NCBI RefSeq assembly: GCF_003946045.1
Contig: NZ_RHNW01000014.1
Location: forward strand, 1-64,000
Direction: 5' to 3'
Source: Levilactobacillus mulengensis
Lineage (GTDB): Bacteria > Bacillota > Bacilli > Lactobacillales > Lactobacillaceae
Length of the DNA stretch: 64,000 bases
Made by a program: the position numbers and the translations under genes. Below are positions 1 through 64,000 of the stretch, one piece after another. The notes under the pieces were generated by a model. That model was not told the origin of the DNA. It made no database searches and saw only the letters and a program-made list of their open reading frames with translations. Numbering within the stretch: the stretch's first letter is position 1; every line of letters begins with the position of its first letter.

Positions 1-40
1 AAGGGCGTCCTCAAAAATCGAGGACGCCCTTTCCCTTTTT
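1..40. terminator. Strong hairpin downstream of cas9
   Basis: A perfect 12-bp stem (AAGGGCGTCCTC at 1-12 with GAGGACGCCCTT at 20-31) encloses a 7-nt loop. It is followed on the plus strand by TCCCTTTTT. It starts 22 nt beyond the cas9 stop codon. The T-tract reads as a plus-strand terminator; whether it also ends the minus-strand cas9 transcript depends on bases left of the window. No cas1 follows cas9 directly in the bases visible. Confidence 0.75.
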
Positions 41-62
41 ATCTACATTTCAATACGGTCAG

Positions 63-3000
63 TTATTTGGTGCTCACAAAGTAACATAATAATTTGGTGG
101 ACCGAATATCCTCATGAGTTACGTTATTAGTCAGCTTCAATGGATCACTGCTATGAACTTCGATGAGATCATTAATGGCAATTGACAGGATAAACTTATC
201 ACTAGGTTGAATCTCATACCATGTCGAATAACTAGAACCCCAAACAGCCCTATTTGGTAAAGAATGTTTTACTGAATCGGAGACATAAACCGGCACACCA
301 ACTAATTGGTTGTCCTGATGTCTTCTAAAAATATCAACACGAAGCATACTTCCATTTAGAGCGAGGCCTGTACCATTTCCAACCTTCACTGGCAATGTAA
401 TAGGCTTCGATATTTTTACATGAGAAACAATCTGTTTTTGATTACCAATCATTACTTCAAGCTTGTTAGCGGGAAAAGGCTCTGATCCTTTACTATTAGT
501 TGAACTTGCCGATTTTTTCTCAGCTTTGTTCGCCTTAAAATTTGCAAATGATTTCAGTCTTTCTTTCAAAGCTTCATAAATCACCTGGTTACTCCCGTCA
601 GCTTCTAAAGCATAGCCTTTGATTGCGTCATTCTTCTCGTCGTACTTCAATGAGTTAATCGGCACCCGAATTTGCCCCATTCCAGTGTCAGCATAAATCT
701 TGCTGGAATATATTTTTTCTTCATGTGCGGGCCCAGTAACTCTATGGTTTGAAGTTCGAATAACCATAGCAGGCTTTAACTTATTGATCTCTTCTTCAGA
801 ATAATGTTCCCAATGATGTCCAAACATTAATTTGGCCGGGTCACTAGATAACCGGTCAAGAAGTTCATCACGGAAATCCAGCCATGGTTGTGGAAACATC
901 TTAATACGATTTTGATATTCACTGGCTGTTGCGCCACTAAATTTTTTATCTCGTTCAATCTGCCAAAACTGCTTGCTATGCTTAGTTTCTTGTTCCTCAC
1001 TATACTCCGTTAACTGCCTGATAAATTTGGGCGTAATACAACCTAACACAACAGCATCTACAGCGTGGTGCAAATCTGAAGCTTGCCGATTCTTAGAAAT
1101 GCCGTAGCGCTTTCGAATATAGGCGGTAGTCGCACCATTGATAGTTACGACCGGACTTTTGAAAACGCCAGAAAATGAGATGTTCTGGCGGAAATATTGG
1201 CCCAGCACACGATTAATATAGCCAGTATCATTAATGTTTCTAGACTTCCAAGCTCGCCGATCTTCCTCAGTAAAATGTTCCTTTAGCAGGTTCTGCCGTT
1301 TACGAGGGTTCTTAATGTTTGCCAATACACGGGTTCTAAATTCGTCAGCAGCTGTTTCACTAGTTCCCAAGTATTCCAACGGAGTTTGATTAGCTTTTGC
1401 CTGATTGCAATGTGTAGCCGTCACAACTTTATTCGTGAAACTGTCATTAAAGCTTTTAGAATAGGCAACGATGTGGTCAACTTGAAAACTATTATCTGAA
1501 AAAAGATTCTCCGAATTAATAGGTCGCCCAGTGTAGAGATCTATACCATGTTGTTCGTCATAGAGCTTTTGCTTAGTTATATTTATTCCATTTACTGGAA
1601 TACCATTTTCTTCAAGCTTTCCGGCCACAATATTGTTCTTGCTTGCATTACTATCTTGTTGCTTTTTAATCTCAGAACGCTCTTTAAAATTATGTTTAAT
1701 CTCACGAGTTAATTCAAGATGAATAGCGTCTGGATTGCCATATCGATTAATGACCGCTTTAACTACCTTTAATGTTTTAGCAATTGCACGGCTGACTACT
1801 GGATTTTTGATGTTGTTACGGAGATATTGTCGATCAACCTTGTTATTTTTGAAATCGTAACCGGCCTTGTCAGCAGCATCATTGTAGATCATTCCTTGCT
1901 CAAGGTACGGCAGAATTGCCTTCATTGTCTTCAATGAAAGGTGACCAAATCCTTTGGCCTGCAATGGCAACAATTGATCAATTTGATTTTCATTAAGACC
2001 CAACCTTGTTAGTTCCGTCTTTCGCTTGGCATCCCCTTTAAAGTATGAAAGAGCCGTCCCAATTTGATCAACAAGTTCTGAATCTGCTACGAGCTCATTA
2101 ATAGTAGCCAATCCGTTTTTCTTAAAGAAATACTTGTTCTTTTCTACGCTCCCAAAAGTCTTTTTAAGATCATAAGTCACTAAATTAAAACGGGCTTTTT
2201 CATCAAGTGACAACTTTTTTCGAATTTGAGCAAAAGTTAGAGATTTTAGGTTGGTAGCCTTCAAAATAACCTGCCGCTGATCCACTGTTAATGGAAGATA
2301 AGACTGACCAATTGCATAACGGATTTGCAAATTATTTAAGTCAGAAAGAAGTTTAAATCTGAAAAAAGTATTTGTCAGCTTAGCAGCACGTTTTTCATTG
2401 GGATCCAGGGAATCAATACCAACCATTCGTTCAATTAGATTTCCGCCGAAACGACTAGGGCTCGCGGGACCCTCATCAAAATCACGCTGAGATTCAAAAA
2501 TCGATAAATAGGATTTGGAAAAGTCCGAGGTAAGTTGAGCATTGCCTAGTTCCCTTTGCTTAGTAATAATCTTATTAACTTCAGCAACCAACCATTTTCG
2601 AAGCGGATAGATAGTGGCCTCTTCTTGATAATCTTTATTATGTTTTCTTAACTGGAATTCAGGAAGATCAGCCATCATTGTTCCCAATGACTCAAAATCA
2701 CTAATTCTCTTCTTATTTTCGTTAATATTCGAAAGAACCTTCTTATCTTCCTTATCCTTTGAATCTTTAGATCCCACTACCTTAAGCTCTGACCGCCGGT
2801 TTGATTTAAAACCTCTATGCCCAGCAAAATAATACAAAACCTCAAAGACCTGTTCATTACTGATTGGTTCGGTCAAAGCTAGCCTCCGCAATTTCCAGAT
2901 GTCTTGGTGGGGAGCCTTTTGAGATAAGAATTTAGAAATAAAAGACTTATTAACTAAACCTTCCCGAAGAAATAATTGTCTAACTCGCAACTTTCGGAAT

Positions 3001-3203
3001 TTGCTCCGGCGATTGTTCCTTCTACTACCACGATGTTTTCGTGTATCTGTTGCTAGAGACGCTCCGTTTTTGGGGTTCTCAGGCTTTGAAAAAATAACTG
3101 TGTTTAAGCACAGAATCTTGTAAGGAACTCCTGTTGCATCAGTCGCTAAAACCGCGTAACCAATCGAGGTAATACCAATATCCAAGCCTAAAATGTATCC
3201 CAT
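63..3203 (-). CDS. cas9: Cas9 endonuclease, compact type II-C-like
   Basis: RNA-guided DNA endonuclease of 1046 aa. RuvC-I is LGLDIGITSIGY with D8, followed by an arginine-rich bridge helix (about 54-75). RuvC-II is IHLELTRE with E497. The HNH motif is FQVDHIVAYS with H577 and a downstream N600. RuvC-III is LHHAVDAVV with H712, H713 and D716. All catalytic positions are present. Order and wording of the motifs resemble the Geobacillus-type small Cas9 as I remember it. The protein stops at about the point where that family continues into the last part of the PAM-interacting domain, so roughly 45-70 C-terminal residues seem to be missing. The start at 3203 has GGAGG about 10 nt upstream. The gene is clearly AT-richer than the ara cluster next to it, which suggests transfer. 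No array or adaptation genes are visible. Confidence 0.93.
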   Translation of the reverse strand: MGYILGLDIGITSIGYAVLATDATGVPYKILCLNTVIFSKPENPKNGASLATDTRKHRGSRRNNRRSKFRKLRVRQLFLREGLVNKSFISKFLSQKAPHQDIWKLRRLALTEPISNEQVFEVLYYFAGHRGFKSNRRSELKVVGSKDSKDKEDKKVLSNINENKKRISDFESLGTMMADLPEFQLRKHNKDYQEEATIYPLRKWLVAEVNKIITKQRELGNAQLTSDFSKSYLSIFESQRDFDEGPASPSRFGGNLIERMVGIDSLDPNEKRAAKLTNTFFRFKLLSDLNNLQIRYAIGQSYLPLTVDQRQVILKATNLKSLTFAQIRKKLSLDEKARFNLVTYDLKKTFGSVEKNKYFFKKNGLATINELVADSELVDQIGTALSYFKGDAKRKTELTRLGLNENQIDQLLPLQAKGFGHLSLKTMKAILPYLEQGMIYNDAADKAGYDFKNNKVDRQYLRNNIKNPVVSRAIAKTLKVVKAVINRYGNPDAIHLELTREIKHNFKERSEIKKQQDSNASKNNIVAGKLEENGIPVNGINITKQKLYDEQHGIDLYTGRPINSENLFSDNSFQVDHIVAYSKSFNDSFTNKVVTATHCNQAKANQTPLEYLGTSETAADEFRTRVLANIKNPRKRQNLLKEHFTEEDRRAWKSRNINDTGYINRVLGQYFRQNISFSGVFKSPVVTINGATTAYIRKRYGISKNRQASDLHHAVDAVVLGCITPKFIRQLTEYSEEQETKHSKQFWQIERDKKFSGATASEYQNRIKMFPQPWLDFRDELLDRLSSDPAKLMFGHHWEHYSEEEINKLKPAMVIRTSNHRVTGPAHEEKIYSSKIYADTGMGQIRVPINSLKYDEKNDAIKGYALEADGSNQVIYEALKERLKSFANFKANKAEKKSASSTNSKGSEPFPANKLEVMIGNQKQIVSHVKISKPITLPVKVGNGTGLALNGSMLRVDIFRRHQDNQLVGVPVYVSDSVKHSLPNRAVWGSSYSTWYEIQPSDKFILSIAINDLIEVHSSDPLKLTNNVTHEDIRSTKLLCYFVSTK

Positions 3204-3237
3204 TAAAGAGCGCCTCCAATAAAATTATATAAACAGA

Positions 3238-3420
3238 TGACCCCCGCAAGTTAACTTGTGGGGGTCAGAGCTGCACGGAAAATGATCACCTGAATGACCA
3301 TTTCCTTACTTTAAGTTCCTCTCAAATTAGGGTATAAAAGAGAAAACTATTATGTCTTTCGACACTATTGAGTATAGCACCACTGGAATAGTTTGAAAAG
3401 TCTATTATGAAATCGGTTAC
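3238..3420 (-). ncRNA. Candidate tracrRNA upstream of cas9
   Basis: The stretch just upstream of cas9 carries, on the cas9 strand, an inverted repeat AAACTATT / AATAGTTT flanking a GTC-GAAA-GAC mini-hairpin, then a purine-rich linker, then a 13-bp stem with TTAA loop (3238-3267). The end hairpin is followed by a weak T-rich stretch, not a clean T-tract. Size, position and layout (anti-repeat-like segment followed by a terminal hairpin) fit a tracrRNA, but no CRISPR repeat is available in the window to test the anti-repeat. The hairpin could equally be a regulatory leader of cas9, since a TATAAT-like -10 lies between it and the cas9 RBS. Confidence 0.3.
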
Positions 3421-3517
3421 AAATTTAATTATATACGCTTTCCGTCACTCACCTAGTATGTTCTCATATAATTCTGCCCACCTAACAGAGTACAAACTCA
3501 AATAAAGGAGGTATTTT

Positions 3518-3613
3518 ATGCGAACGTTGCTTCATTGGTAGCGGCAGTTTGAATATCGGTTAACTCATGCGATGGCACAACTTGTCGGATAGACGGCCAG
3601 AAATGTATTTTGA
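3518..3613 (+). pseudogene. Short ORF with strong RBS, interrupted by stops
   Basis: AAAGGAGGT is followed 5 nt later by an ATG that opens MRTLLHW and then an in-frame TAG at 3539. The frame continues plausibly (RQFEYRLTHAMAQLVG) to a second TAG at 3590 and a TGA at 3611. The very good ribosome site and the amphipathic readthrough sequence suggest a decayed small-protein gene. I do not recognise it, and the short 7-codon peptide could instead be a leader. The rest of 3421-3766 shows no further gene. Confidence 0.3.
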
Positions 3614-3766
3614 TTTCAACGACACCCGACTTATCAAACAAATAGGTGCAATAACTAGTGTTCTCTCATGCACCCCTTGAAAATCAGTAAATATAGCTTT
3701 TGTGTAAACCGTTTTCTTTTATTTTAAATTCTATATGTAAGCGCATTTATCTAAAAGCACCTAAAG

Positions 3767-3810
3767 AAAAGCACAATCTTCGCGTCTTTACCTACGAAAA
3801 TTGTGTTTTA
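3767..3810 (-). terminator. Terminator after the acetyltransferase gene
   Basis: Arms AAAGCACAAT and ATTGTGTTTT (one G-U pair) flank a 22-nt loop. On the minus strand the hairpin is followed by TTTTCTTT. It lies about 10 nt past the stop of the acetyltransferase. Confidence 0.65.
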
Positions 3811-3820
3811 TGGTACAAGC

Positions 3821-4384
3821 CTACTTTAAATTTTTAATCACGCGCGCTGGATTACCGCCGAGGACCACGTTGTCGCCAAATGATTTAGTCACGACCGCAC
3901 CGGCCGCCACGATGACGTTATTCCCGAGGGTCACGCCAGGGCAAATGATGGCCCCACCGCCGACCCAGACATCATCGCCCAACGTGACGGGCTTGCCAAT
4001 GCCCATGGCCCCATTACGCCGAAGCTTGGGGTCGGCCGGATGGTTCACCGAATAGATCTGAACTTTGGGCCCCAGCAGGCAGTGCTTGCCGATTCGGACC
4101 GGCGCCACATCTAAAATCGTGCAGTCATAGTTGGCAAAGAAATCATCACCCACATAGATGTTATACCCGTAGTCACACCGGAACGTAGCGTGAACTTCAA
4201 CGCCCGCACCCGTCGCACCAAATAAGGCCTTCACCCGTTGCTCACTGGCAGCCGGGTCCGATTCACCTAACGCATTCAAGGCTTCGACCTGGTCGCGAGC
4301 CACGCCGCGTTCAGCGACTAGCTCTGGGTCGTAGACGTTGAAGAGTTCACCGGTGATCATTTTTTGTTTTTCACTTTTAGCCAT
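3821..4384 (-). CDS. Maltose/galactoside O-acetyltransferase family protein
   Basis: Acetyl-CoA-dependent sugar O-acetyltransferase of 187 aa. The N-terminus carries the Mac-type signature KQKMITGELFNVYDPEL. The C-terminal half is built of left-handed beta-helix hexapeptide repeats (for example VTLGDDVWVGGGAIICPGV). The likely catalytic His lies in YSVNHPADP. I chose ATG at 4384 because GGAGGAATT sits directly upstream and homologues begin MxKSEKxKM. The reading frame stays open 59 codons further upstream, but that part is translation of the repeat element at 4430-4680. Substrate not determinable from sequence; maltose and other sugars are typical for the family. Monocistronic. Confidence 0.88.
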   Translation of the reverse strand: MAKSEKQKMITGELFNVYDPELVAERGVARDQVEALNALGESDPAASEQRVKALFGATGAGVEVHATFRCDYGYNIYVGDDFFANYDCTILDVAPVRIGKHCLLGPKVQIYSVNHPADPKLRRNGAMGIGKPVTLGDDVWVGGGAIICPGVTLGNNVIVAAGAVVTKSFGDNVVLGGNPARVIKNLK

Positions 4385-4429
4385 AATTCCTCCATTTTCC
4401 CGGTTCCGGGTTAAACGAGTGTTTATTTC

Positions 4430-4680
4430 GCCTCCGGACTGGTGAAAATGGGCCTCGTCGCGTCCGTTCCCGGCGGTGAGCTCAAGCCGCCCTGCTGTGG
4501 GGCCGGTTCCAGCCAAGGAACGGGCTTCCACCTCAACTTTGCGCCTAAAAACCGGTCGCAAAGGTTGTCCCGTGGACTAGGCTGAAAAAAAACTTCAGCC
4601 AAGACCACCGACACAGCTGGTCGGCTTGGCTCACCTCTGGTCACTACCACGACTGGCCCATTTTCACCAGCCCTGCGGCT
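4430..4680 (+). repeat. Structured intergenic element, copy 1 (type A, complete)
   Basis: Complete copy with inverted ends: GGTGAAAATGGGCC near the left end and GGCCCATTTTCACC near the right. Inside are TCCGTTCCCGGCGG, CCTGCTGTGGGG, CGACACAGCTG and CCTCTGGTCACTA, the words shared by type A copies. An outer stem (GGTGAG...CAAGCCG with CGGCTTGG...CTCACC) encloses hairpins with stems CTTTGCG/CGCAAAG and GGCTGA/TCAGCC. It ends 46 nt before the acetyltransferase start codon, so it sits in or near that gene's promoter region. Confidence 0.85.
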
Positions 4681-4904
4681 AACACTTGTTTAGCCCGTTA
4701 CCGTGTCATTCTTCTTATTGTCAATGACTTGTTTGTTATTTTGAGATGACCTTATTTATTCTGTTGATGCTCACGCATTTTACTTGTAGGTGTCGCGATA
4801 CTTGTTAGAAACAGCATTGCTCAGAACCGTAAAATTACTAATCCATGCCGCCGACAACGCACAATCCCTTACACACCCCACCCTGGCCACTTTTCTTAAC
4901 GTTT

Positions 4905-5099
4905 GTGAGCGACCAGAGGCAACCTTGCGGACGCAGCTGTGTCGATGGCATTGGTCGGGGTTCTTTCCCGACCTAGGGCATGGGACGACCTTGGAAACTC
5001 GCGCTTCTCAGCGAGGTTTCAAGGCGAGACAGAGGACCGCCCCTCAGGCCGCAGTCGGTCCCCACAGCAGCGGGAGCAAGGCTTGCCGCCGGGAGCGCA
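4905..5099 (-). repeat. Structured intergenic element, copy 2 (type A, ends missing)
   Basis: Inverted orientation copy without terminal inverted repeats. GACCAGAGGCAACC, CAGCTGTGTCGATGG, CCCCACAGCAG and GCCGCCGGGAGCG are the reverse complements of the family words. The variable hairpin here is GGTCGGG/CCCGACC. It lies beyond the araA terminator. Bases 4681-4904 hold nothing I can identify. Confidence 0.8.
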
Positions 5100-5114
5100 A
5101 AGAACAAGCGATAA

Positions 5115-5158
5115 GAAAAGTGGCCGTCCGCCTTACCGGCGAGCGGCCACTCCTTTTC
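5115..5158 (-). terminator. araA terminator
   Basis: Arms AGTGGCCG (5119-5126) and CGGCCACT (5144-5151); on the minus strand the hairpin is followed by TTTTC. It lies 10-50 nt past the araA stop and ends the araBDA transcript. Confidence 0.8.
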
Positions 5159-5166
5159 AATCAACT

Positions 5167-6591
5167 TTACTTAATGAAAGCCTTGGTCATGCCAACCATG
5201 GTAGCGTAGTCTTCCATTTGTTCTTCCGTCAAGGAGAAGGAAAGCATGGTGTGGTGACCACCACCGGCCTTCATCCATTCCAGGGCACCGGTCTTCAAGC
5301 CAACCTTTGGCGTCCAGAGTTGCTTAGCAACTGGCAACTTAGGCGTTTCAGCTTCTGGCTTGTTCGCGTCTACGGCGTAACTGATCATCTTGAAGCCGTC
5401 ACGGAAGTCCGCAACAGTGACGTCAATGGCGTCACCTTCGGAACCAGTGAAGACCAAACGAGCAGGGTCAGCCTTACCACCGATGTCCAATGGGTGAACT
5501 TCAACGCGTGGCTTGTCGGAAGCGATTGAAGGGTCAACTTCCAGCATGTGAGAACCGAGGATGGCTTCGTGGCCCTTCCGCAGATCCAACGTGTAGTCTT
5601 CCATGAAGGCCGTCCGGTCGTTGTGGGACATAATCTTCATAACCCGGCCCAAGGCAGCGGTCTTCCAGTCACCTTCAGCACCGAAGCCATAACCATCACG
5701 AATCAACAATTGTGCGGCTAAACCAGGAAGTTGTTCCATCCCCCAGAGGTCTTCGAAGTTCGTGGTGAAGGCCGTGTAACCGCCCTTTTCCAAGAAACTC
5801 TTGATTCCCAGGTATTGCTTCAATTGGACGCGAACAGAGTGGGTGTATTTGTCAGCATCGTTATCGCCTTGAACCATTTCGTAACGAGATTCGAGGTCGG
5901 CGTATTCCTTGTCGATGTCAGCGTCAGCAACCTTGCTGATTTCTTCAACTAAATCACCGATACCGTAGTAGTCGACAGTCCAGCCCATCTTGATCTGTGC
6001 TTCAACCTTGTCACCTTCAGTAACGGCAACGTTACGCATGGTATCGCCAAAGCGCGCAACCTTAACCTTGAAGCTTTCGTTGTAAGCGACGGCAACGTCT
6101 TCCCAACGCGCAATTTGTTCTTGCACGTCGTCGTCACCCCAGTAGCCGTAAACAATCTTGTTGTTCTTTTGTAAACGGGCGTTGATGTAGGCGTATTCGC
6201 GGTCACCATGGGCACTTTGGTTCAAGTTCATGTAATCAAAATCGATGTCGGCGTAAGGAATGTTGTTCAGGTATTGGGTAGCCAAGTGCAGCAATGGCTT
6301 TTGTAATAATTCCGTCCCACGGATCCAGTTCTTGGCTGGGGAGAACGTGTGCATCCAAGTGATCACACCGGCAACCTTGTCGTTGTAGTTAACTTCCTTC
6401 ATGAAGTTCGTGATACTTTCAGCGGTCGTCATGACATCCTTGAAGACCACCTTGTAAGGCAACTTGCCGCTAGCGTTCAACTTGTCGGCGATGTCTTGGG
6501 CATCCTTGGCAACGGACTTCAATTGTTCTTCACCATACAGGTGTTGGGAACCGGTAACAAACCAAAATTCATAATCTGGAACTGATAACAT
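5167..6591 (-). CDS. araA: L-arabinose isomerase
   Basis: Cytoplasmic Mn-dependent isomerase that converts L-arabinose to L-ribulose, the first catabolic step. The 474-aa length is that expected for the family. The N-terminus [16 protein letters not shown] is the AraA signature, and the C-terminal GGGHHTMLS carries one of the metal-binding His regions; [18 protein letters not shown] is also typical. It is the last gene of the araB-araD-araA operon, separated from araD by about 360 nt that contain a structured repeat. The start ATG at 6591 is preceded by AAAGGAGTG. A strong terminator follows. Confidence 0.97.
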
Positions 6592-6651
6592 AATAATGAC
6601 ACTCCTTTTAATTTTTTATCTTTAAGTTTCGTTTGACAGGTTAAGCTGGCC

Positions 6652-6940
6652 GCCTCCGAGACGGTGAAAACTCACGATACCCCAGAAGAAGCTGAGCGTG
6701 CGACTGACTATGACAATGACTGTTCAATGAACGACAGTCACTCCGCGTCGTCATATCGTTGCCGCCGAAGCCAAGTAGGTACAGAATCCCGTGGTAGTGA
6801 TGTTAGGCCGGCGTTCTTCCGGGCTTACATCACTGGATGGGGTCAAGCCTCACGCCTTTGTGAGGCTTGGACCCAAGGCCGAAGACCGCTCTTTGGCTTC
6901 GGCCGTGCCTCATGGGATGGCGTACCTACTTGGCGAGGCA
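6652..6940 (-). repeat. Structured element inside the ara operon (copy 3, divergent)
   Basis: A divergent member of the intergenic family, between araD and araA. A 13-bp perfect inverted repeat (6770-6782 and 6922-6934, GCCAAGTAGGTAC/GTACCTACTTGGC) closes a domain with hairpins AGTGATGT/ACATCACT, GTCAAGCCTCAC/GTGAGGCTTGGAC and a GGCCGAAG/CTTCGGCC hairpin. A degenerate terminal repeat (GCCTCCGAGACGGTGAAAA) lies at 6652-6670; no right-hand end is visible. It would be transcribed within the araBDA mRNA. Confidence 0.65.
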
Positions 6941-6954
6941 TCCAGGTAAGGATA

Positions 6955-7686
6955 TTACTCGCGAGCAGCATGTTCCTTGGACTTGGCGTTGTTTTGGCCG
7001 TAGTAGGCGTTGGCGCCGTGCTTGCGAAGATAGTGCTTATCCAGCAAGTACTGTGGCAACTCACGGTTAGCCCGCGTCAACTGGGCCGTGTGGTAGTCTT
7101 CTTCGGCAACCACTTCGAGCACCTTGGCGTTGTAAACGGCCTTGTCCGGGGTTGGGCCCCAAGCGAAGGGACCGTGTTGGCTAACTAACGCAGCGGGAAC
7201 GGCTTCGTAGTCGATACCCCGTTCGTTAAAGGTCTTCACGATGGTCTTCCCCGTGTTGCCTTCGTAGTCTTCTTCGATTTCTTCCTTAGTCAAGGCATCG
7301 GCGGCCGGCACGTCACCGTAGAAGGTGTCGGCGTGCGTCGTGTTCATGGCTGGAATATCCATCTTAGCAGCGGCAAAGGAAACGGCCCAAGGTGAATGGG
7401 TGTGCACGATCCCACCGATATTTGGAAAATGGTTGTACAGGTACGTGTGGGTTGGCGTGTCACTGGAAGGGTTCATGTCCCCTTCAACGACCTTGCCATC
7501 GGCGACACTCACAACAACCATGTCTTCTGGCTTCAAGTCGTCGTATGCGACACCGGAAGGCTTGATGACGTATAGGCCCTTTTCGCGGTCAATCCCGGAA
7601 ACGTTGCCCCAAGTGAATGAGACCAGGCCCAGTTTTGGCAAACGCATGTTGGCTTCGTAAACTTCTTGTTTTAAATCTTCAAGCAT
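6955..7686 (-). CDS. araD: L-ribulose-5-phosphate 4-epimerase
   Basis: Zn-dependent class II aldolase-fold epimerase producing D-xylulose 5-phosphate from L-ribulose 5-phosphate, which then enters the phosphoketolase pathway. 243 aa. The substrate-binding region SFTWGNVSGID and IKPSGVAYD lie in the N-terminal third; the metal ligands are in GIVHTHSPWAV, and a third His is in SQHGPFAWG. The C-terminal YYGQ is usual. The gene follows araB by 25 nt with AAGGAGAAAG before the start. The distance to araA is large because of the structured element in between. Confidence 0.96.
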   Translation of the reverse strand: MLEDLKQEVYEANMRLPKLGLVSFTWGNVSGIDREKGLYVIKPSGVAYDDLKPEDMVVVSVADGKVVEGDMNPSSDTPTHTYLYNHFPNIGGIVHTHSPWAVSFAAAKMDIPAMNTTHADTFYGDVPAADALTKEEIEEDYEGNTGKTIVKTFNERGIDYEAVPAALVSQHGPFAWGPTPDKAVYNAKVLEVVAEEDYHTAQLTRANRELPQYLLDKHYLRKHGANAYYGQNNAKSKEHAARE

Positions 7687-7711
7687 ATTCTTTCTCCTTA
7701 ACTATCAGTGC

Positions 7712-9316
7712 TTAATCGTCCAGTAAGTCGACGGCCTTGCCTTCAACGGGTAAGGCGGCCTTGTAACCGGCGATAAATTCATTCGAGCCTTGCACACCAG
7801 CTGGGTCAGGGTCGACCGTGGTGCTGTCGGGATTGGCAAAGACCTTGTTGTCCAGGAAGTCCTCCAACGTTTCGTTGGTATCCTTGTCCGTGACGTAGAA
7901 GCCAAGGACTGCCATCCCCCAAGGACCACCCTCGCCGGCATTACTGGTGACGGTGATTGGCGTGTTCAACGAGTCGGCTAAGACCTGTTGCCCCACCTTA
8001 GGCGTCCGGAACAGGCCACCCTGAGCAATCAAGGAATCCAAATGAATGTGTTCCTCGTTAGCCAGGATGTCCATGCCAATCTTCAATGGGGCAAATGCAG
8101 CGTACAACTGCGTCTTCACGAAGTTGGCCAAGGTGAAGTTGCTGTTCGGTGTCCGGACAAACAGTGGCCGGCCAGCTGTCATCTTGGTGATGTTTTCACC
8201 GGAGAGGTAACTGTAGTTCAACAGGCCCCCGGCGTTGGCATCGCCCTCCGTTGACTTGTTAAATAACGCCCCGTACAATTCGTCGGGCTTCAAGTCAACC
8301 CCAATCGTTTGGGCAAATTCCTTAAACAGGTTGACCCAAGCGTTGATATCGGAAGAACAGTTGTTGGTGTGGACCATGGCAACTGGCAGACCAGTTGGGG
8401 TTGTGACCAAGTCGATGTCGCGGTGAACGGCCTTCATGGGTTGGTCCAAGACCACCATGGAGAAGGCTGACGTCCCCGCGGAAATGTTCCCGGTCCGTTC
8501 GCGAACGGCGTTGGTACCAACCATCCCGGTCCCAGCATCCCCTTCAGGCGGTGCCATCACGCTACCGGCGGTCAGGTTGCCATTCGGATCCAATAACTTG
8601 GCGCCATCGGTCGTTAAGTTACCGGCCGGTTGACCCGCTAAGAGCACCTTGGGCAAGATTTCCTTGATATCCCAGTGGTACTGCCGCACGGACTTAACGT
8701 CTCTGAATTTTTCTAATAATTTTTCATCATAATCTTTGGTGTAACTGTCGATTGGGAACATCCCGGAGGCATCCCCGATTCCAATGACCCGTTCACCAGA
8801 GAGTTGCCAGTGTACGTAGCCGGCCAACGTCGTGAAGAACGTCACGTCCTTGACGTGGTCCTCCTGGTTGAGGATAGCTTGGTACAAATGAGCGATACTC
8901 CAACGTTGTGGCACGTTAAAGTCGAATAAATCCGTCAGCTCATCGGCGGCCTGCGCCGTGATGTTGTTCCGCCAAGTGCGGAATGGCACCAGTAGCTCAT
9001 CGTCTTCATTAAAGGCCATGTACCCGTGCATCATGGCACTGACCCCGATTGACCCGATTTTGGTCAACGGAACGTGATACTTCGTTTGTACTTCCGCAGC
9101 CATTTCTTGGTAACTGGCTTGAATCCCGGCCCAAACGTTTTCCAAGGAATACGTCCAAACGCCCTTCTTCAACTCGTTTTCCCAAACGTAACTGCCCGAA
9201 GCAATCGTTTTAAAGTCGGGAGTGACTAAGACGGCCTTGATCCGCGTGGAACCCAGTTCGATCCCCAACGAGATGTTACCGCTTTCAACATCCTGAATAA
9301 TATTCTCCGCACTCAT
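7712..9316 (-). CDS. araB: L-ribulokinase, FGGY family
   Basis: ATP-dependent kinase of 534 aa that phosphorylates L-ribulose at O5. The N-terminal ISLGIELGSTRIKAVLV is the phosphate-1 motif of the ASKHA fold; EGDAGTGMVGTNAV and the C-terminal SNAGEGGPWGMAV are the ATP-site regions of the second domain. Length and wording match the lactobacillus-type AraB, which differs from the E. coli enzyme. First gene of the operon; the AraR-controlled promoter lies 60-120 nt upstream. Start ATG at 9316 preceded by AGGGAGGTTAATCGC. Confidence 0.93.
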   Translation of the reverse strand: MSAENIIQDVESGNISLGIELGSTRIKAVLVTPDFKTIASGSYVWENELKKGVWTYSLENVWAGIQASYQEMAAEVQTKYHVPLTKIGSIGVSAMMHGYMAFNEDDELLVPFRTWRNNITAQAADELTDLFDFNVPQRWSIAHLYQAILNQEDHVKDVTFFTTLAGYVHWQLSGERVIGIGDASGMFPIDSYTKDYDEKLLEKFRDVKSVRQYHWDIKEILPKVLLAGQPAGNLTTDGAKLLDPNGNLTAGSVMAPPEGDAGTGMVGTNAVRERTGNISAGTSAFSMVVLDQPMKAVHRDIDLVTTPTGLPVAMVHTNNCSSDINAWVNLFKEFAQTIGVDLKPDELYGALFNKSTEGDANAGGLLNYSYLSGENITKMTAGRPLFVRTPNSNFTLANFVKTQLYAAFAPLKIGMDILANEEHIHLDSLIAQGGLFRTPKVGQQVLADSLNTPITVTSNAGEGGPWGMAVLGFYVTDKDTNETLEDFLDNKVFANPDSTTVDPDPAGVQGSNEFIAGYKAALPVEGKAVDLLDD

Positions 9317-9375
9317 GCGATTAACCTCCCTAGCGCTGTTGGCTAGTTAATTCTGTAACTTATGACTCAACACAA

Positions 9376-9433
9376 GAATTGTACAATTTTTATTCGCATA
9401 AATCAAGAACAAATTATATTTGTACGGATTATT
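9376..9433 (-). promoter_or_regulatory. araBDA promoter with two AraR-like operators
   Basis: On the minus strand, TTGATT (9401-9406) and TACAAT (9378-9383) are separated by exactly 17 nt. A perfect palindrome AATTGTACAATT (9377-9388) covers the -10. A second site, AATAATCCGTACAAAT on the minus strand (9418-9433), lies upstream of the -35 and its half CCGTACAAAT matches the known AraR box half. Two boxes bracketing the promoter fit AraR repression by looping, as in Bacillus. The rest of 9434-9683 shows only one possible repeat remnant near 9528-9553. Confidence 0.75.
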
Positions 9434-9683
9434 CGCCTAATTCAATCGTATCAAGGGGTTTAGGTGTCTATAATTCTTGCTAGGCTGAAATTACAGCAAG
9501 ATTATCGTCCATAAAATGGAAGATAACTGGGTGAAACTGCCCTATTTTCGCCAAGACCGACGTCCAAAAGATTGGTTGTTTCCTGGATTATGTACTTATC
9601 CGGATAAGTAATCATTCCAATTCGCGGTCGTCTCTGACAATTCACGGCATGCGTTCCTTAATTTGCCGAATCCATTTTGGCCA

Positions 9684-9719
9684 CAAAAAAGCGAACCCGG
9701 CAGTTTCACCAAGTTCGCT
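9684..9719 (-). terminator. araR terminator
   Basis: Arms AGCGAAC (9690-9696) and GTTCGCT (9713-9719) with further G-C pairs inside; followed on the minus strand by TTTTTTG. It separates araR from the araBDA promoter. Confidence 0.8.
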
Positions 9720-9751
9720 CGCTCATACTCATTATTGATCAAACCAGACGA

Positions 9752-10837
9752 CTATTCCCCGTCCGGCAGCTTAATCGCTGAATGACGCTTCACAATTTCT
9801 GGTTGGTACGTGATATTCTCCACCTGATCATGGTTCAGCAGTTTGATCATGGCGTTGGCCGCATCGGCCCCCATACGTTCCTTCTCGTGATTCATGGTCG
9901 TCAGGGACGGCGTGAAGTATTCCCCAATTTGATAGTTATCAAAGCCCGTGACCGAAATATCTTCCGGGACCCGGACGCCGTTAGACTTCAAGTAGTCGAT
10001 CACATGAATCGCCAGCTGGTCGTTGTAGCAGACGATGGCGGTTGGCGCCTCCGTTTGCTGCAGGTAGCCGTTGATACGCTCGTAGATTTTCTCGGATGAT
10101 TCCCCCGATTGGTACATGATGATGTTACTCATATAGGAATACTCGGGATGCTCCTGGTAGGCCCGGACAAATCCGTTCATCCGATAGACCCCTTGGATAT
10201 CATCCACCTGGAAGATTCCCAGGATACTCTTATGGCCCAGCTCAAACAGGTAGCGCATCATGTTCTGCTCGGCGGTCAGGTCATCGGTATCCACGTAGGG
10301 AAAGTCCAGCTTGGGATAGTGCGCGTTGATGAACAACGTCGGCAACTCATCATCCTTGATTTCCTGATAAAGATCCTCGTTGGGATTGGGCAAGGCACTC
10401 TGGGTGGGTTCGATAATCAGCCCAGCCACCTTGCTGTCCAACATGTTGATGAGGCTCTTGCGCTCCTTATCGTGCATGTTATGCGTGTTACTGATCAAGA
10501 TTGAGTAACCGGCCTTGGACAACACCTGGTCGATGCCAGAAATGATATTCGGGAATATGTAGTCCGCGATATGGGTGGTGATGACGCCAATCAACTTGGT
10601 ATCGGTTGGCGTTGACCAATCCTTATGCCAGTCCTGGACGAACATACCGCCCCCTTGAATCCGGTAAATGAAGTGATCACTTTCCAGATCCCCCACGGCC
10701 CGGCGCACCGTGTAGCGGCTCACCGCGTATTGTTTCATTAGCTCGGACTCCGTCGGTAGCTTTTCATCCACCTGATATTTGCCCGAGATGATATCTTCTT
10801 TTAAGCCATCTTTGACTTTCTGATATTTATTTTCCAT
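9752..10837 (-). CDS. araR: Arabinose-responsive repressor AraR (GntR/LacI hybrid)
   Basis: Transcriptional repressor of 361 aa. Residues 1-70 form a GntR-type winged helix (YQKVKDGLKEDIISGKY, LPTESELMKQYAVSRYTVRRA). The rest is a LacI/periplasmic-binding-like effector domain (GVITTHIADYIFPNIISGID; VPEDISVTGFDNYQIGEYF; PSLTTMNHEKERMGADAA). This domain combination with this setting is AraR, which binds L-arabinose and releases its operators. It lies directly upstream of the ara operon on the same strand and has its own terminator. GAGGTGCTAAC precedes the ATG. Confidence 0.93.
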   Translation of the reverse strand: MENKYQKVKDGLKEDIISGKYQVDEKLPTESELMKQYAVSRYTVRRAVGDLESDHFIYRIQGGGMFVQDWHKDWSTPTDTKLIGVITTHIADYIFPNIISGIDQVLSKAGYSILISNTHNMHDKERKSLINMLDSKVAGLIIEPTQSALPNPNEDLYQEIKDDELPTLFINAHYPKLDFPYVDTDDLTAEQNMMRYLFELGHKSILGIFQVDDIQGVYRMNGFVRAYQEHPEYSYMSNIIMYQSGESSEKIYERINGYLQQTEAPTAIVCYNDQLAIHVIDYLKSNGVRVPEDISVTGFDNYQIGEYFTPSLTTMNHEKERMGADAANAMIKLLNHDQVENITYQPEIVKRHSAIKLPDGE

Positions 10838-10923
10838 GTTAGCACCTCATCAATGCACTTATTCTACCGGTTTTCGGCGGCCGTTTCAAATAAATATCAT
10901 AATAATCGGAATTCATTAGACAA

Positions 10924-11814
10924 TTAACTATAGAAGGCAGACAACGCAATATTCTGATCATGGTTGCCAAATCCCTGACCGAAAATAGTACAGCCACCGG
11001 ACTTTTTAGCATCTTTTTTAACCTCGAAACGAATGGTCCAGGTCTCCTGATCCGTTGGTAAATCATCCAAACAAACATCGGTGAAGGGTTGCCCATCCAG
11101 ATAGGTGCCGTGGTCCGTGACCCGCAAGATTTTGAGAATCCCATACTGGTTAACGTTGTCCGGCACCCAGTCGGGCGTATACTTCCCACGGATATCGGAA
11201 AAGTCGCCGGGACTCCGCCACGTGCCAATTTCCTTACCATTAATGGAAAACGTAATGTCGGACGGCCAGGTATTGTTGGAGAACGGAAATTCCGAGCCCA
11301 ACTCGACGGACAGGTCGAGCATCTCCAGGTGCTCCCCCCGTTGGAGGAAGTTAGGCGTGCGGTACTCGACATACCCATCGTTGAACCAGATCATCCCGGC
11401 ATTCATCCGCTCGGGAAACATGAAGAACTTGGGATTGTCCACCTTGCCAATGTAGCCATCAGGACCGGCCAACCCACACGACGGCTGCACGGAGTACTCC
11501 GTGTAGTGGCCAACCGGGATGGTGGTCTGGTGAACCTTGAAGTCTGGATAAATGGCCTGAGGGAACTTGACCTCAATCGTGTCGACATGTAAGGAAGAAA
11601 TCTTCTGGTGACCAACCCGCTTGCTGGCAATCAGCCCGGCCGTCTCCAGCTTGCGCAGGTGTTTGGTGACGATGGCACTGCTTAAATCCAAATGACCAGC
11701 TAAATCCTGCACACTCATCGGTTGACCGGACAACAATTGAATGATTTTCAATCGGACGGGACTTGCCAAGGCCTCGTAGACCGGTAAAGATGTTTCTGTT
11801 AAGTCTAATTGCAT
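10924..11814 (-). CDS. ArsR-type winged-helix regulator with beta-rich C-terminal domain
   Basis: 296 aa. Residues 10-75 form an ArsR-like winged helix (YEALASPVRLKIIQLL, MSVQDLAGHLDLSSAIVTKHLRKLE). The remaining 200 residues contain no metal-binding cysteines typical of small ArsR proteins; they are rich in aromatics and predicted beta strands (GMIWFNDGYVEY, FSINGKEIGTW). I infer an effector domain, perhaps carbohydrate-related, because the gene is divergent from the GH43-MFS operon 275 nt away and follows the ara genes. Likely a local regulator of arabinan use; ligand unknown. Confidence 0.75.
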   Translation of the reverse strand: MQLDLTETSLPVYEALASPVRLKIIQLLSGQPMSVQDLAGHLDLSSAIVTKHLRKLETAGLIASKRVGHQKISSLHVDTIEVKFPQAIYPDFKVHQTTIPVGHYTEYSVQPSCGLAGPDGYIGKVDNPKFFMFPERMNAGMIWFNDGYVEYRTPNFLQRGEHLEMLDLSVELGSEFPFSNNTWPSDITFSINGKEIGTWRSPGDFSDIRGKYTPDWVPDNVNQYGILKILRVTDHGTYLDGQPFTDVCLDDLPTDQETWTIRFEVKKDAKKSGGCTIFGQGFGNHDQNIALSAFYS

Positions 11815-11972
11815 CGTAATGCGCTCCTCTTCACAAAGTTTTTTGCTCTTTAATATTTACCATTAGGTTAAGTAAATCAAAACTAATCGGCAATGTATCC
11901 GCTAACATTTAATATTATAGTTAATCCAGCCACGAAAAACAAACTTTTTTGTAGAAAGATTAACAAAAGTGG

Positions 11973-12001
11973 TTGACAGCGTTTTCATCCGGTTGTATAT
12001 T
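11973..12001 (+). promoter_or_regulatory. GH43 operon promoter with overlapping cre site
   Basis: TTGACA (11973-11978), 17-nt spacer, TATATT (11996-12001). The sequence TGACAGCGTTTTCA (11974-11987) matches the CcpA cre consensus at all but one informative position and overlaps the -35 box, so carbon catabolite repression is expected. The intergenic space is shared with the divergent ArsR-type gene. Confidence 0.8.
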
Positions 12002-12089
12002 TCATATGTACTTATTTATTAGGATTTATTTGGAAATAGCAATTTTAAGTCCTTACAAATTATTCAGCCAAAGGAGAGATTGATTTAAT

Positions 12090-13070
12090 ATGGTACAAGC
12101 ACAGGATTACATCAACCCACTCATTGTTCAACGGGCAGATCCTTACATCTACAAGCACACTGATGGTTACTACTACTTCACTGCTTCCGTTCCTGCCTAC
12201 AACTTAATTGAAATTCGCCGGGCAAAAACCTTAAACGGGTTGGCCAACGCTGCACCCCGGACTATCTGGCGTAAACACCCAGATGGTAGCGGTGCCATGA
12301 GCCAATTGATCTGGGCACCCGAATTACACTACATTGATGGTAAATGGTTCATCTACTTCGCCGCTTCCCATACCAAGGAATTCGACCACAACGGGATGTT
12401 CCAACACCGGATGTACTGTATTGAATGCGACAATCCAGATCCCATGCGTGACGAATCCGACTGGATCGAACATGGCCGGGTTGAAACGCCAATGGATACC
12501 TTCGCTTTAGATGCTACGGTCTTTGAAGCCCAAGACAAGTTGTACTACGTTTGGGCCCAAAAGGATCCCGCAATCAAAGGGAACTCCAACATCTACATCG
12601 CTGAAATGGAAAATCCTTGGACGCTGAAGAGCAAGCCAGTGATGCTGACGAAGCCTGAATACGACTGGGAAACGAAGATTTTCTGGGTCAACGAAGGTCC
12701 TGCCGTGTTACACCGTAACGGTCGGTTCTTCCTCACCTACTCCGCCAGCGCGACCGACGAAAACTATGCCATGGGCATGCTGAGTGTTCCTGAAGATACT
12801 GATTTGCTGGACGCCGCCAACTGGACCAAGTCCAAGACGCCTGTTTTCCAAAGCAACATGCCAATTCACCAATTTGGCCCAGGTCACAACTCCTTCACGG
12901 TTGCCGAAGATGATAAAACCGATATCTTAGTTTACCATTGCCGGAACTACACCGACATCAAGGGCGACCCACTGTATGATCCAAACCGTCACACGATGGT
13001 TCAGCCGTTCACTTGGAATGATGATGGCACACCAAACTTTGGCAAGCCAGTTCCATACAATTACAAATAG
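12090..13070 (+). CDS. GH43 alpha-L-arabinofuranosidase
   Basis: Five-bladed beta-propeller glycosidase of 326 aa. The three catalytic acids can be placed: D17 in RADPYIY (base), D141 in ALDATVF (pKa modulator) and E202 in VNEGPAV (acid). The sequence pattern (SQLIWAPELHYIDGKWFIYF, QFGPGHNSF) fits the exo-acting alpha-1,5-L-arabinofuranosidase branch (GH43_26). No signal peptide, so it acts inside the cell on imported arabino-oligosaccharides. AAAGGAGAG lies before the ATG. It is followed after 14 nt by the symporter gene, forming an operon. Confidence 0.92.
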   Translation: MVQAQDYINPLIVQRADPYIYKHTDGYYYFTASVPAYNLIEIRRAKTLNGLANAAPRTIWRKHPDGSGAMSQLIWAPELHYIDGKWFIYFAASHTKEFDHNGMFQHRMYCIECDNPDPMRDESDWIEHGRVETPMDTFALDATVFEAQDKLYYVWAQKDPAIKGNSNIYIAEMENPWTLKSKPVMLTKPEYDWETKIFWVNEGPAVLHRNGRFFLTYSASATDENYAMGMLSVPEDTDLLDAANWTKSKTPVFQSNMPIHQFGPGHNSFTVAEDDKTDILVYHCRNYTDIKGDPLYDPNRHTMVQPFTWNDDGTPNFGKPVPYNYK

Positions 13071-13084
13071 GGGCGAAATAAAAA

Positions 13085-14365
13085 ATGGATAATGCAAAAA
13101 CTGAATCAAAACATTTCTGGGGGTTCCCATTCTCTCACTTTAGTTACTTCTTTATCTGGGCTGTTGTCAACGGGTATTTAACCCTTTGGTTGGAACAAGT
13201 TGCTCACTTAAACGGGACTGAATCCGGGATGATTTTCTCCATGATGGCCGGGATTTCCTTGATCTTCCAACCAGTCTTTGGGGTTGTTTCCGATAAGTTA
13301 CTCTTCAAGAAGACTTTGATCTTAACGATTTCTATCGTCGGGATCTTCATCGGGCCTTACTTCCAATGGGCCTTCATGCCACTGCTGCACATTAACACGG
13401 TATTAGTTGCCATTGTGACTGGGACTTTCCTCAGTTTCATCTTAAACGGTGGTGTTTCCGTTATTGAACAATACGTTCAACGTGCTAGTTTAGCCAACGG
13501 TTTCGAATACGCCCACTCTCGGGTTGGGGGTTCTGTTGCCGGGGTTGTTGCTTCATTAGTTGCCGGCCGGGTATTCCTCTGGAAGCCAAACTCAATCTTC
13601 TGGGCATGTACCATTGCTGCTATTATTTTAACTGGTTTACTGATTTTCTCTGACAAAGTTGATATGGACAATGCCTCCGCTGCCGGTGATACTTCCGACT
13701 CTCTGGACATGAAGACGGTTCTTTCCGTGTTCAAGATCAAGAACCTTTGGGTTTTGGCTATCTTCTACATGGGTGCTTCTGCCTTGTTCGATGTCTTTGA
13801 CCAACAATTTATCATCTTCTTCAAGACTTTCTTTGACACGGCTGCTCAAGGGACCTTGGTTTACTCTTACATGAGTTCCGCCCAAACGGCCATTGAATTC
13901 TGCTTAATGTTCCCAATGCCTTGGATCATCAACAAGATTGGTTCTCGGAATGGGTTGATCATCTACGGGTTCCTGACTTGTATCCGGATCTTAGGGTCTG
14001 CTTTATCCCCTAACTGGATTTGGATCGTCGGCTTCCGTCTGTTGGCTGGTCTGGAAATGCCATTGCTGTTAACTTCTATTATGAAGTACATCGCTGGTGC
14101 CTTCGATATTCGTTTGTACGCCACGGTTTACGCCCTCGCGTCGAACTTCGCTAAACAGATTTCCGTCTTCATCTTCTCAACGGTTGCTGGGAGCATGTAC
14201 GACAAGATTGGTTACCAACACACTTACGTTATCATGGGTGTCGTTGTCTTCTTCATTACCTTGTTCGCTGCCTTCATGTTGAAGAAGGAAGACCCTGTCC
14301 AAGCTGGTGAAGTTGAAGCACCTGACGACGCTAAAACTGAAACGGCGACGACTAGTCAAGAATGA
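13085..14365 (+). CDS. MFS oligosaccharide:H+ symporter (LacY-like family)
   Basis: Integral membrane protein of 426 aa with about 12 hydrophobic segments. FSHFSYFFIWAVVNGYLTLW at the N-terminus, FGVVSDKLLFKK between helices 2 and 3, and FEYAHSRVGGS in the first half are hallmarks of the oligosaccharide:H+ symporter family (LacY, RafB, CscB). The C-terminus is a short acidic tail. Co-transcribed with the intracellular GH43 enzyme, so arabino-oligosaccharide uptake is the likely role; the substrate is inferred from context only. Confidence 0.87.
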   Translation: MDNAKTESKHFWGFPFSHFSYFFIWAVVNGYLTLWLEQVAHLNGTESGMIFSMMAGISLIFQPVFGVVSDKLLFKKTLILTISIVGIFIGPYFQWAFMPLLHINTVLVAIVTGTFLSFILNGGVSVIEQYVQRASLANGFEYAHSRVGGSVAGVVASLVAGRVFLWKPNSIFWACTIAAIILTGLLIFSDKVDMDNASAAGDTSDSLDMKTVLSVFKIKNLWVLAIFYMGASALFDVFDQQFIIFFKTFFDTAAQGTLVYSYMSSAQTAIEFCLMFPMPWIINKIGSRNGLIIYGFLTCIRILGSALSPNWIWIVGFRLLAGLEMPLLLTSIMKYIAGAFDIRLYATVYALASNFAKQISVFIFSTVAGSMYDKIGYQHTYVIMGVVVFFITLFAAFMLKKEDPVQAGEVEAPDDAKTETATTSQE

Positions 14366-14395
14366 CCGTCAACGCTTAAGTAATTAGATTTGAAA

Positions 14396-14436
14396 TGGAG
14401 GGGAGGCCAATCGCGGCCGCCCCTCTTTTCTTTGGG
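14396..14436 (+). terminator. Terminator of the GH43-symporter operon
   Basis: GAGGGG-A-GGCC pairs with GGCC-G-CCCCTC across a 6-nt loop, followed by TTTTCTTT. It lies about 30 nt past the symporter stop. Confidence 0.75.
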
Positions 14437-14456
14437 GTTTTCGCGGATGTTGTCTG

Positions 14457-14720
14457 CGCCTCCGGGCTGGTTAAAATGGGCCGGGACGCGGGGCTGTCCG
14501 TTCCCGCCGGCGAGCTCAAAGTGCCCTGCTGTGGGGCCGGTTTCCGCCTGAGGACCGGGCTCCCACCTCAACTTTGAGCCAAAGATCGGTCTCAAAGGTT
14601 GTCCCATGGACTAAGTAGCGAAAAACACGCTACTTAGTCCATCGACACAGCTGGTCACTTTGGCCCGCCTCTGGTCACTAACATCCACCAACGTGGTCCA
14701 TTTTCACCAGTCCTGCGGCT
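14457..14720 (+). repeat. Structured intergenic element, copy 4 (type A, complete)
   Basis: Ends GCCTCCGGGCTGGTTAAAAT and ATTTTCACCAGTCCTGCGGC. Hairpin A is a perfect 13-bp stem GGACTAAGTAGCG/CGCTACTTAGTCC; hairpin B is CTTTGAG/CTCAAAG; the outer stem reads CAAAGTG/CACTTTG where copy 1 has CAAGCCG/CGGCTTG, a clear set of compensatory changes. It lies between the symporter terminator and the GH51 gene. Confidence 0.88.
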
Positions 14721-14779
14721 TACATCCGCGTAGCCCCTATTCGCGCTTTATCACTAATCAACGGGCATTCTGTAGAACT

Positions 14780-16367
<1,588 letters not shown>

Positions 16368-16396
16368 ACCTGTCTTATTAAATGAGCGACTAGCAA

Positions 16397-16445
16397 AAAA
16401 GATTCGCATCCGCAACTTTGCGCGGACGCGAATCTTTTGGTTTTC
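16397..16445 (+). terminator. GH51 gene terminator
   Basis: Long stem AAAAGATTCGC-A-TCCGC with GCGGA-C-GCGAATCTTTT, then a T-rich run. The A-rich left flank means it may also work for the converging UvrA-like gene. Confidence 0.85.
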
Positions 16446-16486
16446 TTTTATTTTTTTGATACATATTTGCGTTCTTACTGAACCTT

Positions 16487-16545
16487 CTCCGGCTGGAACC
16501 GGCCCCACAGCAGAGCAGCTTGAATTCACCGCCGGAAACGGAAAG
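16487..16545 (-). repeat. Structured intergenic element, copy 5 (fragment)
   Basis: CTCCGGCTGGAACC, GGCCCCACAGCAG and CACCGCCGGAAACGGA are reverse-complement type A words; only the segment from hairpin C to the conserved GTTCCCGGCGG end is left. Confidence 0.65.
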
Positions 16546-16562
16546 TCGATCCCTTTTCATCC

Positions 16563-18806
16563 TTACAAATACTGAGCCGTCACCGAGCGTTCAGCCTGGT
16601 GGATGCCGCTAACGGGACCTTCGTACAGGACCTCGCCACCCTTGTTCCCGCCGTCCGGACCGATATCAATCAACCAGTCCGCACTGCGCATGATGTCTAG
16701 GTTGTGTTCAATAACCAGTACCGTATTGCCCTTATCCACCAGGCGATTAATAATCTGAATCATCACCTTAATGTCTGAGGGATGCAGGCCGGTAGTCGGC
16801 TCATCCAAAATGTAGAGATTCCCACGCTTGTTGAGTTCCTTGGCAATCTTCAACCGCTGACCCTCCCCACCGGACAAGGTGTTCAGGGGCTGACCAAGTG
16901 CCAGGTAATCCAGGCCGACATTGGTCACGTGGGTCAACTTATTCACCACTTTGGTACCGGCAAAGAAGGTCACCGCCTCCTCAACCGTCATGGCCAAAAT
17001 TTCAACGATGTTCTTGCCCTGATAGGTATAGGTCAACACCTGCGGATCAAAGCGCCCGCCGTGGCACAGCGAACAGGTCACCGTCGCATTTTCCATAAAT
17101 GACAAGTTCAGTTCCACAACACCCTTGCCACCACACTGGGGACAAGCACCCTTGGAGTTATAACTGAACAGACTATCACTCACGTCATTGGCTGTGGCTA
17201 ACAGTTTGCGAATATCATTCATCACGCCGATGTAGGTCGCCGGATTGGAGCGACTGTTAGCGTGTAACGGCCGCTGGTCGATTTGAATGGCGTCCGGCTG
17301 GTCGTGGGCAAAAGCCTGCTCGACCAGCGTACTCTTCCCAGAGCCCGCCACCCCGGTCACGACGGTAAATAGCCCGGTCGGTACCCGCAAAACGGCATCC
17401 TTTAGATTATGCCGGCGACTGGGTTGGCTGGTCAGAAAGGTCGTTGGCTGCCGTGGATTGGAATTAATTGGCAACGTTTGACTCAAAAAACGACTGGTCA
17501 GGGTATCTGCCTTGAGTAGTTCCGGATAGGTTCCGGTGAAGGTGATCTCACCCCCATGAATCCCGGCGTGCGGTCCGACGTCGACCACGTAATCGGCCAC
17601 CTTGATGACGTCCGGGTCGTGTTCAACCACGAGCACCGTGTTGCCGTTATCTCGCAGGCGGCAGAGCAAGTCATTGAGCCGGTGAACATCGCGGGGATGC
17701 AGTCCCGTGCTGGGTTCATCAAGGATGTACAACAGGTTCGTCAGACTATTGGCCAAATACTTGACCGTCTTCACCCGCTGCGATTCCCCACCGGATAACG
17801 TGGTGGTCTCTCGTGTCAGGCTGAGATAGTCTAAGCCGACGTCGACCAGGCTTTGAACCCGCTCGCGAATGCTGGTGATCAGTCCCTGCATCCGCTCGTC
17901 CGTAAACGTCGCTAGTGTGATCAGCAACTGGTCCAACTGAAGGTCCGTCAGCTCAAAAATATTAAACCCATTGACCTTGGCGGCTAAAACCTCTGGTCGG
18001 TAACGTTGGCCATGACAGGTTGGGCACGTCTGCATGGTCGCAAACTTTTCAATTTTCTTGCGCGCACCCTCGCTGATGCCCGTGCTGGTCTTTAGATTTT
18101 GTCGATAGAAGAGACGCTCGATGCCCTCAAACGTCACGTTCATCTGTGCTCCCCGGTAATCGACCGTTAAGGGCTTCTCACCGTTCATCAGCTGGTCCAT
18201 TTCGGCCGAGGTGAAATCTTGAACCGGCTTATCGAGGTCGAAGTACCCGCTGTTCGCAATCATTTGAAAGTAAAAGCTAGTTGCCCCGTACCCGGGTAGC
18301 TGGATGGCCCCCTCGTTCAGGGATTTCGTAACGTCCAAGGCCGCCTCGCGATTCAACACGTAGGTCTTGCCAATTCCCTCACAGTCCGGACACATCCCCG
18401 CCGGATCATTGAAGGAAAAGGCGTTACTGGCGTGCCCATACTGGGGGCGACCGAACCGTGAAAAGAGAATCCGCAAGAGCGCGTTGATGTCACTGACCGT
18501 TCCCAACGTCGAGCGGGCATTGCCGCCCAAGGGCTTCTGGTCGATCACGATGGCCGTCGACAGATTATGCACCTCATCCACGTCCGGTCGGTGATAGTGT
18601 GGCAGGTACAGCCGGGTGAAACTATCATATGTACTATTCAGTTGCCGCCCTGCCTCCTGAGCAATGGTGTCGAAGACGATGGAAGACTTCCCCGACCCGG
18701 ATACCCCGGTAAACACGGTTAGTTTGTTCTTGGGAATCTTGAGACTCACGTTCTTCAAGTTATTCTCCCGATCATTCACAATTTCAATAAAGTCTGGATT
18801 AGACAT
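16563..18806 (-). CDS. UvrA-like ABC ATPase paralogue (short form)
   Basis: 747-aa protein with two UvrA-type ABC modules. Walker A motifs are GVSGSGKSS (N-terminal) and GVAGSGKST (middle); signatures are LSGGESQR and LSGGEGQR, each followed by ILDEPSTGLHPRD / ILDEPTTGLHPSD. Zinc-finger CxxC pairs appear at CPDC, CPTC, CPQC and CSLC. It is about 200 aa shorter than true UvrA and lacks the insertion and UvrB-binding regions, so it belongs to the UvrA2/drug-resistance-like branch often linked to DNA-intercalating compounds. Stand-alone gene; role in repair not shown. Confidence 0.88.
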   Translation of the reverse strand: MSNPDFIEIVNDRENNLKNVSLKIPKNKLTVFTGVSGSGKSSIVFDTIAQEAGRQLNSTYDSFTRLYLPHYHRPDVDEVHNLSTAIVIDQKPLGGNARSTLGTVSDINALLRILFSRFGRPQYGHASNAFSFNDPAGMCPDCEGIGKTYVLNREAALDVTKSLNEGAIQLPGYGATSFYFQMIANSGYFDLDKPVQDFTSAEMDQLMNGEKPLTVDYRGAQMNVTFEGIERLFYRQNLKTSTGISEGARKKIEKFATMQTCPTCHGQRYRPEVLAAKVNGFNIFELTDLQLDQLLITLATFTDERMQGLITSIRERVQSLVDVGLDYLSLTRETTTLSGGESQRVKTVKYLANSLTNLLYILDEPSTGLHPRDVHRLNDLLCRLRDNGNTVLVVEHDPDVIKVADYVVDVGPHAGIHGGEITFTGTYPELLKADTLTSRFLSQTLPINSNPRQPTTFLTSQPSRRHNLKDAVLRVPTGLFTVVTGVAGSGKSTLVEQAFAHDQPDAIQIDQRPLHANSRSNPATYIGVMNDIRKLLATANDVSDSLFSYNSKGACPQCGGKGVVELNLSFMENATVTCSLCHGGRFDPQVLTYTYQGKNIVEILAMTVEEAVTFFAGTKVVNKLTHVTNVGLDYLALGQPLNTLSGGEGQRLKIAKELNKRGNLYILDEPTTGLHPSDIKVMIQIINRLVDKGNTVLVIEHNLDIMRSADWLIDIGPDGGNKGGEVLYEGPVSGIHQAERSVTAQYL

Positions 18807-18904
18807 GGCGACCTCCCGTCGATTGACTAAGTAACTGACAGACTTCTAGATTACCATAGTTGATAGCGTGAACAAAGCGAGACGTCTTGCTCTTTTATGT
18901 CGCC

Positions 18905-18949
18905 AAAAACGGTCAACGATGGCGGGAAAATCCCGTTAATCGTTGGCCG
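18905..18949 (-). terminator. recQ terminator
   Basis: Arms CGGTCAACGAT and ATCGTTGGCCG with an inner CGGGA/TCCCG stem; followed on the minus strand by TTTTTGG. Confidence 0.8.
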
Positions 18950-18963
18950 CTTGGCTTTAGGCA

Positions 18964-20766
18964 TTAGGCTTCTTTTGATGATTTTGCTCGTTCTGTCGCC
19001 ACGTATTCGCGAATGATTGCCATGAACTCTTCGCCGTACTTATCCAGCTTGCTCTGACCGACACCCTTAACGTCGAGGAAGCTCTGGTCATCGGTCGGCA
19101 GGGCTTCACAGATGGCGTGGAGCGTCTTATCCGAGAAAATGACAAATGGTGGCTTGCCAATGGCTTCGGCCAATTCACGACGTAAGGCGCGCAGTTGACC
19201 AAAGAGTTCATCGTCCTCTGGGGCCAGGCGTTTGACCTGCCGGGCCATCTTCCGGAAGACCTGTTCGTCGCCCTTCAAGACGGCACCACCCTCGGCCGTC
19301 ACCTTTAACGTGGGGTACTGGCCCCCAACGCTTGCCAGGTAGCCGGCCGCCGTCAGAAAGTCAATCAGCTCCCCAACGGCCTTTTGTCGTTGCCCCTGCA
19401 TGATGCCGTAGGTGGTGACTTCGTCTAAATGATTCTCGCGAACCCGCTGATTGTGCGCGCCGGTCAGTACCTGTGCCACCACGGCCTTGCCGTAGCGTGA
19501 CCGTAACCGAATAACGCAGGACAGAATTTTCTGGGCATCCGTGGTGACGTCTTGGGCTTCGCGGTCATCGAGACAGTTGCTGCAGCGCCCACAGGGTTCG
19601 GACTCTTCCCCAAAGTAATGCAGAATAAACTGCTGCAGGCATCCCTGCGTGTTGGCGTAGCGGTTCATTACCTGGAGCTTGCGATACGAGCGTTGGCGGT
19701 GCTCCTCGTCCATTTCGGATTGATCAATAAAGAACCGTTGAATCTGGAGGTCCGAGGCCCGGTAGAGCAAAATGGCTTCACTGGGCAACCCATCCCGACC
19801 GGCCCGACCGGCTTCTTGGTAGTAGGCTTCAAGAGTTCCTGGCACCTGCGCATGAATCACGAACCGCACGTTACTCTTGTCGATACCCATCCCAAAGGCA
19901 TTGGTGGCGACCATCACCTGGACCCGATCATAGAGAAAGTCTTCCTGATTCTGCCGCCGCACATCTTCGTCCAGCCCCGCATGGTATGGAGCCACGTCAA
20001 TGTGGTGACGTTGTAAGAGCTTGGTGACCCGGTCGACTTCCTTTCGGGTACTGGCGTAAATGATACCGGCCTCACCCTGGTTGACCTTTAAGTAGTCTAA
20101 AATGTACCGGTCCGTATCCTGATCCTTGACCACGGTCAAATTCAAATTGTCCCGGGCAAACCCGGTGTTGACCTCATTAGCCGCATCGATGCGCAGTTGT
20201 TGACGAATGTCGGTGGCTACCTGTTCCGTGGCTGTGGCCGTCAGGGCTAAGACCTGGGGATGCGTTGGCAATTGTTCAATCGCCGTGCTCAACGCCAGGT
20301 AGCTGGGCCGGAAGTCATGCCCCCATTGGGAAATACAGTGGGCCTCATCGACCGCTAGCAGATCAATTGGCAAACTTGACAGCGCCTGAATAAACGCCGC
20401 CGAATCCAACCGTTCGGGGGCAATGTAGAGTAATTTAAAGACGCCGTTGTGTAGGGCGTTCAAACGTTCTTGAATATCGGGCCAGTCCAACGAACTGTTA
20501 ATAAACGTGGCGGGGATTCCGCTATCGTTTAACGCATCGACCTGATCCTTCATTAAAGAAATCAGGGGGGACACGACCACGGTAATGCCATCAAACAACA
20601 TGGCGGGGATTTGATAACACAGAGACTTCCCACCCCCGGTCGGCATGATGGCCAAACTATTATCGCCAGCCATCACGTGTTCGATGACGGCCTTTTGCCC
20701 CGGCCGGAACTCATCGTAGCCGAAGACTGTTTTTAAAACCTTTTGTGCTGCCGCTAACTCCATCAT
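18964..20766 (-). CDS. recQ: ATP-dependent DNA helicase RecQ
   Basis: 3'-5' SF2 helicase of 600 aa used in recombination and fork repair. Walker A TGGGKSLCYQIPA, DEAH box VDEAHCISQWGHDFRPSY, motif VI EAGRAGRDG. The RecQ-Ct zinc site is visible as GCLQQFILHYF...CGRCSNCLDD, followed by the winged helix, and an HRDC domain at about 525-595 (FSDKTLHAICEALP...LDVKGVGQSKLDKYG). ATG at 20766 preceded by AAGGAGTAG. Single gene with its own terminator. Confidence 0.96.
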   Translation of the reverse strand: MMELAAAQKVLKTVFGYDEFRPGQKAVIEHVMAGDNSLAIMPTGGGKSLCYQIPAMLFDGITVVVSPLISLMKDQVDALNDSGIPATFINSSLDWPDIQERLNALHNGVFKLLYIAPERLDSAAFIQALSSLPIDLLAVDEAHCISQWGHDFRPSYLALSTAIEQLPTHPQVLALTATATEQVATDIRQQLRIDAANEVNTGFARDNLNLTVVKDQDTDRYILDYLKVNQGEAGIIYASTRKEVDRVTKLLQRHHIDVAPYHAGLDEDVRRQNQEDFLYDRVQVMVATNAFGMGIDKSNVRFVIHAQVPGTLEAYYQEAGRAGRDGLPSEAILLYRASDLQIQRFFIDQSEMDEEHRQRSYRKLQVMNRYANTQGCLQQFILHYFGEESEPCGRCSNCLDDREAQDVTTDAQKILSCVIRLRSRYGKAVVAQVLTGAHNQRVRENHLDEVTTYGIMQGQRQKAVGELIDFLTAAGYLASVGGQYPTLKVTAEGGAVLKGDEQVFRKMARQVKRLAPEDDELFGQLRALRRELAEAIGKPPFVIFSDKTLHAICEALPTDDQSFLDVKGVGQSKLDKYGEEFMAIIREYVATERAKSSKEA

Positions 20767-21059
20767 GTCTACTCCTTATGCTTGTTTCTAATTTCTACGA
20801 ATTAACTCTAGGCTCCATTATACGCTAGGTTCGCCCGCAATACTCCCCTGGTCGTTAGACTGACAGAACCAAACTTCGGTCCACCTAGCGGGTTAGCCCG
20901 TTTTTAGCCATTTTACGTAAATAGTGCAAGTTAGCCTTTTAGTGGAAAAATTTATTCAATATTTTTTCATTTATCCCACAATCCTATTTAGCCGCGATTC
21001 GGTGGCGGTTACAACGGTCTTAATTATCTCGTAATTTTCACAATCTAGCCCGAAGATAG
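20767..21059. other. Intergenic region recQ-ohrR
   Basis: No gene found. A small CGGG-TTAG-CCCG hairpin followed by TTTTT near 20898-20915 could be a weak plus-strand terminator; the remainder is AT-rich without a recognisable element. Confidence 0.4.
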
Positions 21060-21088
21060 TTGACAGGTGAGACAAATGTGCTTATAGT
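21060..21088 (+). promoter_or_regulatory. Promoter of the ohrR-oxidoreductase pair
   Basis: TTGACA (21060-21065), 17-nt spacer, TATAGT (21083-21088). Around and just after the -10 the near-palindromic run TATAGTATAGTATATCGTAC is a good candidate operator for the MarR-type protein encoded next, which would give autoregulation. Confidence 0.75.
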
Positions 21089-21128
21089 ATAGTATATCGT
21101 ACACAACTTAATTGGAGGCGAGGATACT

Positions 21129-21566
21129 GTGCAGGATGACTTAACTCTAGCCAATCAACTTTGTTTCTCAACTTACCACGCTAGCCGCTTGCTGGTTAAA
21201 CTCTATCAACAAGCGCTTCAGCCGTTTTCCCTGACGTATCCCCAGTATCTCGTTCTATTGAGTCTGTGGGAAAATGATCGGCAGCCCCTGCATGATCTAG
21301 GTGACCGCCTAGATTTTGGCAGCAATACGCTGACCCCACTGCTTAGGCGGATGGAATACAACGGCTGGCTCACGCGAACCCCCCAGGTCGATGACCGGCG
21401 TCAGTTGATCATCAGCCTGACGGAACACGGGCGAACATCTAAGCCAGCCATCTTTGACGCGATTCGAATCTGTGTGGATGCCCAAAACATTGAACCCGCT
21501 CAGTACAATGCCGCGTTACAGATGAACCATGCACTCATCGAGAAACTGCAAAGACTGCTAAATTAG
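21129..21566 (+). CDS. MarR family regulator, OhrR-like
   Basis: 145-aa winged-helix repressor. The N-terminus LANQLCFSTYHASRLLVKLY followed by LTYPQYLVLLSLWE matches the OhrR group, and C12 stands at the reactive cysteine position of that group, so sensing of peroxides or other thiol oxidants is likely. DNA-binding helix DLGDRLDFGSNTLTPLLRRM; wing DDRRQLIISLT. The start is GTG at 21129, with GGAGGCGAGG upstream. Followed after 59 nt by the disulfide oxidoreductase, its probable target. Confidence 0.85.
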   Translation: MQDDLTLANQLCFSTYHASRLLVKLYQQALQPFSLTYPQYLVLLSLWENDRQPLHDLGDRLDFGSNTLTPLLRRMEYNGWLTRTPQVDDRRQLIISLTEHGRTSKPAIFDAIRICVDAQNIEPAQYNAALQMNHALIEKLQRLLN

Positions 21567-21625
21567 CGTTCTTTGCCCCCAAACTAATCGTTCACGACCA
21601 AAAATAGAAAGAGGTTATTTAGTCA

Positions 21626-22993
21626 ATGTCACGCTATGATGTCGCGTTTATCGGTAGCGGTCACGCCAATTGGCACGCCGCTGTCACCTTGAAACAAGCC
21701 GGAAAATCCGTCGTTATTATCGAAAAGGATTTGGTTGCCGGTACCTGCACCAACTATGGCTGTGATGCCAAAATTTTATTGGATGGACCTTCAGAACTGA
21801 TTGCTAAACTTCACCAATCCGCTAACGTCGGGGTTCAGAGCACGACCAACGTCAACTGGGAACAGTTCATGGCGTACAAACACCAGGTGATTGATTCCCT
21901 TCCAGACCAGATGACCGCCCTTTTCACCAAGCTGGGCATCGACGTCATCAATGGTCGGGGTATCCTGATGGGCAACCACCTCATCCAAGTTGGTAAGGCA
22001 ATCATCAAGGCCGACAACATTGTGATTGGCACTGGGCAAAAACCTAAACGCCTCGCCATCGTGGGCAATGAATTTCTGCATGACAGTCGAGAATTCCTCA
22101 GTCTTCCGAAGTTACCTAGTCATCTCACCCTTATTGGTGCCGGGAACCTCTCGCTAGAATTGGCTTCTTTAGCACTGGCTCTCGGGAGTCAGGTCACCCT
22201 CATTGAACACGGCGACCGGGCTGCTCGCGGCTTTAATGCTGTGCACGTTGATAAGTTAGTGGCCCACTTAGAAGAGGCCGGTGCCACCTGCTACTTCAAT
22301 GAATCGGCCTTATCCGTTGACGTCACCACCGATGGCTACCGGGTCACCACGGCTAGCGGCAAGAGCATCGACACCCAGTACGTGATCGACGCCACCGGGT
22401 GGGAAGCCAATGTCACTCGGCTGGGCTTGGAAAACGCCGGCATCTACTCCAGCGCACGCGGCATCGAAGTCGATGCCCACTTGCGAGCGAACGGCGACAA
22501 TATTTACGCCAGCGGCGACGTCCTAGACAAGGACCAACCCAAGATTACGGCCACGGCGGTCTTCGAATCCAATTACATCGCCGGTCAAATTTTAGGTAAT
22601 TCGGACCCCATCGTTTACCCCGCCATCCCCAACGTGCTCTTCACGCTGCCACGGTTGGCTCAAATCGGCGTGACCACTGAAGATGTGGCTATTAATCCGG
22701 AACGTTATCACGTTCAGACCATCCCCTACAGCAAATTCTTTGCCTTCGCCTATCAGAACGAAACCGATGGCGAACTGACAGCTGTACTTAATAGCGCTAA
22801 CCAATTGGTGGGTGTTTCGGTCTATGGCATGAACGCCCCAGACATCGTCAACGTCTTGGCCCTGATCATTGACCAACGACTGACCGCGCCGGATCTTAGC
22901 AAAATGATTTTCGCCTTTCCAACGGCCACTCAGGGCATGATCGATGCGCTCTTACCAGCCATGATGCCTGCACGGGTTGCCGCTACGGCCTAA
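21626..22993 (+). CDS. FAD-dependent pyridine nucleotide-disulfide oxidoreductase
   Basis: 455-aa flavoenzyme of the glutathione reductase/mercuric reductase fold. FAD site VAFIGSGHANWHAA at the N-terminus; redox pair C41 and C46 in GTCTNYGCDAK; second Rossmann motif LTLIGAGNLSLELA for NAD(P)H; FAD motif NIYASGDVLD; C-terminal dimerisation domain with the PNVLFTLPRLAQIGVT stretch. The residues after the second Cys (DAK instead of PSK) differ from glutathione reductase, so the substrate is open. Linked to an OhrR-like regulator, so an oxidative-stress role is likely. Confidence 0.88.
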   Translation: MSRYDVAFIGSGHANWHAAVTLKQAGKSVVIIEKDLVAGTCTNYGCDAKILLDGPSELIAKLHQSANVGVQSTTNVNWEQFMAYKHQVIDSLPDQMTALFTKLGIDVINGRGILMGNHLIQVGKAIIKADNIVIGTGQKPKRLAIVGNEFLHDSREFLSLPKLPSHLTLIGAGNLSLELASLALALGSQVTLIEHGDRAARGFNAVHVDKLVAHLEEAGATCYFNESALSVDVTTDGYRVTTASGKSIDTQYVIDATGWEANVTRLGLENAGIYSSARGIEVDAHLRANGDNIYASGDVLDKDQPKITATAVFESNYIAGQILGNSDPIVYPAIPNVLFTLPRLAQIGVTTEDVAINPERYHVQTIPYSKFFAFAYQNETDGELTAVLNSANQLVGVSVYGMNAPDIVNVLALIIDQRLTAPDLSKMIFAFPTATQGMIDALLPAMMPARVAATA

Positions 22994-23021
22994 TCTTTTT
23001 AAATCTATGTATCACGTTTGC

Positions 23022-23048
23022 GCCTAGGACCTGTCCTAGGCTCTTTTT
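23022..23048 (+). terminator. Terminator after the oxidoreductase
   Basis: Perfect 8-bp stem GCCTAGGA-CCTG-TCCTAGGC followed by TCTTTTT. Confidence 0.9.
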
Positions 23049-23198
23049 GTCGTCCTACTGATCCATGCCTACAATCTGGCCGAAACGTGTGCCAAGTAAG
23101 CCCACCGTCAATACCAGTCACCCCCACACTCATTATTCGGCTAAACGTGTCATACTAACCTTAATACTAGGGACAAATGACTGTGGGGAGTGATGACA

Positions 23199-24002
23199 TT
23201 GACGACCGTTAAAAAATTCTACAACTTAATCGTCGTGGGCCTGGCCTTGATTTCGATTGGTCTGGCTGTCTTTGATTTCTCCGGGGTCATTGGCATCACC
23301 CGCTGGCCGTGGTCCCTGCTGGATGACGGAATCCTGGCCTTCTTTACGCTGGATTATCTCGTTCGGCTGTGGCGGGCGCCCCATAAATGGGTTTTCTTCC
23401 GCCACAACATCTTTGACCTCCTGGCCATCATCCCCCTCAGTACCATCTTCAGCTTCTTTCGGCTGGCCCGGATCACGCGACTCTTTCGACTGGTCCGGCT
23501 CTTTCGTTTCGTCCGGCTCGTGGGTTTCATCGGCAAGCTCCGTCATATCCTAAAGGGCTTCCTAAAGACGAACGGCTTCGTCTACCTCCTCTGGGCCTGT
23601 ACTGCCATTCTGATTCTGGCGGCCACCCTGTATTCCTACGCCGAGCACGTTTCCTGGGGTGAGGCCCTCTGGTGGGCAATTGCGACTACGACCACGGTCG
23701 GCTATGGTGACGTGGCCCCGCACACGGTCGTCGGCAAATGTGCGGCCACCCTATTGATGCTAGTGGGCATTGGCTTTATCGGGGCATTGACCAGTACGAT
23801 CACCACCTATTTTGCCAACCGCGGGCGTGACTCCGAGTATCAACAGGTTGCCAAACGCCTAGCCACCATCGAGCAACAAAACCAGGAGCTCAAAGACCTC
23901 TTACGTGCGCAACGCCCAAGGATGACGACACCGCCGCCGACCACCCGCGAACAGCTGAAAAATAGCCGGTCGGAATTGCCGAACCACTTCTCTTCACCCT
24001 GA
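23199..24002 (+). CDS. Voltage-gated-type potassium channel
   Basis: Six-transmembrane K+ channel. An S4-like arginine-rich helix is evident (RLARITRLFRLVRLFRFVRL), followed by the pore region with the selectivity filter TTTTVGYGDVAP. The C-terminus has a short predicted coiled coil (RLATIEQQNQELKDLLRAQ) likely to help tetramer assembly. The frame is open from GTG at 23190, but GGGGAG (23185-23190) stands 8 nt before TTG at 23199, which I prefer; ATG at 23193 is only 2 nt from it. Single gene between two terminated units. Confidence 0.85.
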   Translation: MTTVKKFYNLIVVGLALISIGLAVFDFSGVIGITRWPWSLLDDGILAFFTLDYLVRLWRAPHKWVFFRHNIFDLLAIIPLSTIFSFFRLARITRLFRLVRLFRFVRLVGFIGKLRHILKGFLKTNGFVYLLWACTAILILAATLYSYAEHVSWGEALWWAIATTTTVGYGDVAPHTVVGKCAATLLMLVGIGFIGALTSTITTYFANRGRDSEYQQVAKRLATIEQQNQELKDLLRAQRPRMTTPPPTTREQLKNSRSELPNHFSSP

Positions 24003-24011
24003 CGACAATGA

Positions 24012-24017
24012 TATAAT
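24012..24017 (+). promoter_or_regulatory. -10 box of the dipeptidase gene
   Basis: TATAAT 10 nt after the channel stop codon, 25 nt before the dipeptidase ATG; AAAGGAGTG is the RBS. No good -35 is seen. Confidence 0.5.
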
Positions 24018-24042
24018 ATGGGTTAAAAGGAGTGCTGCATTT

Positions 24043-25446
24043 ATGGAAAAACGAATTAAAGGTTCATGTACCACTATTTTAGTTGGGAAAAAGGCCTCAA
24101 TCGACGGCTCAACCATCATTTCACGAAACGACGATGGTCACGAAGCCCTCGATCCTGAAAAATTTGTCGTGGTTAACCCCGCCGACCAACCCCGGGATTA
24201 CCAAGCCGTTATCAGTGGTGTGCAAATCAAGCTGCCCGATAACCCCTTACGTTACACGTCAATTCCTAACTCAATTCTGACCAACGGTATCTGGCCAGCA
24301 GCCGGCATCAACAGCGATAACGTTGCCATGTCAGCCACTGAAACCATCACCACGAACTCCCGCGTCTTGGGTATCGACCCTTACGTTGCCGGCGGGATCG
24401 GTGAAGAAGACCTGGTCACCTTAGTTCTGCCATATATCCACAGTGCCAAGGAAGGGGTTAAACGTTTGGGTGCCCTCCTGAAGGAATTTGGGACCTACGA
24501 ACCCAACGGTATCGCCTTCTCCGATAACAACGAAATTTGGTGGTTAGAGACCATCGGTGGTCATCACTGGGCTGCTAAGCGGATTCCAGATGACGCCTAC
24601 GTGGTTGCCCCTAACCGGATGAACATTGACGACTTTGATTTCAACGCCGATGACACGCTGGCTTCAGACGACCTGGCTGACATGATTGCCACTTACAACT
24701 TGAACCCCGACTTCGATGGCGTTAACCTCCGTCACATCTTTGGGAGTGCGACTGACAAGGACACGGTTTACAACAACCCCCGTGCTTGGTTCGGTCAAAA
24801 GTACTTCACCCCAGACGTTGAACAGGATCCCCAAGGTCAAGACCTGCCATTCATTTGCCACGCCAACCGGAAGATCTCTATTGAAGACGTCAAGTACGTT
24901 CTGAGCTCTCATTTCCAAAACACCAAATATGATGTTTACGGCGACGGCTCTGAAAGTGACAAGACGAAGTTCCGCCCAATCGGAATCAACCGGAACCACG
25001 ACGTCCACATCCTGCAGATTCGGAACAACGTGCCTGACAGCATTGCCGGGATTCACTGGTTAGCCTTTGGTGCTAACACATTCAACACGGTCGTACCTTT
25101 CTACGCCAACGTTGACGACACCCCAGCTGCCTACAAGGACGCTGATGGCACCTTCAACATGAACCACATGTACTGGTTGAGCTGCACCACGGCCCTCTTA
25201 GGTGACACGGACTTCGACCTGTACGAAGACTTCCGGAACACCTTTGCCTTAGACGCCATGGGTGCCTACCGTAAGATTCAAAACGATACGGATGCCGCAA
25301 TCGTTAACGGAGCCGACGTCAAGATTTTGAAAGACGCTAACGAAAAATTGTCCAACGAATCATTCACCCGTCAAACCAAGTTATTGGGCGACATGGTGAC
25401 CTTTGGTTCCGAACACATGAAGTTACGTTACAACTTAAACGACTAA
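24043..25446 (+). CDS. pepD: Dipeptidase, C69 family (PepD-type)
   Basis: 467-aa N-terminal nucleophile hydrolase that cleaves a broad range of dipeptides in the cytoplasm. The nucleophile is C9 in KGSCTTILVGKKAS, followed by DGSTIISRNDDG. IWWLETIGGHHWAAKRIPDDAY and VVAPNRMNI are typical of lactobacillus C69 dipeptidases. In many family members the residues before Cys are removed autocatalytically. Works downstream of the Opp system and PepN in peptide use. Terminator follows. Confidence 0.93.
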   Translation: MEKRIKGSCTTILVGKKASIDGSTIISRNDDGHEALDPEKFVVVNPADQPRDYQAVISGVQIKLPDNPLRYTSIPNSILTNGIWPAAGINSDNVAMSATETITTNSRVLGIDPYVAGGIGEEDLVTLVLPYIHSAKEGVKRLGALLKEFGTYEPNGIAFSDNNEIWWLETIGGHHWAAKRIPDDAYVVAPNRMNIDDFDFNADDTLASDDLADMIATYNLNPDFDGVNLRHIFGSATDKDTVYNNPRAWFGQKYFTPDVEQDPQGQDLPFICHANRKISIEDVKYVLSSHFQNTKYDVYGDGSESDKTKFRPIGINRNHDVHILQIRNNVPDSIAGIHWLAFGANTFNTVVPFYANVDDTPAAYKDADGTFNMNHMYWLSCTTALLGDTDFDLYEDFRNTFALDAMGAYRKIQNDTDAAIVNGADVKILKDANEKLSNESFTRQTKLLGDMVTFGSEHMKLRYNLND

Positions 25447-25457
25447 TTGCGTTGATT

Positions 25458-25492
25458 GAGAGTCTGGAAATTTTCCAGGCTCTTTCTCTATT
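25458..25492 (+). terminator. Dipeptidase terminator
   Basis: GAGTCTGG/CCAGGCTC stem with one G-U pair around AAATTTT, followed by TTTCTCTATTTC. Confidence 0.75.
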
Positions 25493-25549
25493 TCAATCGA
25501 TTCTTGCAAGTATACCTGGCCCCTACCGAAATAACTAGCGAACACCCGC

Positions 25550-25615
25550 AAAAAAGGGACAGAATCGTTTTAACCCGCGAGCCATTGCAGGCAAAAACGA
25601 TTCTGTCCCTTTTTT
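25550..25615. terminator. Long bidirectional terminator
   Basis: Arms of about 21 bp (AAAAAAGGGACAGAATCG with CGATTCTGTCCCTTTTTT) enclose a 22-nt loop. A-run on one side and T-run on the other, placed between converging dipeptidase and papain-fold genes, make it usable from both strands. Confidence 0.9.
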
Positions 25616-25634
25616 ACTTAGGCGCTGGTGTCAG

Positions 25635-26711
25635 TTAGAATTTCAACTCATACGCAAACGCCAATTTCTTATAGTAATCTTGTTCGATAAAGTCCGTGGG
25701 TTTGACCTCGCCATCTCGCTTATCGAAGTAGGCGACACCCGCCAGCTTGAGCATCTTGTAGACGAACTGCGAACAGAAGAGGATGTTGGGCTTCGCCGAG
25801 TGCTTGGAAACCAGGCCCACCATGTTGTAGGCACTGCCTTCCCGGTTGATTTCCGCAATCTTGTCAATCACGAACTGCTTCTGTTCCCGCGTCACCGGCA
25901 AACTGTAGACCAAGAGCGACGCGCCCTGCTTCTGGTGGAAAAACTCCAGCGTTTCCGCGTTCATCCCCGGCGGATAGACGTTGTCCCCACCATTGTACGA
26001 AATAATCGTGGCCAGGTCGCGGTCAAAGGCCAGTGACACGTGATTGAACTGTTTGCGCGTGACCACCGAGATCATTTCACTGGCGGCACTCCCGGTATTG
26101 GACACGGCCAGGTACAAATGCTCATCTGCTAGCGTCGCAGTGGCCGCCGCAAAATAATCGTCCGTCAGTGTCCCATGGTTGATGTACCGCACGGAACTGT
26201 GACGCGGCAGGTCCGCCAGTATCGTCTTCAAGTGGTCAACGGACACCTTGTCCTTGGCGGCCGTCGCATCGTTCATCAGGTCGCTCAATTTGTCCGCACT
26301 CTGCCGCAACTCATCGAAGCTGACCGTGGCGGCCTCTTCGACCGTTGGCAGGTAAAAAGCCACCTGATTGTTGGTCGTCACGAAACGTTCGACCCACAGC
26401 GGTAACAACACAATGATGACCCCGATGATTTTTTCAGGGAAGTACACGATTGACCAGCCACGGTCCGGAAAGACCACGACCGAAACGAAGATAATCTGCA
26501 ATACCATTAAGAGACCGTAAGCCACCGTCAGTCCCCATTTAGCTAATCGAGGGAACTGCGCCAACCAGGTCCGCAGAATCATCATCGCGGCCAGGTAGAT
26601 GTACACCAAAATTAGCATCGGTTGGTTCGCAAATAAATACAAGCAGACCAGCAACAGCCAGCCCATCCCCCGGATCCGAATAGATTGAAAATAATCGACG
26701 AGTTCTCTCAC
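25635..26711 (-). CDS. Membrane protein with permuted papain-fold (YiiX/NlpC-P60-like) domain
   Basis: 358 aa. Residues 1-130 contain about four to five hydrophobic segments (MGWLLLVCLYLFANQPMLIL and others). The C-terminal 180 residues look like the YiiX-type circularly permuted papain fold: His in KQFNHVSLAFD and Cys in NILFCSQFVYKMLKLAG would be the catalytic pair. Such proteins are thiol hydrolases; the substrate is unknown. I use GTG at 26711 (GAAGGACGTGGC upstream); the frame is open 42 codons further, but that part reads through the repeat fragment at 26757. Confidence 0.75.
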   Translation of the reverse strand: MRELVDYFQSIRIRGMGWLLLVCLYLFANQPMLILVYIYLAAMMILRTWLAQFPRLAKWGLTVAYGLLMVLQIIFVSVVVFPDRGWSIVYFPEKIIGVIIVLLPLWVERFVTTNNQVAFYLPTVEEAATVSFDELRQSADKLSDLMNDATAAKDKVSVDHLKTILADLPRHSSVRYINHGTLTDDYFAAATATLADEHLYLAVSNTGSAASEMISVVTRKQFNHVSLAFDRDLATIISYNGGDNVYPPGMNAETLEFFHQKQGASLLVYSLPVTREQKQFVIDKIAEINREGSAYNMVGLVSKHSAKPNILFCSQFVYKMLKLAGVAYFDKRDGEVKPTDFIEQDYYKKLAFAYELKF

Positions 26712-26756
26712 GCCACGTCCTTCTTCCACAATTGTTGTGCAAATCAAACTAGTTAT

Positions 26757-26837
26757 GTCGTTCCCGGCGGTGGATTCACCGTTCCCTGCTGTGGGGACCG
26801 GTTCCAGACTGAGGGGCGGTCTTCCACCTCTGGTCAC
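26757..26837 (+). repeat. Structured intergenic element, copy 6 (internal deletion)
   Basis: GTTCCCGGCGGTGGATTCACC, CCCTGCTGTGGGG and GGTTCCAG lead directly into CCTCTGGTCACG. Hairpins A and B of the type A element are missing, so this is an internally deleted copy. Confidence 0.7.
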
Positions 26838-26952
26838 GCAAACTAGCCTGATTTGGACACAATCTTCTTATGCATTTTCTCTCAACTTAATCGAGACTAT
26901 CAATAACTTAATGTAGTATACCATAAGCCCGTTTCACCTTCGACGGCCACAG

Positions 26953-26986
26953 AAAAAAGCCCCCACCATTACTGATGAGGGCTTCC
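26953..26986 (-). terminator. pepN terminator
   Basis: AAGCCC and GGGCTT flank a loop; on the minus strand followed by TTTTTTCTG. Confidence 0.75.
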
Positions 26987-27005
26987 GTTTCATTCACTTA
27001 AAAGG

Positions 27006-29537
27006 TTACTTTACCGTCTTGGCAACCGCAGCGTTCACGGCGTCCTTTTCGGCTTCGACCAGGTCAACGCGACTCTCGATGACCTTGGTATCCATCTTAA
27101 TTTCCCGGGTTAAGCCTGGGGTGTTGATCTTAGGTTCGAAGAAGGCCTTGAACTCAGCCAACCGTTCTGGCGTGTGGAAGACACCCGTCGTCACGGTGAT
27201 GTAGGTGGTGAATTCCATGTCGCCACCGACCGTGTCTTCAAGCCATTGCCAGTCGTTCCGTAACCAATCCCATGCCGCCTGTTGCCCCTTGTGGGCTAAC
27301 ACGCCACGGTACCAAGCCCGTAAGTCTTGTGGCTTGATGGTGTCGGCATCTTCGAACGCGTCGATCAATTGCTTGATCAAGTCGGCGTCCGGCGTGGTTG
27401 GCAAGGCCGCAGCGATGTCGGCCTTGTAGCTGGCGTCGCTGGACTTCCGGTAGTCGTTCAACAATTGAGTAAACAGGTCGGCGTTCCCGAAGTTTTCCAC
27501 CTCGTTCGCCAAAATGTAGACCCGCACGGCAGCTGGCAAGCTAGCCAACTTGTCCTGGTTCGCCGTAAAGATGGCGTGAGCGGCCTGTAACGTAGCTGGT
27601 TCCTTGGCGTACAGCGCAGCGTTTAAAATCGTTGGCCGCGTCAATTGGTCGTCGTTGGATTCACCAGCTTGTGGTAACCACCCTAACCGGTCAGCCTGTG
27701 GCGCACTCAATTTGCCAAATAAGGCCCGTAACTGAGCTTCTTCGGTCGAACCAGGGGTCACGAACTTCCGCAGGTTGTTGGCAACGCCGTACAGCACGTC
27801 GTTGACCACAGCGGAGTGGCTCTTAGCGAACCGTGGCAGTAATGGCACGATGTCCGCGTAAGAAATTTGCCGACCTTCCGCGAGCAAACGCAGGTCTTGC
27901 AGCAATTGTAACTGCGTGATGGCGTCCAGGGACTCTAAGTTGTCCAGGATGTCTTGCAACAAGGTCGCGTCGTACTTCACGATGAAGTGGGAGTTGTTCC
28001 CGACGTTCAAACGGAAGGGTTCGCCGCTGGCCTGACGCAACGCCGCGTAATCGCCTAACGTGGCATCGGTGTCGGCGAAAATGGCTGGGGCAGCGTCGTA
28101 GTTGCTGTTCAATGGCACTTGCCATTGACGGCCGGCGTCCTTGCCCTCACCCACGAAGAATTGTTGTTGGTGAATGGTCAATTTGCCATCGACCACTGCG
28201 GCGGAAACAACGGGGTAACCGGGTTGTTCGAGCCAAGAAGTCATGATGGCACCAACGTCCATGCCGGAAGCGGCCCCCAGAGCGGCCCAGAGGTCAGCCC
28301 CGGTAGCGTTGCCGTAGTGGTGCGTCGCAAAGTAGTTCTTCAAGCCGGCACGTAAGGCGTCGTCACCGATCAAGGCGCGAACCATGACCAGCATCCGGGC
28401 ACCCTTGGCGTAGACGATGGCACTGTCAAACAGCGCGTCGATTTCGGCGGGGTCTTCAACCTGCACGTGAACGGATTGGACACCGTCCGTGGCATCCCGT
28501 TGGAGCGCCATTGGGGCTTCACCCGTTTGGAAGGATTCCCAGATGTGCCAGTCGGGTTCGATGGCGTTGACGGCCACGTATTCCATCATGTTGGCAAAAC
28601 TTTCGTTCAACCAGAGGTCATCCCACCACTTCATGGTTACCAGGTCACCGAACCATTGGTGCGCCAATTCGTGGGCGATAACCGTGGCCACGCGTTGCTT
28701 GGTTTCAAATGAGGTGTTGTCGGGATCTAACAGTAAGTAGGCTTCCCGGTACGTGACCAGGCCCCAGTTCTCCATGGCGCCGGCTGAGAAGTCGGGTAAG
28801 GCCAGTTGCCAGGAATGTGGCAGTGGGTATGGCGTTTGGTAGAAGTCTTCGTAGAATTCAATCGAGCGCTTGGCAATGTCTAAGGCAAAGTCGAGTTCCT
28901 TTGCTTGATGCGCCTTGGTGGCAAAAACACCGACCTTGACGCCACTCTTGGTGGTCGTCAGCTTGCTCTGCATGTCCCCGAAAGCAAAGGCAATCAGGTA
29001 AGAAGACATGCGGACCGTGGTGTCAAAATAGTGAACACCGTCAACCGTCTTAACTTCGGGCATGTTGCTGATGATGGTTTCGCCATCGTGTTCGTCAAAC
29101 TTGATAGCCAGGTCAAACGTGGCCTTCGCTTCGGGTTCGTCGACACACGGGAAGGCTTGGCGGGCAGCGGTCGTTTCAAACTGCGTCCCGATCAATTGCT
29201 TCTTCTCCCCATTCAACTCGTAGTAGGATGGGTAAATGCCCATCATGCTGTCGGTCAATGGTGCGGTGAAGTCAATGGCCACCGTGGTCTCGCCGGTCTT
29301 GCCCAAGTCGATGTGGATGCCTTCGGATTCGTCATCAAAGGTAAATGGCACGTCCTTACCATCGGCTTTAACGGCGCTGATGGTCATGTATTTCTGGTGA
29401 ATGGCGATGCTCGTCTCTTTGGCGTCACCGGTAATGGTGGACGTCCCAGAGATCAGCTTGGTCGCACGGTTGATATCAAGGTAAACGTTGTAATGCGTGG
29501 GTTGAAACAGTGCATAAAAATGTGTGGATTCTGCCAT
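27006..29537 (-). CDS. pepN: Aminopeptidase N (M1 family)
   Basis: Cytoplasmic Zn-dependent aminopeptidase of 843 aa, the usual size in lactobacilli. Substrate-recognition motif GAMENWGLVTYRE and zinc motif VIAHELAHQWFGD with the third ligand in LWLNESFA are present. The C-terminal alpha-helical half closes the active site. Removes N-terminal residues from peptides delivered by Opp. AAGGAGAAAACT precedes the ATG. Single gene with terminator. Confidence 0.97.
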   Translation of the reverse strand: MAESTHFYALFQPTHYNVYLDINRATKLISGTSTITGDAKETSIAIHQKYMTISAVKADGKDVPFTFDDESEGIHIDLGKTGETTVAIDFTAPLTDSMMGIYPSYYELNGEKKQLIGTQFETTAARQAFPCVDEPEAKATFDLAIKFDEHDGETIISNMPEVKTVDGVHYFDTTVRMSSYLIAFAFGDMQSKLTTTKSGVKVGVFATKAHQAKELDFALDIAKRSIEFYEDFYQTPYPLPHSWQLALPDFSAGAMENWGLVTYREAYLLLDPDNTSFETKQRVATVIAHELAHQWFGDLVTMKWWDDLWLNESFANMMEYVAVNAIEPDWHIWESFQTGEAPMALQRDATDGVQSVHVQVEDPAEIDALFDSAIVYAKGARMLVMVRALIGDDALRAGLKNYFATHHYGNATGADLWAALGAASGMDVGAIMTSWLEQPGYPVVSAAVVDGKLTIHQQQFFVGEGKDAGRQWQVPLNSNYDAAPAIFADTDATLGDYAALRQASGEPFRLNVGNNSHFIVKYDATLLQDILDNLESLDAITQLQLLQDLRLLAEGRQISYADIVPLLPRFAKSHSAVVNDVLYGVANNLRKFVTPGSTEEAQLRALFGKLSAPQADRLGWLPQAGESNDDQLTRPTILNAALYAKEPATLQAAHAIFTANQDKLASLPAAVRVYILANEVENFGNADLFTQLLNDYRKSSDASYKADIAAALPTTPDADLIKQLIDAFEDADTIKPQDLRAWYRGVLAHKGQQAAWDWLRNDWQWLEDTVGGDMEFTTYITVTTGVFHTPERLAEFKAFFEPKINTPGLTREIKMDTKVIESRVDLVEAEKDAVNAAVAKTVK

Positions 29538-29614
29538 AGTTTTCTCCTTAAATTCTTAGAATAAACCCATTATACGACAATTGTTTGCGGGGCGCCACGA
29601 ATCACGCGACGAGA

Positions 29615-30097
29615 TTACCGATTCCCCCGTTTGATCCAGTCCTCGACCGCCGTGCCGGTGATGGCACTGGTGAAACGCTGGCTGGGTCCCCAATTGATGG
29701 CGGGATAGTCCGTGGTCAGCTTGGCCGTCGACTTGGCGATAGGTGTCTCGCCAGAGGTGCAGAACTGCCGGACGTCCTTGCAGCGGAAGAAGCCGGTCTC
29801 CAGCAAGGTGTTGATGACGTGGGGCACCTGCCCCCACCAGATGGGCGAGCCCAGGTAAATCGTGTCGGCGTTGGCAATCAGCGTCTTGTCCGGCACCACG
29901 ATGGCTGGCCGCGACGTCTCATCATGGGTCTCCAGCGAGGTCCGACTGGTCGGGTTCTTGTAATCGAGGTCGGCCGCCGTATAGGGTTGTTCGGCCTGCA
30001 GTTGAATGAGCTGCGCACCCGTCACGGCCGCAATCTTTTGGGCCACGGCAGCGGTGTGTCCAGTATTAGAAAAGTAGATAATCACTTGTTTTGACAT
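29615..30097 (-). CDS. Flavodoxin
   Basis: 160-aa FMN-binding electron carrier. The FMN phosphate loop is IIYFSNTGHTAAVAQ; YLGSPIWWGQVP is the second flavin-contact region, and FCTSGETPIAKS the third. Start ATG at 30097 is chosen for the GGAGGATTTTAC site directly upstream; 20 further codons upstream are not expected to be translated. A paralogue lies 0.65 kb away, with a small secreted-protein gene between. Confidence 0.88.
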   Translation of the reverse strand: MSKQVIIYFSNTGHTAAVAQKIAAVTGAQLIQLQAEQPYTAADLDYKNPTSRTSLETHDETSRPAIVVPDKTLIANADTIYLGSPIWWGQVPHVINTLLETGFFRCKDVRQFCTSGETPIAKSTAKLTTDYPAINWGPSQRFTSAITGTAVEDWIKRGNR

Positions 30098-30154
30098 GTA
30101 AAATCCTCCTGTGGTTGGATTTCTCTCTGTCTTTATTATACGACCATTTCTTGG

Positions 30155-30187
30155 CAAAAAAACACAATCCGATTGGGGATTGTGTTG
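30155..30187 (-). terminator. Terminator of the secreted-protein gene at 30194
   Basis: AACACAATCC and GGATTGTGTT with a short loop, then TTTTTTTGCC on the minus strand. Confidence 0.85.
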
Positions 30188-30193
30188 GTATCC

Positions 30194-30607
30194 TTATTTA
30201 GCTCGCGTCATGAAAATGTCGCCACCACGCTGCTGGCCGAAATCGAGTTTCTTACCCCGACGACTTAAGAAATTCCATTTCGTAAACAGCGCATCCCCGT
30301 GCAGCGTGACAACATCCTTACTGTACTGAAAGGCGTTGATCTTATGGATTTTATGATCATAACCCGTATCTGAAGGCAAGTAACCCCTCATCTGCCACTT
30401 GGCAGTCTTTTTGTAAACCACTAACTTCATGCTCGGCAGCCACATATTCTTCTTGATATGCCGTTTCTTATTGTACTGCGGCTTCGTTACCCAGGTGCCC
30501 CGCATGGCCTTGGGAATCACCTTAACCTTAGCGCTGGCGGGTACGGTCATCACCGGTGCTAGAACCACCAGTGTTAATAAAGAAACCCCAAATTGTTTGA
30601 ACGTCAT
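30194..30607 (-). CDS. Small secreted protein with PKxxRGTW motif
   Basis: 137 aa. The N-terminus MTFKQFGVSLLTLVVLAPV followed by ASAKVK is a signal peptide. The mature part begins IPKAMRGTWVTKP, a motif shared with the small secreted proteins at 31449, 32745 and 33270. It is basic and predicted to be beta-rich. ATG at 30607 with GGAGGAGCG upstream. Function unknown; the repeated family suggests cell-surface or extracellular roles specific to lactobacilli. Confidence 0.75.
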   Translation of the reverse strand: MTFKQFGVSLLTLVVLAPVMTVPASAKVKVIPKAMRGTWVTKPQYNKKRHIKKNMWLPSMKLVVYKKTAKWQMRGYLPSDTGYDHKIHKINAFQYSKDVVTLHGDALFTKWNFLSRRGKKLDFGQQRGGDIFMTRAK

Positions 30608-30748
30608 CTGAATCGCTCCTCCACTATGTATTCGGTACAATCCCAGAATAGCACGGTGAGCCTCGCGATTACCAGTGTTGTGGCGCACAATTTGTGGGTA
30701 TTTACTGCTTAGTCAAAAAGACGACAACCATTGACGTATTCAACTTGG

Positions 30749-31225
30749 TTAGTCTTCCGCTGCCCAATCCCGAATCTCGTCCGCCGTCAGACTGGTGGCG
30801 AAACGCCGGCCCGCGTGCCAGTCAATGTGTGGATAGTTTTCCCGCAACTGGCTGACCGCCTCGGTGATTGATGTGGACCCAGACGTGCAGAAAGGATGAA
30901 CCTCTTTGCCGGTCAAATCCAAGCTGTCGAGTAACGTATTGATTTCTCCGGGAACGGTCGCCCACCAGAGTGGGAAGCCCAGATAGATGACGTCGGCCGC
31001 CGCAATCGGTGCCGGATCAATTGCCTCAATGGCTGGCCGGACCTTTTGCGCATGCATCTCATGGTAGCTCTGATTGACTGGATCTTCCCAGTCCAGGTCG
31101 GCCTCCGGATGGTCTACCTTGGCATGAATTCCAATGAGCTTAGAGTCTGTCGTCACCGCAATTTGTTCGGCGATAGCCTGCGTTGTTCCAGTATTTGAAA
31201 AGTATATAACAACTGATTGTCCCAT
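30749..31225 (-). CDS. Flavodoxin (second copy)
   Basis: 158 aa. Same plan as the flavodoxin at 29615: FMN loop VIYFSNTGTTQAIAEQ, YLGFPLWWATVPGE and FCTSGSTSITEA. C-terminus is acidic (IRDWAAED). The two are clearly paralogues from a local duplication. Redox partner not identifiable here. Confidence 0.88.
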   Translation of the reverse strand: MGQSVVIYFSNTGTTQAIAEQIAVTTDSKLIGIHAKVDHPEADLDWEDPVNQSYHEMHAQKVRPAIEAIDPAPIAAADVIYLGFPLWWATVPGEINTLLDSLDLTGKEVHPFCTSGSTSITEAVSQLRENYPHIDWHAGRRFATSLTADEIRDWAAED

Positions 31226-31399
31226 TAGTCATTCCCCCGTTTCATAAACAACATTCTAACTTAGTTATACACCCTTTTAGTCTATCTGTGACCATCCCCG
31301 GCAAAGATTCCAAAAATACGTGATTGGACATTTAATTTGGGCATGGCAGTTGACGCATTTATGGACTGTATTGGGGTTGAGGAGGTAACTAATCTATCT

Positions 31400-31434
31400 A
31401 AAAAGTCGCCGCCAATTTTTGAATTGACGACGAC
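31400..31434 (-). terminator. Terminator of the secreted-protein gene at 31449
   Basis: On the minus strand GTCGTCGTCAAT pairs with ATTGGCGGCGAC using G-U wobbles; TTTTTAGAT follows. The wobbles pair only on this strand, which fixes the direction. Confidence 0.75.
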
Positions 31435-31448
31435 CAACTGAGGCTAGT

Positions 31449-31907
31449 CTACTTCTTGTAGAAATAAGTTCGCTGCGGCGTGCCATCACCAAAACGGTCG
31501 AGGAAGACTAGGGCTGTCTTTCCCTTATGGTTCTCTTTCTTAATCGTTTCGGCAAACAAACTGTTCATGCGATACCAACTGATTCGCCAAGTTTCCGCGT
31601 GCTTGCCCTTCTTGACGCTAAGGTCACTGTGATTGTAGTAATGTGATTTTTTCTTGCCGGACCATTTAGCCAGCGTTTCTTTCTTGCCATGATAATTAGA
31701 CTTGTAGTCGTAAACGTACTTCGAGATCTTAAGCGTGTGAATGTTGGCGGAATCTTCATCATCAACGCACACCCAAGTCCCTCTGAATGATTTGGGCATC
31801 GTTGTGTAGTGAATCTTCGCCTCGGCCGTCGTGTTCGGGGTCGCAACACCGCCTAAGGCTAGACCAGCCGCTACTGCCATTGTTGAAAAAATCAATTTAG
31901 ATTTCAT
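31449..31907 (-). CDS. Small secreted protein with PKSFRGTW motif
   Basis: 152 aa with signal peptide MKSKLIFSTMAVAAGLALGG and cleavage near TTAEAK. Mature start IHYTTMPKSFRGTWV is almost identical to the protein at 32745 (IHYTTTPKSFRGTWV), as are the GKKKSHYYNHSDLSVKKGK block and the end DRFGDGTPQRTYFYKK. Clear paralogues. Unknown function, rich in Lys, Tyr and Ser. Confidence 0.78.
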   Translation of the reverse strand: MKSKLIFSTMAVAAGLALGGVATPNTTAEAKIHYTTMPKSFRGTWVCVDDEDSANIHTLKISKYVYDYKSNYHGKKETLAKWSGKKKSHYYNHSDLSVKKGKHAETWRISWYRMNSLFAETIKKENHKGKTALVFLDRFGDGTPQRTYFYKK

Positions 31908-31949
31908 AATATCTATCGCTCCCTTACTAAATTTGGTGACTGTTGCCGC

Positions 31950-32723
31950 TTACTTATCCAAGCCATGGATAGCATTGCCTAATGTATTCGTGAATTTCAA
32001 AGTCGAGTCGTACATCTGATCGGTAACGTCACCCACGTCGGGTTGGCGTTTCACCGCAGCAGAATCCTTTAAGACCTTTTTCCATTGCTTCGCTAGTTTT
32101 GCGTTAATCTTAGCGCTGAACCGACCTTTGAAAATTTTATAGGTTGCCTGACATCCTCGCAGCGTTTTGGCGTTCGACGTACTATAGGTTGCCTCCAGAA
32201 TTGAGGGAATACCAGCTTTCTCAACATAGATACTGTCATTATAAGCATGAGCTAAAGTCATGCCGCTCAACGAGTCACGGTACAATTGGTAGCCGTCATC
32301 CTTGGGATTATCAACATATTTGTAAGTCGCCTTAAAACGCCGAATGTCAGAGGCCCGTTGTGCCAGGTTCTTGGTCTTGTTTAGATAGCCTTTCCAAATC
32401 CAACCGTTAATATTGCCCTTCTTGTTTTTAACATAGTAATAGGTTGCCCGCTTACTATTAGCCTTCTTCACCTTGACTGACTTCGTCGCGTAGAACGTTG
32501 TCTTCACTGCCTTGAACGTCTTAGGCGACTTCTTCGTCAGCTTGGTTGAGGTATATAGACTTCCGCCATTAGGATGGAACTTTGTCTTCGCTAATTTTTG
32601 GTGGCTAATCACCTTAGCTGCCTTGGTCTTTGCCAAAGCTGGCGAAGAGACTGTGGTCACGGAGACAATGCCAAAACTGAGCGCCATCAATCCGGCAATA
32701 ACTAACTTTACCCGTTTATTCAT
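31950..32723 (-). CDS. Secreted protein with SH3/SLAP-like segment
   Basis: 257 aa. Signal peptide MNKRVKLVIAGLMALSFG... ending near SSPALAK. Residues 75-115 (FYATKSVKVKK followed by YYYVKNKKGNINGWIWKGYL) resemble the bacterial SH3/SLAP-type wall-binding modules of lactobacilli. The C-terminal half has no motif I know. It lies between two RGTW-family genes on the same strand but lacks that motif itself. Confidence 0.7.
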   Translation of the reverse strand: MNKRVKLVIAGLMALSFGIVSVTTVSSPALAKTKAAKVISHQKLAKTKFHPNGGSLYTSTKLTKKSPKTFKAVKTTFYATKSVKVKKANSKRATYYYVKNKKGNINGWIWKGYLNKTKNLAQRASDIRRFKATYKYVDNPKDDGYQLYRDSLSGMTLAHAYNDSIYVEKAGIPSILEATYSTSNAKTLRGCQATYKIFKGRFSAKINAKLAKQWKKVLKDSAAVKRQPDVGDVTDQMYDSTLKFTNTLGNAIHGLDK

Positions 32724-32744
32724 TCGCTTGATTCTCCTCAGAAC

Positions 32745-33218
32745 TTACTTCTTGTAGTAGTAAAGATTCAGTGGTGTACCATCTCCGTAATGATCAAGAC
32801 TGACTAAGGCCTGTTTCCCATTGTGCTTAACTCGCTTGTAGGTCGTATTGAAGATGTTATTTTTCATGCCATACTGAGAAATCCGCCAACGCCCGTTTTT
32901 TCCTTTTTTAACGCTAAGATCACTATGATTATAAAAATGTGACTTTTTCTTTCCCGACCAGTTAACCTTTGAGATTGTCCGCCCATTAACGACATATTTA
33001 TAGTTGTACACGTACTTGGTTATCTTTGCCGTTGAACGATAGCGATACATGGTGCCGTTGATGTCATCTTTTGAAAAGTTCACCCAGGTCCCTCTAAACG
33101 ATTTGGGCGTTGTTGTGTAGTGAATTTTGGCTTCAGCCGTGGTGCCTGGCAACGCGATACTCCCTAAAGTCAGACCCGCCATAACGGCCAGTCCTGAAAA
33201 TAATAATTGTCTCTTCAT
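32745..33218 (-). CDS. Small secreted protein with PKSFRGTW motif
   Basis: 157 aa. Signal peptide MKRQLLFSGLAVMAGLTLGS, cleavage near TTAEAK; mature part IHYTTTPKSFRGTWVNFS, then a GKKKSHFYNHSDLSVKKGK block and C-terminal YGDGTPLNLYYYKK, all shared with the protein at 31449. I use ATG at 33218; an in-frame GTG at 33230 overlaps the GAGGAG ribosome site. Separated by 21 nt from the following gene. Confidence 0.77.
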   Translation of the reverse strand: MKRQLLFSGLAVMAGLTLGSIALPGTTAEAKIHYTTTPKSFRGTWVNFSKDDINGTMYRYRSTAKITKYVYNYKYVVNGRTISKVNWSGKKKSHFYNHSDLSVKKGKNGRWRISQYGMKNNIFNTTYKRVKHNGKQALVSLDHYGDGTPLNLYYYKK

Positions 33219-33269
33219 GTTAACCTTCACTCCTCAGTTTTAGTAAAGCGCTTTCATCTATGTGTTTAC

Positions 33270-33644
33270 TTACCGCTTGTAAAGCTGACTGTACCCCACT
33301 ACGCGCATTTTATGCTTACTGACGTATTGAAATTTGAAATTCAGTGGTGGTAACTTCCCTTTAGCCTTTGTTTTCACCTGATACTTATGGTGGCCCAACG
33401 CTTTATATGACGCTTTCCCCTGAATGCTGCCGCGACCATACGTCTTCATCGTCGTCTTCGTCAGCTTAAACATAGGCCCAACATCATCTTTCCACTTGCC
33501 TGAAGGGCTATACTTCCAGACACCGCGTAAAACTTTGGGTGTCCCTTTGTGCCAGGTACTGGCATTCGCCGTAGTCGTTGTCACCACACTACTCCCAAAG
33601 CTAAGTGCCGTCACTATCATCAGTGTTGCCGCTAGTTTGTGCAT
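33270..33644 (-). CDS. Small secreted protein, divergent RGTW-family member
   Basis: 124 aa. Signal peptide MHKLAATLMIVTALSFGSS, cleavage near ANAST. The mature start GTPKVLRGVWKYSPSG aligns with the PKSFRGTW motif of its neighbours. C-terminal KYQVKTKAKGKLPPLNFKFQ is basic. ATG at 33644 is placed 12 nt after an AAAGGAG site; upstream codons in frame are not supported. Confidence 0.72.
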   Translation of the reverse strand: MHKLAATLMIVTALSFGSSVVTTTTANASTWHKGTPKVLRGVWKYSPSGKWKDDVGPMFKLTKTTMKTYGRGSIQGKASYKALGHHKYQVKTKAKGKLPPLNFKFQYVSKHKMRVVGYSQLYKR

Positions 33645-33800
33645 CTTCCCACCATTCTCCTTTTTGTATTTATTAATTAAATTAACCATAGCACTATTTA
33701 ACTTTATCCGCACTAAAAAATTCATTGTTAAACACCGATAAAAAAGCTTCCAGCTACCTTGGTGTATTTATTTGTCCTAAACTCTAAGTGGCTAACTTGA

Positions 33801-34304
33801 TTATAAAATTCGTCTAAAGTTATTCACTCGAACATCCTGATTATCTTCATTCACTAATTCGTAATGATTAATAACTTTTTGGACCTCGTTCTCGAAGTTA
33901 CCTTTTTCTTTACTATCCCCATAGACAACCTCTCGAATATAGAAGTATAGCGCGGCATTTCTTATTCGACCGTCATAGAGGCCATCACTCCTCGTTGCTC
34001 CGTCATGCAACTTAAATTCAATATAATTGCGAAGGTGAAATCCTTGCGTATACTCGCCATTGTTATAAATATCAGCAAGAATTAGCCAATCTCGTCGATG
34101 TCTTATTTGCTTCCCATTACGAATTAGCTTACCCTTTCGTACCAGGCTGTCTTCTTTTCCCTCTTCAACTTCAAAAATTCTCTTCGAAGCATTAGTATCT
34201 GCAGGTGCTTGGTCCTGATTTGGATTCCACTCAGACTCTATCCCATCAAGCAAGTCTAAAACTCCCCCATAAGTTGCACGGCTATGTTCTCCCATAACTA
34301 TCAT
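33801..34304 (-). CDS. Hypothetical protein
   Basis: 167 aa, soluble, strongly charged, no signal peptide or membrane segment. Contains RHRRDWLILADIYNNGEYTQ and EFKLHDGATRSDGLYDGRIR. I do not recognise it. GAAAGGATG precedes the ATG. AT-richer than the housekeeping genes to the right. It lies just outside the left direct repeat of the putative guaA island, so it is the gene that would follow guaA in an uninserted chromosome. Confidence 0.6.
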   Translation of the reverse strand: MIVMGEHSRATYGGVLDLLDGIESEWNPNQDQAPADTNASKRIFEVEEGKEDSLVRKGKLIRNGKQIRHRRDWLILADIYNNGEYTQGFHLRNYIEFKLHDGATRSDGLYDGRIRNAALYFYIREVVYGDSKEKGNFENEVQKVINHYELVNEDNQDVRVNNFRRIL

Positions 34305-34365
34305 TGTTAATCATCCTTTCCATTTTTAAATTCAGTAATCACGTTAAGCGTACACAAAAGGCACC

Positions 34366-34390
34366 CACAATAAAAGCAGATGCCTTATTT
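34366..34390 (-). terminator. Terminator beyond the left direct repeat
   Basis: AAGGCA and TGCCTT arms (34367-34389 area), TTTTGTGT on the minus strand. If the surface-protein segment is an insertion, this may be the original guaA terminator. Confidence 0.55.
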
Positions 34391-34406
34391 GAAATGTCTC
34401 ATTTAC

Positions 34407-34450
34407 TTACGCCGTTACATACCGGCTGACTGGAAGTAAAGCCTACTCCC
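34407..34450. repeat. 44-bp direct repeat, left (attL-like)
   Basis: TTACGCCGTTACA-TA-CCGGCTGA-C-TGGAAGTAAAGCCTACTCCC: 41 of 44 positions match the repeat at 38301-38344. It lies just after the stop codon of the surface-protein gene. Confidence 0.85.
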
Positions 34451-34455
34451 TAAGA

Positions 34456-37400
34456 TTAGAAGCGACGTTTCTTCCAGCCCACAACGCTAGTCAAAGCACC
34501 TAACAGCGCTAACCCGATGACGGCTAACCCGTTAAGCTGCTGTTCGTTAGTCTGTGGTAACTGAGCCGCTTTTAAGTCCGTCGTCGCTGTAGCCGTTTTC
34601 GCTACTGACGCTGTCTTCTCTACTGGCGCTGTCAAGGCCTGAACCTTTGCCCCTTGACCACCGGCAGTGACCGTCCCACCAGCCTGATGACCAGCTCCGC
34701 GAATCGTCTTCTTATTCACGACAACCGCTTGGCCACCCTGGTTGGGTTTTGTCGGTTTTGTCGGTTTCGTTGGTTTCTTAGGCGTGACCACAGCCGCGGC
34801 GGCGCCACCATTATCGCCGGGAGTTGGTGTAGTTGGCGTCACTGGTGGCGTAACGGTTCCGCCACCGTTGTTGCCATTGTCACCGCCACCGGATGTTGGA
34901 TTAGCGTCATAGGTGACGACAAAACTCAAATCGCCGGTGGTCGGTGTTACTGGCTGGGCTACCGTTTGTGTCAAAACATTGGCCGGGTCAGTCGTCGAAA
35001 CAACGTGCATCCCAGGTACACTTGGGTTTTTCACCGCAGCGAATGCCAAATCACTACCCGCTTGGTAAACCACCCAGCTAGCGTCAGTAGGTTTACCAGT
35101 GACGTCTAATTCGGGCGTCGCTGTAGCATCTAATTTACTGTAGGTGACGGCGTCTTGGGTGACTTGGTCCGTCACCGTAGCAAAGTTCACCGTCTTAGTT
35201 ACTGGCGCAGCAACTGTCTTTTGTTGCTTATCTTGATACGTGATCTGTTCGTGAACGGCCTGCTCAACGGTCTTAAACGCATGTGCTAATGTGATCGTGT
35301 AATCCAAGTTAGCCGTAGCATCCTTGGCGAAAACAATGGCACTGGTACCGTCAGCGTTTTTCGTGGTATCACTGACCACCGTGTATCCCTTGGCCAGTTC
35401 AGGCGCAATCACCGTGTTGGAATCAAAAGAACTGGTGGACCCAATGGCTCCCTTCAGTTCAGGATTGGTCGTCGCATCCAACACCTGGAGCGTCTTACCC
35501 GTGGTAGCGTCCTTGATGGTCACCGTGGCCTTCTTAGCCTGGGCGTAAACCATCCGGACCGCTTGAATGTCGTTGACGTAAGGAATATCAGCCGCCTGGC
35601 TAATATCAGTCCAGGTTTGACCATCAGCACTCGTTTCAGCACCGGTGTAAACATAGTCGTCAAAGTCTCTTTCATAATCGGTCAAAGCTAGTTTGTCAGC
35701 CGACGTTCCCTTGTAGTTGGCGGTCACGGCCGTGCCGTCTGCATTCGTGATTGGTGTGTAATTGCCATTGGCATCCTTCACACCGTAACCAACTGACACC
35801 GTCCAGGGCATGACGCCCTTGTAAAATAGAATCGTCCAGTTTTTGGACTCGTCACCTAAAGTGGTGGCCCAAGACGTTTGCGCATTGGCCTTGCCGTTCT
35901 TTGCCGCGTAGTCGGAATACAGGCCCGTGCCATCCAAAATCAGCCCGGAGAACGTGTAGCCCTTAGACAACTGTTGATTCAATAACGTCTGGACGGTTGC
36001 ATTCTGTTGGACGTCCACACTCGACCCAATATCCCCAGAAATCAGGGTAGCTGGCGCCAAGTTCAACTGCTGATCGTTAGCTTGTAGTAGCTGAATATTA
36101 ACGTTTAAATCGCTGACGTTGGCAGCCAATTCATACGGCTGAATGATGTAACCAGCGAAGTTACTGTTGGTATCACTCCAGGTGGTGGACAGACTACCGT
36201 ACGTGGAATCAGTACTATTTAATAAGTTATACCAGGTCAACGTGTTACTGTTCAGATTACCGGCATCAGAACTAGACGGGTACAGGGAAGGATATAACAG
36301 ATCACTGGCATTATCAAAGCCCTGAATTGGCAGGTTGCTGGCAGTCAGGTCCTTGATGATAAAGGATGGCGTCGTGTAGGTCAGCATTCCTGCATCAGTT
36401 GAATTGGCCCCTTTAGCCAACTTATTGCTGACTTTAATCGGGGCTAACAGCACATGCTGCTGAAACAGGCTAGCCTTTGAAATCAAGAGATTCTTATCCG
36501 TCGCCAGTGGTGAAATATCCGTGATCTGGTTATCGAACAAGCTGACATCGGTCAACTTGTCGTGATTTCCTAGTGCTGAGATATCATTGATGGAAGCCGT
36601 TGGTAACTGAACCTCACGTAGGTTCTTCAGGCCACTTAACGCCCGAATGTCCCAGAGGTTGCTATTCTTTTCACCAGTCCCGTAAGCTTCTAAACTGACC
36701 AACAAGTTCGGTGAAATATCTAATACCTGCAGGTTGACCGCATTTTGTAGGCCTTCAAGTGTCTGCATGGCCATAATACTCTGATAGTAAGTCGTCGGTT
36801 GATTGCCGGCTGCGGCTTGTAAATTATCGTTCGAATAAATGGACGTAAGCGTTGCCAACTCAGCCTTCGAGAAGTTGTTGCGAAAGTCAGCAATCGTGGC
36901 ATACGTCTTGGCATAGTTATTCTGCCAGAGAAAGTATTGAAGTCCATAGTCTGGCAGCCATTCATCGATGTACATGAGTTGGGTCCCGTACTTAGCCGAC
37001 GTAACTGGATCAATTCCTTTAGCATCCTGGGCAATCTGGTTCGCATACGTCTCACCCAACCAAGTGCCAGCTCCCTGTACTTGATGACTAGCATCATAGC
37101 CATCCACAACTCTCAAGTCTGTGTTATGCCCGGCAGAATCCACATGGTTATAAGTATATTGCAACTGATCAGTCTTGCTGATGTTAAAGGCTGGTGTGGC
37201 AGCCACCTTGTTGGTTAAATCATCGGTATCCTGCACAGAAATCCCGGTCTTAAAGGGCGCAGCGGTCGTCACGGCAGTTCTGGCAGTCGGCTTTTCACCT
37301 GGTGCCGGTGTCGTTTGATTAGATGAAGGCTCCTTTGGCGCAACAATACCATCATTAGCCGGCGTGCCACCGTCAGCTGGCTGGACGGGCGCAGACTCGA

Positions 37401-37788
37401 CAACTGGCTTCTGCGGTGCGACTGGTGTTGGTGTCTTATCACCATTATCACTACCAGTCGACTTGTCCGTCGCTGGCTGGACGGGCGCAGACCCAACTAC
37501 TGGCTTCTGTGGTGCGACTGGTGTTGGTGTCTTATCACCATTATCATTACCAGTCGACTTGTCCGTCGTTGTCGCAGCTGATAGTTTGGCCTGTGCGCCA
37601 CTTGTCGCTGACTGACCGGAAATGGTTGCCGTAGTAGTTGGCGTATTATCGGCAGCCTGTGCGGTCTGACTGGCCTGTGGTCCAGCGACGATTCCCACTG
37701 CCATACTGGTAACAGTGATACCAGCAACTAGCCAGCCTCTATGTGATTTGTACATTTTGTAATGTGTTTTACGTTCATAATCCCTCAT
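34456..37788 (-). CDS. LPQTN-anchored LRR/MucBP-like surface protein
   Basis: 1110-aa adhesin-like protein. A KxYKxGKxW-type signal (KMYKSHRGWLVAG) leads to cleavage near residue 46. Then come a Pro/Thr/Lys-rich low-complexity region with two 32-residue repeats (76-139), a region with internalin-like leucine-rich repeats (about 345-460, LREVQLPTASINDISALG), MucBP-like beta domains (TVTIKDATTGKTLQVLD; AVHEQITYQDKQQKTV), a KPTKPTKPTKP wall-spanning stretch and the sortase signal LPQTN at 1077-1081 followed by a hydrophobic helix and KKRRF. Start ATG at 37788 has AGAGGGGGACC upstream. The gene is the only one between 44-bp direct repeats, which suggests it arrived by insertion next to guaA. Confidence 0.9.
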   Translation of the reverse strand: MRDYERKTHYKMYKSHRGWLVAGITVTSMAVGIVAGPQASQTAQAADNTPTTTATISGQSATSGAQAKLSAATTTDKSTGNDNGDKTPTPVAPQKPVVGSAPVQPATDKSTGSDNGDKTPTPVAPQKPVVESAPVQPADGGTPANDGIVAPKEPSSNQTTPAPGEKPTARTAVTTAAPFKTGISVQDTDDLTNKVAATPAFNISKTDQLQYTYNHVDSAGHNTDLRVVDGYDASHQVQGAGTWLGETYANQIAQDAKGIDPVTSAKYGTQLMYIDEWLPDYGLQYFLWQNNYAKTYATIADFRNNFSKAELATLTSIYSNDNLQAAAGNQPTTYYQSIMAMQTLEGLQNAVNLQVLDISPNLLVSLEAYGTGEKNSNLWDIRALSGLKNLREVQLPTASINDISALGNHDKLTDVSLFDNQITDISPLATDKNLLISKASLFQQHVLLAPIKVSNKLAKGANSTDAGMLTYTTPSFIIKDLTASNLPIQGFDNASDLLYPSLYPSSSDAGNLNSNTLTWYNLLNSTDSTYGSLSTTWSDTNSNFAGYIIQPYELAANVSDLNVNIQLLQANDQQLNLAPATLISGDIGSSVDVQQNATVQTLLNQQLSKGYTFSGLILDGTGLYSDYAAKNGKANAQTSWATTLGDESKNWTILFYKGVMPWTVSVGYGVKDANGNYTPITNADGTAVTANYKGTSADKLALTDYERDFDDYVYTGAETSADGQTWTDISQAADIPYVNDIQAVRMVYAQAKKATVTIKDATTGKTLQVLDATTNPELKGAIGSTSSFDSNTVIAPELAKGYTVVSDTTKNADGTSAIVFAKDATANLDYTITLAHAFKTVEQAVHEQITYQDKQQKTVAAPVTKTVNFATVTDQVTQDAVTYSKLDATATPELDVTGKPTDASWVVYQAGSDLAFAAVKNPSVPGMHVVSTTDPANVLTQTVAQPVTPTTGDLSFVVTYDANPTSGGGDNGNNGGGTVTPPVTPTTPTPGDNGGAAAAVVTPKKPTKPTKPTKPNQGGQAVVVNKKTIRGAGHQAGGTVTAGGQGAKVQALTAPVEKTASVAKTATATTDLKAAQLPQTNEQQLNGLAVIGLALLGALTSVVGWKKRRF
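37372..37563 (-). repeat. Two 96-bp tandem repeats in the surface-protein gene
   Basis: Two units encoding DKSTGxDNGDKTPTPVAPQK and PVVxSAPVQPAx. Only a few bases differ, so the copy number is probably variable between strains. Confidence 0.9.
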
Positions 37789-38243
37789 GATTGGTCCCCC
37801 TCTTAACATGACCAAGCTCAGGTAATGTGATGTCAAATATAGTCGTTACCCTTGTTATTACTATCCATTATAGGCAGTTTGTGAGTGACGTTCAATCCCC
37901 TAAAACATTATTGTTGCCAAATATTGTTGCAACGTCAAGTGAGCCCCCGTTACGTTTAGCTCTACAGGTGGTTCATGGGTGCTTGAATTTTTATAGTTTA
38001 GCCGTATTTAAGTGGGAAAAACGGACAATTTTATGTAGGTAATAAACCTTTATCGAATCGTATCATCATTTTTTTGCGGTTACACGGTCGATGTTGCCAC
38101 AGCATCCTAGGGCTACTAAAAACCCATCGAGAGCCTAACTGGTCTCAATGGGTTGCGTCCGATAAATCTACTTGTGTGCGTGAACCGACTCTCTGTGAAA
38201 AACAATTTTATACCCCAATACCCGTAAGTTCTTGTCCACCACT
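37789..38243. other. Upstream region of the surface-protein gene
   Basis: No gene. A hairpin AACCCATCGAGAGCC / GGTCTCAATGGGTT (38121-38154) is followed on the minus strand by TTTTTAG and looks like a terminator with no obvious gene of its own; it may be a leftover of the inserted segment. The AT-rich part 37850-38060 probably holds the promoter. Confidence 0.5.
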
Positions 38244-38286
38244 AAAAAAAGCAGCCAACCCCAACAAAAGGTTAGCTGCTTCTTTT
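38244..38286. terminator. Terminator downstream of guaA
   Basis: AGCAGCCAACC (38250-38260) and GGTTAGCTGCT (38270-38280); TTTTTTT follows on the minus strand and TCTTTT on the plus strand. Confidence 0.85.
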
Positions 38287-38300
38287 AAATCATCGTATAT

Positions 38301-38344
38301 TTACGCCGTTACAGTCCGGCTGAATGGAAGTAAAGCCTACTCCC
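38301..38344. repeat. 44-bp direct repeat, right (guaA 3' end, attR-like)
   Basis: Overlaps the last codons of guaA (GGGAGTAG on the minus strand) and 37 bp beyond. Pairs with the repeat at 34407-34450. The guaA 3' end is a known integration target for mobile islands. Confidence 0.85.
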
Positions 38345-39893
38345 ACTCGATTGTCGAAGGCGGCTTGCTCGTAACATCATACAGGATACGGTTGACGTGA
38401 TCCACTTCGTTTACGATGCGGACGGAAATCTCCTGTAAGACATCCCATGGAATGCGCGCGAAGTCCGCGGTCATCCCATCGATGGACGTGACGGCCCGGA
38501 TACCCACAGCATAGTCGTAGGTCCGGCCATCGCCCATGACGCCGACACTCTTGATGTTTGGTAAGACGGTAAAGTATTGCCAAATATCACGGTCGAGGCC
38601 GGCCTTCTTGATTTCCTCACGCAGAATCAAGTCACTATCGCGAACGATTTGTAACTTTTCTGGCGTGATTTCACCCAGAACCCGAATCCCTAAACCGGGA
38701 CCAGGGAACGGCTGACGCCAAACGAGGTCGCTTGGCATCCCTAATTTTTCACCCAACTCACGGGCTTCATCCTTGAACAAGGAACGCAGGGGTTCAATCA
38801 GCTGGAAGTGCATGTCTTCCGGCAACCCACCCACGTTATGGTGAGACTTGATGGTTTGCGCCGTGTCCGTCCCACTTTCAATCACGTCGGTGTACAACGT
38901 GCCTTGGGCCAAGAAATCGATACCGTCGAGCTTTTGGGCTTCGTCGTTAAAGACTTGGATGAATTCATTCCCAATAATCTTACGTTTCTTTTCGGGTTCA
39001 GTAACACCAGCCAACTTGCTCAGGAAACGGTCTTGGGCATCGACTTTAACGATGTTCAGACCAAACTTCCCTTCCAGACTCGCCATCACTTGCTCAGCTT
39101 CACCCTTCCGCAACAGACCGTGATCCACGAAGATGCTGGTCAGTTGCGTCCCAATAGCCTTGTGCAAGAGCACGCCGACCACGGAGGAATCGACCCCACC
39201 GGACAGGCCCAACAAGACGCGCTTGTCGCCGACCGTCTCGCGAATGTGTTCGATTTGCAGGTCAATGAAATCGTCCATAGACCAGTTAGATTCTGCGCCA
39301 CAGACATCAAAAGCGAAGTGCTTCAAGATGTCGTTACCATATTCCGTGTTCCGAACTTCCGCGTGGAATTGAATCCCGTAGAAGTTGCGGTCAACGTTTT
39401 GCATGGCAGAAATTGGGCAGTTTTCGCTCGTTGCCACGCGTTCAAAGCCATCAGGCACCTGGGTCACTAAGTCACCGTGACTCATCCAGACCGTCTGCGT
39501 CTTTGGCGTGTCCTTGAACAGTTTGGCATCGTCACTTAATACCGTGATGTCAGCCCGCCCGTATTCCCGGTTATCAGCGGATTCAACTTTCCCGCCAGCC
39601 AGGCTGTGGGCCATCAGTTGCATCCCGTAACAGATACCCAAGATAGGAATCCCTAACTTGAAGATCTCTGGGTCAACGTTAAAGGCACTGCTATCGTACA
39701 CACTGTTAGGTCCCCCTGAGAAAATAATTCCCTTAGGGCCCCAAGCCTTGATTTCAGCCGCACTCATGGTGTGGGCCTTCAGTTCAGAGTAAACGCCCAT
39801 GTCACGAATCCGGCGCGTAATCAATTGATTGTATTGACTTCCGAAGTCCAAGACGATAATTTTATCGAATTTGGACATATCAACGTTTGCCAA
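38337..39893 (-). CDS. guaA: GMP synthase (glutamine-hydrolysing)
   Basis: Converts XMP to GMP with glutamine and ATP. N-terminal class I glutaminase: [20 protein letters not shown], nucleophile Cys in [13 protein letters not shown], His/Glu in [11 protein letters not shown]. Then the ATP pyrophosphatase P-loop [15 protein letters not shown] and the C-terminal dimerisation domain ending [11 protein letters not shown] at 39893 (518 aa) is my preferred start: AAAGGG stands 8 nt before it, while GTG at 39902 overlaps that site. The 3' end coincides with a 44-bp repeat that recurs 3.9 kb downstream. Confidence 0.96.
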
Positions 39894-40004
39894 GCCATTC
39901 ACCCTTTCTTCTTTTTAAACATTGGTTATATCATACCGATTTCTGAAACGCGGGTCAATGTAAATCCACCACAATCGCTTCACCCGGTGATGGAAAATTT
40001 GCTT

Positions 40005-40260
40005 GGTCGCCACCTGCGGCTGACAGCCCCACGTTAAAATGGTGCGCAAGTCCGTTCCCGGCGGCAGGCTCAAGACGCCCTGCTGTGGGGAACGGTTCCA
40101 GCCAAAGACCGGTCTTCCGCCTCGCCTTGAAACCTCGCTAAAGTTCGCGAGTTTCCAAGGTCGTCCCGTGCTCTAGGCAAGGAAAATACCCTTGCCAAGA
40201 CCACCGACACAGCTGAGCATCTTGGCCTGCCTCTGGTCACTAACGTTGACACATCCATTT
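40005..40260 (+). repeat. Structured intergenic element, copy 7 (type A)
   Basis: TCCGTTCCCGGCGG, CCTGCTGTGGGG, CGACACAGCTGAG and CCTCTGGTCACTAACG present. Hairpin A is GGCAAGG/CCTTGCC, hairpin B GAAACCTCGC-type with GCGAGTTTC. Ends are degenerate (ACGTTAAAATGGTGC; CATCCATTTATAAC). Lies upstream of guaA. Confidence 0.82.
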
Positions 40261-40383
40261 ATAACGGGTCAAACCCAACCAGATTCAACACTGTTCATGT
40301 CCATTACCTATTTTCAATAACAATTAGCCAAACAGCACACCAGCAGAACCATCAACTCGCTATCTGCGGTTCAAACCCGTGTC

Positions 40384-40560
40384 AGCCGCAGGGCTGGTGA
40401 AAATGGGCTCAGCCGTGGGAGTTGCCTTAGCGGTTTACCGCTTAGGCAACTGATATCTTTGAGACGCGATTTTCGGCTCAAAGTAAGGCCGAAGACCGCT
40501 TCTCAGGCTTCGGGCGTTCGCCCACAGCGTCACGGGCCAGTTTTCACCAGCCCGAAGGCG
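40384..40560 (+). repeat. Structured intergenic element, copy 8 (type B, complete)
   Basis: Shorter subtype with the same ends (AGCCGCAGGGCTGGTGAAAA and TTTTCACCAGCCCGAAGGCG). Interior: CCGTGGG...CCCACAGCGTCACGG closing part, hairpins GTTGCCTTAGCGG/CCGCTTAGGCAAC, CTTTGAG/CTCAAAG and GCCGAAG/CTTCGGG. Nearly the same unit recurs at 61593-61765. Confidence 0.85.
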
Positions 40561-40564
40561 AATT

Positions 40565-41143
40565 CTACCCGAGTTTCAACCGCAAATGATAGTAAGTTTG
40601 GCGGTCTAGATGGCGGCGTTGTGTGGCGACGAAGCCGAACTCCGCCGCCAACCCCGCCAGCGAACTCCCCGGCCGCACGTCCATCCCCATCGCCGGCAAA
40701 TCACTCCGCCGGGCGCGATGGATGGCATCGCCCAGCAGCCACTCGTCAAACCATTTCTGCTGGTAGGTCTTGCCCTTGGAGCGGTTGCGAACCGTCAACA
40801 GATCCAGGTACCACTCGTCCGGCAAGGCCCGCGGCGTCACCACGAGCTGTTGGGGCACCGTCAACTGTTGCCGTTCAAACAACGTCGCCCATTGATTATC
40901 CAGCGCCCGCTCAGTTGCGGCGGGATAACCGTAAGCCACGCCGACCGCCACGCCCTGATTTTGATAAACTCTGGCCTGCGGATACCCGTAGCGAAAATCA
41001 GGCTGGTGGTAGCCGACAAATAACATTTGTGATAACTGTTCCTTAGTCACGCGACGCAGGCGTCTGAGCTGGCGGCGTTCTACCTCGTGGAGCACCAACA
41101 TGGCCACAGCGTCCGCGTCCACAATCGTGGCGTCTCGTAACAT
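40565..41143 (-). CDS. GNAT family N-acetyltransferase
   Basis: 192 aa. DATIVDADAVAMLVLHEVE at the start, the beta-strand region EWYLDLLTVRNRSKGKTYQQ (acetyl-CoA loop normally RxxGxG/A; here RSKGKTYQQ) and SSLAGLAAEFGFVATQRR with the C-terminal YYHLRLKLG place it in the GNAT fold. Substrate unknown. It follows coaA by 11 nt and is probably co-transcribed with it. Confidence 0.75.
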   Translation of the reverse strand: MLRDATIVDADAVAMLVLHEVERRQLRRLRRVTKEQLSQMLFVGYHQPDFRYGYPQARVYQNQGVAVGVAYGYPAATERALDNQWATLFERQQLTVPQQLVVTPRALPDEWYLDLLTVRNRSKGKTYQQKWFDEWLLGDAIHRARRSDLPAMGMDVRPGSSLAGLAAEFGFVATQRRHLDRQTYYHLRLKLG

Positions 41144-41154
41144 TGCGCCGCCTC

Positions 41155-42078
41155 CTAGTACTTCCGCAACAACAGGCGGTCGATGCGGTGATGGAAGGAT
41201 TTATGCAGAATCATGTCCGCTCGATTTCGCGTAGGTAAAATGTATTCCGTTAAATTTTTTAAATCAATATCGCGCCAAACCTGCTTGCCCTTCGCGATGG
41301 CTTCTTCGTGACTGACCGTCGTATAAGGATAGTAATAGTTGGTTGGATCCTGAAAGGCCGTTTGCAATAACAACTCAAACCGTTCCAAGAACCAGCTCTC
41401 AATCAGCGTCGGATCAGCATCGACGTACAACGAAAAGTCGGTGAAGTCGCTGACATAAATCTGCTCATTGGTCGGTAACTGCAGGGTATTAATCCCTTCA
41501 ACAATCAAAACGTCCGGGTGCACGATGTACTCAAACTGATCCGGCACGATGTCATACACCTTGTGGGAATACACGGGGGCCTTGATCAGCTCCTGCCCCG
41601 CCTTGACGTCGTTTAAAAACTGAATCAATGACGCCATATCATAGCTTTCCGGAAAGCCCTTGCGCGCCATCAGGTTGCGCTTTTTTAATTCCTCATTACT
41701 GTATAAAAAGCCGTCAGTCGTAATCAGCTGAATCCGTTGCCCCTCAAAATAGTGATTGAGCAACACTTCCAGCAAGCGCGCCGCCGTACTCTTACCCACG
41801 GCCACACTGCCGGCAATTCCGATGATAAATGGGACCCGCCGTGGCTTTTGCTGGAGAAAAGCCGCTTTGTCTTTTTGTAATTGGCGGTAGTGGTTAAATT
41901 CCAAGTGTAATAAATGCACCAACGGAATGTACACGTCCTGAACGTCTTGCAGGGAAATCCGGTCGTTAAACGCCTTGATCTGCCGCAGACTTTCCTGCGT
42001 CAGTGGGAGCGTTGCGTCATCGGAAAAGGCCCGCCACTGGGCGCGGGTAAACGCATTGTAATTGATGGGATCACTCAT
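41155..42078 (-). CDS. coaA: Type I pantothenate kinase
   Basis: 307-aa P-loop kinase that phosphorylates pantothenate, the first and regulated step of CoA synthesis. Walker A GIAGSVAVGKSTAARLLEVL; ITTDGFLYSNEEL and KGFPESYDM are the substrate-site blocks; VDADPTLIESWFLERF and NLTEYILPTRNRADMILHKS are typical of bacterial CoaA. Upstream of and coupled to the GNAT gene. Confidence 0.95.
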   Translation of the reverse strand: MSDPINYNAFTRAQWRAFSDDATLPLTQESLRQIKAFNDRISLQDVQDVYIPLVHLLHLEFNHYRQLQKDKAAFLQQKPRRVPFIIGIAGSVAVGKSTAARLLEVLLNHYFEGQRIQLITTDGFLYSNEELKKRNLMARKGFPESYDMASLIQFLNDVKAGQELIKAPVYSHKVYDIVPDQFEYIVHPDVLIVEGINTLQLPTNEQIYVSDFTDFSLYVDADPTLIESWFLERFELLLQTAFQDPTNYYYPYTTVSHEEAIAKGKQVWRDIDLKNLTEYILPTRNRADMILHKSFHHRIDRLLLRKY

Positions 42079-42111
42079 GGAGACACCTCTACTTTGGTTA
42101 AAATAAACTGT

Positions 42112-42306
42112 TGTGCTGGGTCTTTCCGCCTGCGGGCGTTTAGGCCAACCGGCCTGTGGGGCCCACCCGAAGCCAAAGAGCGGTCTTCGGGTTCGGTTTG
42201 AGCCACGAAAGTCACGTGTCTCAAACGCGTCCCGTGCTGTAAGGTCGGAAAATCACCGGTCTAACACCACCGACACAGGCGCTGGCAAGCCTAACGCCCT
42301 CCGGCT
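42112..42306 (+). repeat. Structured intergenic element, copy 9 (type C)
   Basis: Divergent subtype that shares the plan rather than the sequence: CCTGTGGGGCCC, hairpins CCCGAAG/CTTCGGG, GTTTGAG/CTCAAAC, AGGTCGG/CCGGTCT (wobbles), then CCACCGACACAGGC. Upstream of coaA. Bases 42310-42490 hold nothing identifiable. Confidence 0.7.
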
Positions 42307-42496
42307 CCAAGACCGACCATACGTTGAATTGAACCCGCACAAGTGTCTAGGCTACTAAGTTTACAAGCCTTGGCACTGCTTGCTTTCTGTGCACAACAGG
42401 TCAAACAATTAAATCCTATTATACCGCAGATACGCTGGTTACCGGGCATGATTTCACTAGATTGATAGCGGATTCAGTTGTGGCATGGGCGGATAC

Positions 42497-42536
42497 AAAA
42501 ACATCCCCCACCGACCCGAAGGCTAGTAGAGGATGC
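42497..42536 (-). terminator. helD terminator
   Basis: CATCC-rich arms (CATCCCCCAC with GTAGAGGATG, wobbles and bulge) followed on the minus strand by TTTTTG. Confidence 0.6.
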
Positions 42537-42560
42537 GTTTCATTTCTTAGTTTAAAAACC

Positions 42561-44855
42561 TTAAACCATTTCGTACTCATCCGCTGGCACGTCGCTCAAC
42601 AGCGGTGACAGTTCACCGACCGCAATCAGGCTCAGGCGGTGCATGGCCCGTGAGCAGATGGTGTACAGCAATTGCCGTTCGTCATCCGCATCGTAACGAC
42701 TGGCCGAGGCCTGCCACACGATGACGCCGTCAAATTCCAACCCCTTCGCCAGGAACGATGGCACCACGATGGTCCCCGGTGCGAGCCGTTGGTTTTCGGA
42801 TTGGATCAACGTTACCGCCACACCGGCCGCCTTCAAGCGTTCCGTCAGGTCACGACAGTCCGCCAAGTCCTTGCCGATGATGGCCGTGGTCTCGTCCTCT
42901 TCTTCATTTTGCTTGATTTGGGCGATGACCTTTTGCAGGCCAGCTTCCTCGTCGGCCGCCACCGTCATGGTTGGCAGCTCCCCTTCACGGGCAAAGGCAG
43001 TCACGGCCTCCCCATTTTTCAAAATGTGCTTGGTGAAGTCGGTGACCTGTTGCGTTGACCGGTAGGACTGCGTCAGTTGAACGACGCGCGTCTTGTCGGG
43101 GTCAAACATGGTGCTCAGCTCCTGTAACAGCGTCCGGCTATTTTCCTTGGTGAAGATAGCCTGGTTGAGATCTCCCAGCATGGTAAAACGCGCGCGGGGG
43201 AAGCTGAACTTCAGGAACGCCAGTTGAAAGGCGTTGTAGTCCTGAATTTCATCCATGAAAACGTAGCGCATGTCGCGTTCACCGGACTTCCCGGTCATCT
43301 TATCGTACAGGTACAGGTACGGTGTGGTGTCGACCAGTTGCATCCGGTGGTCACGCAGCTTGGCCACGGATTCCTCGACGCTGGCGTTCCAGTCGGCCAC
43401 GGTGACTTGGTAGTCGCTCAGGTCGATGCGGTGCGGCATGTCGCGGAGCATGTGGACGTACTGGTTGTTGATACTCAGGAAGCGCGCCCGCACGATGGCC
43501 TTCCGAATGGGTTCAAAGGCCTTCATGACCACCTTACGTGACAGGAATTGCATTTCCTTTTCGGAGGAATCGAACTCCCGCGGGTCATCCCCGTACAGAG
43601 AATCCAACTGTTCCTTACTCAAGTCTTGAATCGTATCTTCAACCCACTTGGTCTTCATTTCGCTAGTGATGCGGCGATTGAGGATCCGAATCAAGGCTTC
43701 CTTGGTGGCCTGGAGCCGGTTACCCAGGTGGTAGTTGCGGTTGAAGCTGTAGTAGATTTCCTGAATCTTTTCCTTCGGGATGAAGACGTCGCCCTGGAAC
43801 TTGATGTTGCGGAAGACCATATCCTTGGCTTCCAAATGATCGGCGTAACCGGTCACGGCATCAAAGAACGCCAGGCTCCCCTTCATCTGATTGATTTTCT
43901 TTTGCGCGGGCGTGTTGGTTTCGTCAAAGCGTTGGGCCAACGTTTCCACTTCAATTTTTGGCAAACGACGGCCAGCGTACTGGTAATACGTCATTTGGAC
44001 CATGTTGTGCTCACCTAATTCTGGGAGCACCTGGTCGATGTAATCGTTAAATAATTGGTTAGGCGAGAAGAGCATGACCTGTCCAGCGGTTAAATGCCCG
44101 CGATAACGGTACAGCAGGAACGCGACCCGCTGTAAAATGGCGGCCGTCTTCCCGGAACCCGCGGCCCCCTGCACGAATAACAGGTCGGAGCCGGTGTCCC
44201 GAATGATTTGGTTTTGTTCCTTTTGAATGGTGGTGACGATGCTCTTCATCTTGGTGTCGGAGTGCTCACTCAAGGCCGACAGGAGCATCTGGTCGGTGAC
44301 CGTCTGATCCGTGTCGTACAGGGTGACAATGGTGCCGTCTTCAATTTGAAATTGGCGCTTTAGCTTGACGTCCACGGTCTGCTCGCCATCCGGCGTTTGG
44401 TAGCTGACGTTTCCCAGTTCGCCATCGTAGTAGATGCTGGAGATGGGGGCCCGCCAGTCATAGATCAGAAAGTGGTCGGGCGTGTCGGAGAAGGATCCCA
44501 GGCCGATGTAGATGGTTTCTACCTTGGCCTTAGGACCTTCCTGAAAGTCGATTCGCGCGAAGTAAGCCTTCTGTTCCAAGCGCTTGAGCGTACTCAGTTC
44601 CGTGGTCGCGTGTTGCCAACTATTCTGCCGTTCGGCCAGCATTTGTTGCTGTTGCCGCACGGAGAGCGCCGTTTCCAAAATCCCTTCGTAACTATCCGTT
44701 TTGATTCGTAAATCATTGACAAAGTTCTTCCGGATCCCGGCCTCATCACTCTCGGCTACGTCGATCCGTTCCTTAGCTTCCTTTTCGGCGGTCTTGATCT
44801 TTGCGACCACCGCGTCTAAATGTTCTTGCTCGTGGGCCTTGATTGAATCTGGCAA
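42561..44855 (-). CDS. helD: HelD-type SF1 ATPase (RNA polymerase recycling)
   Basis: 764 aa. N-terminal coiled coil (EQEHLDAVVAKIKTAEKEAKER), then the UvrD-like ATPase: Walker A FVQGAAGSGKTAAILQRVAFL, Walker B VFMDEIQDYNAFQLAF, QSYRSTQQVTDF and the C-terminal VPSFLAKGLEFDGVIVWQAS. This order matches HelD, which removes stalled RNA polymerase in Firmicutes; an annotation as helicase IV is an older label for the same family. Start TTG at 44855 with GAGGAGGGATTGGC upstream. Confidence 0.9.
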   Translation of the reverse strand: MPDSIKAHEQEHLDAVVAKIKTAEKEAKERIDVAESDEAGIRKNFVNDLRIKTDSYEGILETALSVRQQQQMLAERQNSWQHATTELSTLKRLEQKAYFARIDFQEGPKAKVETIYIGLGSFSDTPDHFLIYDWRAPISSIYYDGELGNVSYQTPDGEQTVDVKLKRQFQIEDGTIVTLYDTDQTVTDQMLLSALSEHSDTKMKSIVTTIQKEQNQIIRDTGSDLLFVQGAAGSGKTAAILQRVAFLLYRYRGHLTAGQVMLFSPNQLFNDYIDQVLPELGEHNMVQMTYYQYAGRRLPKIEVETLAQRFDETNTPAQKKINQMKGSLAFFDAVTGYADHLEAKDMVFRNIKFQGDVFIPKEKIQEIYYSFNRNYHLGNRLQATKEALIRILNRRITSEMKTKWVEDTIQDLSKEQLDSLYGDDPREFDSSEKEMQFLSRKVVMKAFEPIRKAIVRARFLSINNQYVHMLRDMPHRIDLSDYQVTVADWNASVEESVAKLRDHRMQLVDTTPYLYLYDKMTGKSGERDMRYVFMDEIQDYNAFQLAFLKFSFPRARFTMLGDLNQAIFTKENSRTLLQELSTMFDPDKTRVVQLTQSYRSTQQVTDFTKHILKNGEAVTAFAREGELPTMTVAADEEAGLQKVIAQIKQNEEEDETTAIIGKDLADCRDLTERLKAAGVAVTLIQSENQRLAPGTIVVPSFLAKGLEFDGVIVWQASASRYDADDERQLLYTICSRAMHRLSLIAVGELSPLLSDVPADEYEMV

Positions 44856-44909
44856 GCCAATCCCTCCTCAAATAACTGGGTAAACAACTTTCATTAAAAA
44901 AAACTGTGT

Positions 44910-45112
44910 TTCAGTCCGTTCTACCTGCGTCAGTTAGGTATTCCACCCCTGTGGGACAACCCTTTGAAGCCATAGGTCGGTCTTCAAAGGCGGTGGTGAG
45001 CCTTGCAAAATTCACAAGTCTCCCCACACGACCCGCGTTGTAAGGCCGGCAACCCACCGGTCTAACAACGCCGACACAGGGAACTCCATACCTAACTGAC
45101 TCCGGCGCCACT
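44910..45112 (+). repeat. Structured intergenic element, copy 10 (type C)
   Basis: Hairpin C is CCTTTGAAG/CTTCAAAGG, hairpin A AGGCCGG/CCGGTCT, with CCCCTGTGGGA and CGCCGACACAGGGA as the closing words. Same plan as copy 9. Upstream of helD. Confidence 0.7.
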
Positions 45113-45308
45113 CACATAGTAATTGTGGTGGCTAAGCTAACTTATTTCATGCGCCAACTTTATTTCATAACTCTATTTTAGTCTAAGCTACTAGATAAGT
45201 CATTGTCTTAACAGTTAGGCCGAATGATTAGTAAGGCGACCTACCGACGTCAACAATGAAACCAACAACATTAATCAAATATGCATGACTACGGGCTAAA
45301 CTAGTGGA

Positions 45309-45510
45309 CGCCGCAGGGCTGGTGAAATTAGGCCGCCCTCTGAGACCGACTTTTGGGCTCAAAGTCGGGGTGAAAGCCCGCTCCTCAGGCTGGAACCGGG
45401 CCCCATAGCAGGGCCGCTTGAATCCACCGGCGGGAGCGCCAGCACCACCTATGTCAGTGACGGGCGTGCGCCCACAGCGTCACGGCCTATTTTCACCAGT
45501 CCGGAGGCAC
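45309..45510 (-). repeat. Structured intergenic element, copy 11 (composite A/B)
   Basis: Starts with GCCGCAGGGCTGGTGAAATT, contains reverse-orientation type A hairpins B and C and the word GGGCCCCATAGCAGGGCC, then switches to the type B end GCGCCCACAGCGTCACGGCC and TTTTCACCAGTCCGGAGGC. A recombinant between subtypes. Remaining bases of 45113-45600 show no gene. Confidence 0.75.
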
Positions 45511-45630
45511 CAACAACGACTATTTTTTTGCCCGTATCAAACATAATTCGACTTTCCATTTTACACGTGTTCAGCCTATAAAGAAAGTAAACTGACCGGC
45601 GTCAAACCAGTTCCTTCACGCGAACTTTGG

Positions 45631-45636
45631 TATAAT
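45631..45636 (+). promoter_or_regulatory. -10 box of the antiporter gene
   Basis: TATAAT 31 nt before the start codon, followed by a GAGGGGATGAAACG ribosome site; no convincing -35. Confidence 0.5.
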
Positions 45637-45667
45637 GTAGGGGAACTTTTTTTGAGGGGATGAAACG

Positions 45668-47524
45668 ATGGATCAAGTATCCTTGTTAATTATTTTAACC
45701 GCCGCCCTGGTGACGCCGCTGGTCATGGCCAAATTCAAATTGACCGTGCTGCCGACCGCTGTGGTGGAAATCTTGGTGGGAATCCTGTTGGGCCCTAGCG
45801 TCCTCAACATCGTTCACAGCAATTCAACGTTATCCTTACTGTCGAGCACCGGGGTCATTTTCCTCCTGTTCCTCAGTGGGATGGAAATTGACTTTAGCCT
45901 CTTCAGCCGACGCAAGGTGCCGCAGACCCCGTTAGCGGCCAAGGCGGCCGGGAGCGCACCCAAGTACTCGCCGGTCTTTCTCGCCGTCTCGAGCTACGCG
46001 GCCATCATGGTCAGCTCGCTGTTACTGGGCTTCATTTGCCAGTGGACCGGGCTGTTCAAGGACCCATGGCTGGCGGCCATTATCTTCATGACGATTTCTT
46101 TGGGCATCGTCATTGCCACGCTGAAGGAAAAGGAACTGCTAAGTAAGCCGTTCGGACAGACCGTCCTGTTGATTGCGGCGTTGGGTGAAATCATCCCGCT
46201 GTTTTCCCTGACGATTTACGCGTCCGTCTTCGGTGACAATAGCAAATCCCTGTGGCTGCTCCTGCTGGTCTTCCTGGCAGCCGGGGTGCTTTTCCGCCGG
46301 TTCAAGCCGTTCTTCACCTTCTTTGACAGCATCAACAAGTCCACGACCCAATTGGATATTCGGCTGGCTTTCTTCCTGATTTTTAGTCTGGTGGTCATTG
46401 CCGAATCCGTGGGGGCCGAGGGTATCCTGGGGGCCTTCGTGGCCGGCATCGTGATGAAACTCCTGCAACCACAGGAAAACACCATGGTCCGGCTCGATGG
46501 CATCGGATACGGGTTCTTCATCCCCATCTTCTTCATGATGAGTGGGGCCGACCTCAACCTGCGCACACTGTTAGCAGACCCGGCAACGTTGCTACTGATT
46601 CCGGCCTTCTTTGCCGCCTACCTGCTGGCCAAGGCCGCCGTTTACTTCATCTTGCGGCTGCGGTTCAAACGCGGCAATGCCTTTGCGGGAACCGCCATTT
46701 CCGCGGCGACCATCACCATGGTCCTGGCCGTCTTGCAAGTCGCCAAGTCCATGAAGGTCGTCACCTCGCAACAGTCTGGGGCCTTCTTACTGGCCGCCAT
46801 TTTGACCTGTGTGCTGGGTCCCCTGCTCTTTAACACCGGCTATTCTGCCGAGGCTGAAGACCTGAAGAAGTCGACCGTCCACTTTATCGGGACCAACCTG
46901 CTGACCGTCCCCGTGGCGCAACAGCTGGCCGATAGCTGGTACGACATCAGTATGTACACCGACAAACCTGACAATTACAAAACTTATAACTCCGAGGTCA
47001 ACGTCCACCTGCTGGATTCACTGGAAAGTGACTACGTGGAGGGGCAAGACGCCTTCGATGCTGATATCGTGGTTCTGGGCCATTTCAATGCCAACAAGAA
47101 CTATGAGCTGGCCAAGGCCGCCAAAGCCTACGGGGTCAAACGGGTCATCGCCCGCTTCGAGGACCGCAACGTGTTAGACGCCCGCGAAGACGAGCTGACC
47201 GACCTGGGCATTGAGGTCTATAACACGCCGAACGTGAACATCTCCATGCTCCGGAGCCTGATTGAAACGCCAACGACCCTGCGCCTGTTGACGTCAACGA
47301 CTTCCGCCGTCTACGAAGTGGCCCTCCACAACCGGCGCTACACCGGCCTGGAAATTCACAGTTTGCCATTTGTTAAAGATATCACCATCAGTCAAATTTT
47401 CCGGGACGGTCACTTTGTCCGACCAACCGGAAGTACCACGCTGAAGCTGAATGACCGGATTATCTTCACCAGCAATGCGGAAACGGCTCGTGAAATCCGG
47501 CGCGAACTAGGCATTTTAAACTAA
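45668..47524 (+). CDS. Monovalent cation:proton antiporter (CPA2) with RCK domain
   Basis: 618 aa. About twelve membrane helices (1-390), opening LLIILTAALVTPLVMAKFKL, with LLGPSVLN and FLLFLSGMEIDFSLF as CPA2 signatures. Then an RCK_N-like domain (VHFIGTNLLTVPVAQQLAD) and a TrkA_C domain (GLEIHSLPFVKDITISQ...TTLKLNDRIIFTSNAETA). The domain set fits KefB/GerN/CPA-type K+ or Na+/H+ exchange regulated by a cytoplasmic ligand. Ion not determinable from sequence. Flanked on both sides by structured repeat elements. Confidence 0.88.
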   Translation: MDQVSLLIILTAALVTPLVMAKFKLTVLPTAVVEILVGILLGPSVLNIVHSNSTLSLLSSTGVIFLLFLSGMEIDFSLFSRRKVPQTPLAAKAAGSAPKYSPVFLAVSSYAAIMVSSLLLGFICQWTGLFKDPWLAAIIFMTISLGIVIATLKEKELLSKPFGQTVLLIAALGEIIPLFSLTIYASVFGDNSKSLWLLLLVFLAAGVLFRRFKPFFTFFDSINKSTTQLDIRLAFFLIFSLVVIAESVGAEGILGAFVAGIVMKLLQPQENTMVRLDGIGYGFFIPIFFMMSGADLNLRTLLADPATLLLIPAFFAAYLLAKAAVYFILRLRFKRGNAFAGTAISAATITMVLAVLQVAKSMKVVTSQQSGAFLLAAILTCVLGPLLFNTGYSAEAEDLKKSTVHFIGTNLLTVPVAQQLADSWYDISMYTDKPDNYKTYNSEVNVHLLDSLESDYVEGQDAFDADIVVLGHFNANKNYELAKAAKAYGVKRVIARFEDRNVLDAREDELTDLGIEVYNTPNVNISMLRSLIETPTTLRLLTSTTSAVYEVALHNRRYTGLEIHSLPFVKDITISQIFRDGHFVRPTGSTTLKLNDRIIFTSNAETAREIRRELGILN

Positions 47525-47547
47525 AACTGTTAAGATGTTAACCAGTT

Positions 47548-47766
47548 GTGTGGGGTCCAAACTGACGTTACCAGCGCCTTGCCGGGCAGAAAAAATGGAC
47601 CGGAACGCTGGGGGCAGGACGCTGGAAGCCAAAAGACGGTCTTCCAGCTCGCTTTGAACCTCTGAGAAATGAGTTTCAAAGTCGCCATTCTCTGAAGAAC
47701 ACAGAGAATCCCCCGGCTGAGTCCATTTTTTCTGCCCTATCGGCTAACATTGTGGGCACCCACACC
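47548..47766 (+). repeat. Structured intergenic element, copy 12 (type D)
   Basis: Ends GGCAGAAAAAATGGAC and GTCCATTTTTTCTGCC, a different terminal repeat. Inside, hairpins GCTGGAAG/CTTCCAGC, CTTTGAA...TTCAAAG and ATTCTCTG/CAGAGAAT with a GGGGG/CCCCC closing stem keep the family plan. Confidence 0.7.
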
Positions 47767-47875
47767 ATTGGTTATGTCTTTCAGTTGGTTATCACTTACG
47801 CATCGTATTATGAACTAGCTGAATGTAGACATCATTGAACGAATAGTTGAACTTATCCATGGTCTGCACGCTTAT

Positions 47876-48140
47876 CGGCTGCAAGGATGGTAAAATTGGC
47901 CCGCGAAGACAGTCCCAGTGACCAGAGGTGGACCAAGGTTTCCAGCTGTGTCGATGGTCTTAATAGCGTGGTTTTCGCTATTTAGAGCATGGGACAATCT
48001 TTGAGACCGCTTCTCAGGCTCAAAGTTGAGGTGAAAGCCCGATTTTTGGCTGAAACCGGCCCCACAGCAGGATACCTTGAGGCCACCGCCGGGAACGACA
48101 TGGCACAGCGTCACGGCCTATTTTCACCATCCCGGAGGCA
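47876..48140 (-). repeat. Structured intergenic element, copy 13 (type A, type B-like end)
   Basis: Reverse type A body: GACCAGAGGTGG, CAGCTGTGTCGATGG, hairpins AATAGCG/CGCTATT and CTTTGAG/CTCAAAG, CCCCACAGCAGG, CACCGCCGGGAACG; followed by GCACAGCGTCACGGCC, which is the type B 3' end. It finishes 50 nt before the phosphatase start. Confidence 0.82.
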
Positions 48141-48189
48141 ATGCGAGTAGACCAAAGATGAAGTTTTTTGAAGAATAGGAGAGATTGAG

Positions 48190-48846
48190 ATGGCAACAGT
48201 TGAACTTTACTTGGTGCGTCACGGCCAAACTTATTTGAACAAATACCACCGGATTCAAGGGTGGTCCGACTCTCCGCTGACCGCTAAGGGAATCGCCGAT
48301 GCCAAACGCGCCGGCGAGCGATTAGCGAAGATTCCTTTTGCCGCTGCCTATGCCAGTGACACGACGCGGGCCCAGAACACGGCCAAGAACATTTTAGCCG
48401 CTAACCAGACCCCAGTTGCTTTGACAACGGAACCAGCCTTCCGTGAAGAAAACTTTGGCTACTTCGAAGGCCTCGATACCGGCCTCACCTGGCACACGCT
48501 GGGCACGCCGGTTGGCTTGGACTCCTTCAACGCCATGATCAAGGAATTGACGATTGAAAAGACCAAGGACATGTTCCACGCCCAAGACCCCTTCGGTGAT
48601 GCTGAAGACAACGCGATGTTCTGGGCTCGGGTACAACCTGGTTTGGACCACGCCATCGCCGCGGCCAAAGACGGCGACCGTATCCTGATTGCCACCCACA
48701 GCACGACCATCCGTAGTATCGTTTCCAAGTACTCGGACATCGACGTCTCCGTGCCGGTTGATAACGGGAGTATCACCAAGATTACCGTTAAGAACGGCAA
48801 GTACAAGGTGAACGACTACAACAACTCTGAGGGTAAGATTAAATAG
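48190..48846 (+). CDS. Histidine phosphatase (phosphoglycerate mutase-like)
   Basis: 218 aa. Catalytic motif LVRHGQTYLNKYHRIQGWSD, phosphate-binding Arg in AYASDTTRAQNTA, proton donor in EPAFREENFGYFEG and second His in LIATHSTTIRSI. The general branch is shared by cofactor-dependent mutases and small-molecule phosphatases; the non-glycolytic wording (ENFGYFEG) favours a phosphatase. AGGAGAGATTGAG precedes the ATG. Confidence 0.88.
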   Translation: MATVELYLVRHGQTYLNKYHRIQGWSDSPLTAKGIADAKRAGERLAKIPFAAAYASDTTRAQNTAKNILAANQTPVALTTEPAFREENFGYFEGLDTGLTWHTLGTPVGLDSFNAMIKELTIEKTKDMFHAQDPFGDAEDNAMFWARVQPGLDHAIAAAKDGDRILIATHSTTIRSIVSKYSDIDVSVPVDNGSITKITVKNGKYKVNDYNNSEGKIK

Positions 48847-48856
48847 TTTCGTCTTG

Positions 48857-48891
48857 GCCTACTGACAACCTTTCTGTCGGTAGGCTTTTTA
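48857..48891 (+). terminator. Phosphatase terminator
   Basis: Stem GCCTACTGACA/TGTCGGTAGGC (11 bp, one G-U) followed by TTTTTA. Confidence 0.9.
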
Positions 48892-48951
48892 TAACGAAAC
48901 TTGTAAGTGATTGTCGTAGTTGTCTGGGTTAGAATATGCTATATTGTCAGC

Positions 48952-49062
48952 ATAGAAAAAGGCCGGCGTTGGACCGCCGACCTTACAAGCCGCTTCAAGA
49001 GCGGAGACAGTAACGAGAAATGAGTCGCCTACTCTGTCAAAGAATTAGAGGGCGGCTTTTTT
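48952..49062 (+). ncRNA. Type I antitoxin RNA, copy 1 (toxin lost)
   Basis: Extended -10 TGCTATATT (TATATT at 48940-48945). The RNA has a 5' hairpin GGCCGGCG/CGCCGACC, a second hairpin CCGCT-TCAAG-AGCGG, the shared GAGACAGTAACGA and a 3' terminator ending GGCGGCTTTTTT. Same as copies 2 and 3, but the toxin reading frame beyond it is gone. Confidence 0.75.
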
Positions 49063-49093
49063 GATTACTTCCGATCGTTATATGACAATCAAC
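49063..49093 (-). pseudogene. Toxin remnant of copy 1
   Basis: On the minus strand GTTGATTGTCAT, then AACGATCGGAAGTAATC, matches the last codons of the toxin in copy 2 (ATTGATCGTCAT, AACGATCGAAGATAATC) with a 2-nt insertion. Everything upstream is missing. Confidence 0.6.
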
Positions 49094-49176
49094 AATGGGT
49101 TTAAATTCTCTATGTTTTCACGCTAATTTGAGTGGCTTGAATAGTTATTCGAGCTAGAATATGTTATATTTTAAGC

Positions 49177-49288
49177 ATACAAAAAGCCGGTGGTTGCACA
49201 CCGACTTTACAAGCCGCTTCAAGAGCGGAGACAGTAACGACAGATGAGTCGCCCTAAACTATCAAAGCTTATAGAGGGCGGCTTTTTG
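49177..49288 (+). ncRNA. Type I antitoxin RNA, copy 2
   Basis: TATATT at 49165-49170. 5' hairpin with GGTG/CACC where copy 1 has GGCG/CGCC, a compensatory change. CCGCT-TCAAG-AGCGG follows, and a terminator GCCCT...AGGGCGGCTTTTT. It converges on the toxin gene, and the two 3' ends overlap in the terminator. Confidence 0.8.
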
Positions 49289-49289
49289 A

Positions 49290-49406
49290 TTATCTTCGAT
49301 CGTTATGACGATCAATTAGTATCATCAATGTGGCAAACGCCAACATCAATGACAGCGCTTGGAACACGCTCATGGACTGCGAAACCTTTCTTTGGATTTG
49401 TTCCAT
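49290..49406 (-). CDS. Holin-like type I toxin peptide
   Basis: 38 aa: a basic N-terminus (MEQIQRKVSQS), one hydrophobic helix (MSVFQALSLMLAFATLMI) and a charged tail (DRHNDRR). This is the plan of the TxpA/BsrG and putative holin-like toxins of Firmicutes, which insert in the cell membrane. GAGGTGAGGCAC before the ATG at 49406 is a very good ribosome site; an internal in-frame ATG at 49373 gives a 27-aa version. The mRNA 3' part is antisense to the antitoxin RNA. Confidence 0.75.
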   Translation of the reverse strand: MEQIQRKVSQSMSVFQALSLMLAFATLMILIDRHNDRR

Positions 49407-49608
49407 GTGCCTCACCTCAGAAGGAAAAGACAGTCCCCGCTCACAAAACTTCCTGCATTGTCTAGTGTAATAGAGTGGTCACCATCCTCTAGGTAATTTG
49501 TCTTATAAATAATTTTATATGTAAATTTCAATTTAGCTCACCGCATCATCCGAGTATTTTACAAACAACAGATTCCCTTTTCTCCTGAGAATATGCTATA
49601 TTGTAGAC

Positions 49609-49720
49609 GTACAAAAGGTCGGTGGTTGCACACCGACCTTACAAGCCGCTTCAAGAGCGGAGACAGTAACGACAGATGAGTCGCCCTAGCCTGTCAAAGC
49701 TTATACTGGGCGGCTTTTTT
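49609..49720 (+). ncRNA. Type I antitoxin RNA, copy 3
   Basis: Extended -10 TGCTATATT (49597-49602). Hairpin GGTCGGTG-GTTGCA-CACCGACC, then the conserved CAAGCCGCTTCAAGAGCGG and GAGACAGTAACGACAG segments and a GGCGGCTTTTTT terminator. Converges on toxin copy 3. Confidence 0.8.
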
Positions 49721-49722
49721 GA

Positions 49723-49803
49723 TTACTTTCGATCGTGACGATCGATTAGTATCATCAATGTGGCAAACACCAACATCAATGGCAGCGCTTGAAACACGCT
49801 CAT
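49723..49803 (-). CDS. Holin-like type I toxin, copy 3 (frame-shifted N-terminus)
   Basis: The hydrophobic core is intact (MSVFQALPLMLVFATLMI, tail DRHDRK; 26 aa). Relative to copy 2 one extra C (ATCCC instead of ATCC) puts the upstream ATG at 49837, which has the good ribosome site GAGGTGAAG, out of frame. Translation of the toxin would have to start at the internal ATG at 49803 after a weak GAAAGG site, or the copy is silenced. The 60-aa frame covering this region is not expected to be a protein. Confidence 0.6.
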   Translation of the reverse strand: MSVFQALPLMLVFATLMILIDRHDRK

Positions 49804-50070
49804 AGACTGTGAAACCTTTCTTTGGGATTTTTTCCATACGCTTCACCTCAGAAGGAAAAAGACAGCCCCCGCTCACAAAACTTCCTGCATTTCCCAGTGT
49901 AACAGAGTTATCGCCATTCCCTCGGTAAGTCGACTTACAAACAATTCAATAAACCGTTCCATCTCTATGGCCAGCAACTAATCACGGTTGCTGGCCCTTT
50001 TTGCATCCTCCAAGTACATAAGCTGTGTAGCCAACTGTGAATGGTTTGTACCAAGTCAGCAAATTAAGTT

Positions 50071-50137
50071 GGGCTTCGGGCTTCGGGCTTCGGGCTTCGG
50101 GCTTCGGGCTTCGGGCTTCGGGCTTCGGGCTTCGGGC
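50071..50137 (+). repeat. (GGGCTTC)9.6 heptanucleotide repeat
   Basis: Nine full copies and a partial tenth of GGGCTTC without a mismatch, in intergenic DNA directly before structured element copy 14. Not a CRISPR array: units are contiguous with no spacers. Confidence 0.97.
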
Positions 50138-50164
50138 CAAACCAGCGACCTGGTCAACGCACAA

Positions 50165-50348
50165 CCAGGAGCCGGAGGAAGCCAGGGTGGAGACGGCTGT
50201 GTCGGTGATGTTGGGCGGGTGGGCTTGCCGGCCTTACATCACGGGGCGACTTTTGAGACGCCGATTCTGGTGGCTTAAAAGCGAGCTGGAGGACCGCTCC
50301 TCAGGCCGGAAGCGGTCCCCACAGCAGGCGGAACCCTGGAAGCCGCAG
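50165..50348 (-). repeat. Structured intergenic element, copy 14 (no terminal repeats)
   Basis: GGCTGTGTCGGTGATGTT, hairpin GTGATGT/ACATCAC, a TTTTGAG/CTTAAAA-type hairpin, AGGACCGCTCCTCAGGCC and GCGGTCCCCACAGCAGGCGG. Resembles copy 3 in hairpin A. Bases 50349-50440 are C/A-rich without a gene. Confidence 0.7.
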
Positions 50349-50437
50349 GCGGCCATCCCCCACTGTCCTTGACCCAAAAGCCTTTGACCTAAATCCCCAA
50401 ACCAATCCCAAGCCTAGCCCGAAACCCCAAGCCCAAA

Positions 50438-50475
50438 GAAAAAAGCACCGCAGCCAGGAAAACAGCTGCGGTGCC
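50438..50475 (-). terminator. oppF terminator
   Basis: Perfect 10-bp arms GCACCGCAGC (50445-50454) and GCTGCGGTGC (50465-50474); TTTTTTC follows on the minus strand. Confidence 0.92.
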
Positions 50476-50482
50476 CAAACAC

Positions 50483-51442
50483 TTACTTGCGAATCAATGA
50501 AGCCTCGTGGGCCCGTTGGGTATACATGTCAATTTCATCATCGGCAGCCCGTACCCAGTGACGGGGGGCGATTTCAACCAGGTGACGTTCCTTGCCATCG
50601 TTCTCACCGCTACCGTCGTACGCAATCTCTTCCCGGGTCCGTTCGAACTCAGGGTCAGGGACAGGCACAGCGGACAGCAAACTCTTGGTGTAGTCATGCA
50701 AGGGGTGGGCGTAGATTTCGTCAGAGTCGGCGATTTCTAGCATCCGGCCGTAGTGCATAACCCCGATCCGGTCCGAAATGTATTTCACCATGGAGAGGTC
50801 ATGGGCGATGAACAGGTACGTTAAGCCCTGTTCGCGCTGGAGCTTCTTCATCAGGTTAACCACTTGGGCCTGGATGGAAACATCCAAGGCTGAGATAGGT
50901 TCATCGGCAATCACGAACTTAGGATCAACGGCTAATGCCCGGGCAATCCCGATCCGTTGCCGTTGCCCACCGGAGAATTCGTGGGGGTACCGGCTGGAGT
51001 GATCCTTGTTCAGGCCCACGGTTTCCAGCAAGTCTTCCACCCGCTTGGTCCGGTCGGCATCGTCCTTAGCCAAATGGTTAATGTCGATTCCTTCGGCCAC
51101 GATATCCTTGACCTTCATCCGTGGATTTAAGGACGCGTACGGGTCTTGGAAAATCATTTGCATGTCTTGCCGGAATTCGCGTTGGTCATCTTTACTAGTA
51201 AAGTTATCAACGTTCTTGCCGTTAAACAAGATTTCACCAGAGGTGGGTTCGTACAAGTGGATGATGGCCCGTCCGGTCGTGGTCTTCCCAGAACCGGATT
51301 CACCAACTAGCCCAAAGGTTTCACCACGATAGATATCAAACGAGATATCATCGACGGCGCGAACCTCATCGGCCTTACCCACGTTGAAGTATTGCTTGAG
51401 GTGCTTGACCTCGAGGATTTTTTCGGCATTTTCGTAATCCAT
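50483..51442 (-). CDS. oppF: Oligopeptide ABC transporter ATPase OppF
   Basis: 319 aa. Walker A GESGSGKTTTGRAIIHLYEP, signature FSGGQRQRIGIARALA, Walker B FVIADEPISALDVSIQAQ, H-loop FIAHDLSMVKYI, and the OppF/DppF C-terminal extension (HPLHDYTKSLLSAVPVPDPE). Energises peptide import with OppD. Its ATG overlaps the oppD stop codon (TAATG), so translation is coupled. Last gene of the opp operon. Confidence 0.96.
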   Translation of the reverse strand: MDYENAEKILEVKHLKQYFNVGKADEVRAVDDISFDIYRGETFGLVGESGSGKTTTGRAIIHLYEPTSGEILFNGKNVDNFTSKDDQREFRQDMQMIFQDPYASLNPRMKVKDIVAEGIDINHLAKDDADRTKRVEDLLETVGLNKDHSSRYPHEFSGGQRQRIGIARALAVDPKFVIADEPISALDVSIQAQVVNLMKKLQREQGLTYLFIAHDLSMVKYISDRIGVMHYGRMLEIADSDEIYAHPLHDYTKSLLSAVPVPDPEFERTREEIAYDGSGENDGKERHLVEIAPRHWVRAADDEIDMYTQRAHEASLIRK

Positions 51443-52542
51443 TATTGCTGTTCCTCCTCTTCTTCAACTGGGACACTTGGCCGTTGCTTGGCGACCAAGG
51501 CCTGTTGCATCTCAGCGTACTTCTTTTGCCGTGCCACGATTTGGGCTGGCGGCGTGACCTTTGGTGCATCCGGATGGAGCAACCAAGTGGCCGCGTAGTG
51601 CGTGTCAGAAACCTTAAAGAATGGTGGTTCTTGTTCCGTGTCAATCTTCAGGGCGTACGCGTTCCGGGCAGCGAAAGCATCCCCGGTTGGTGGATCGAGT
51701 AAGTCAGGTGGCGTCCCGGGAATCGATGGCAATTCATCCCCACTCGAATCAAGCGTTGGCATCGAGCTCAAGAGGCCCCACGTGTACGGATGCTTCGGGT
51801 TGTAGAAAATTTCATCGACGGTCCCGTATTCCACGATCTTCCCGGCATACATAACGGCGACCCGGTCGGCCATGCCGGCCACGACACCCAAGTCATGCGT
51901 GATAAAGATGATTGACGTGGAAATCTTGTCTTGCAGTTCCTTCATCAGGTTCAAAATTTGCGCCTGAATCGTCACGTCCAAGGCAGTCGTTGGTTCATCG
52001 GCAATCAGAATTTCTGGATAGTTGATCAAGGCAATCGCAATCACGATCCGTTGCCGCATCCCACCAGAGAATTGGTGCGGATAATCATTGATCCGGTTTT
52101 CTGCGTCGGTGATTCCAACTAATTTCATCATTTCCAAGGCTTGTGCCAAGGCTTTTTCTTTCTTCATACCCTTGTGGACCATCAGCGGTTCGGCGATTTG
52201 CTTACCGATCTTCATGGTTGGGTCCAACGAGGTCATTGGGTCTTGGAAAATTTCGGCGATATCTTGTCCCCGGAATTGTTCCATTTCCTTGTCGCTCTTC
52301 TTCAACAGGTCTTGGTCCTTGTACAGGATCGAGCCACTGGTGATGTCGGCGTTACGGGCGTTTAAGCCCATAATCGTCCGGGTGGTTACGGATTTACCGG
52401 AACCAGATTCCCCAACGATGGCTAAGGTTTCACCCTTCCGCAGATCAAAACTGACGTTCCGGATGGCCTTAACGTCACCGGCGTAAGTTTTGAAATTAAC
52501 CTGCAGGTTGCGTACTTCCAAAATGTTTTTATCGTTCTCCAT
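51442..52542 (-). CDS. oppD: Oligopeptide ABC transporter ATPase OppD
   Basis: 366 aa. Walker A GESGSGKSVTTRTIMGLN, signature FSGGMRQRIVIAIAL, Walker B ILIADEPTTALDVTIQAQ and the oligopeptide-family C-terminal part with PHPYTWGLLSSMPTLD. The acidic C-terminus (PVEEEEEQQ) is unusual but not functionally decisive. Partner of OppF. Starts 13 nt downstream of oppC. Confidence 0.96.
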   Translation of the reverse strand: MENDKNILEVRNLQVNFKTYAGDVKAIRNVSFDLRKGETLAIVGESGSGKSVTTRTIMGLNARNADITSGSILYKDQDLLKKSDKEMEQFRGQDIAEIFQDPMTSLDPTMKIGKQIAEPLMVHKGMKKEKALAQALEMMKLVGITDAENRINDYPHQFSGGMRQRIVIAIALINYPEILIADEPTTALDVTIQAQILNLMKELQDKISTSIIFITHDLGVVAGMADRVAVMYAGKIVEYGTVDEIFYNPKHPYTWGLLSSMPTLDSSGDELPSIPGTPPDLLDPPTGDAFAARNAYALKIDTEQEPPFFKVSDTHYAATWLLHPDAPKVTPPAQIVARQKKYAEMQQALVAKQRPSVPVEEEEEQQ

Positions 52543-52555
52543 GACGTTAGTTCAC

Positions 52556-53581
52556 CTACTCTTTCGTCCGCGGATCAAAGGCATCCCGTAAGCCATCACC
52601 CAGAAGGTTAAAGGCTAACATGATGATGGAAAGGACCAGTGCTGGCCACCACATTTGATAAGGTAAGAACTGGAAGTTCTTCTGTCCATCGTTCAACAAC
52701 GTCCCTAGTGAAGCCTGTGGTGAGGAAATCCCAATCCCAATGTAGGACAAGGTGGCTTCGAAGAAGATGGCGTTAGGGATGGTAAACATCGTGTTAATGA
52801 TGATCACACTGGAGAGGTTTGGCAGAAGATGCTTGAAGGCTATCTTCAGCGGTCGCTCACCCAGCGTTCTCGCCGCCAGAATGTATTCTTGTTCCTTTAT
52901 CTCCATCGTTTGCGCTCGGACGAGTCGGGCCATGTTGGTCCACGACGTCAGCGCGATGGCAATGATGATTGACGTCATCCCAGGTTTCAGAATCAAAATC
53001 AACAGGACAATCACAACTAGGTTAGGGATGGACAAGATGATTTCAATGATTCGCTGCATAATGGTATCTATGCGGCCACCTTTCCACCCCGAGAACATCC
53101 CGTAGGTCACCCCAATCGTTAAATCAAAGAGGGTCGCCACTAACGCAATGATCAAGGAGATCCGAGTCCCGTAAAGAACCCGTGAGAACAGGTCCCGACC
53201 TAAGTAGTCGGTCCCCATGATGTAAAACTTGCTGGAAGCCCCAGCCTGCTTATAAGCGTCGATTCGTTGGCCCGCTTGAACCAACGTCCCGTTGAACCCA
53301 TTGATGCCAATGCCAGGAATCTTAGATGGCAAGTTGGCGTATGACGGGTTCACGGCGTTTGGGTTATGTGGTGAGACCACCAGGGACCCAAAGGCCATGA
53401 TGAACACGATGGCTAAGACAATCAAGGATACCCAAGCACCCTTGTTCTTCCGCAACCGCCGCCATGCATCTTGCGCGAAGGTTAACGAAGGCGCCGCAAT
53501 TTTTTCACTGTCGAGCGCTGCCCGGTCATCGGCATTGATTCGCTTAAAGCTATCTTCAGGGAGTTTAACTGTATCTGCCAT
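52556..53581 (-). CDS. oppC: Oligopeptide ABC transporter permease OppC
   Basis: 341 aa with an extended cytoplasmic N-terminus, a first membrane helix (WVSLIVLAIVFIMAFGSLV), and five further helices. The EAA loop is in AARTLGERPLKIAFKHLLPN; MGTDYLGRDLFSRVLYG is the classic DppC/OppC signature. Forms the channel with OppB. Confidence 0.96.
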   Translation of the reverse strand: MADTVKLPEDSFKRINADDRAALDSEKIAAPSLTFAQDAWRRLRKNKGAWVSLIVLAIVFIMAFGSLVVSPHNPNAVNPSYANLPSKIPGIGINGFNGTLVQAGQRIDAYKQAGASSKFYIMGTDYLGRDLFSRVLYGTRISLIIALVATLFDLTIGVTYGMFSGWKGGRIDTIMQRIIEIILSIPNLVVIVLLILILKPGMTSIIIAIALTSWTNMARLVRAQTMEIKEQEYILAARTLGERPLKIAFKHLLPNLSSVIIINTMFTIPNAIFFEATLSYIGIGISSPQASLGTLLNDGQKNFQFLPYQMWWPALVLSIIMLAFNLLGDGLRDAFDPRTKE

Positions 53582-53592
53582 TTATTTACCTC

Positions 53593-54522
53593 CTAGTTAG
53601 CCTTTCCTGTGATCCGGATCCGTGGGTCCACGATACCGTATAAGATATCCGTGAACAACAGAACGACACAGAGCATGAATGAGTAGATGATGGTCAAGCC
53701 CATGATGGTTGGGTAATCGTTCGTCAAGACGGACTTAACGAATTGTTCCCCGATACCAGGAATGGAGAAAATGTTTTCCACAACCATGGATCCAGTCATG
53801 ATGTTCACAGCTAACGGTCCAACGATCGTAATCAACGGAATCAAACTGTTCCGCAGCGCATGGTGGTAAATAACCCCCGTGCGACTCAACCCTTTCGCTT
53901 TGGCTAGTTCAATGTAATCCGAACTGAGCACATCGACCATTTCGGTTCGGACGAACCGCGCCGACTCGGCTAGCGGCGTCGCGCCCAACGCTAGGGTTGG
54001 CAAGACCGTATAGATAAAGCCACCCCATTCGGCGATTGGGAACCAGCCCAATTTCAACCCCAAGTAGTATTGGAGTAAAACAGCTAAGACGAAAGAGGGA
54101 ATCGAAATCCCTAAGATAGAAACAACCGTAGCCGTGGTATCAACCCACGAGTTCTGCCGCATGGCCCCAAAGGCCCCGACAACGATTCCAACGATGACCC
54201 CTAAGATCATGGCTTGCAGCCCAATCTGCAAGGATGGTCCGATCCGACTTGAAAGCAAGTAGGACACTGGTTGGTCGCTGAATTGGAAAGACGTTCCGAA
54301 GTTACCCCGCACAGCCCCTGCTAGGTACAGCAGGTACTGTTGCCAGACTGGCTTATTCAAACCATATTGTTCGTAGATCAGCGCAATCTGACTCTTGGAC
54401 AACTTAGCTTGGTTAGTCAGTGGCGTCCCGGGTAACAACTTCATTAGGAAGAACGTCAAGGTAATAACGATGAATAAGGTTAGGATCAGGTAAAAGATCC
54501 GCTTTGCTAGATACTTTGCCAT
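53593..54522 (-). CDS. oppB: Oligopeptide ABC transporter permease OppB
   Basis: 309 aa, six helices. MAKYLAKRIFYLILTLFIVI at the start, LPGTPLTNQAKLS and the EAA loop ELAKAKGLSRTGVIYHHAL are typical. ATG at 54522 has GAGAGGTAAACAA upstream and matches the usual OppB N-terminus; five codons further upstream are open but unsupported. First gene of oppBCDF, 200 nt after oppA1. Confidence 0.96.
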   Translation of the reverse strand: MAKYLAKRIFYLILTLFIVITLTFFLMKLLPGTPLTNQAKLSKSQIALIYEQYGLNKPVWQQYLLYLAGAVRGNFGTSFQFSDQPVSYLLSSRIGPSLQIGLQAMILGVIVGIVVGAFGAMRQNSWVDTTATVVSILGISIPSFVLAVLLQYYLGLKLGWFPIAEWGGFIYTVLPTLALGATPLAESARFVRTEMVDVLSSDYIELAKAKGLSRTGVIYHHALRNSLIPLITIVGPLAVNIMTGSMVVENIFSIPGIGEQFVKSVLTNDYPTIMGLTIIYSFMLCVVLLFTDILYGIVDPRIRITGKAN

Positions 54523-54628
54523 TTGTTTACCTCTCAATCAGTAGACTTATTTGTTACCGTTAAGTCGTTAAACTTAACAAGAACTCCACGAAAACAACAA
54601 GATGATGAATGATTGCAATAATATCGAA

Positions 54629-54697
54629 AAGTAAGGACCAACTCGCGTTAATCCTTACTTCCCGATAAAGCTTATTTGGTCGGGCCTTCACCCGACT
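54629..54697 (-). promoter_or_regulatory. Attenuator-like hairpins between oppA1 and oppB
   Basis: AAGTAAGGA (54629-54637) and TCCTTACTT (54652-54660) pair; only TTTTCG follows on the minus strand. A second hairpin AGTCGGG/CCCGACC is at 54678-54697. A leaky terminator or RNA-stability element would allow more OppA than OppBCDF. Confidence 0.55.
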
Positions 54698-54722
54698 GTC
54701 ATAACTGATTTAAACGTGTTGC

Positions 54723-56351
54723 TTACTTAGCAATGTAAGCGCGACTGAAGTCCCAGTTAGCACCGGTTGGGAAGTAAATCAATCCCTTGACATCGGACTT
54801 GACCAGTTGGGCTTTCCCTTGTTGGTAAACGGGGATGACACCTTGGTCATTTAAGATAGTCTTTTGGGCGTTAACCATGTCATTCCAACGAGCAGTGTTG
54901 TTGTTGGCATCCTTACCAGTGGCTGCGGCAACGTACTTGTCGTAAGCCTTGGAAGCCCATTTCCCGTTGTTGTAAGAGTTACCAGAAGTGAACAGAGACA
55001 GGAATGAAATTGGGTCAGGGAAGTCAGCACCCCAAGCAGAGATAACGGCATCGAATTGGCCATTTTGTGAACGGCTCAAACGCGTCTTGAATGGTAAGTT
55101 ACTGTTGGTAACCTTTAAGCCATCCAACTTAGCCCATTGACTCTGGATAAATTCGGCACTGTTCTTACCGGCTGGCGTGTCATCGGCCATTAAGGTCAGT
55201 GAGTAGCTAGAACGGCCCGTTTCCTTCAAAGCTTGCTTCCAAAGCTTTTGTGCCTTGGCCAGATCTTGTGAAGTTGCGGATGGAACAGCAGCAGCGGTGT
55301 TGAAGTCCGTTCCCTTGTTTTCAGCTAAACCAGTTGAAACTAAGCCCTTTGCGGCAGTCGAACCATCAGCTAAGACCTTGTTGACGAATTGGTTCCGGTT
55401 GATAGCCAGTGATAAGGCTTGACGAGCCTTCTTGTTCTTCATCATTGAATCTTTCTTTTCGTTCAATTCAATGTAGAAGGTTGAGGCACTCTTACGTTCA
55501 ACGTATTGCTTGTCGTTCTTGTAGTTCTTAGGTTGTTGACCGCTCAAGTAAGTTGCATCAAGCTTGCCACTTTGGTACTGACTCAAAGAAGTTTGGGGAT
55601 CCTTCATCGTCTTGAAGTTGATCTTCTTTAGTTTAACATTCTTAGCGTCCCAGTACTTAGTGTTTTTGCTTAATGTCCAGTTATCGGACGTACCAGTCCA
55701 GTAAGTTAACTTAAATGGACCGTTGTAGACGTTATCTTGGGCATTCGTTGCGTATTTCTTACCGTACTTTTGAACAACTGACTTATTTTGTGGGAAGAAC
55801 ATTGGACTTGCAACCAATGATGGGAAGTAACTAGTGGCTTGCGTTAACGTGACAACCACCTTGTAGTTCCCTTCGGCCTTGATTCCTAAGCTAGAAACTG
55901 GCTTCTTCTTGTTCATGATAGCGTTGGCGTTCTTAACCTGCGCGTACATGTAAGCGTATTGCGAAGCGGTCTTAGGATCAACGGTCCGTTGCCAAGCGTA
56001 AACGAAGTCTTTAGCGGTTACCTTGTCCCCGTTACTCCAGTTAGACTTACGCAAGTTGAAGGTGTAAGTCTTACCATCTTTGGACTTGGTGTAGCTCTTA
56101 GCGACCCCTGGGTGAATAGAACTGTTCTTACCGATCCGGAGAAGACCTTCACCGGTGTTGTTCATCGTTTCCCCAGAAACAACGTCCGTGGCGGTAGAAG
56201 AATCCATTGAAGGTAAGGCGGAATTTTCCATCCAGTTTAACGTCTGCTTGCTAGCCTCGCTAGAACTGTTCGATGATGATCCACACGCTGCAAGTAACAC
56301 AGCGGCAAATGTCGCGACCGTTCCGAGTTTGACTGCCGAATTGATTTTCAT
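54723..56351 (-). CDS. oppA: Oligopeptide-binding lipoprotein OppA1
   Basis: 542 aa. Lipobox LLAACG gives the lipidated Cys; SBP_bac_5 fold with the conserved NTGEGLLRIG, GDKVTAKDFVYAWQRTVDP and KARQALSLAINRNQFV. Binds extracellular peptides and delivers them to OppBC. ATG at 56351 is preferred (GAGGGGTTGG upstream). First gene of the operon; closely paralogous to oppA2. Confidence 0.95.
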   Translation of the reverse strand: MKINSAVKLGTVATFAAVLLAACGSSSNSSSEASKQTLNWMENSALPSMDSSTATDVVSGETMNNTGEGLLRIGKNSSIHPGVAKSYTKSKDGKTYTFNLRKSNWSNGDKVTAKDFVYAWQRTVDPKTASQYAYMYAQVKNANAIMNKKKPVSSLGIKAEGNYKVVVTLTQATSYFPSLVASPMFFPQNKSVVQKYGKKYATNAQDNVYNGPFKLTYWTGTSDNWTLSKNTKYWDAKNVKLKKINFKTMKDPQTSLSQYQSGKLDATYLSGQQPKNYKNDKQYVERKSASTFYIELNEKKDSMMKNKKARQALSLAINRNQFVNKVLADGSTAAKGLVSTGLAENKGTDFNTAAAVPSATSQDLAKAQKLWKQALKETGRSSYSLTLMADDTPAGKNSAEFIQSQWAKLDGLKVTNSNLPFKTRLSRSQNGQFDAVISAWGADFPDPISFLSLFTSGNSYNNGKWASKAYDKYVAAATGKDANNNTARWNDMVNAQKTILNDQGVIPVYQQGKAQLVKSDVKGLIYFPTGANWDFSRAYIAK

Positions 56352-56415
56352 TTTATAATCCAACCCCTCTTAGTTGTTTGATAAATAAATTGACAACCTC
56401 AAATTTGATATTGCA

Positions 56416-56444
56416 ATTGTATATTAGAAAACAATTAAAATCAA
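56416..56444 (-). promoter_or_regulatory. oppA1 promoter
   Basis: On the minus strand TTGATT (56439-56444), 17-nt spacer, TACAAT (56416-56421); 65 nt before the start codon. Confidence 0.75.
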
Positions 56445-56556
56445 TGGTAAAAGCTAATTTAATTTAAAAATATTTATCAAAACGCTGTTACACCGCCATT
56501 TAAAATAAAAAATTAAAATCTGATGTCACATTTAAATCGGGAGGAATTTTCGTTTT

Positions 56557-56573
56557 CTGTATACCGTATACAG
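56557..56573. promoter_or_regulatory. Palindrome CTGTATACCGTATACAG upstream of oppA1
   Basis: A 17-bp palindrome (8-bp arms around one base), with TTTT/AAAA flanks, about 115 bp upstream of the oppA1 -35. It looks like an operator; regulator unknown. The remainder of 56580-56900 has no gene; a T-box or other riboswitch was considered and not supported. Confidence 0.5.
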
Positions 56574-56901
56574 GAAAACAGCATAAAGTTACGATGCTGA
56601 ATGACTGTTATAACGGCAATGGCTACGGTTACATTGGGTTAGTAAACCCTTTTATGAGATCTCCAGGAGCGCACGCCGGCGGGATTCCGTCGCAAATGGT
56701 GCCGCTACCAGTTAACTGAGTTACCCGTCCAAGTCGGTGAATCCTAATATTCATTCTTCCAAAATAATCATTCTAAGTTTTCCGTAAGAGTAGCCAACTG
56801 AAAGAATTAAGGTAGTTATAACGCAGAGATAGGTTAGAAGCCCCCTCCGAGTCCACACACGACCGTTTACGCCCCGACCCCCGGTAAATTCCTACATATA
56901 C

Positions 56902-56950
56902 AAAAACAGGACTGACACGCCCAGTTAGGGGCTAATCAGTCCTGAAAAAA
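56902..56950 (-). terminator. oppA2 distal terminator
   Basis: AGGACTGA (56908-56915) with TCAGTCCT (56936-56943); GTTTTTG follows on the minus strand. It lies beyond element copy 15, so the oppA2 transcript would include that element. Confidence 0.7.
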
Positions 56951-56998
56951 TTATCAGTTGTTTAATTCTTGAAAGATAGGTGTCATCGATCCCGTCAA

Positions 56999-57246
56999 GA
57001 CGGGGAAATGAGATTGTGTCGGTCATGTCCGTTCCCGGCGGTGGACTCAAGCGGGCCGGCTATGGGGCCGGTTCCAGCCTGAGAGACGGGCTTCCACCTC
57101 AACTTTGCGCCTGAAAAGCGGTCGCAAAGGTTGTCCCATGCTCTAAGCTGAGAAAGTCGCTCAGCTTAGACCATCGACACAGCTGGCCGGCTTGGCCCCC
57201 CTCTGGTCACTCACATCTACCAAACACCCTCACATTTTCACTATTG
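56999..57246 (+). repeat. Structured intergenic element, copy 15 (type A)
   Basis: TCCGTTCCCGGCGGTGGACT, GGCTATGGGGCCGGTTCC, CGACACAGCTGG and CCTCTGGTCACTCAC. Hairpin A is TAAGCTGAG/CTCAGCTTA (9 bp), hairpin B CTTTGCG/CGCAAAG. Ends degenerate. Just downstream of oppA2. Confidence 0.85.
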
Positions 57247-57266
57247 AAATGGTATCCATAACTAGC

Positions 57267-58895
57267 TTACTTAGCGATGTAAGCTTTGCTGAAGTCCCAG
57301 TTGGAACTAACTGGGAAGTAAGTGATGCCCTTAACCTTTGACTTAACCAATTGTGGCTTGCCGCTTTGGTAAACCGGAATGATCCCCTGGTCCTTCAACA
57401 GAACCTTTTGGGCATCAATCAGATTTTGCCACCGAGCAGCGGGCTTGTTGGCGTTGGTCGTCGTGGCTTCCTTGACCAGCTTGTCGTAGGTCTTGTTCTT
57501 CCATTTCCCGTTGTTGTAGGAATTGTCGGACGTGAACAGGGACAGGTCGGTGATTGGGTCTGGGAAGTCAGCCCCCCACAGCGTAACCACGGCATCGAAC
57601 TGGCCACTAGCTGAACGCGCTAACCGCGTCTTGTATGGCAAGTTTGCGTTGGTGACCTTAAAGTTAGGCAACTTGGACCATTGGCTTTGCACAAATTCAG
57701 TTGTGCTCTTGCCTTCAGGCGTGTCATCGGCCATCAAGGTCAAGGCGTAGCTCTTTCGACCAGTTTCCTTCAGCGCTTGGTTCCACAACTTCTTTGCCTT
57801 AGCAGCGTTGTGTGCCGTGGCGGCAGGAATTGTCCCCTCAGTGGCGAAGTCCTTGCCATTGCGGATGGCCAGGCCACTGGTAACGATTCCCGTAGCGACC
57901 TTGGAGCCGTTATCCAGCACCTTGTTCACAAATTGATTCCGGTCGATGATGAGAGACAAGGCTTGACGGGCCTTCGGGTTCTTCATCATCGTGTCTTTCC
58001 TCTGGTTCAATTCCAGGTAGGCGACCCGGGAACTGTTCCGTGCGTGGTACTCTTTATCAGTCTTGTAATTTTTCGGCTGTTGCCCACTCAAGTAAGTGGC
58101 ATCTAGCTTCCCGCTCTGGTATTGACTCAAAGCCGTTTGCGGATCCTTAACTGCGGTAAATTTGATGTGCTTGAGCTTAACGGACTTCGCGTTCCAGTAC
58201 TTTGTGTTCTTGGTCAGCGTCCAGTTGTCGGACGTCCCAGTCCAGTAAGTCAGCTTAAAGGCCCCGTTGTAAACGTTGTCTTGGGCGTTGGTGCCGTACT
58301 TCTTGCCGTACTTCTCTACAGCCTTTTGATTCTGCGGGAAGAAGGCAGTTTGGGCAACCAACGTTGGGAAGTAGCTGACGGGATGAATCAAGCTCACTTG
58401 GACCTTGTAGTCCCCGATGGCCTTGATCCCCAGCGTGGAAACCGGCTTCTTGCCATTCATGATGGCGTTGGCGTTTTTCACATCAGCGTATAAGTAGGCG
58501 TATTGGGACCCCGTCTTCGGGTTGACTGTGCGTTGCCAGCCGTAAACGAAATCTTTGGCAGTTACTTTATCCCCGTTGCTCCAGTTGGATTTCCGGAGGT
58601 TAAACGTGTAGGTCTTGCCGTCCTTGGACTTGCTGTAGCTCTTGGCGACGGCGGGATGCGTGGTACTGTTCTTGCCAAACTTCAACAGACCCTCACCTGT
58701 GTTGTTCAGCGTTTCACCGGAAACGACGTCGGTTGCCAACGAACTGTCCATGGTTGGTAACGCGGAGCTTTCCATCCAGGTCAAGGTTTGATCCTTGGCT
58801 TGGCTACTGCTGCTAGAAGATGAGCCACACGCGGCTAACGCAATGGTGGTTAGCGCGGCGACCGTCCCTAGCTTAATGACTGACTTGACTCTCAT
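57267..58895 (-). CDS. oppA: Oligopeptide-binding lipoprotein OppA2
   Basis: 542 aa, same length and layout as OppA1. Lipobox ALAACG; GDKVTAKDFVYGWQRTVNPK; KARQALSLIIDRNQFV. Sequence differences are scattered over the whole length, so both look functional and probably differ in peptide preference. ATG at 58895 (GAGGGGTCGG upstream). It is a separate unit, flanked by type A repeat elements in the same orientation. Confidence 0.95.
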   Translation of the reverse strand: MRVKSVIKLGTVAALTTIALAACGSSSSSSSQAKDQTLTWMESSALPTMDSSLATDVVSGETLNNTGEGLLKFGKNSTTHPAVAKSYSKSKDGKTYTFNLRKSNWSNGDKVTAKDFVYGWQRTVNPKTGSQYAYLYADVKNANAIMNGKKPVSTLGIKAIGDYKVQVSLIHPVSYFPTLVAQTAFFPQNQKAVEKYGKKYGTNAQDNVYNGAFKLTYWTGTSDNWTLTKNTKYWNAKSVKLKHIKFTAVKDPQTALSQYQSGKLDATYLSGQQPKNYKTDKEYHARNSSRVAYLELNQRKDTMMKNPKARQALSLIIDRNQFVNKVLDNGSKVATGIVTSGLAIRNGKDFATEGTIPAATAHNAAKAKKLWNQALKETGRKSYALTLMADDTPEGKSTTEFVQSQWSKLPNFKVTNANLPYKTRLARSASGQFDAVVTLWGADFPDPITDLSLFTSDNSYNNGKWKNKTYDKLVKEATTTNANKPAARWQNLIDAQKVLLKDQGIIPVYQSGKPQLVKSKVKGITYFPVSSNWDFSKAYIAK

Positions 58896-59020
58896 AAAAT
58901 CCGACCCCTCTAAGTTAGTATGCCGAAGCAACTTTGTTGATAAAGACCACTATAGATTAAAATCAAATGAGAATCAATACCAAATTCTCATTTTTGAGAG
59001 TTTCTGTTGGTCTTTGTCAT

Positions 59021-59275
59021 CGCCTCCAGGCTGGTGAAAACTGGACCTGGTCGCGTCCGTTCCCGCCGGCGAGCTCAAGGAACCCTGCTATGGGGCCGGT
59101 TCCAGACCCCAGCCCGGTCTTCCACCTCAACTTTGAGCCTGAGAAACGGTCTCAAAGATTGTCCCGTGGGCTAGGCTGGCAAAAGACACCAGCCAAGGCC
59201 ACCGACACAGCCGGGCACCTTGGCTCGCCTCTGGTCACTTCCACAACTGGCCCATTTTCACCAGCCCTCCGGCTA
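59021..59275 (+). repeat. Structured intergenic element, copy 16 (type A, complete)
   Basis: Ends GCCTCCAGGCTGGTGAAAAC and CCCATTTTCACCAGCCCTCC. Hairpin A GGCTGG/CCAGCC, hairpin B CTTTGAG/CTCAAAG, hairpin C AGACC/GGTCT, outer stem CAAGG/CCTTG. Upstream of oppA2. Bases 59276-59455 hold nothing identifiable. Confidence 0.88.
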
Positions 59276-59455
59276 ACATCGGCCAACGCAACAACGATTG
59301 TGGGGTTGATTCTCAAAGATGTCTTATTTCTATCCGTCTTTAGAGTTGGGGGCCATCACCAGTTTCACCACAAGTTGTCTTAACGTTTCCAGACAATTAC
59401 CGCAGATTCACATTAGAAAAATTACCGACAACGTTCCTCTACCACGGTTCCGATC

Positions 59456-59698
59456 CAGTGAAAATACATGGTCAGTGTGAGTGACCAGAGGTGGGCCAAG
59501 CCGGCCAGCTGTGTCGGTGTTCTTTGCTGAGCGATTTTCTCAGCTTAGAACACGGGACGACCTTTGTGACCGCCTTTCAGGCACAAAGTCGAGGTCCCAG
59601 ACCGCTTCTCAGGCTGGGACCGACCCCATAGCAGGCCCGCTTGAGCCCACCGCCGGGAACGGACAACTAACCGCCACCCAATTTTCACTAGTTTGGGA
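59456..59698 (-). repeat. Structured intergenic element, copy 17 (type A)
   Basis: Reverse copy: CAGTGAAAATACATGG end, GACCAGAGGTGGGCCAAGC outer stem with GCTTGAGCCCAC, hairpins GCTGAG/CTCAGC, CTTTGTG/CACAAAG and GTCCCAG/CTGGGAC, CCCCATAGCAGG, CACCGCCGGGAACGGA, and end CCAATTTTCACTAG. It lies in the hflX upstream region. Confidence 0.88.
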
Positions 59699-59787
59699 CA
59701 GTTGGAAGCCTAACAACGCTTAATTTTTCGGTGTTTGCAAAGGAACATGTTATACTCAACGTATAGACTTTAAAGGAGGGTGATCTT

Positions 59788-61065
59788 TTGGAAGAAACCC
59801 CACGAACACCAGTCATCACGATTGGGTTGAACGCTGGTCAAGCCACGTTCGGCTACTCGATGACTGAACTGAAAAACTTGGTAGAGGCCAACAACATGAC
59901 GGTCGCTGAAGAAGTTCAGCAGTCATTGCCAAAGCCAAATCCAGGGACTTACTTTGGCACGGGTAAGGTTGAGGAATTAGCGACGATTGTTGCCGACAAT
60001 GGTGTCGATACCATTGTCGTAAACGATGAGCTGTCCCCTAGCCAAATCCGGAACCTGGAGGCTGGTACCAAGGCCCGCATCATGGACCGGACCGGTTTAA
60101 TTTTGGAAATCTTCGCTAACCGGGCACAATCCCGTGAAGCCAAGCTCCAAGTCCAGCTCGCCATGCTGCAATACCAACTCCCTCGTTTGCACACCAGCGC
60201 TTCACAACGGCTGGACCAACAAACGGGTAGCGGTGGCGGCGGTGGGTTCACCAACCGTGGTGCCGGTGAATCGCAAACTGAAATGAGTCGGCGGACCATT
60301 CAACGGTCGATCAACCACGTCAACCATGAACTGAAGGAAATCAACCAGGCGGCCGCCACGCAACGGCAACAACGGGAACGAAATGAACTCCCTTCCGTTG
60401 CGCTGGTCGGTTACACCAACGCCGGCAAGTCCACGTTGATGAACGCCCTGGTTCGTGAATTTGGTAAGAGCGAAGAAAAACAGGTCTTCGTGAAGAACAT
60501 GCTGTTCGCCACGCTGGATACCAGCGTCCGTCAGCTAACCTTCCCCGACCAAAAGAAGATGCTACTGAGTGATACCGTTGGATTTGTGAGCCAACTCCCT
60601 ACCCAACTGGTCAAAGCCTTCCGTTCCACGTTAGCCGAGGCCGCCAACGCCGACCTATTGATTCAGGTCGTTGACTATGCTGACCCAAACAAGGAATCAA
60701 TGATGGCCACCACGGAACAGACGCTGCAAGACATCGGCGTCACCGACGTGCCAATGATCACCGTCTTCAACAAGGCCGACCTGACGGAAGCCCACTACCC
60801 GAACCGCGTGGGTGACCAACTCATCCTGTCAGCCCAAGACCAAGCGTCCGTCGATGCTTTGGTTGTGGCCATCAAGGAAAAGGTCTTCCACAACTACGTA
60901 ACGGCCAACTTCCTGGTGCCATTCGCAGACGGTGAGGTCGTCGCCTACATGAACGACCACGCCAACGTCTTAGACACCAACTACGAAGCAGAAGGCACGG
61001 CCCTGAAGGTTGAACTTCAAGAAGCCGACTTCGACCGCTTCAAGAAATACGTCGTCACCGAATAA
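59788..61065 (+). CDS. hflX: GTPase HflX
   Basis: 425 aa ribosome-associated GTPase that rescues stalled ribosomes. N-terminal HflX domain (LVEANNMTVAEEVQQSLPK, PGTYFGTGKVEEL, NDELSPSQIRNLE), the glycine-rich linker (QQTGSGGGGGFTNRGAGESQ), then the G domain: G1 GYTNAGKSTLMNAL, G3 DTVGFVSQLPTQLV, G4 TVFNKADL. Start TTG at 59788 with AAAGGAGGG 7 nt upstream. Single gene with terminator. Confidence 0.95.
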   Translation: MEETPRTPVITIGLNAGQATFGYSMTELKNLVEANNMTVAEEVQQSLPKPNPGTYFGTGKVEELATIVADNGVDTIVVNDELSPSQIRNLEAGTKARIMDRTGLILEIFANRAQSREAKLQVQLAMLQYQLPRLHTSASQRLDQQTGSGGGGGFTNRGAGESQTEMSRRTIQRSINHVNHELKEINQAAATQRQQRERNELPSVALVGYTNAGKSTLMNALVREFGKSEEKQVFVKNMLFATLDTSVRQLTFPDQKKMLLSDTVGFVSQLPTQLVKAFRSTLAEAANADLLIQVVDYADPNKESMMATTEQTLQDIGVTDVPMITVFNKADLTEAHYPNRVGDQLILSAQDQASVDALVVAIKEKVFHNYVTANFLVPFADGEVVAYMNDHANVLDTNYEAEGTALKVELQEADFDRFKKYVVTE

Positions 61066-61077
61066 TTTACACACCAA

Positions 61078-61116
61078 AGACATCCCCCGACAAATAGTCA
61101 GGCGGATGTCTTTTTG
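61078..61116 (+). terminator. hflX terminator
   Basis: AGACATCC/GGATGTCT stem followed by TTTTTG. Confidence 0.85.
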
Positions 61117-61133
61117 TTTAGGATAAATGAAAA

Positions 61134-61183
61134 GAGCCCACCCACGCCAGTTCCAACGAACTGAAGTGAGTGAGCTCCAATTA
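61134..61183 (-). terminator. Terminator facing hflX
   Basis: On the minus strand GAGCTCACTCAC pairs with GTGGGTGGGCTC (wobbles), with an inner CAGTTC/GAACTG hairpin, then TTTTCATTT. Wobbles pair best on the minus strand, so it probably ends the amino-acid ABC operon after the repeat array. Confidence 0.65.
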
Positions 61184-61205
61184 AAATCAAAATGAAAACA
61201 ACACC

Positions 61206-61765
61206 GACCGGACAAACGACCAGCGAAGTCCCGGGCTAAACAAGTGTCAGCCGCAGGGCTGGGAAAACCGGGCCGGTCGTGGCAGTGACAAAAGGCGATC
61301 TAAGGTGCCCGGCTGTGTCGATGGTCTTGGCCATCTTACAAATTCACACAACCAAATACCCAAGCACAGGCAACGGCCAACCGGACAAATGACCAGCGAA
61401 GTCCGGGCTAAACCAGTGTCAGCCGCAGGGCTGGGAAAACTGGGCCGGTCGTGGTAGTGACCAGAGGCAAGCCAAGGTGACCAGCTGTGTCGATTAGCCA
61501 TCATCCAAACGCAAACAACCAAATACCAAGCGCAGGCGACAACCAACCGGACAAACGACCAGCGAAGTCCGGGCTAAACCAGTGTCAGCCGCAGGACTGG
61601 TGAAAATGGGCTCAGCCGTGGGAGTTGCCTTAGCGGGTTTCCCGCTTAGGCAACTGCTATCTTTGAGACGCGTTTCTCAGCGGCTCAAAGTAAGTCTGGA
61701 GACCGCCCTTCGGCTCCAGACGTGCGCCCACAGCGTCACGGCCCATTTTCACCAGCCCGGAGGCG
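61206..61765. repeat. Tandem triplicated structured element (copy 18)
   Basis: Three units starting AACCGGACAAACGACCAGCG or close variants: 61206-61378, 61379-61543 and 61544-61765. The first two hold only the end (GCCGCAGGGCTGGGAAAAC) and the 5' part of a reverse type A body (GTGACCAGAGGCAAGCC, CAGCTGTGTCGAT). The third carries a complete type B element with GTTGCCTTAGCGG/CCGCTTAGGCAAC and CTTTGAG...CTCAAAG hairpins and end TTTTCACCAGCCCGGAGGCG. Confidence 0.88.
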
Positions 61766-61791
61766 CTATCAATAACACAAGTTTAACCAGA

Positions 61792-62448
61792 CTAAGCTTG
61801 GCGCTTTTCCAGGTAACGGGCGAGGACGGAGAGGCAGTAGCAGACCACAAAGTACATCAAAGCAATCGCCACGAACATCGGAATGATGTAGTTGGTGTTT
61901 TGCCCATAAATAATTTGTGACCGGTACAGCATTTCTGGCAAGAGAATGATCGTTGCCAGTGACGTGTCCTTGACCAGTGAGATAAATTGACTCACGATGG
62001 CCGGAATCATTTTGACCATGGCTTGCGGCAAGACAATGTGCCACAGCCCTTGCCAGTAGGTTAACCCGTTCGCACGGGCCCCTTCCATCTGGCCGGGGTC
62101 GACCGCTTGAATCCCGGAGCGGACAATTTCTGCCAGCATGGTGGATTCAAAGATGGTCATGGCGAGAATGGCCGCTGGAATAATTTCTGGCTTGACCCCC
62201 AGGTTAGGTAACCCGAAGTAGGTAAAGAACAGAATTAAAATCAACGGTAAATTTCGAATGATATCGATGATAAACCCGACGATTGCTGAAAAATACTTAA
62301 TTTTTACGTAGCGGATGATCCCAAGAATCGAGCCAATAATGAAACTCCCAATGATGGACACCACGGAAACCAAAATCGTGATTCCCAGTCCACCAAACAG
62401 GTAGCGTAAGTTATCTGGGGAGTAGGCGTCAATAAAGTTTTGTAACAT
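61792..62448 (-). CDS. Polar amino-acid ABC transporter permease
   Basis: 218 aa, HisM/GlnP family. Five helices; the EAA loop EGARANGLTYWQGLWHIVLP is clear, and MAEIVRSGIQAVDPGQ-like wording (TMLAEIVRSGIQAVDPGQ) precedes it. Pairs with the next permease to form the channel. Last gene of the operon; 16 nt after its partner. Confidence 0.93.
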   Translation of the reverse strand: MLQNFIDAYSPDNLRYLFGGLGITILVSVVSIIGSFIIGSILGIIRYVKIKYFSAIVGFIIDIIRNLPLILILFFTYFGLPNLGVKPEIIPAAILAMTIFESTMLAEIVRSGIQAVDPGQMEGARANGLTYWQGLWHIVLPQAMVKMIPAIVSQFISLVKDTSLATIILLPEMLYRSQIIYGQNTNYIIPMFVAIALMYFVVCYCLSVLARYLEKRQA

Positions 62449-62464
62449 AATTTATTCTCCTCCC

Positions 62465-63103
62465 CTAAGCTAACCGTTTTTCTAAGTAACGCATGTAGTA
62501 ACTGATCGGCATCGTGATGACCAGGTAGAGGACCCCGACCGCGGAGTAAGCCGCAATGGTTTCCAGTGAGCTGGACGCGATGACGTTCCCTTGGTACATC
62601 AGGTCAAAGCCCCCCACGAAGGCTAATGTTGAGGAGTTCTTGACCAAGTTCACGAACTGGTTACCCAGTGGCGGAATGACGTACCGAAAGGCTTGGGGCA
62701 AGATGATGTAGCGCATCGCCTGCCAGAAGGATAACCCGTTGGCACGGGCCCCTTCCATTTGGCCAGGGTCAACGGACTGAATCCCAGCCCGCACCGTTTC
62801 AGCGATAAAGGCGGACGTGTAGAGCGTCAACCCAATTGTCCCGGCGGTAAACCCATTCATCTTGACGACGTACAGCGGAAAGACCACGTAGAAGAACATG
62901 GTGATTACCAGCAACGGAATGTTCCGGAAAATTTCGATGTAGACCCGGGCCACGCCGCGGGCAAACTTACTTGGTGATTCTTCTAGTAAGGCGAAGAGCG
63001 TTCCCAGAATCAAACTGAAGATCAAGGCGAGCACACTGCATAGCAACGTCTGCCCTAACCCATACAGGAGGGTGCCTCCGTAATTTGCAAAGATATGAAT
63101 CAT
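62465..63103 (-). CDS. Polar amino-acid ABC transporter permease
   Basis: 212 aa, same family; EAA loop EGARANGLSFWQAMRYIILP, preceded by AFIAETVRAGIQSVDPGQM. Its ATG overlaps the stop of the binding-protein gene (ATGA at 63100-63103), so they are translationally coupled. Confidence 0.93.
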   Translation of the reverse strand: MIHIFANYGGTLLYGLGQTLLCSVLALIFSLILGTLFALLEESPSKFARGVARVYIEIFRNIPLLVITMFFYVVFPLYVVKMNGFTAGTIGLTLYTSAFIAETVRAGIQSVDPGQMEGARANGLSFWQAMRYIILPQAFRYVIPPLGNQFVNLVKNSSTLAFVGGFDLMYQGNVIASSSLETIAAYSAVGVLYLVITMPISYYMRYLEKRLA

Positions 63104-63936
63104 TCTTTAGCCGCCTCCTTGTAGTCAAAGCCCTTCACGTTGTGGAACCACTTGTGCAGGAGTTTGTTATAAGTGCCATTGGCCCGTAACTCGGTCAAAG
63201 CCTGGTTCGTGGCGTTTTTAAATGGCGTCTGGCCCTTGTCCATGGCGATCCCGTAAGGCTCGGACACGAACGTTCCCCCGGTGACTTCATAACCCGGGTT
63301 TTGAACCGACATCCCATATAAAATACCGTTATCGGTAGTCAGCGCTTGGCCTTGTCCGGACTTCAATGCCGTCATGGCTTGCGCGTAGTCGGTCAATTGT
63401 AAGACCTTCGCGTCAGGCGCGACCTTGGCCACGTTTTCCACGGAGTCAGAACCAACGACCCCGAGAACCGTGCCCTTTTGTTTGTTTAAATCTTTGACGT
63501 TTTTAATGGAACTGCCCTTCTTGACCAGCAGGGATTGCCCGGCAAAGAAGTAGGTATTGGAAAAGGTGACTTGTTTGCGCCGCTCTGGCGTGTTGGTCAT
63601 GGTGGCGATAATGGCGTCGATGTTTCCGTTCTTTAACATGGGCATCCGCGTTGAACTCGTCACTTGAATGAATTTGGCCTTGGCATCCTTGCCCAGCATT
63701 TGCTTGGTCAGTGCCGTTGCCAAATCCACTTCGAACCCCTTGATCTTCCCGTCTTTGGTATCCAGCAACCCGAACAGCCGGGTATCCGCCTTAACTCCCC
63801 AAGTAATCGTCTTGGTTTGTTGGTCGGTCTTGTACACGTTCCGTGCGGATAATGGCTTACTGCCACACGCACTCACGACGACCGTCAAGGCAACCAGGGA
63901 GAACAGCAGGCCCAAACTGCGAATTAATTTTTTCAT
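63100..63936 (-). CDS. Amino-acid-binding lipoprotein of the ABC transporter
   Basis: 278 aa. Signal peptide MKKLIRSLGLLFSLVALTVV and lipobox with Cys in SACGSK. SBP_bac_3 fold: KGFEVDLATALTKQML, MLKNGNIDAIIATMTNTPERR, QSLLVKKGSSI. Related to glutamine/glutamate/cystine-type binding proteins; ligand not determinable. Confidence 0.92.
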   Translation of the reverse strand: MKKLIRSLGLLFSLVALTVVVSACGSKPLSARNVYKTDQQTKTITWGVKADTRLFGLLDTKDGKIKGFEVDLATALTKQMLGKDAKAKFIQVTSSTRMPMLKNGNIDAIIATMTNTPERRKQVTFSNTYFFAGQSLLVKKGSSIKNVKDLNKQKGTVLGVVGSDSVENVAKVAPDAKVLQLTDYAQAMTALKSGQGQALTTDNGILYGMSVQNPGYEVTGGTFVSEPYGIAMDKGQTPFKNATNQALTELRANGTYNKLLHKWFHNVKGFDYKEAAKE

Positions 63937-63956
63937 AGTGAGCTTTCCTCCCCGTT

Positions 63957-64000
63957 TTAGTGTGTCAAAATCTTGCTTAAAAATTGGCGAGCCCGTTCGT
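63957..64000 (-). CDS. glnQ: ABC transporter ATPase, C-terminal end (cut by window)
   Basis: Only the last 14 codons are visible on the minus strand: ERARQFLSKILTH and TAA, the typical end of GlnQ-type ATPases. It stands 21 nt before the binding-protein gene, giving the order ATPase, binding protein, permease, permease. Confidence 0.8.
   Translation of the reverse strand, partial: ERARQFLSKILTH

Follow-up and report, generated by a model that had tools for sequence, protein, structure and literature searches.

The 64-kb window analyzed here, meaning the whole stretch of DNA from a Levilactobacillus chromosome, contains about 17 copies of a folded intergenic repeat of ~190 nt, which account for ~5% of its DNA (17 x ~190 nt in 64 kb). 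These repeats probably form a clan of EFAR-like palindromic elements, non-autonomous units whose integration targets are hairpin sites and on which selection acts through the fold of a single strand. Sixteen copies in the window are strong, and a deletion derivative and some fragments accompany them, in agreement with the roughly 18 elements counted in the initial annotation, whose words and hairpins were located where it had placed them; the six versions of hairpin A that it quoted were found in the copies at 4462, 4901, 14496, 40050, 47910 and 57027. The cross-species covariance model R2 produced 18 matches in the window, of which 16 are copies with E < 3e-11 and one, at 26756, is the deletion derivative (E 1e-5); the remaining match, a reverse-strand shadow, was left out of the count. 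Only nhmmer detected the fragment at 16486-16546 and the two partial copies (61245 and 61416). The copies are as follows, with E-values from the purpose-built covariance models being rough:

4462..4652, minus strand: type-A copy, outer ITR of the shared kind (~4400-4700, by eye); R1 221.3 bits, R2 E 9.5e-44
4901..5100, plus strand: type-A copy, 5'-to-5' partner of 4462; R2 E 3.6e-36
6753..6947, plus strand: divergent copy; R2 E 1.5e-26
14496..14686, minus strand: type-A copy, shared ITR; R2 E 1.6e-38
16486..16546, plus strand: fragment, 3' part of the element; nhmmer E 1.7e-12, absent from the R1 and R2 matches
26756..26845, minus strand: internal deletion derivative without hairpins A and B; R1 E 3.8e-9, R2 E 1.3e-5 over 26756-26980
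40050..40248, minus strand: type-A copy, long hairpin B; R2 E 2e-42
40377..40563, plus strand: type-B copy, 5'-to-5' partner of 40050; R2 E 4.6e-24
42124..42313, minus strand: divergent copy; R2 E 2.7e-31
44914..45119, minus strand: divergent copy; R2 E 4e-27
45277..45441, plus strand: composite A/B copy, partner of 44914; R1 E 8.4e-20, R2 E 2.9e-11
47580..47745, minus strand: divergent copy; R2 E 2.4e-21
47910..48100, plus strand: type-A copy, partner of 47580; R2 E 1.4e-41
50163..50354, plus strand: divergent copy; R2 E 5.4e-31
57027..57218, minus strand: type-A copy without ITR; R2 E 1.6e-38
59055..59246, minus strand: type-A copy with ITR, oppA-like/hflX gap, left slot; R2 E 2.3e-38
59473..59664, plus strand: type-A copy lacking ITR, paired with 59055, right slot; R2 E 4.9e-40
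61245..61332, plus strand: partial copy, 5' part with ITR; nhmmer E 1.3e-16
61416..61494, plus strand: partial copy, 5' part with ITR; nhmmer E 1e-17
61580..61768, plus strand: type-B copy between convergent hflX and ABC permease gene; R2 E 1.4e-27

The word CCGTTCCCGGCGG occurs 14 times in the window when up to two mismatches are allowed, against 2.07 expected and with none of 100 shuffles reaching 14, a few of these matches falling outside the elements. The genome as a whole has 82 exact matches to CCGTTCCCGGCGG and none to the same pattern reversed. The window's copies are a small part of the family: at least 150 copies are present in this genome, and by extrapolation their share of it would be several percent.

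Each unit consists of an outer stem, P1, then P2 and P4, and two junctions, the first bearing hairpin A and the second hairpins B and C, as read on the strand that carries the conserved fold, here designated R. P1 is formed by CCGTTCCCGGCGG and CTCTGGTCAC, and several constant words initially described as unpaired are in fact paired in this way or others; the suggested pairing of GCTGTG with CACAGC was confirmed and constitutes P4. In a sequence-only alignment, the 62 base pairs are paired in 97.2% of 5,392 cells (at most 47.5% in slid controls), with 448 cells changed on both sides. Against a tree-based null, seven column pairs exceeded all 60 simulated maxima, and all seven are structural. 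The initial claim that the family is structured and its paralogues covary strongly is upheld. In a cross-species alignment fitted to the model, every one of the 62 pairs has changes on both sides, and 91.4% of cells are paired (slid controls at most 41.7%). A structure-blind cross-species alignment, which is a weak test, gave two column pairs above the null, neither exactly structural but each no more than two columns away from a pair that is, and 14 of its top 20 pairs are structural.

The strand originally described is the reverse complement of the one that folds. On R, G-U pairs outnumber A-C pairs by 124 to 22 in 5,392 cells (also 344 to 95), 27 pair columns favor R and 8 the opposite strand, with 27 ties, and 76 of 87 copies fold better on R. 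Covariation among paralogues, from which selection on the structure had been concluded, is alone no proof of it, since whole hairpins and cores swap between loci; what does argue for selection of the fold itself is that wobble pairs are tolerated asymmetrically between the strands. Alternatively, the covariation could be mutational, with template switching at hairpins maintaining complementary arms without selection. Many changes do run from one Watson-Crick pair to another without intermediates (columns 45/86: A-U 48, G-C 38, G-U 0), and the flanks are complementary copy by copy, both consistent with such a process. Template switching would, however, erase the internal-loop mismatches that almost every copy retains (on R, tandem G-A or purine-purine, read on the complement), and it would treat G-U like A-C, whereas G-U is found 5.6-fold over A-C; we consider it a very improbable source of the pattern.

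The ends of the elements are less uniform than their cores. Terminal repeats containing GGTGAAAATGGGC, which had been thought to enclose type A in general, are shared by a subset of 40 of this genome's 93 type-A copies (flank filter), the other 53 being without them; in a second subtype, represented by 61580-61768, the same GGTGAAAATGGGC ends make up the outer stem. In the 53 copies without ITR, flank pairing scored 12.55 for a copy's own flanks versus 7.43 for swapped flanks (permutation maximum 8.45), and 36 copies reached at least the 95th percentile of the swapped scores. The corresponding values in other species (n=121) were 9.20 versus 6.92 (maximum 7.44), with 44 copies at or above that percentile, while control windows 300 nt further out gave 6.67 versus 6.84, with 6 of 116 at the percentile. 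Locus-specific inverted flanks enclose many copies, and flanks are complementary in a copy-specific way on average, paired flanks being present in part of the copies only. By analogy, these flanking stems may be the arms of hairpin targets that received the unit.

Among 93 sampled copies, 77 lie between two called genes, 9 at the edge of a stretch and 7 inside mechanical ORFs; those between genes comprise 27 in tandem sense, 20 in tandem antisense, 15 in divergent and 15 in convergent settings. Close neighbors are arranged 5'-to-5' in 40 of 46 cases and 3'-to-3' in none, and the 83 occupied gaps include 37 with a 5'-to-5' pair and 45 with a single recognized copy. Inverted duplication is not supported as the source of the pairs, as seven head-to-head partners are 0.753 alike on average and all copies 0.778. 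The mobile-element model leaves the 5'-to-5' rule without explanation.

In the cases compared, cores and hairpins are exchanged between loci. At one locus in three close species (~93-96% alike), cores are replaced while flanks are retained, and the same slot can hold another subtype; a type-B-like element occupies the left hflX slot (59055 in the window) in L. lanxiensis. Hairpins B and C are swapped between orthologues, and these exchanges, together with an A core within B-like ends and deletion derivatives, amount to modular length variation. In 108 orthologous comparisons, 99 have 130-600 nt between the flanks, here taken as occupied, and 9 are shorter; several of the short gaps are remnants by eye, and clean empty sites are rare. 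This constancy would suit sites that serve the host, such as insulators or replication or nucleoid sites between transcription units, which would be held in fixed slots even if the occupant changes. The prevalence of the 5'-to-5' arrangement and the position of copies beyond the hflX terminator (by eye) point the same way, as does the absence of matches in plasmid and phage collections (queries: one type-A copy, two enterococcal-type copies and one copy with ITR) and in IMG/VR (one exact pattern), an absence that, few as the queries were, is odd for an active transposable unit. We nevertheless regard a host service as unlikely, given that copy number ranges from 0 to at least 150 between family genomes and that only 22 of 31 hflX loci have matches (density 0.27 per kb). 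Three of the nine match-free loci (L104, L105 and L119) bear remnants by eye, and in L. brevis ATCC 14869 hflX is followed by only one terminator-like hairpin, with no remnant (by eye).

The family is restricted in its spread, as had been predicted: 42 of 201 family genomes, this one included, are positive with model R1, matches also occur in Lactobacillales outside the family, and 2 of 299 genomes in a phylum-wide sample have a match. At least 150 copies are found in two other family genomes (G015 and G052) and 148 in a third (G053). In the nine genomes of other families from which its seeds were drawn, a third model detects 8-103 copies per genome, each ~175 nt long. Ten genomes, which we take to be Streptococcus, have a single R2 match each (E at most 1e-4, 8 candidates scored per genome), lying in sense orientation within a pur operon (by profile, purD-purE for two genomes and purL-purF for a third; by eye in the others).

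Another alternative is that the elements are transcribed small RNAs or riboregulators, their fold being a functional RNA fold. The purine mismatches kept on R would suit an RNA, and at the R2 match 8 of 11 loci (seven presumed streptococcal, one other) score 33-49 bits against RF02616 SSRC8_2 (Streptococcus sRNA 8), below its gathering score of 72. Copies are very many, however, their orientation to genes is unbiased, and the 242 copies inspected on R had neither an excess of sigma-70-like promoters upstream (21 sense, 20 antisense, last 100 nt) nor a marked T-tract on the 3' side, leaving a promoter and terminator of their own unsupported. A small-RNA identity appears quite unlikely.

Neither candidate partner enzyme is supported. 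A Y1 transposase is found in 17 of 42 R1-positive and 39 of 159 R1-negative genomes, and a reverse transcriptase in 11 of 42 and 38 of 159, respectively (R1-negative is not a pure class, since G011, G014 and G082 are positive with R2); neither enzyme tracks the repeats, and RVT_1 is present in none of eight genomes of the same genus, which also speaks against a retroelement. Searches for the ends gave 142 5'-end and 109 3'-end matches, spaced mostly ~160 or 238 nt among the matches listed; by eye, none of these includes an ORF-bearing copy between the same ends or an end pair far enough apart for a transposase gene.

Under the preferred reading, integration at hairpin sites, the unit would insert into hairpin targets whose arms persist as flanking stems, and the folded single R strand, as ssDNA or RNA, would be the form copied or integrated; the unit would be kept and selected mainly for its own spread because that folded strand is what is propagated. 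A bolder and rather unlikely proposal is that these are mobile nucleic acids without proteins, a clan spanning the order and spreading as a folded single strand, in which the R fold is the replicating unit, hairpins are both body and target, loci swap cores, and one streptococcal copy has become fixed in the purine operon. If true, bacteria would have an equivalent of SINEs, or a folded-strand integration that needs no partner enzyme of its own. A fold kept while its letters change may reveal the way in which non-coding elements spread by fold. As the covariance models tie low- and high-copy relatives together across Lactobacillales, this question becomes testable, as does whether a mobile fold was recruited in the streptococcal purine operon.

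No Rfam family was matched at the gathering threshold in the window or at 18 other loci, and no prior description of these repeats was found in the open-licence literature. REP/BIME sequences with their RAYT (Y1) transposases are likewise many, intergenic, palindromic and paired in inverted orientation, but the present unit is branched, is 190 nt long and is not tracked by Y1_Tnp. Integron attC sites also keep structure over sequence and act as one folded strand; the present repeats differ in length and ends, and no cassette was seen. A classical MITE of a DDE transposon has ends that recur in a longer element with genes; here, 53 of 93 copies lack the shared ends. SSRC8_2, whose name comes from an RNA detected on Northern blots in S. 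pyogenes (PMC3675131), aligns over hairpin B and the part after it, at scores short of membership.

The statement that the family is not recognized holds for Rfam, but there is a closest described kind, the EFAR palindromic repeats of enterococci. EFAR is reportedly modular and said to insert at stem-loops of unrelated sequence, the arms of which then flank it. These repeats are the subject of De Gregorio et al. (2009, FEMS Microbiol Lett 292:7-12). PMC2267715 describes Efa-1, which we infer to be EFAR, as a 163-nt intergenic sequence with two adjacent stem-loops and 65 members, 18 of them complete. A palindromic intergenic repeat of ~170 nt in tens of copies is matched here by ~190 nt, at least 150 copies and 77 of 93 between genes. 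The reported target arms have their parallel in the average complementarity of flanks (36/53 and 44/121 copies), and the reported modularity in the length variation through modules. EFAR is not known to form 5'-to-5' pairs or to carry its fold on a particular strand. The two are alike in size, kind and modular make-up, likened by description rather than sequence, and the present repeats are set apart by their three-hairpin plan and P1-P2-P4.

The initial annotation described about 18 structured elements, and the conserved words and hairpins it listed are present in the window sequence. Besides 16 strong copies, searches with nhmmer and two covariance models identified a deletion derivative, a fragment and two partial copies. 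The genome of 3.11 Mb, in which the window is part of contig C6, yielded at least 150 matches with E below 1e-49.

To describe the fold, 93 copies were collected from 58 stretches of this genome and the window, 92 of them with the usual core length. An alignment of 89 copies made on sequence only (A1) yielded 46 pairs in RNAalifold, 27 of which had changed on both sides. In its pair columns, read on the strand originally described, A-C was commoner than G-U, and the alignment was therefore reversed to the opposite strand, here called R (A2, 87 rows), on which alifold found 62 pairs. Of the 5,392 cells of A2, 97.2% are paired and 448 have changed on both sides; slid versions of the alignment reached at most 47.5%, and none of 500 shuffles matched any measure. 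The strand first proposed is thus not the one that the fold favors: G-U occurs 124 times on R versus 22 for A-C (favored in 27 and 8 pair columns, respectively, with 27 ties), and R gives the more stable fold in 76 of 87 copies.

Covariation was assessed with an APC-corrected G statistic against a null of 60 alignments simulated on the tree. Among the own-genome and window copies, seven column pairs exceeded every null maximum and all seven are structural, in agreement with the covariation originally proposed. The signal was weak in a structure-blind alignment of 127 cross-species copies, where 14 of the 20 top pairs are structural but only two exceed the null; neither of these two coincides exactly with a structural pair, and each lies at most two columns away from one. 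An alignment of 133 rows from 48 loci, which is biased toward the model because it was fitted to it by construction, has 91.4% of its cells paired (slid, at most 41.7%) and both-side changes in 62 of 62 pairs.

On R, stem P1 is formed by GTGACCAGAGG paired with CCGCCGGGAACGG-like ends, and is followed by P2, P4, hairpin A and a GGG/CCC stem enclosing hairpins B and C. The same internal-loop mismatches are retained in nearly all copies; read on the complement, they are tandem G-A and other purine oppositions on R. The type B element (61580–61768) follows the type A plan in different letters, and type A copies with the ITR have B-like outer arms.

Several other features were observed in the window. 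The contig opens with a gene (63–3203, minus strand) for a type II Cas9 of 1,046 aa (TIGR01865, 665.9 bits); 1.3 kb upstream of this gene is an element copy, and no connection is claimed. Two direct repeats of 96 nt, 95% alike, lie at 37376–37567 within a large ORF (34456–37836), perhaps encoding a repetitive surface protein. Separate from the element family, 48932–49832 contains three related 132-nt stretches with spacings of 224 and 432, together with a repeat of 97 nt that is 91% alike. Two repeat pairs of 71% identity (31770–31922 and 33081–33233; 54721–55020 and 57265–57564) lie in neighboring ORFs and probably reflect paralogues, the second pair belonging to two OppA-like genes.

No orientation bias relative to neighboring genes was detected around the 93 own type A copies: 27 are tandem sense, 20 tandem antisense, 15 divergent and 15 convergent, with nine at an edge and seven inside mechanical ORFs. 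In the window and hflX loci L093–L122, 40 of 46 neighbors less than 700 nt apart are 5'-to-5', six are tandem and none is 3'-to-3'; among own-genome copies sampled for type A, the corresponding numbers are 35, 21 and 1 of 57. A 5'-to-5' pair was found in 37 of the 83 occupied gaps, a lone copy in 45 and a tandem pair in one, and by eye a truncated partner is present in the long gap beside some single copies. By mechanical gene calls for 126 copies, the distance to the adjacent gene has a median of 75 nt on the 3' side and 431 nt on the 5' side. No special likeness between paired partners was found.

The window HflX shares 99% identity with its counterparts in Levilactobacillus lanxiensis and L. 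wangkuiensis, and the source is accordingly presumed to be a Levilactobacillus. Between an oppA-like gene and hflX, two element slots are found in three species ~93–96% alike. In the left slot, the window and L. wangkuiensis have type A and L. lanxiensis has a type-B-like element, the outer flanks being the same; the right slot shows compensated stem differences in the core with unchanged flanks. Between L. parabrevis and L. fuyuanensis, hairpins B and C are swapped in otherwise similar copies. Orthologous comparisons gave 130–600 nt between flanks in 99 of 108 cases and less in nine, the cleanest empty site being that of L. koreensis versus L. andaensis. No element match was found at nine of 31 hflX loci (by title, 29 Levilactobacillus or Candidatus Levilactobacillus and two Lactobacillus sp.), and remnants were seen by eye at three of these nine (L104, L105 and L119). 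In L. brevis ATCC 14869 (L112, after 11272), the interval from hflX to the convergent gene contains, by eye, one short hairpin; in its relatives this interval carries one or two elements.

The taxonomic spread, which the initial annotation named as a check, was restricted: under stricter filters, covariance model R1 was positive in 42 of 201 family genomes, own one counted, and in 10 of 40 genera. With eight candidates scored per genome, the cross-species model R2 was positive in 33 of 295 genomes across the order and in two of 299 across the phylum: this genome and another from the same order. With up to 150 candidates scored, R2 gave at least 150 matches each in G000 (the own genome), G015 and G052, 148 in G053, 125 in G061, 79 in G099, 24 in G316, 23 in G102, 12 each in G049 and G320, 11 in G080, 5 in G222, 6 and 4 in two presumed streptococci, and none in G112. 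Model R3, built from 11 distant matches, scored well in nine genomes, all of which contributed seeds: G366 (103), G330 (85), G257 (58), G222 (46), G320 (26), G308 (17), G442 (15), G354 (10) and G297 (8). Its matches were weak in the own genome (7) and G015 (3) and absent from G099, G316 and the presumed streptococci scanned with it.

Genus g43 is presumably Streptococcus, judging from an Rfam match and its pur genes. These genomes carry one match, in the sense orientation, that is flanked by purD and purE or, in another genome, by purL and purF, and therefore the site itself differs; the placement was established by profile in three genomes and by eye in others.

L155, 1501–1668: element relative in purine operon
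L157, 2995–3164: element relative in purine operon
L158, 2889–3056: element relative in purine operon

In the loci scanned, this match coincides with sub-threshold matches to SSRC8_2 (RF02616), whose name derives from an RNA that Northern blots revealed in S. pyogenes (PMC3675131). The streptococcal copy may have been recruited. No promoter or terminator signal was associated with strand R, and the queries tried gave no hit to the element in plasmid, phage or viral-contig sequences. Neither a Y1 transposase nor a reverse transcriptase was supported as a partner, as the presence of neither tracks the element; this comparison calls for caution, since the R1-negative set includes genomes positive with R2.

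Each copy's two flanks, 5' and 3', pair better with each other than with those of other copies. The flank score of the 53 copies lacking the shared ITR was 12.55 versus 7.43 when swapped (permutation maximum 8.45), and for 121 other-species copies 9.20 versus 6.92 (maximum 7.44); 36 and 44 copies, respectively, lie at or above the 95th percentile of swapped scores. Control windows 300 nt further out showed no flank pairing (6.67 versus 6.84). Such complementarity is the pattern that would be expected after integration into hairpins with the arms retained. Searches of open-licence papers returned no published account of elements of this kind in Lactobacillaceae. The closest described kind are the EFAR palindromic repeats of enterococci, which reportedly integrate into hairpins and retain the arms. 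The present family appears to behave like EFAR repeats, and the two probably constitute one clan.
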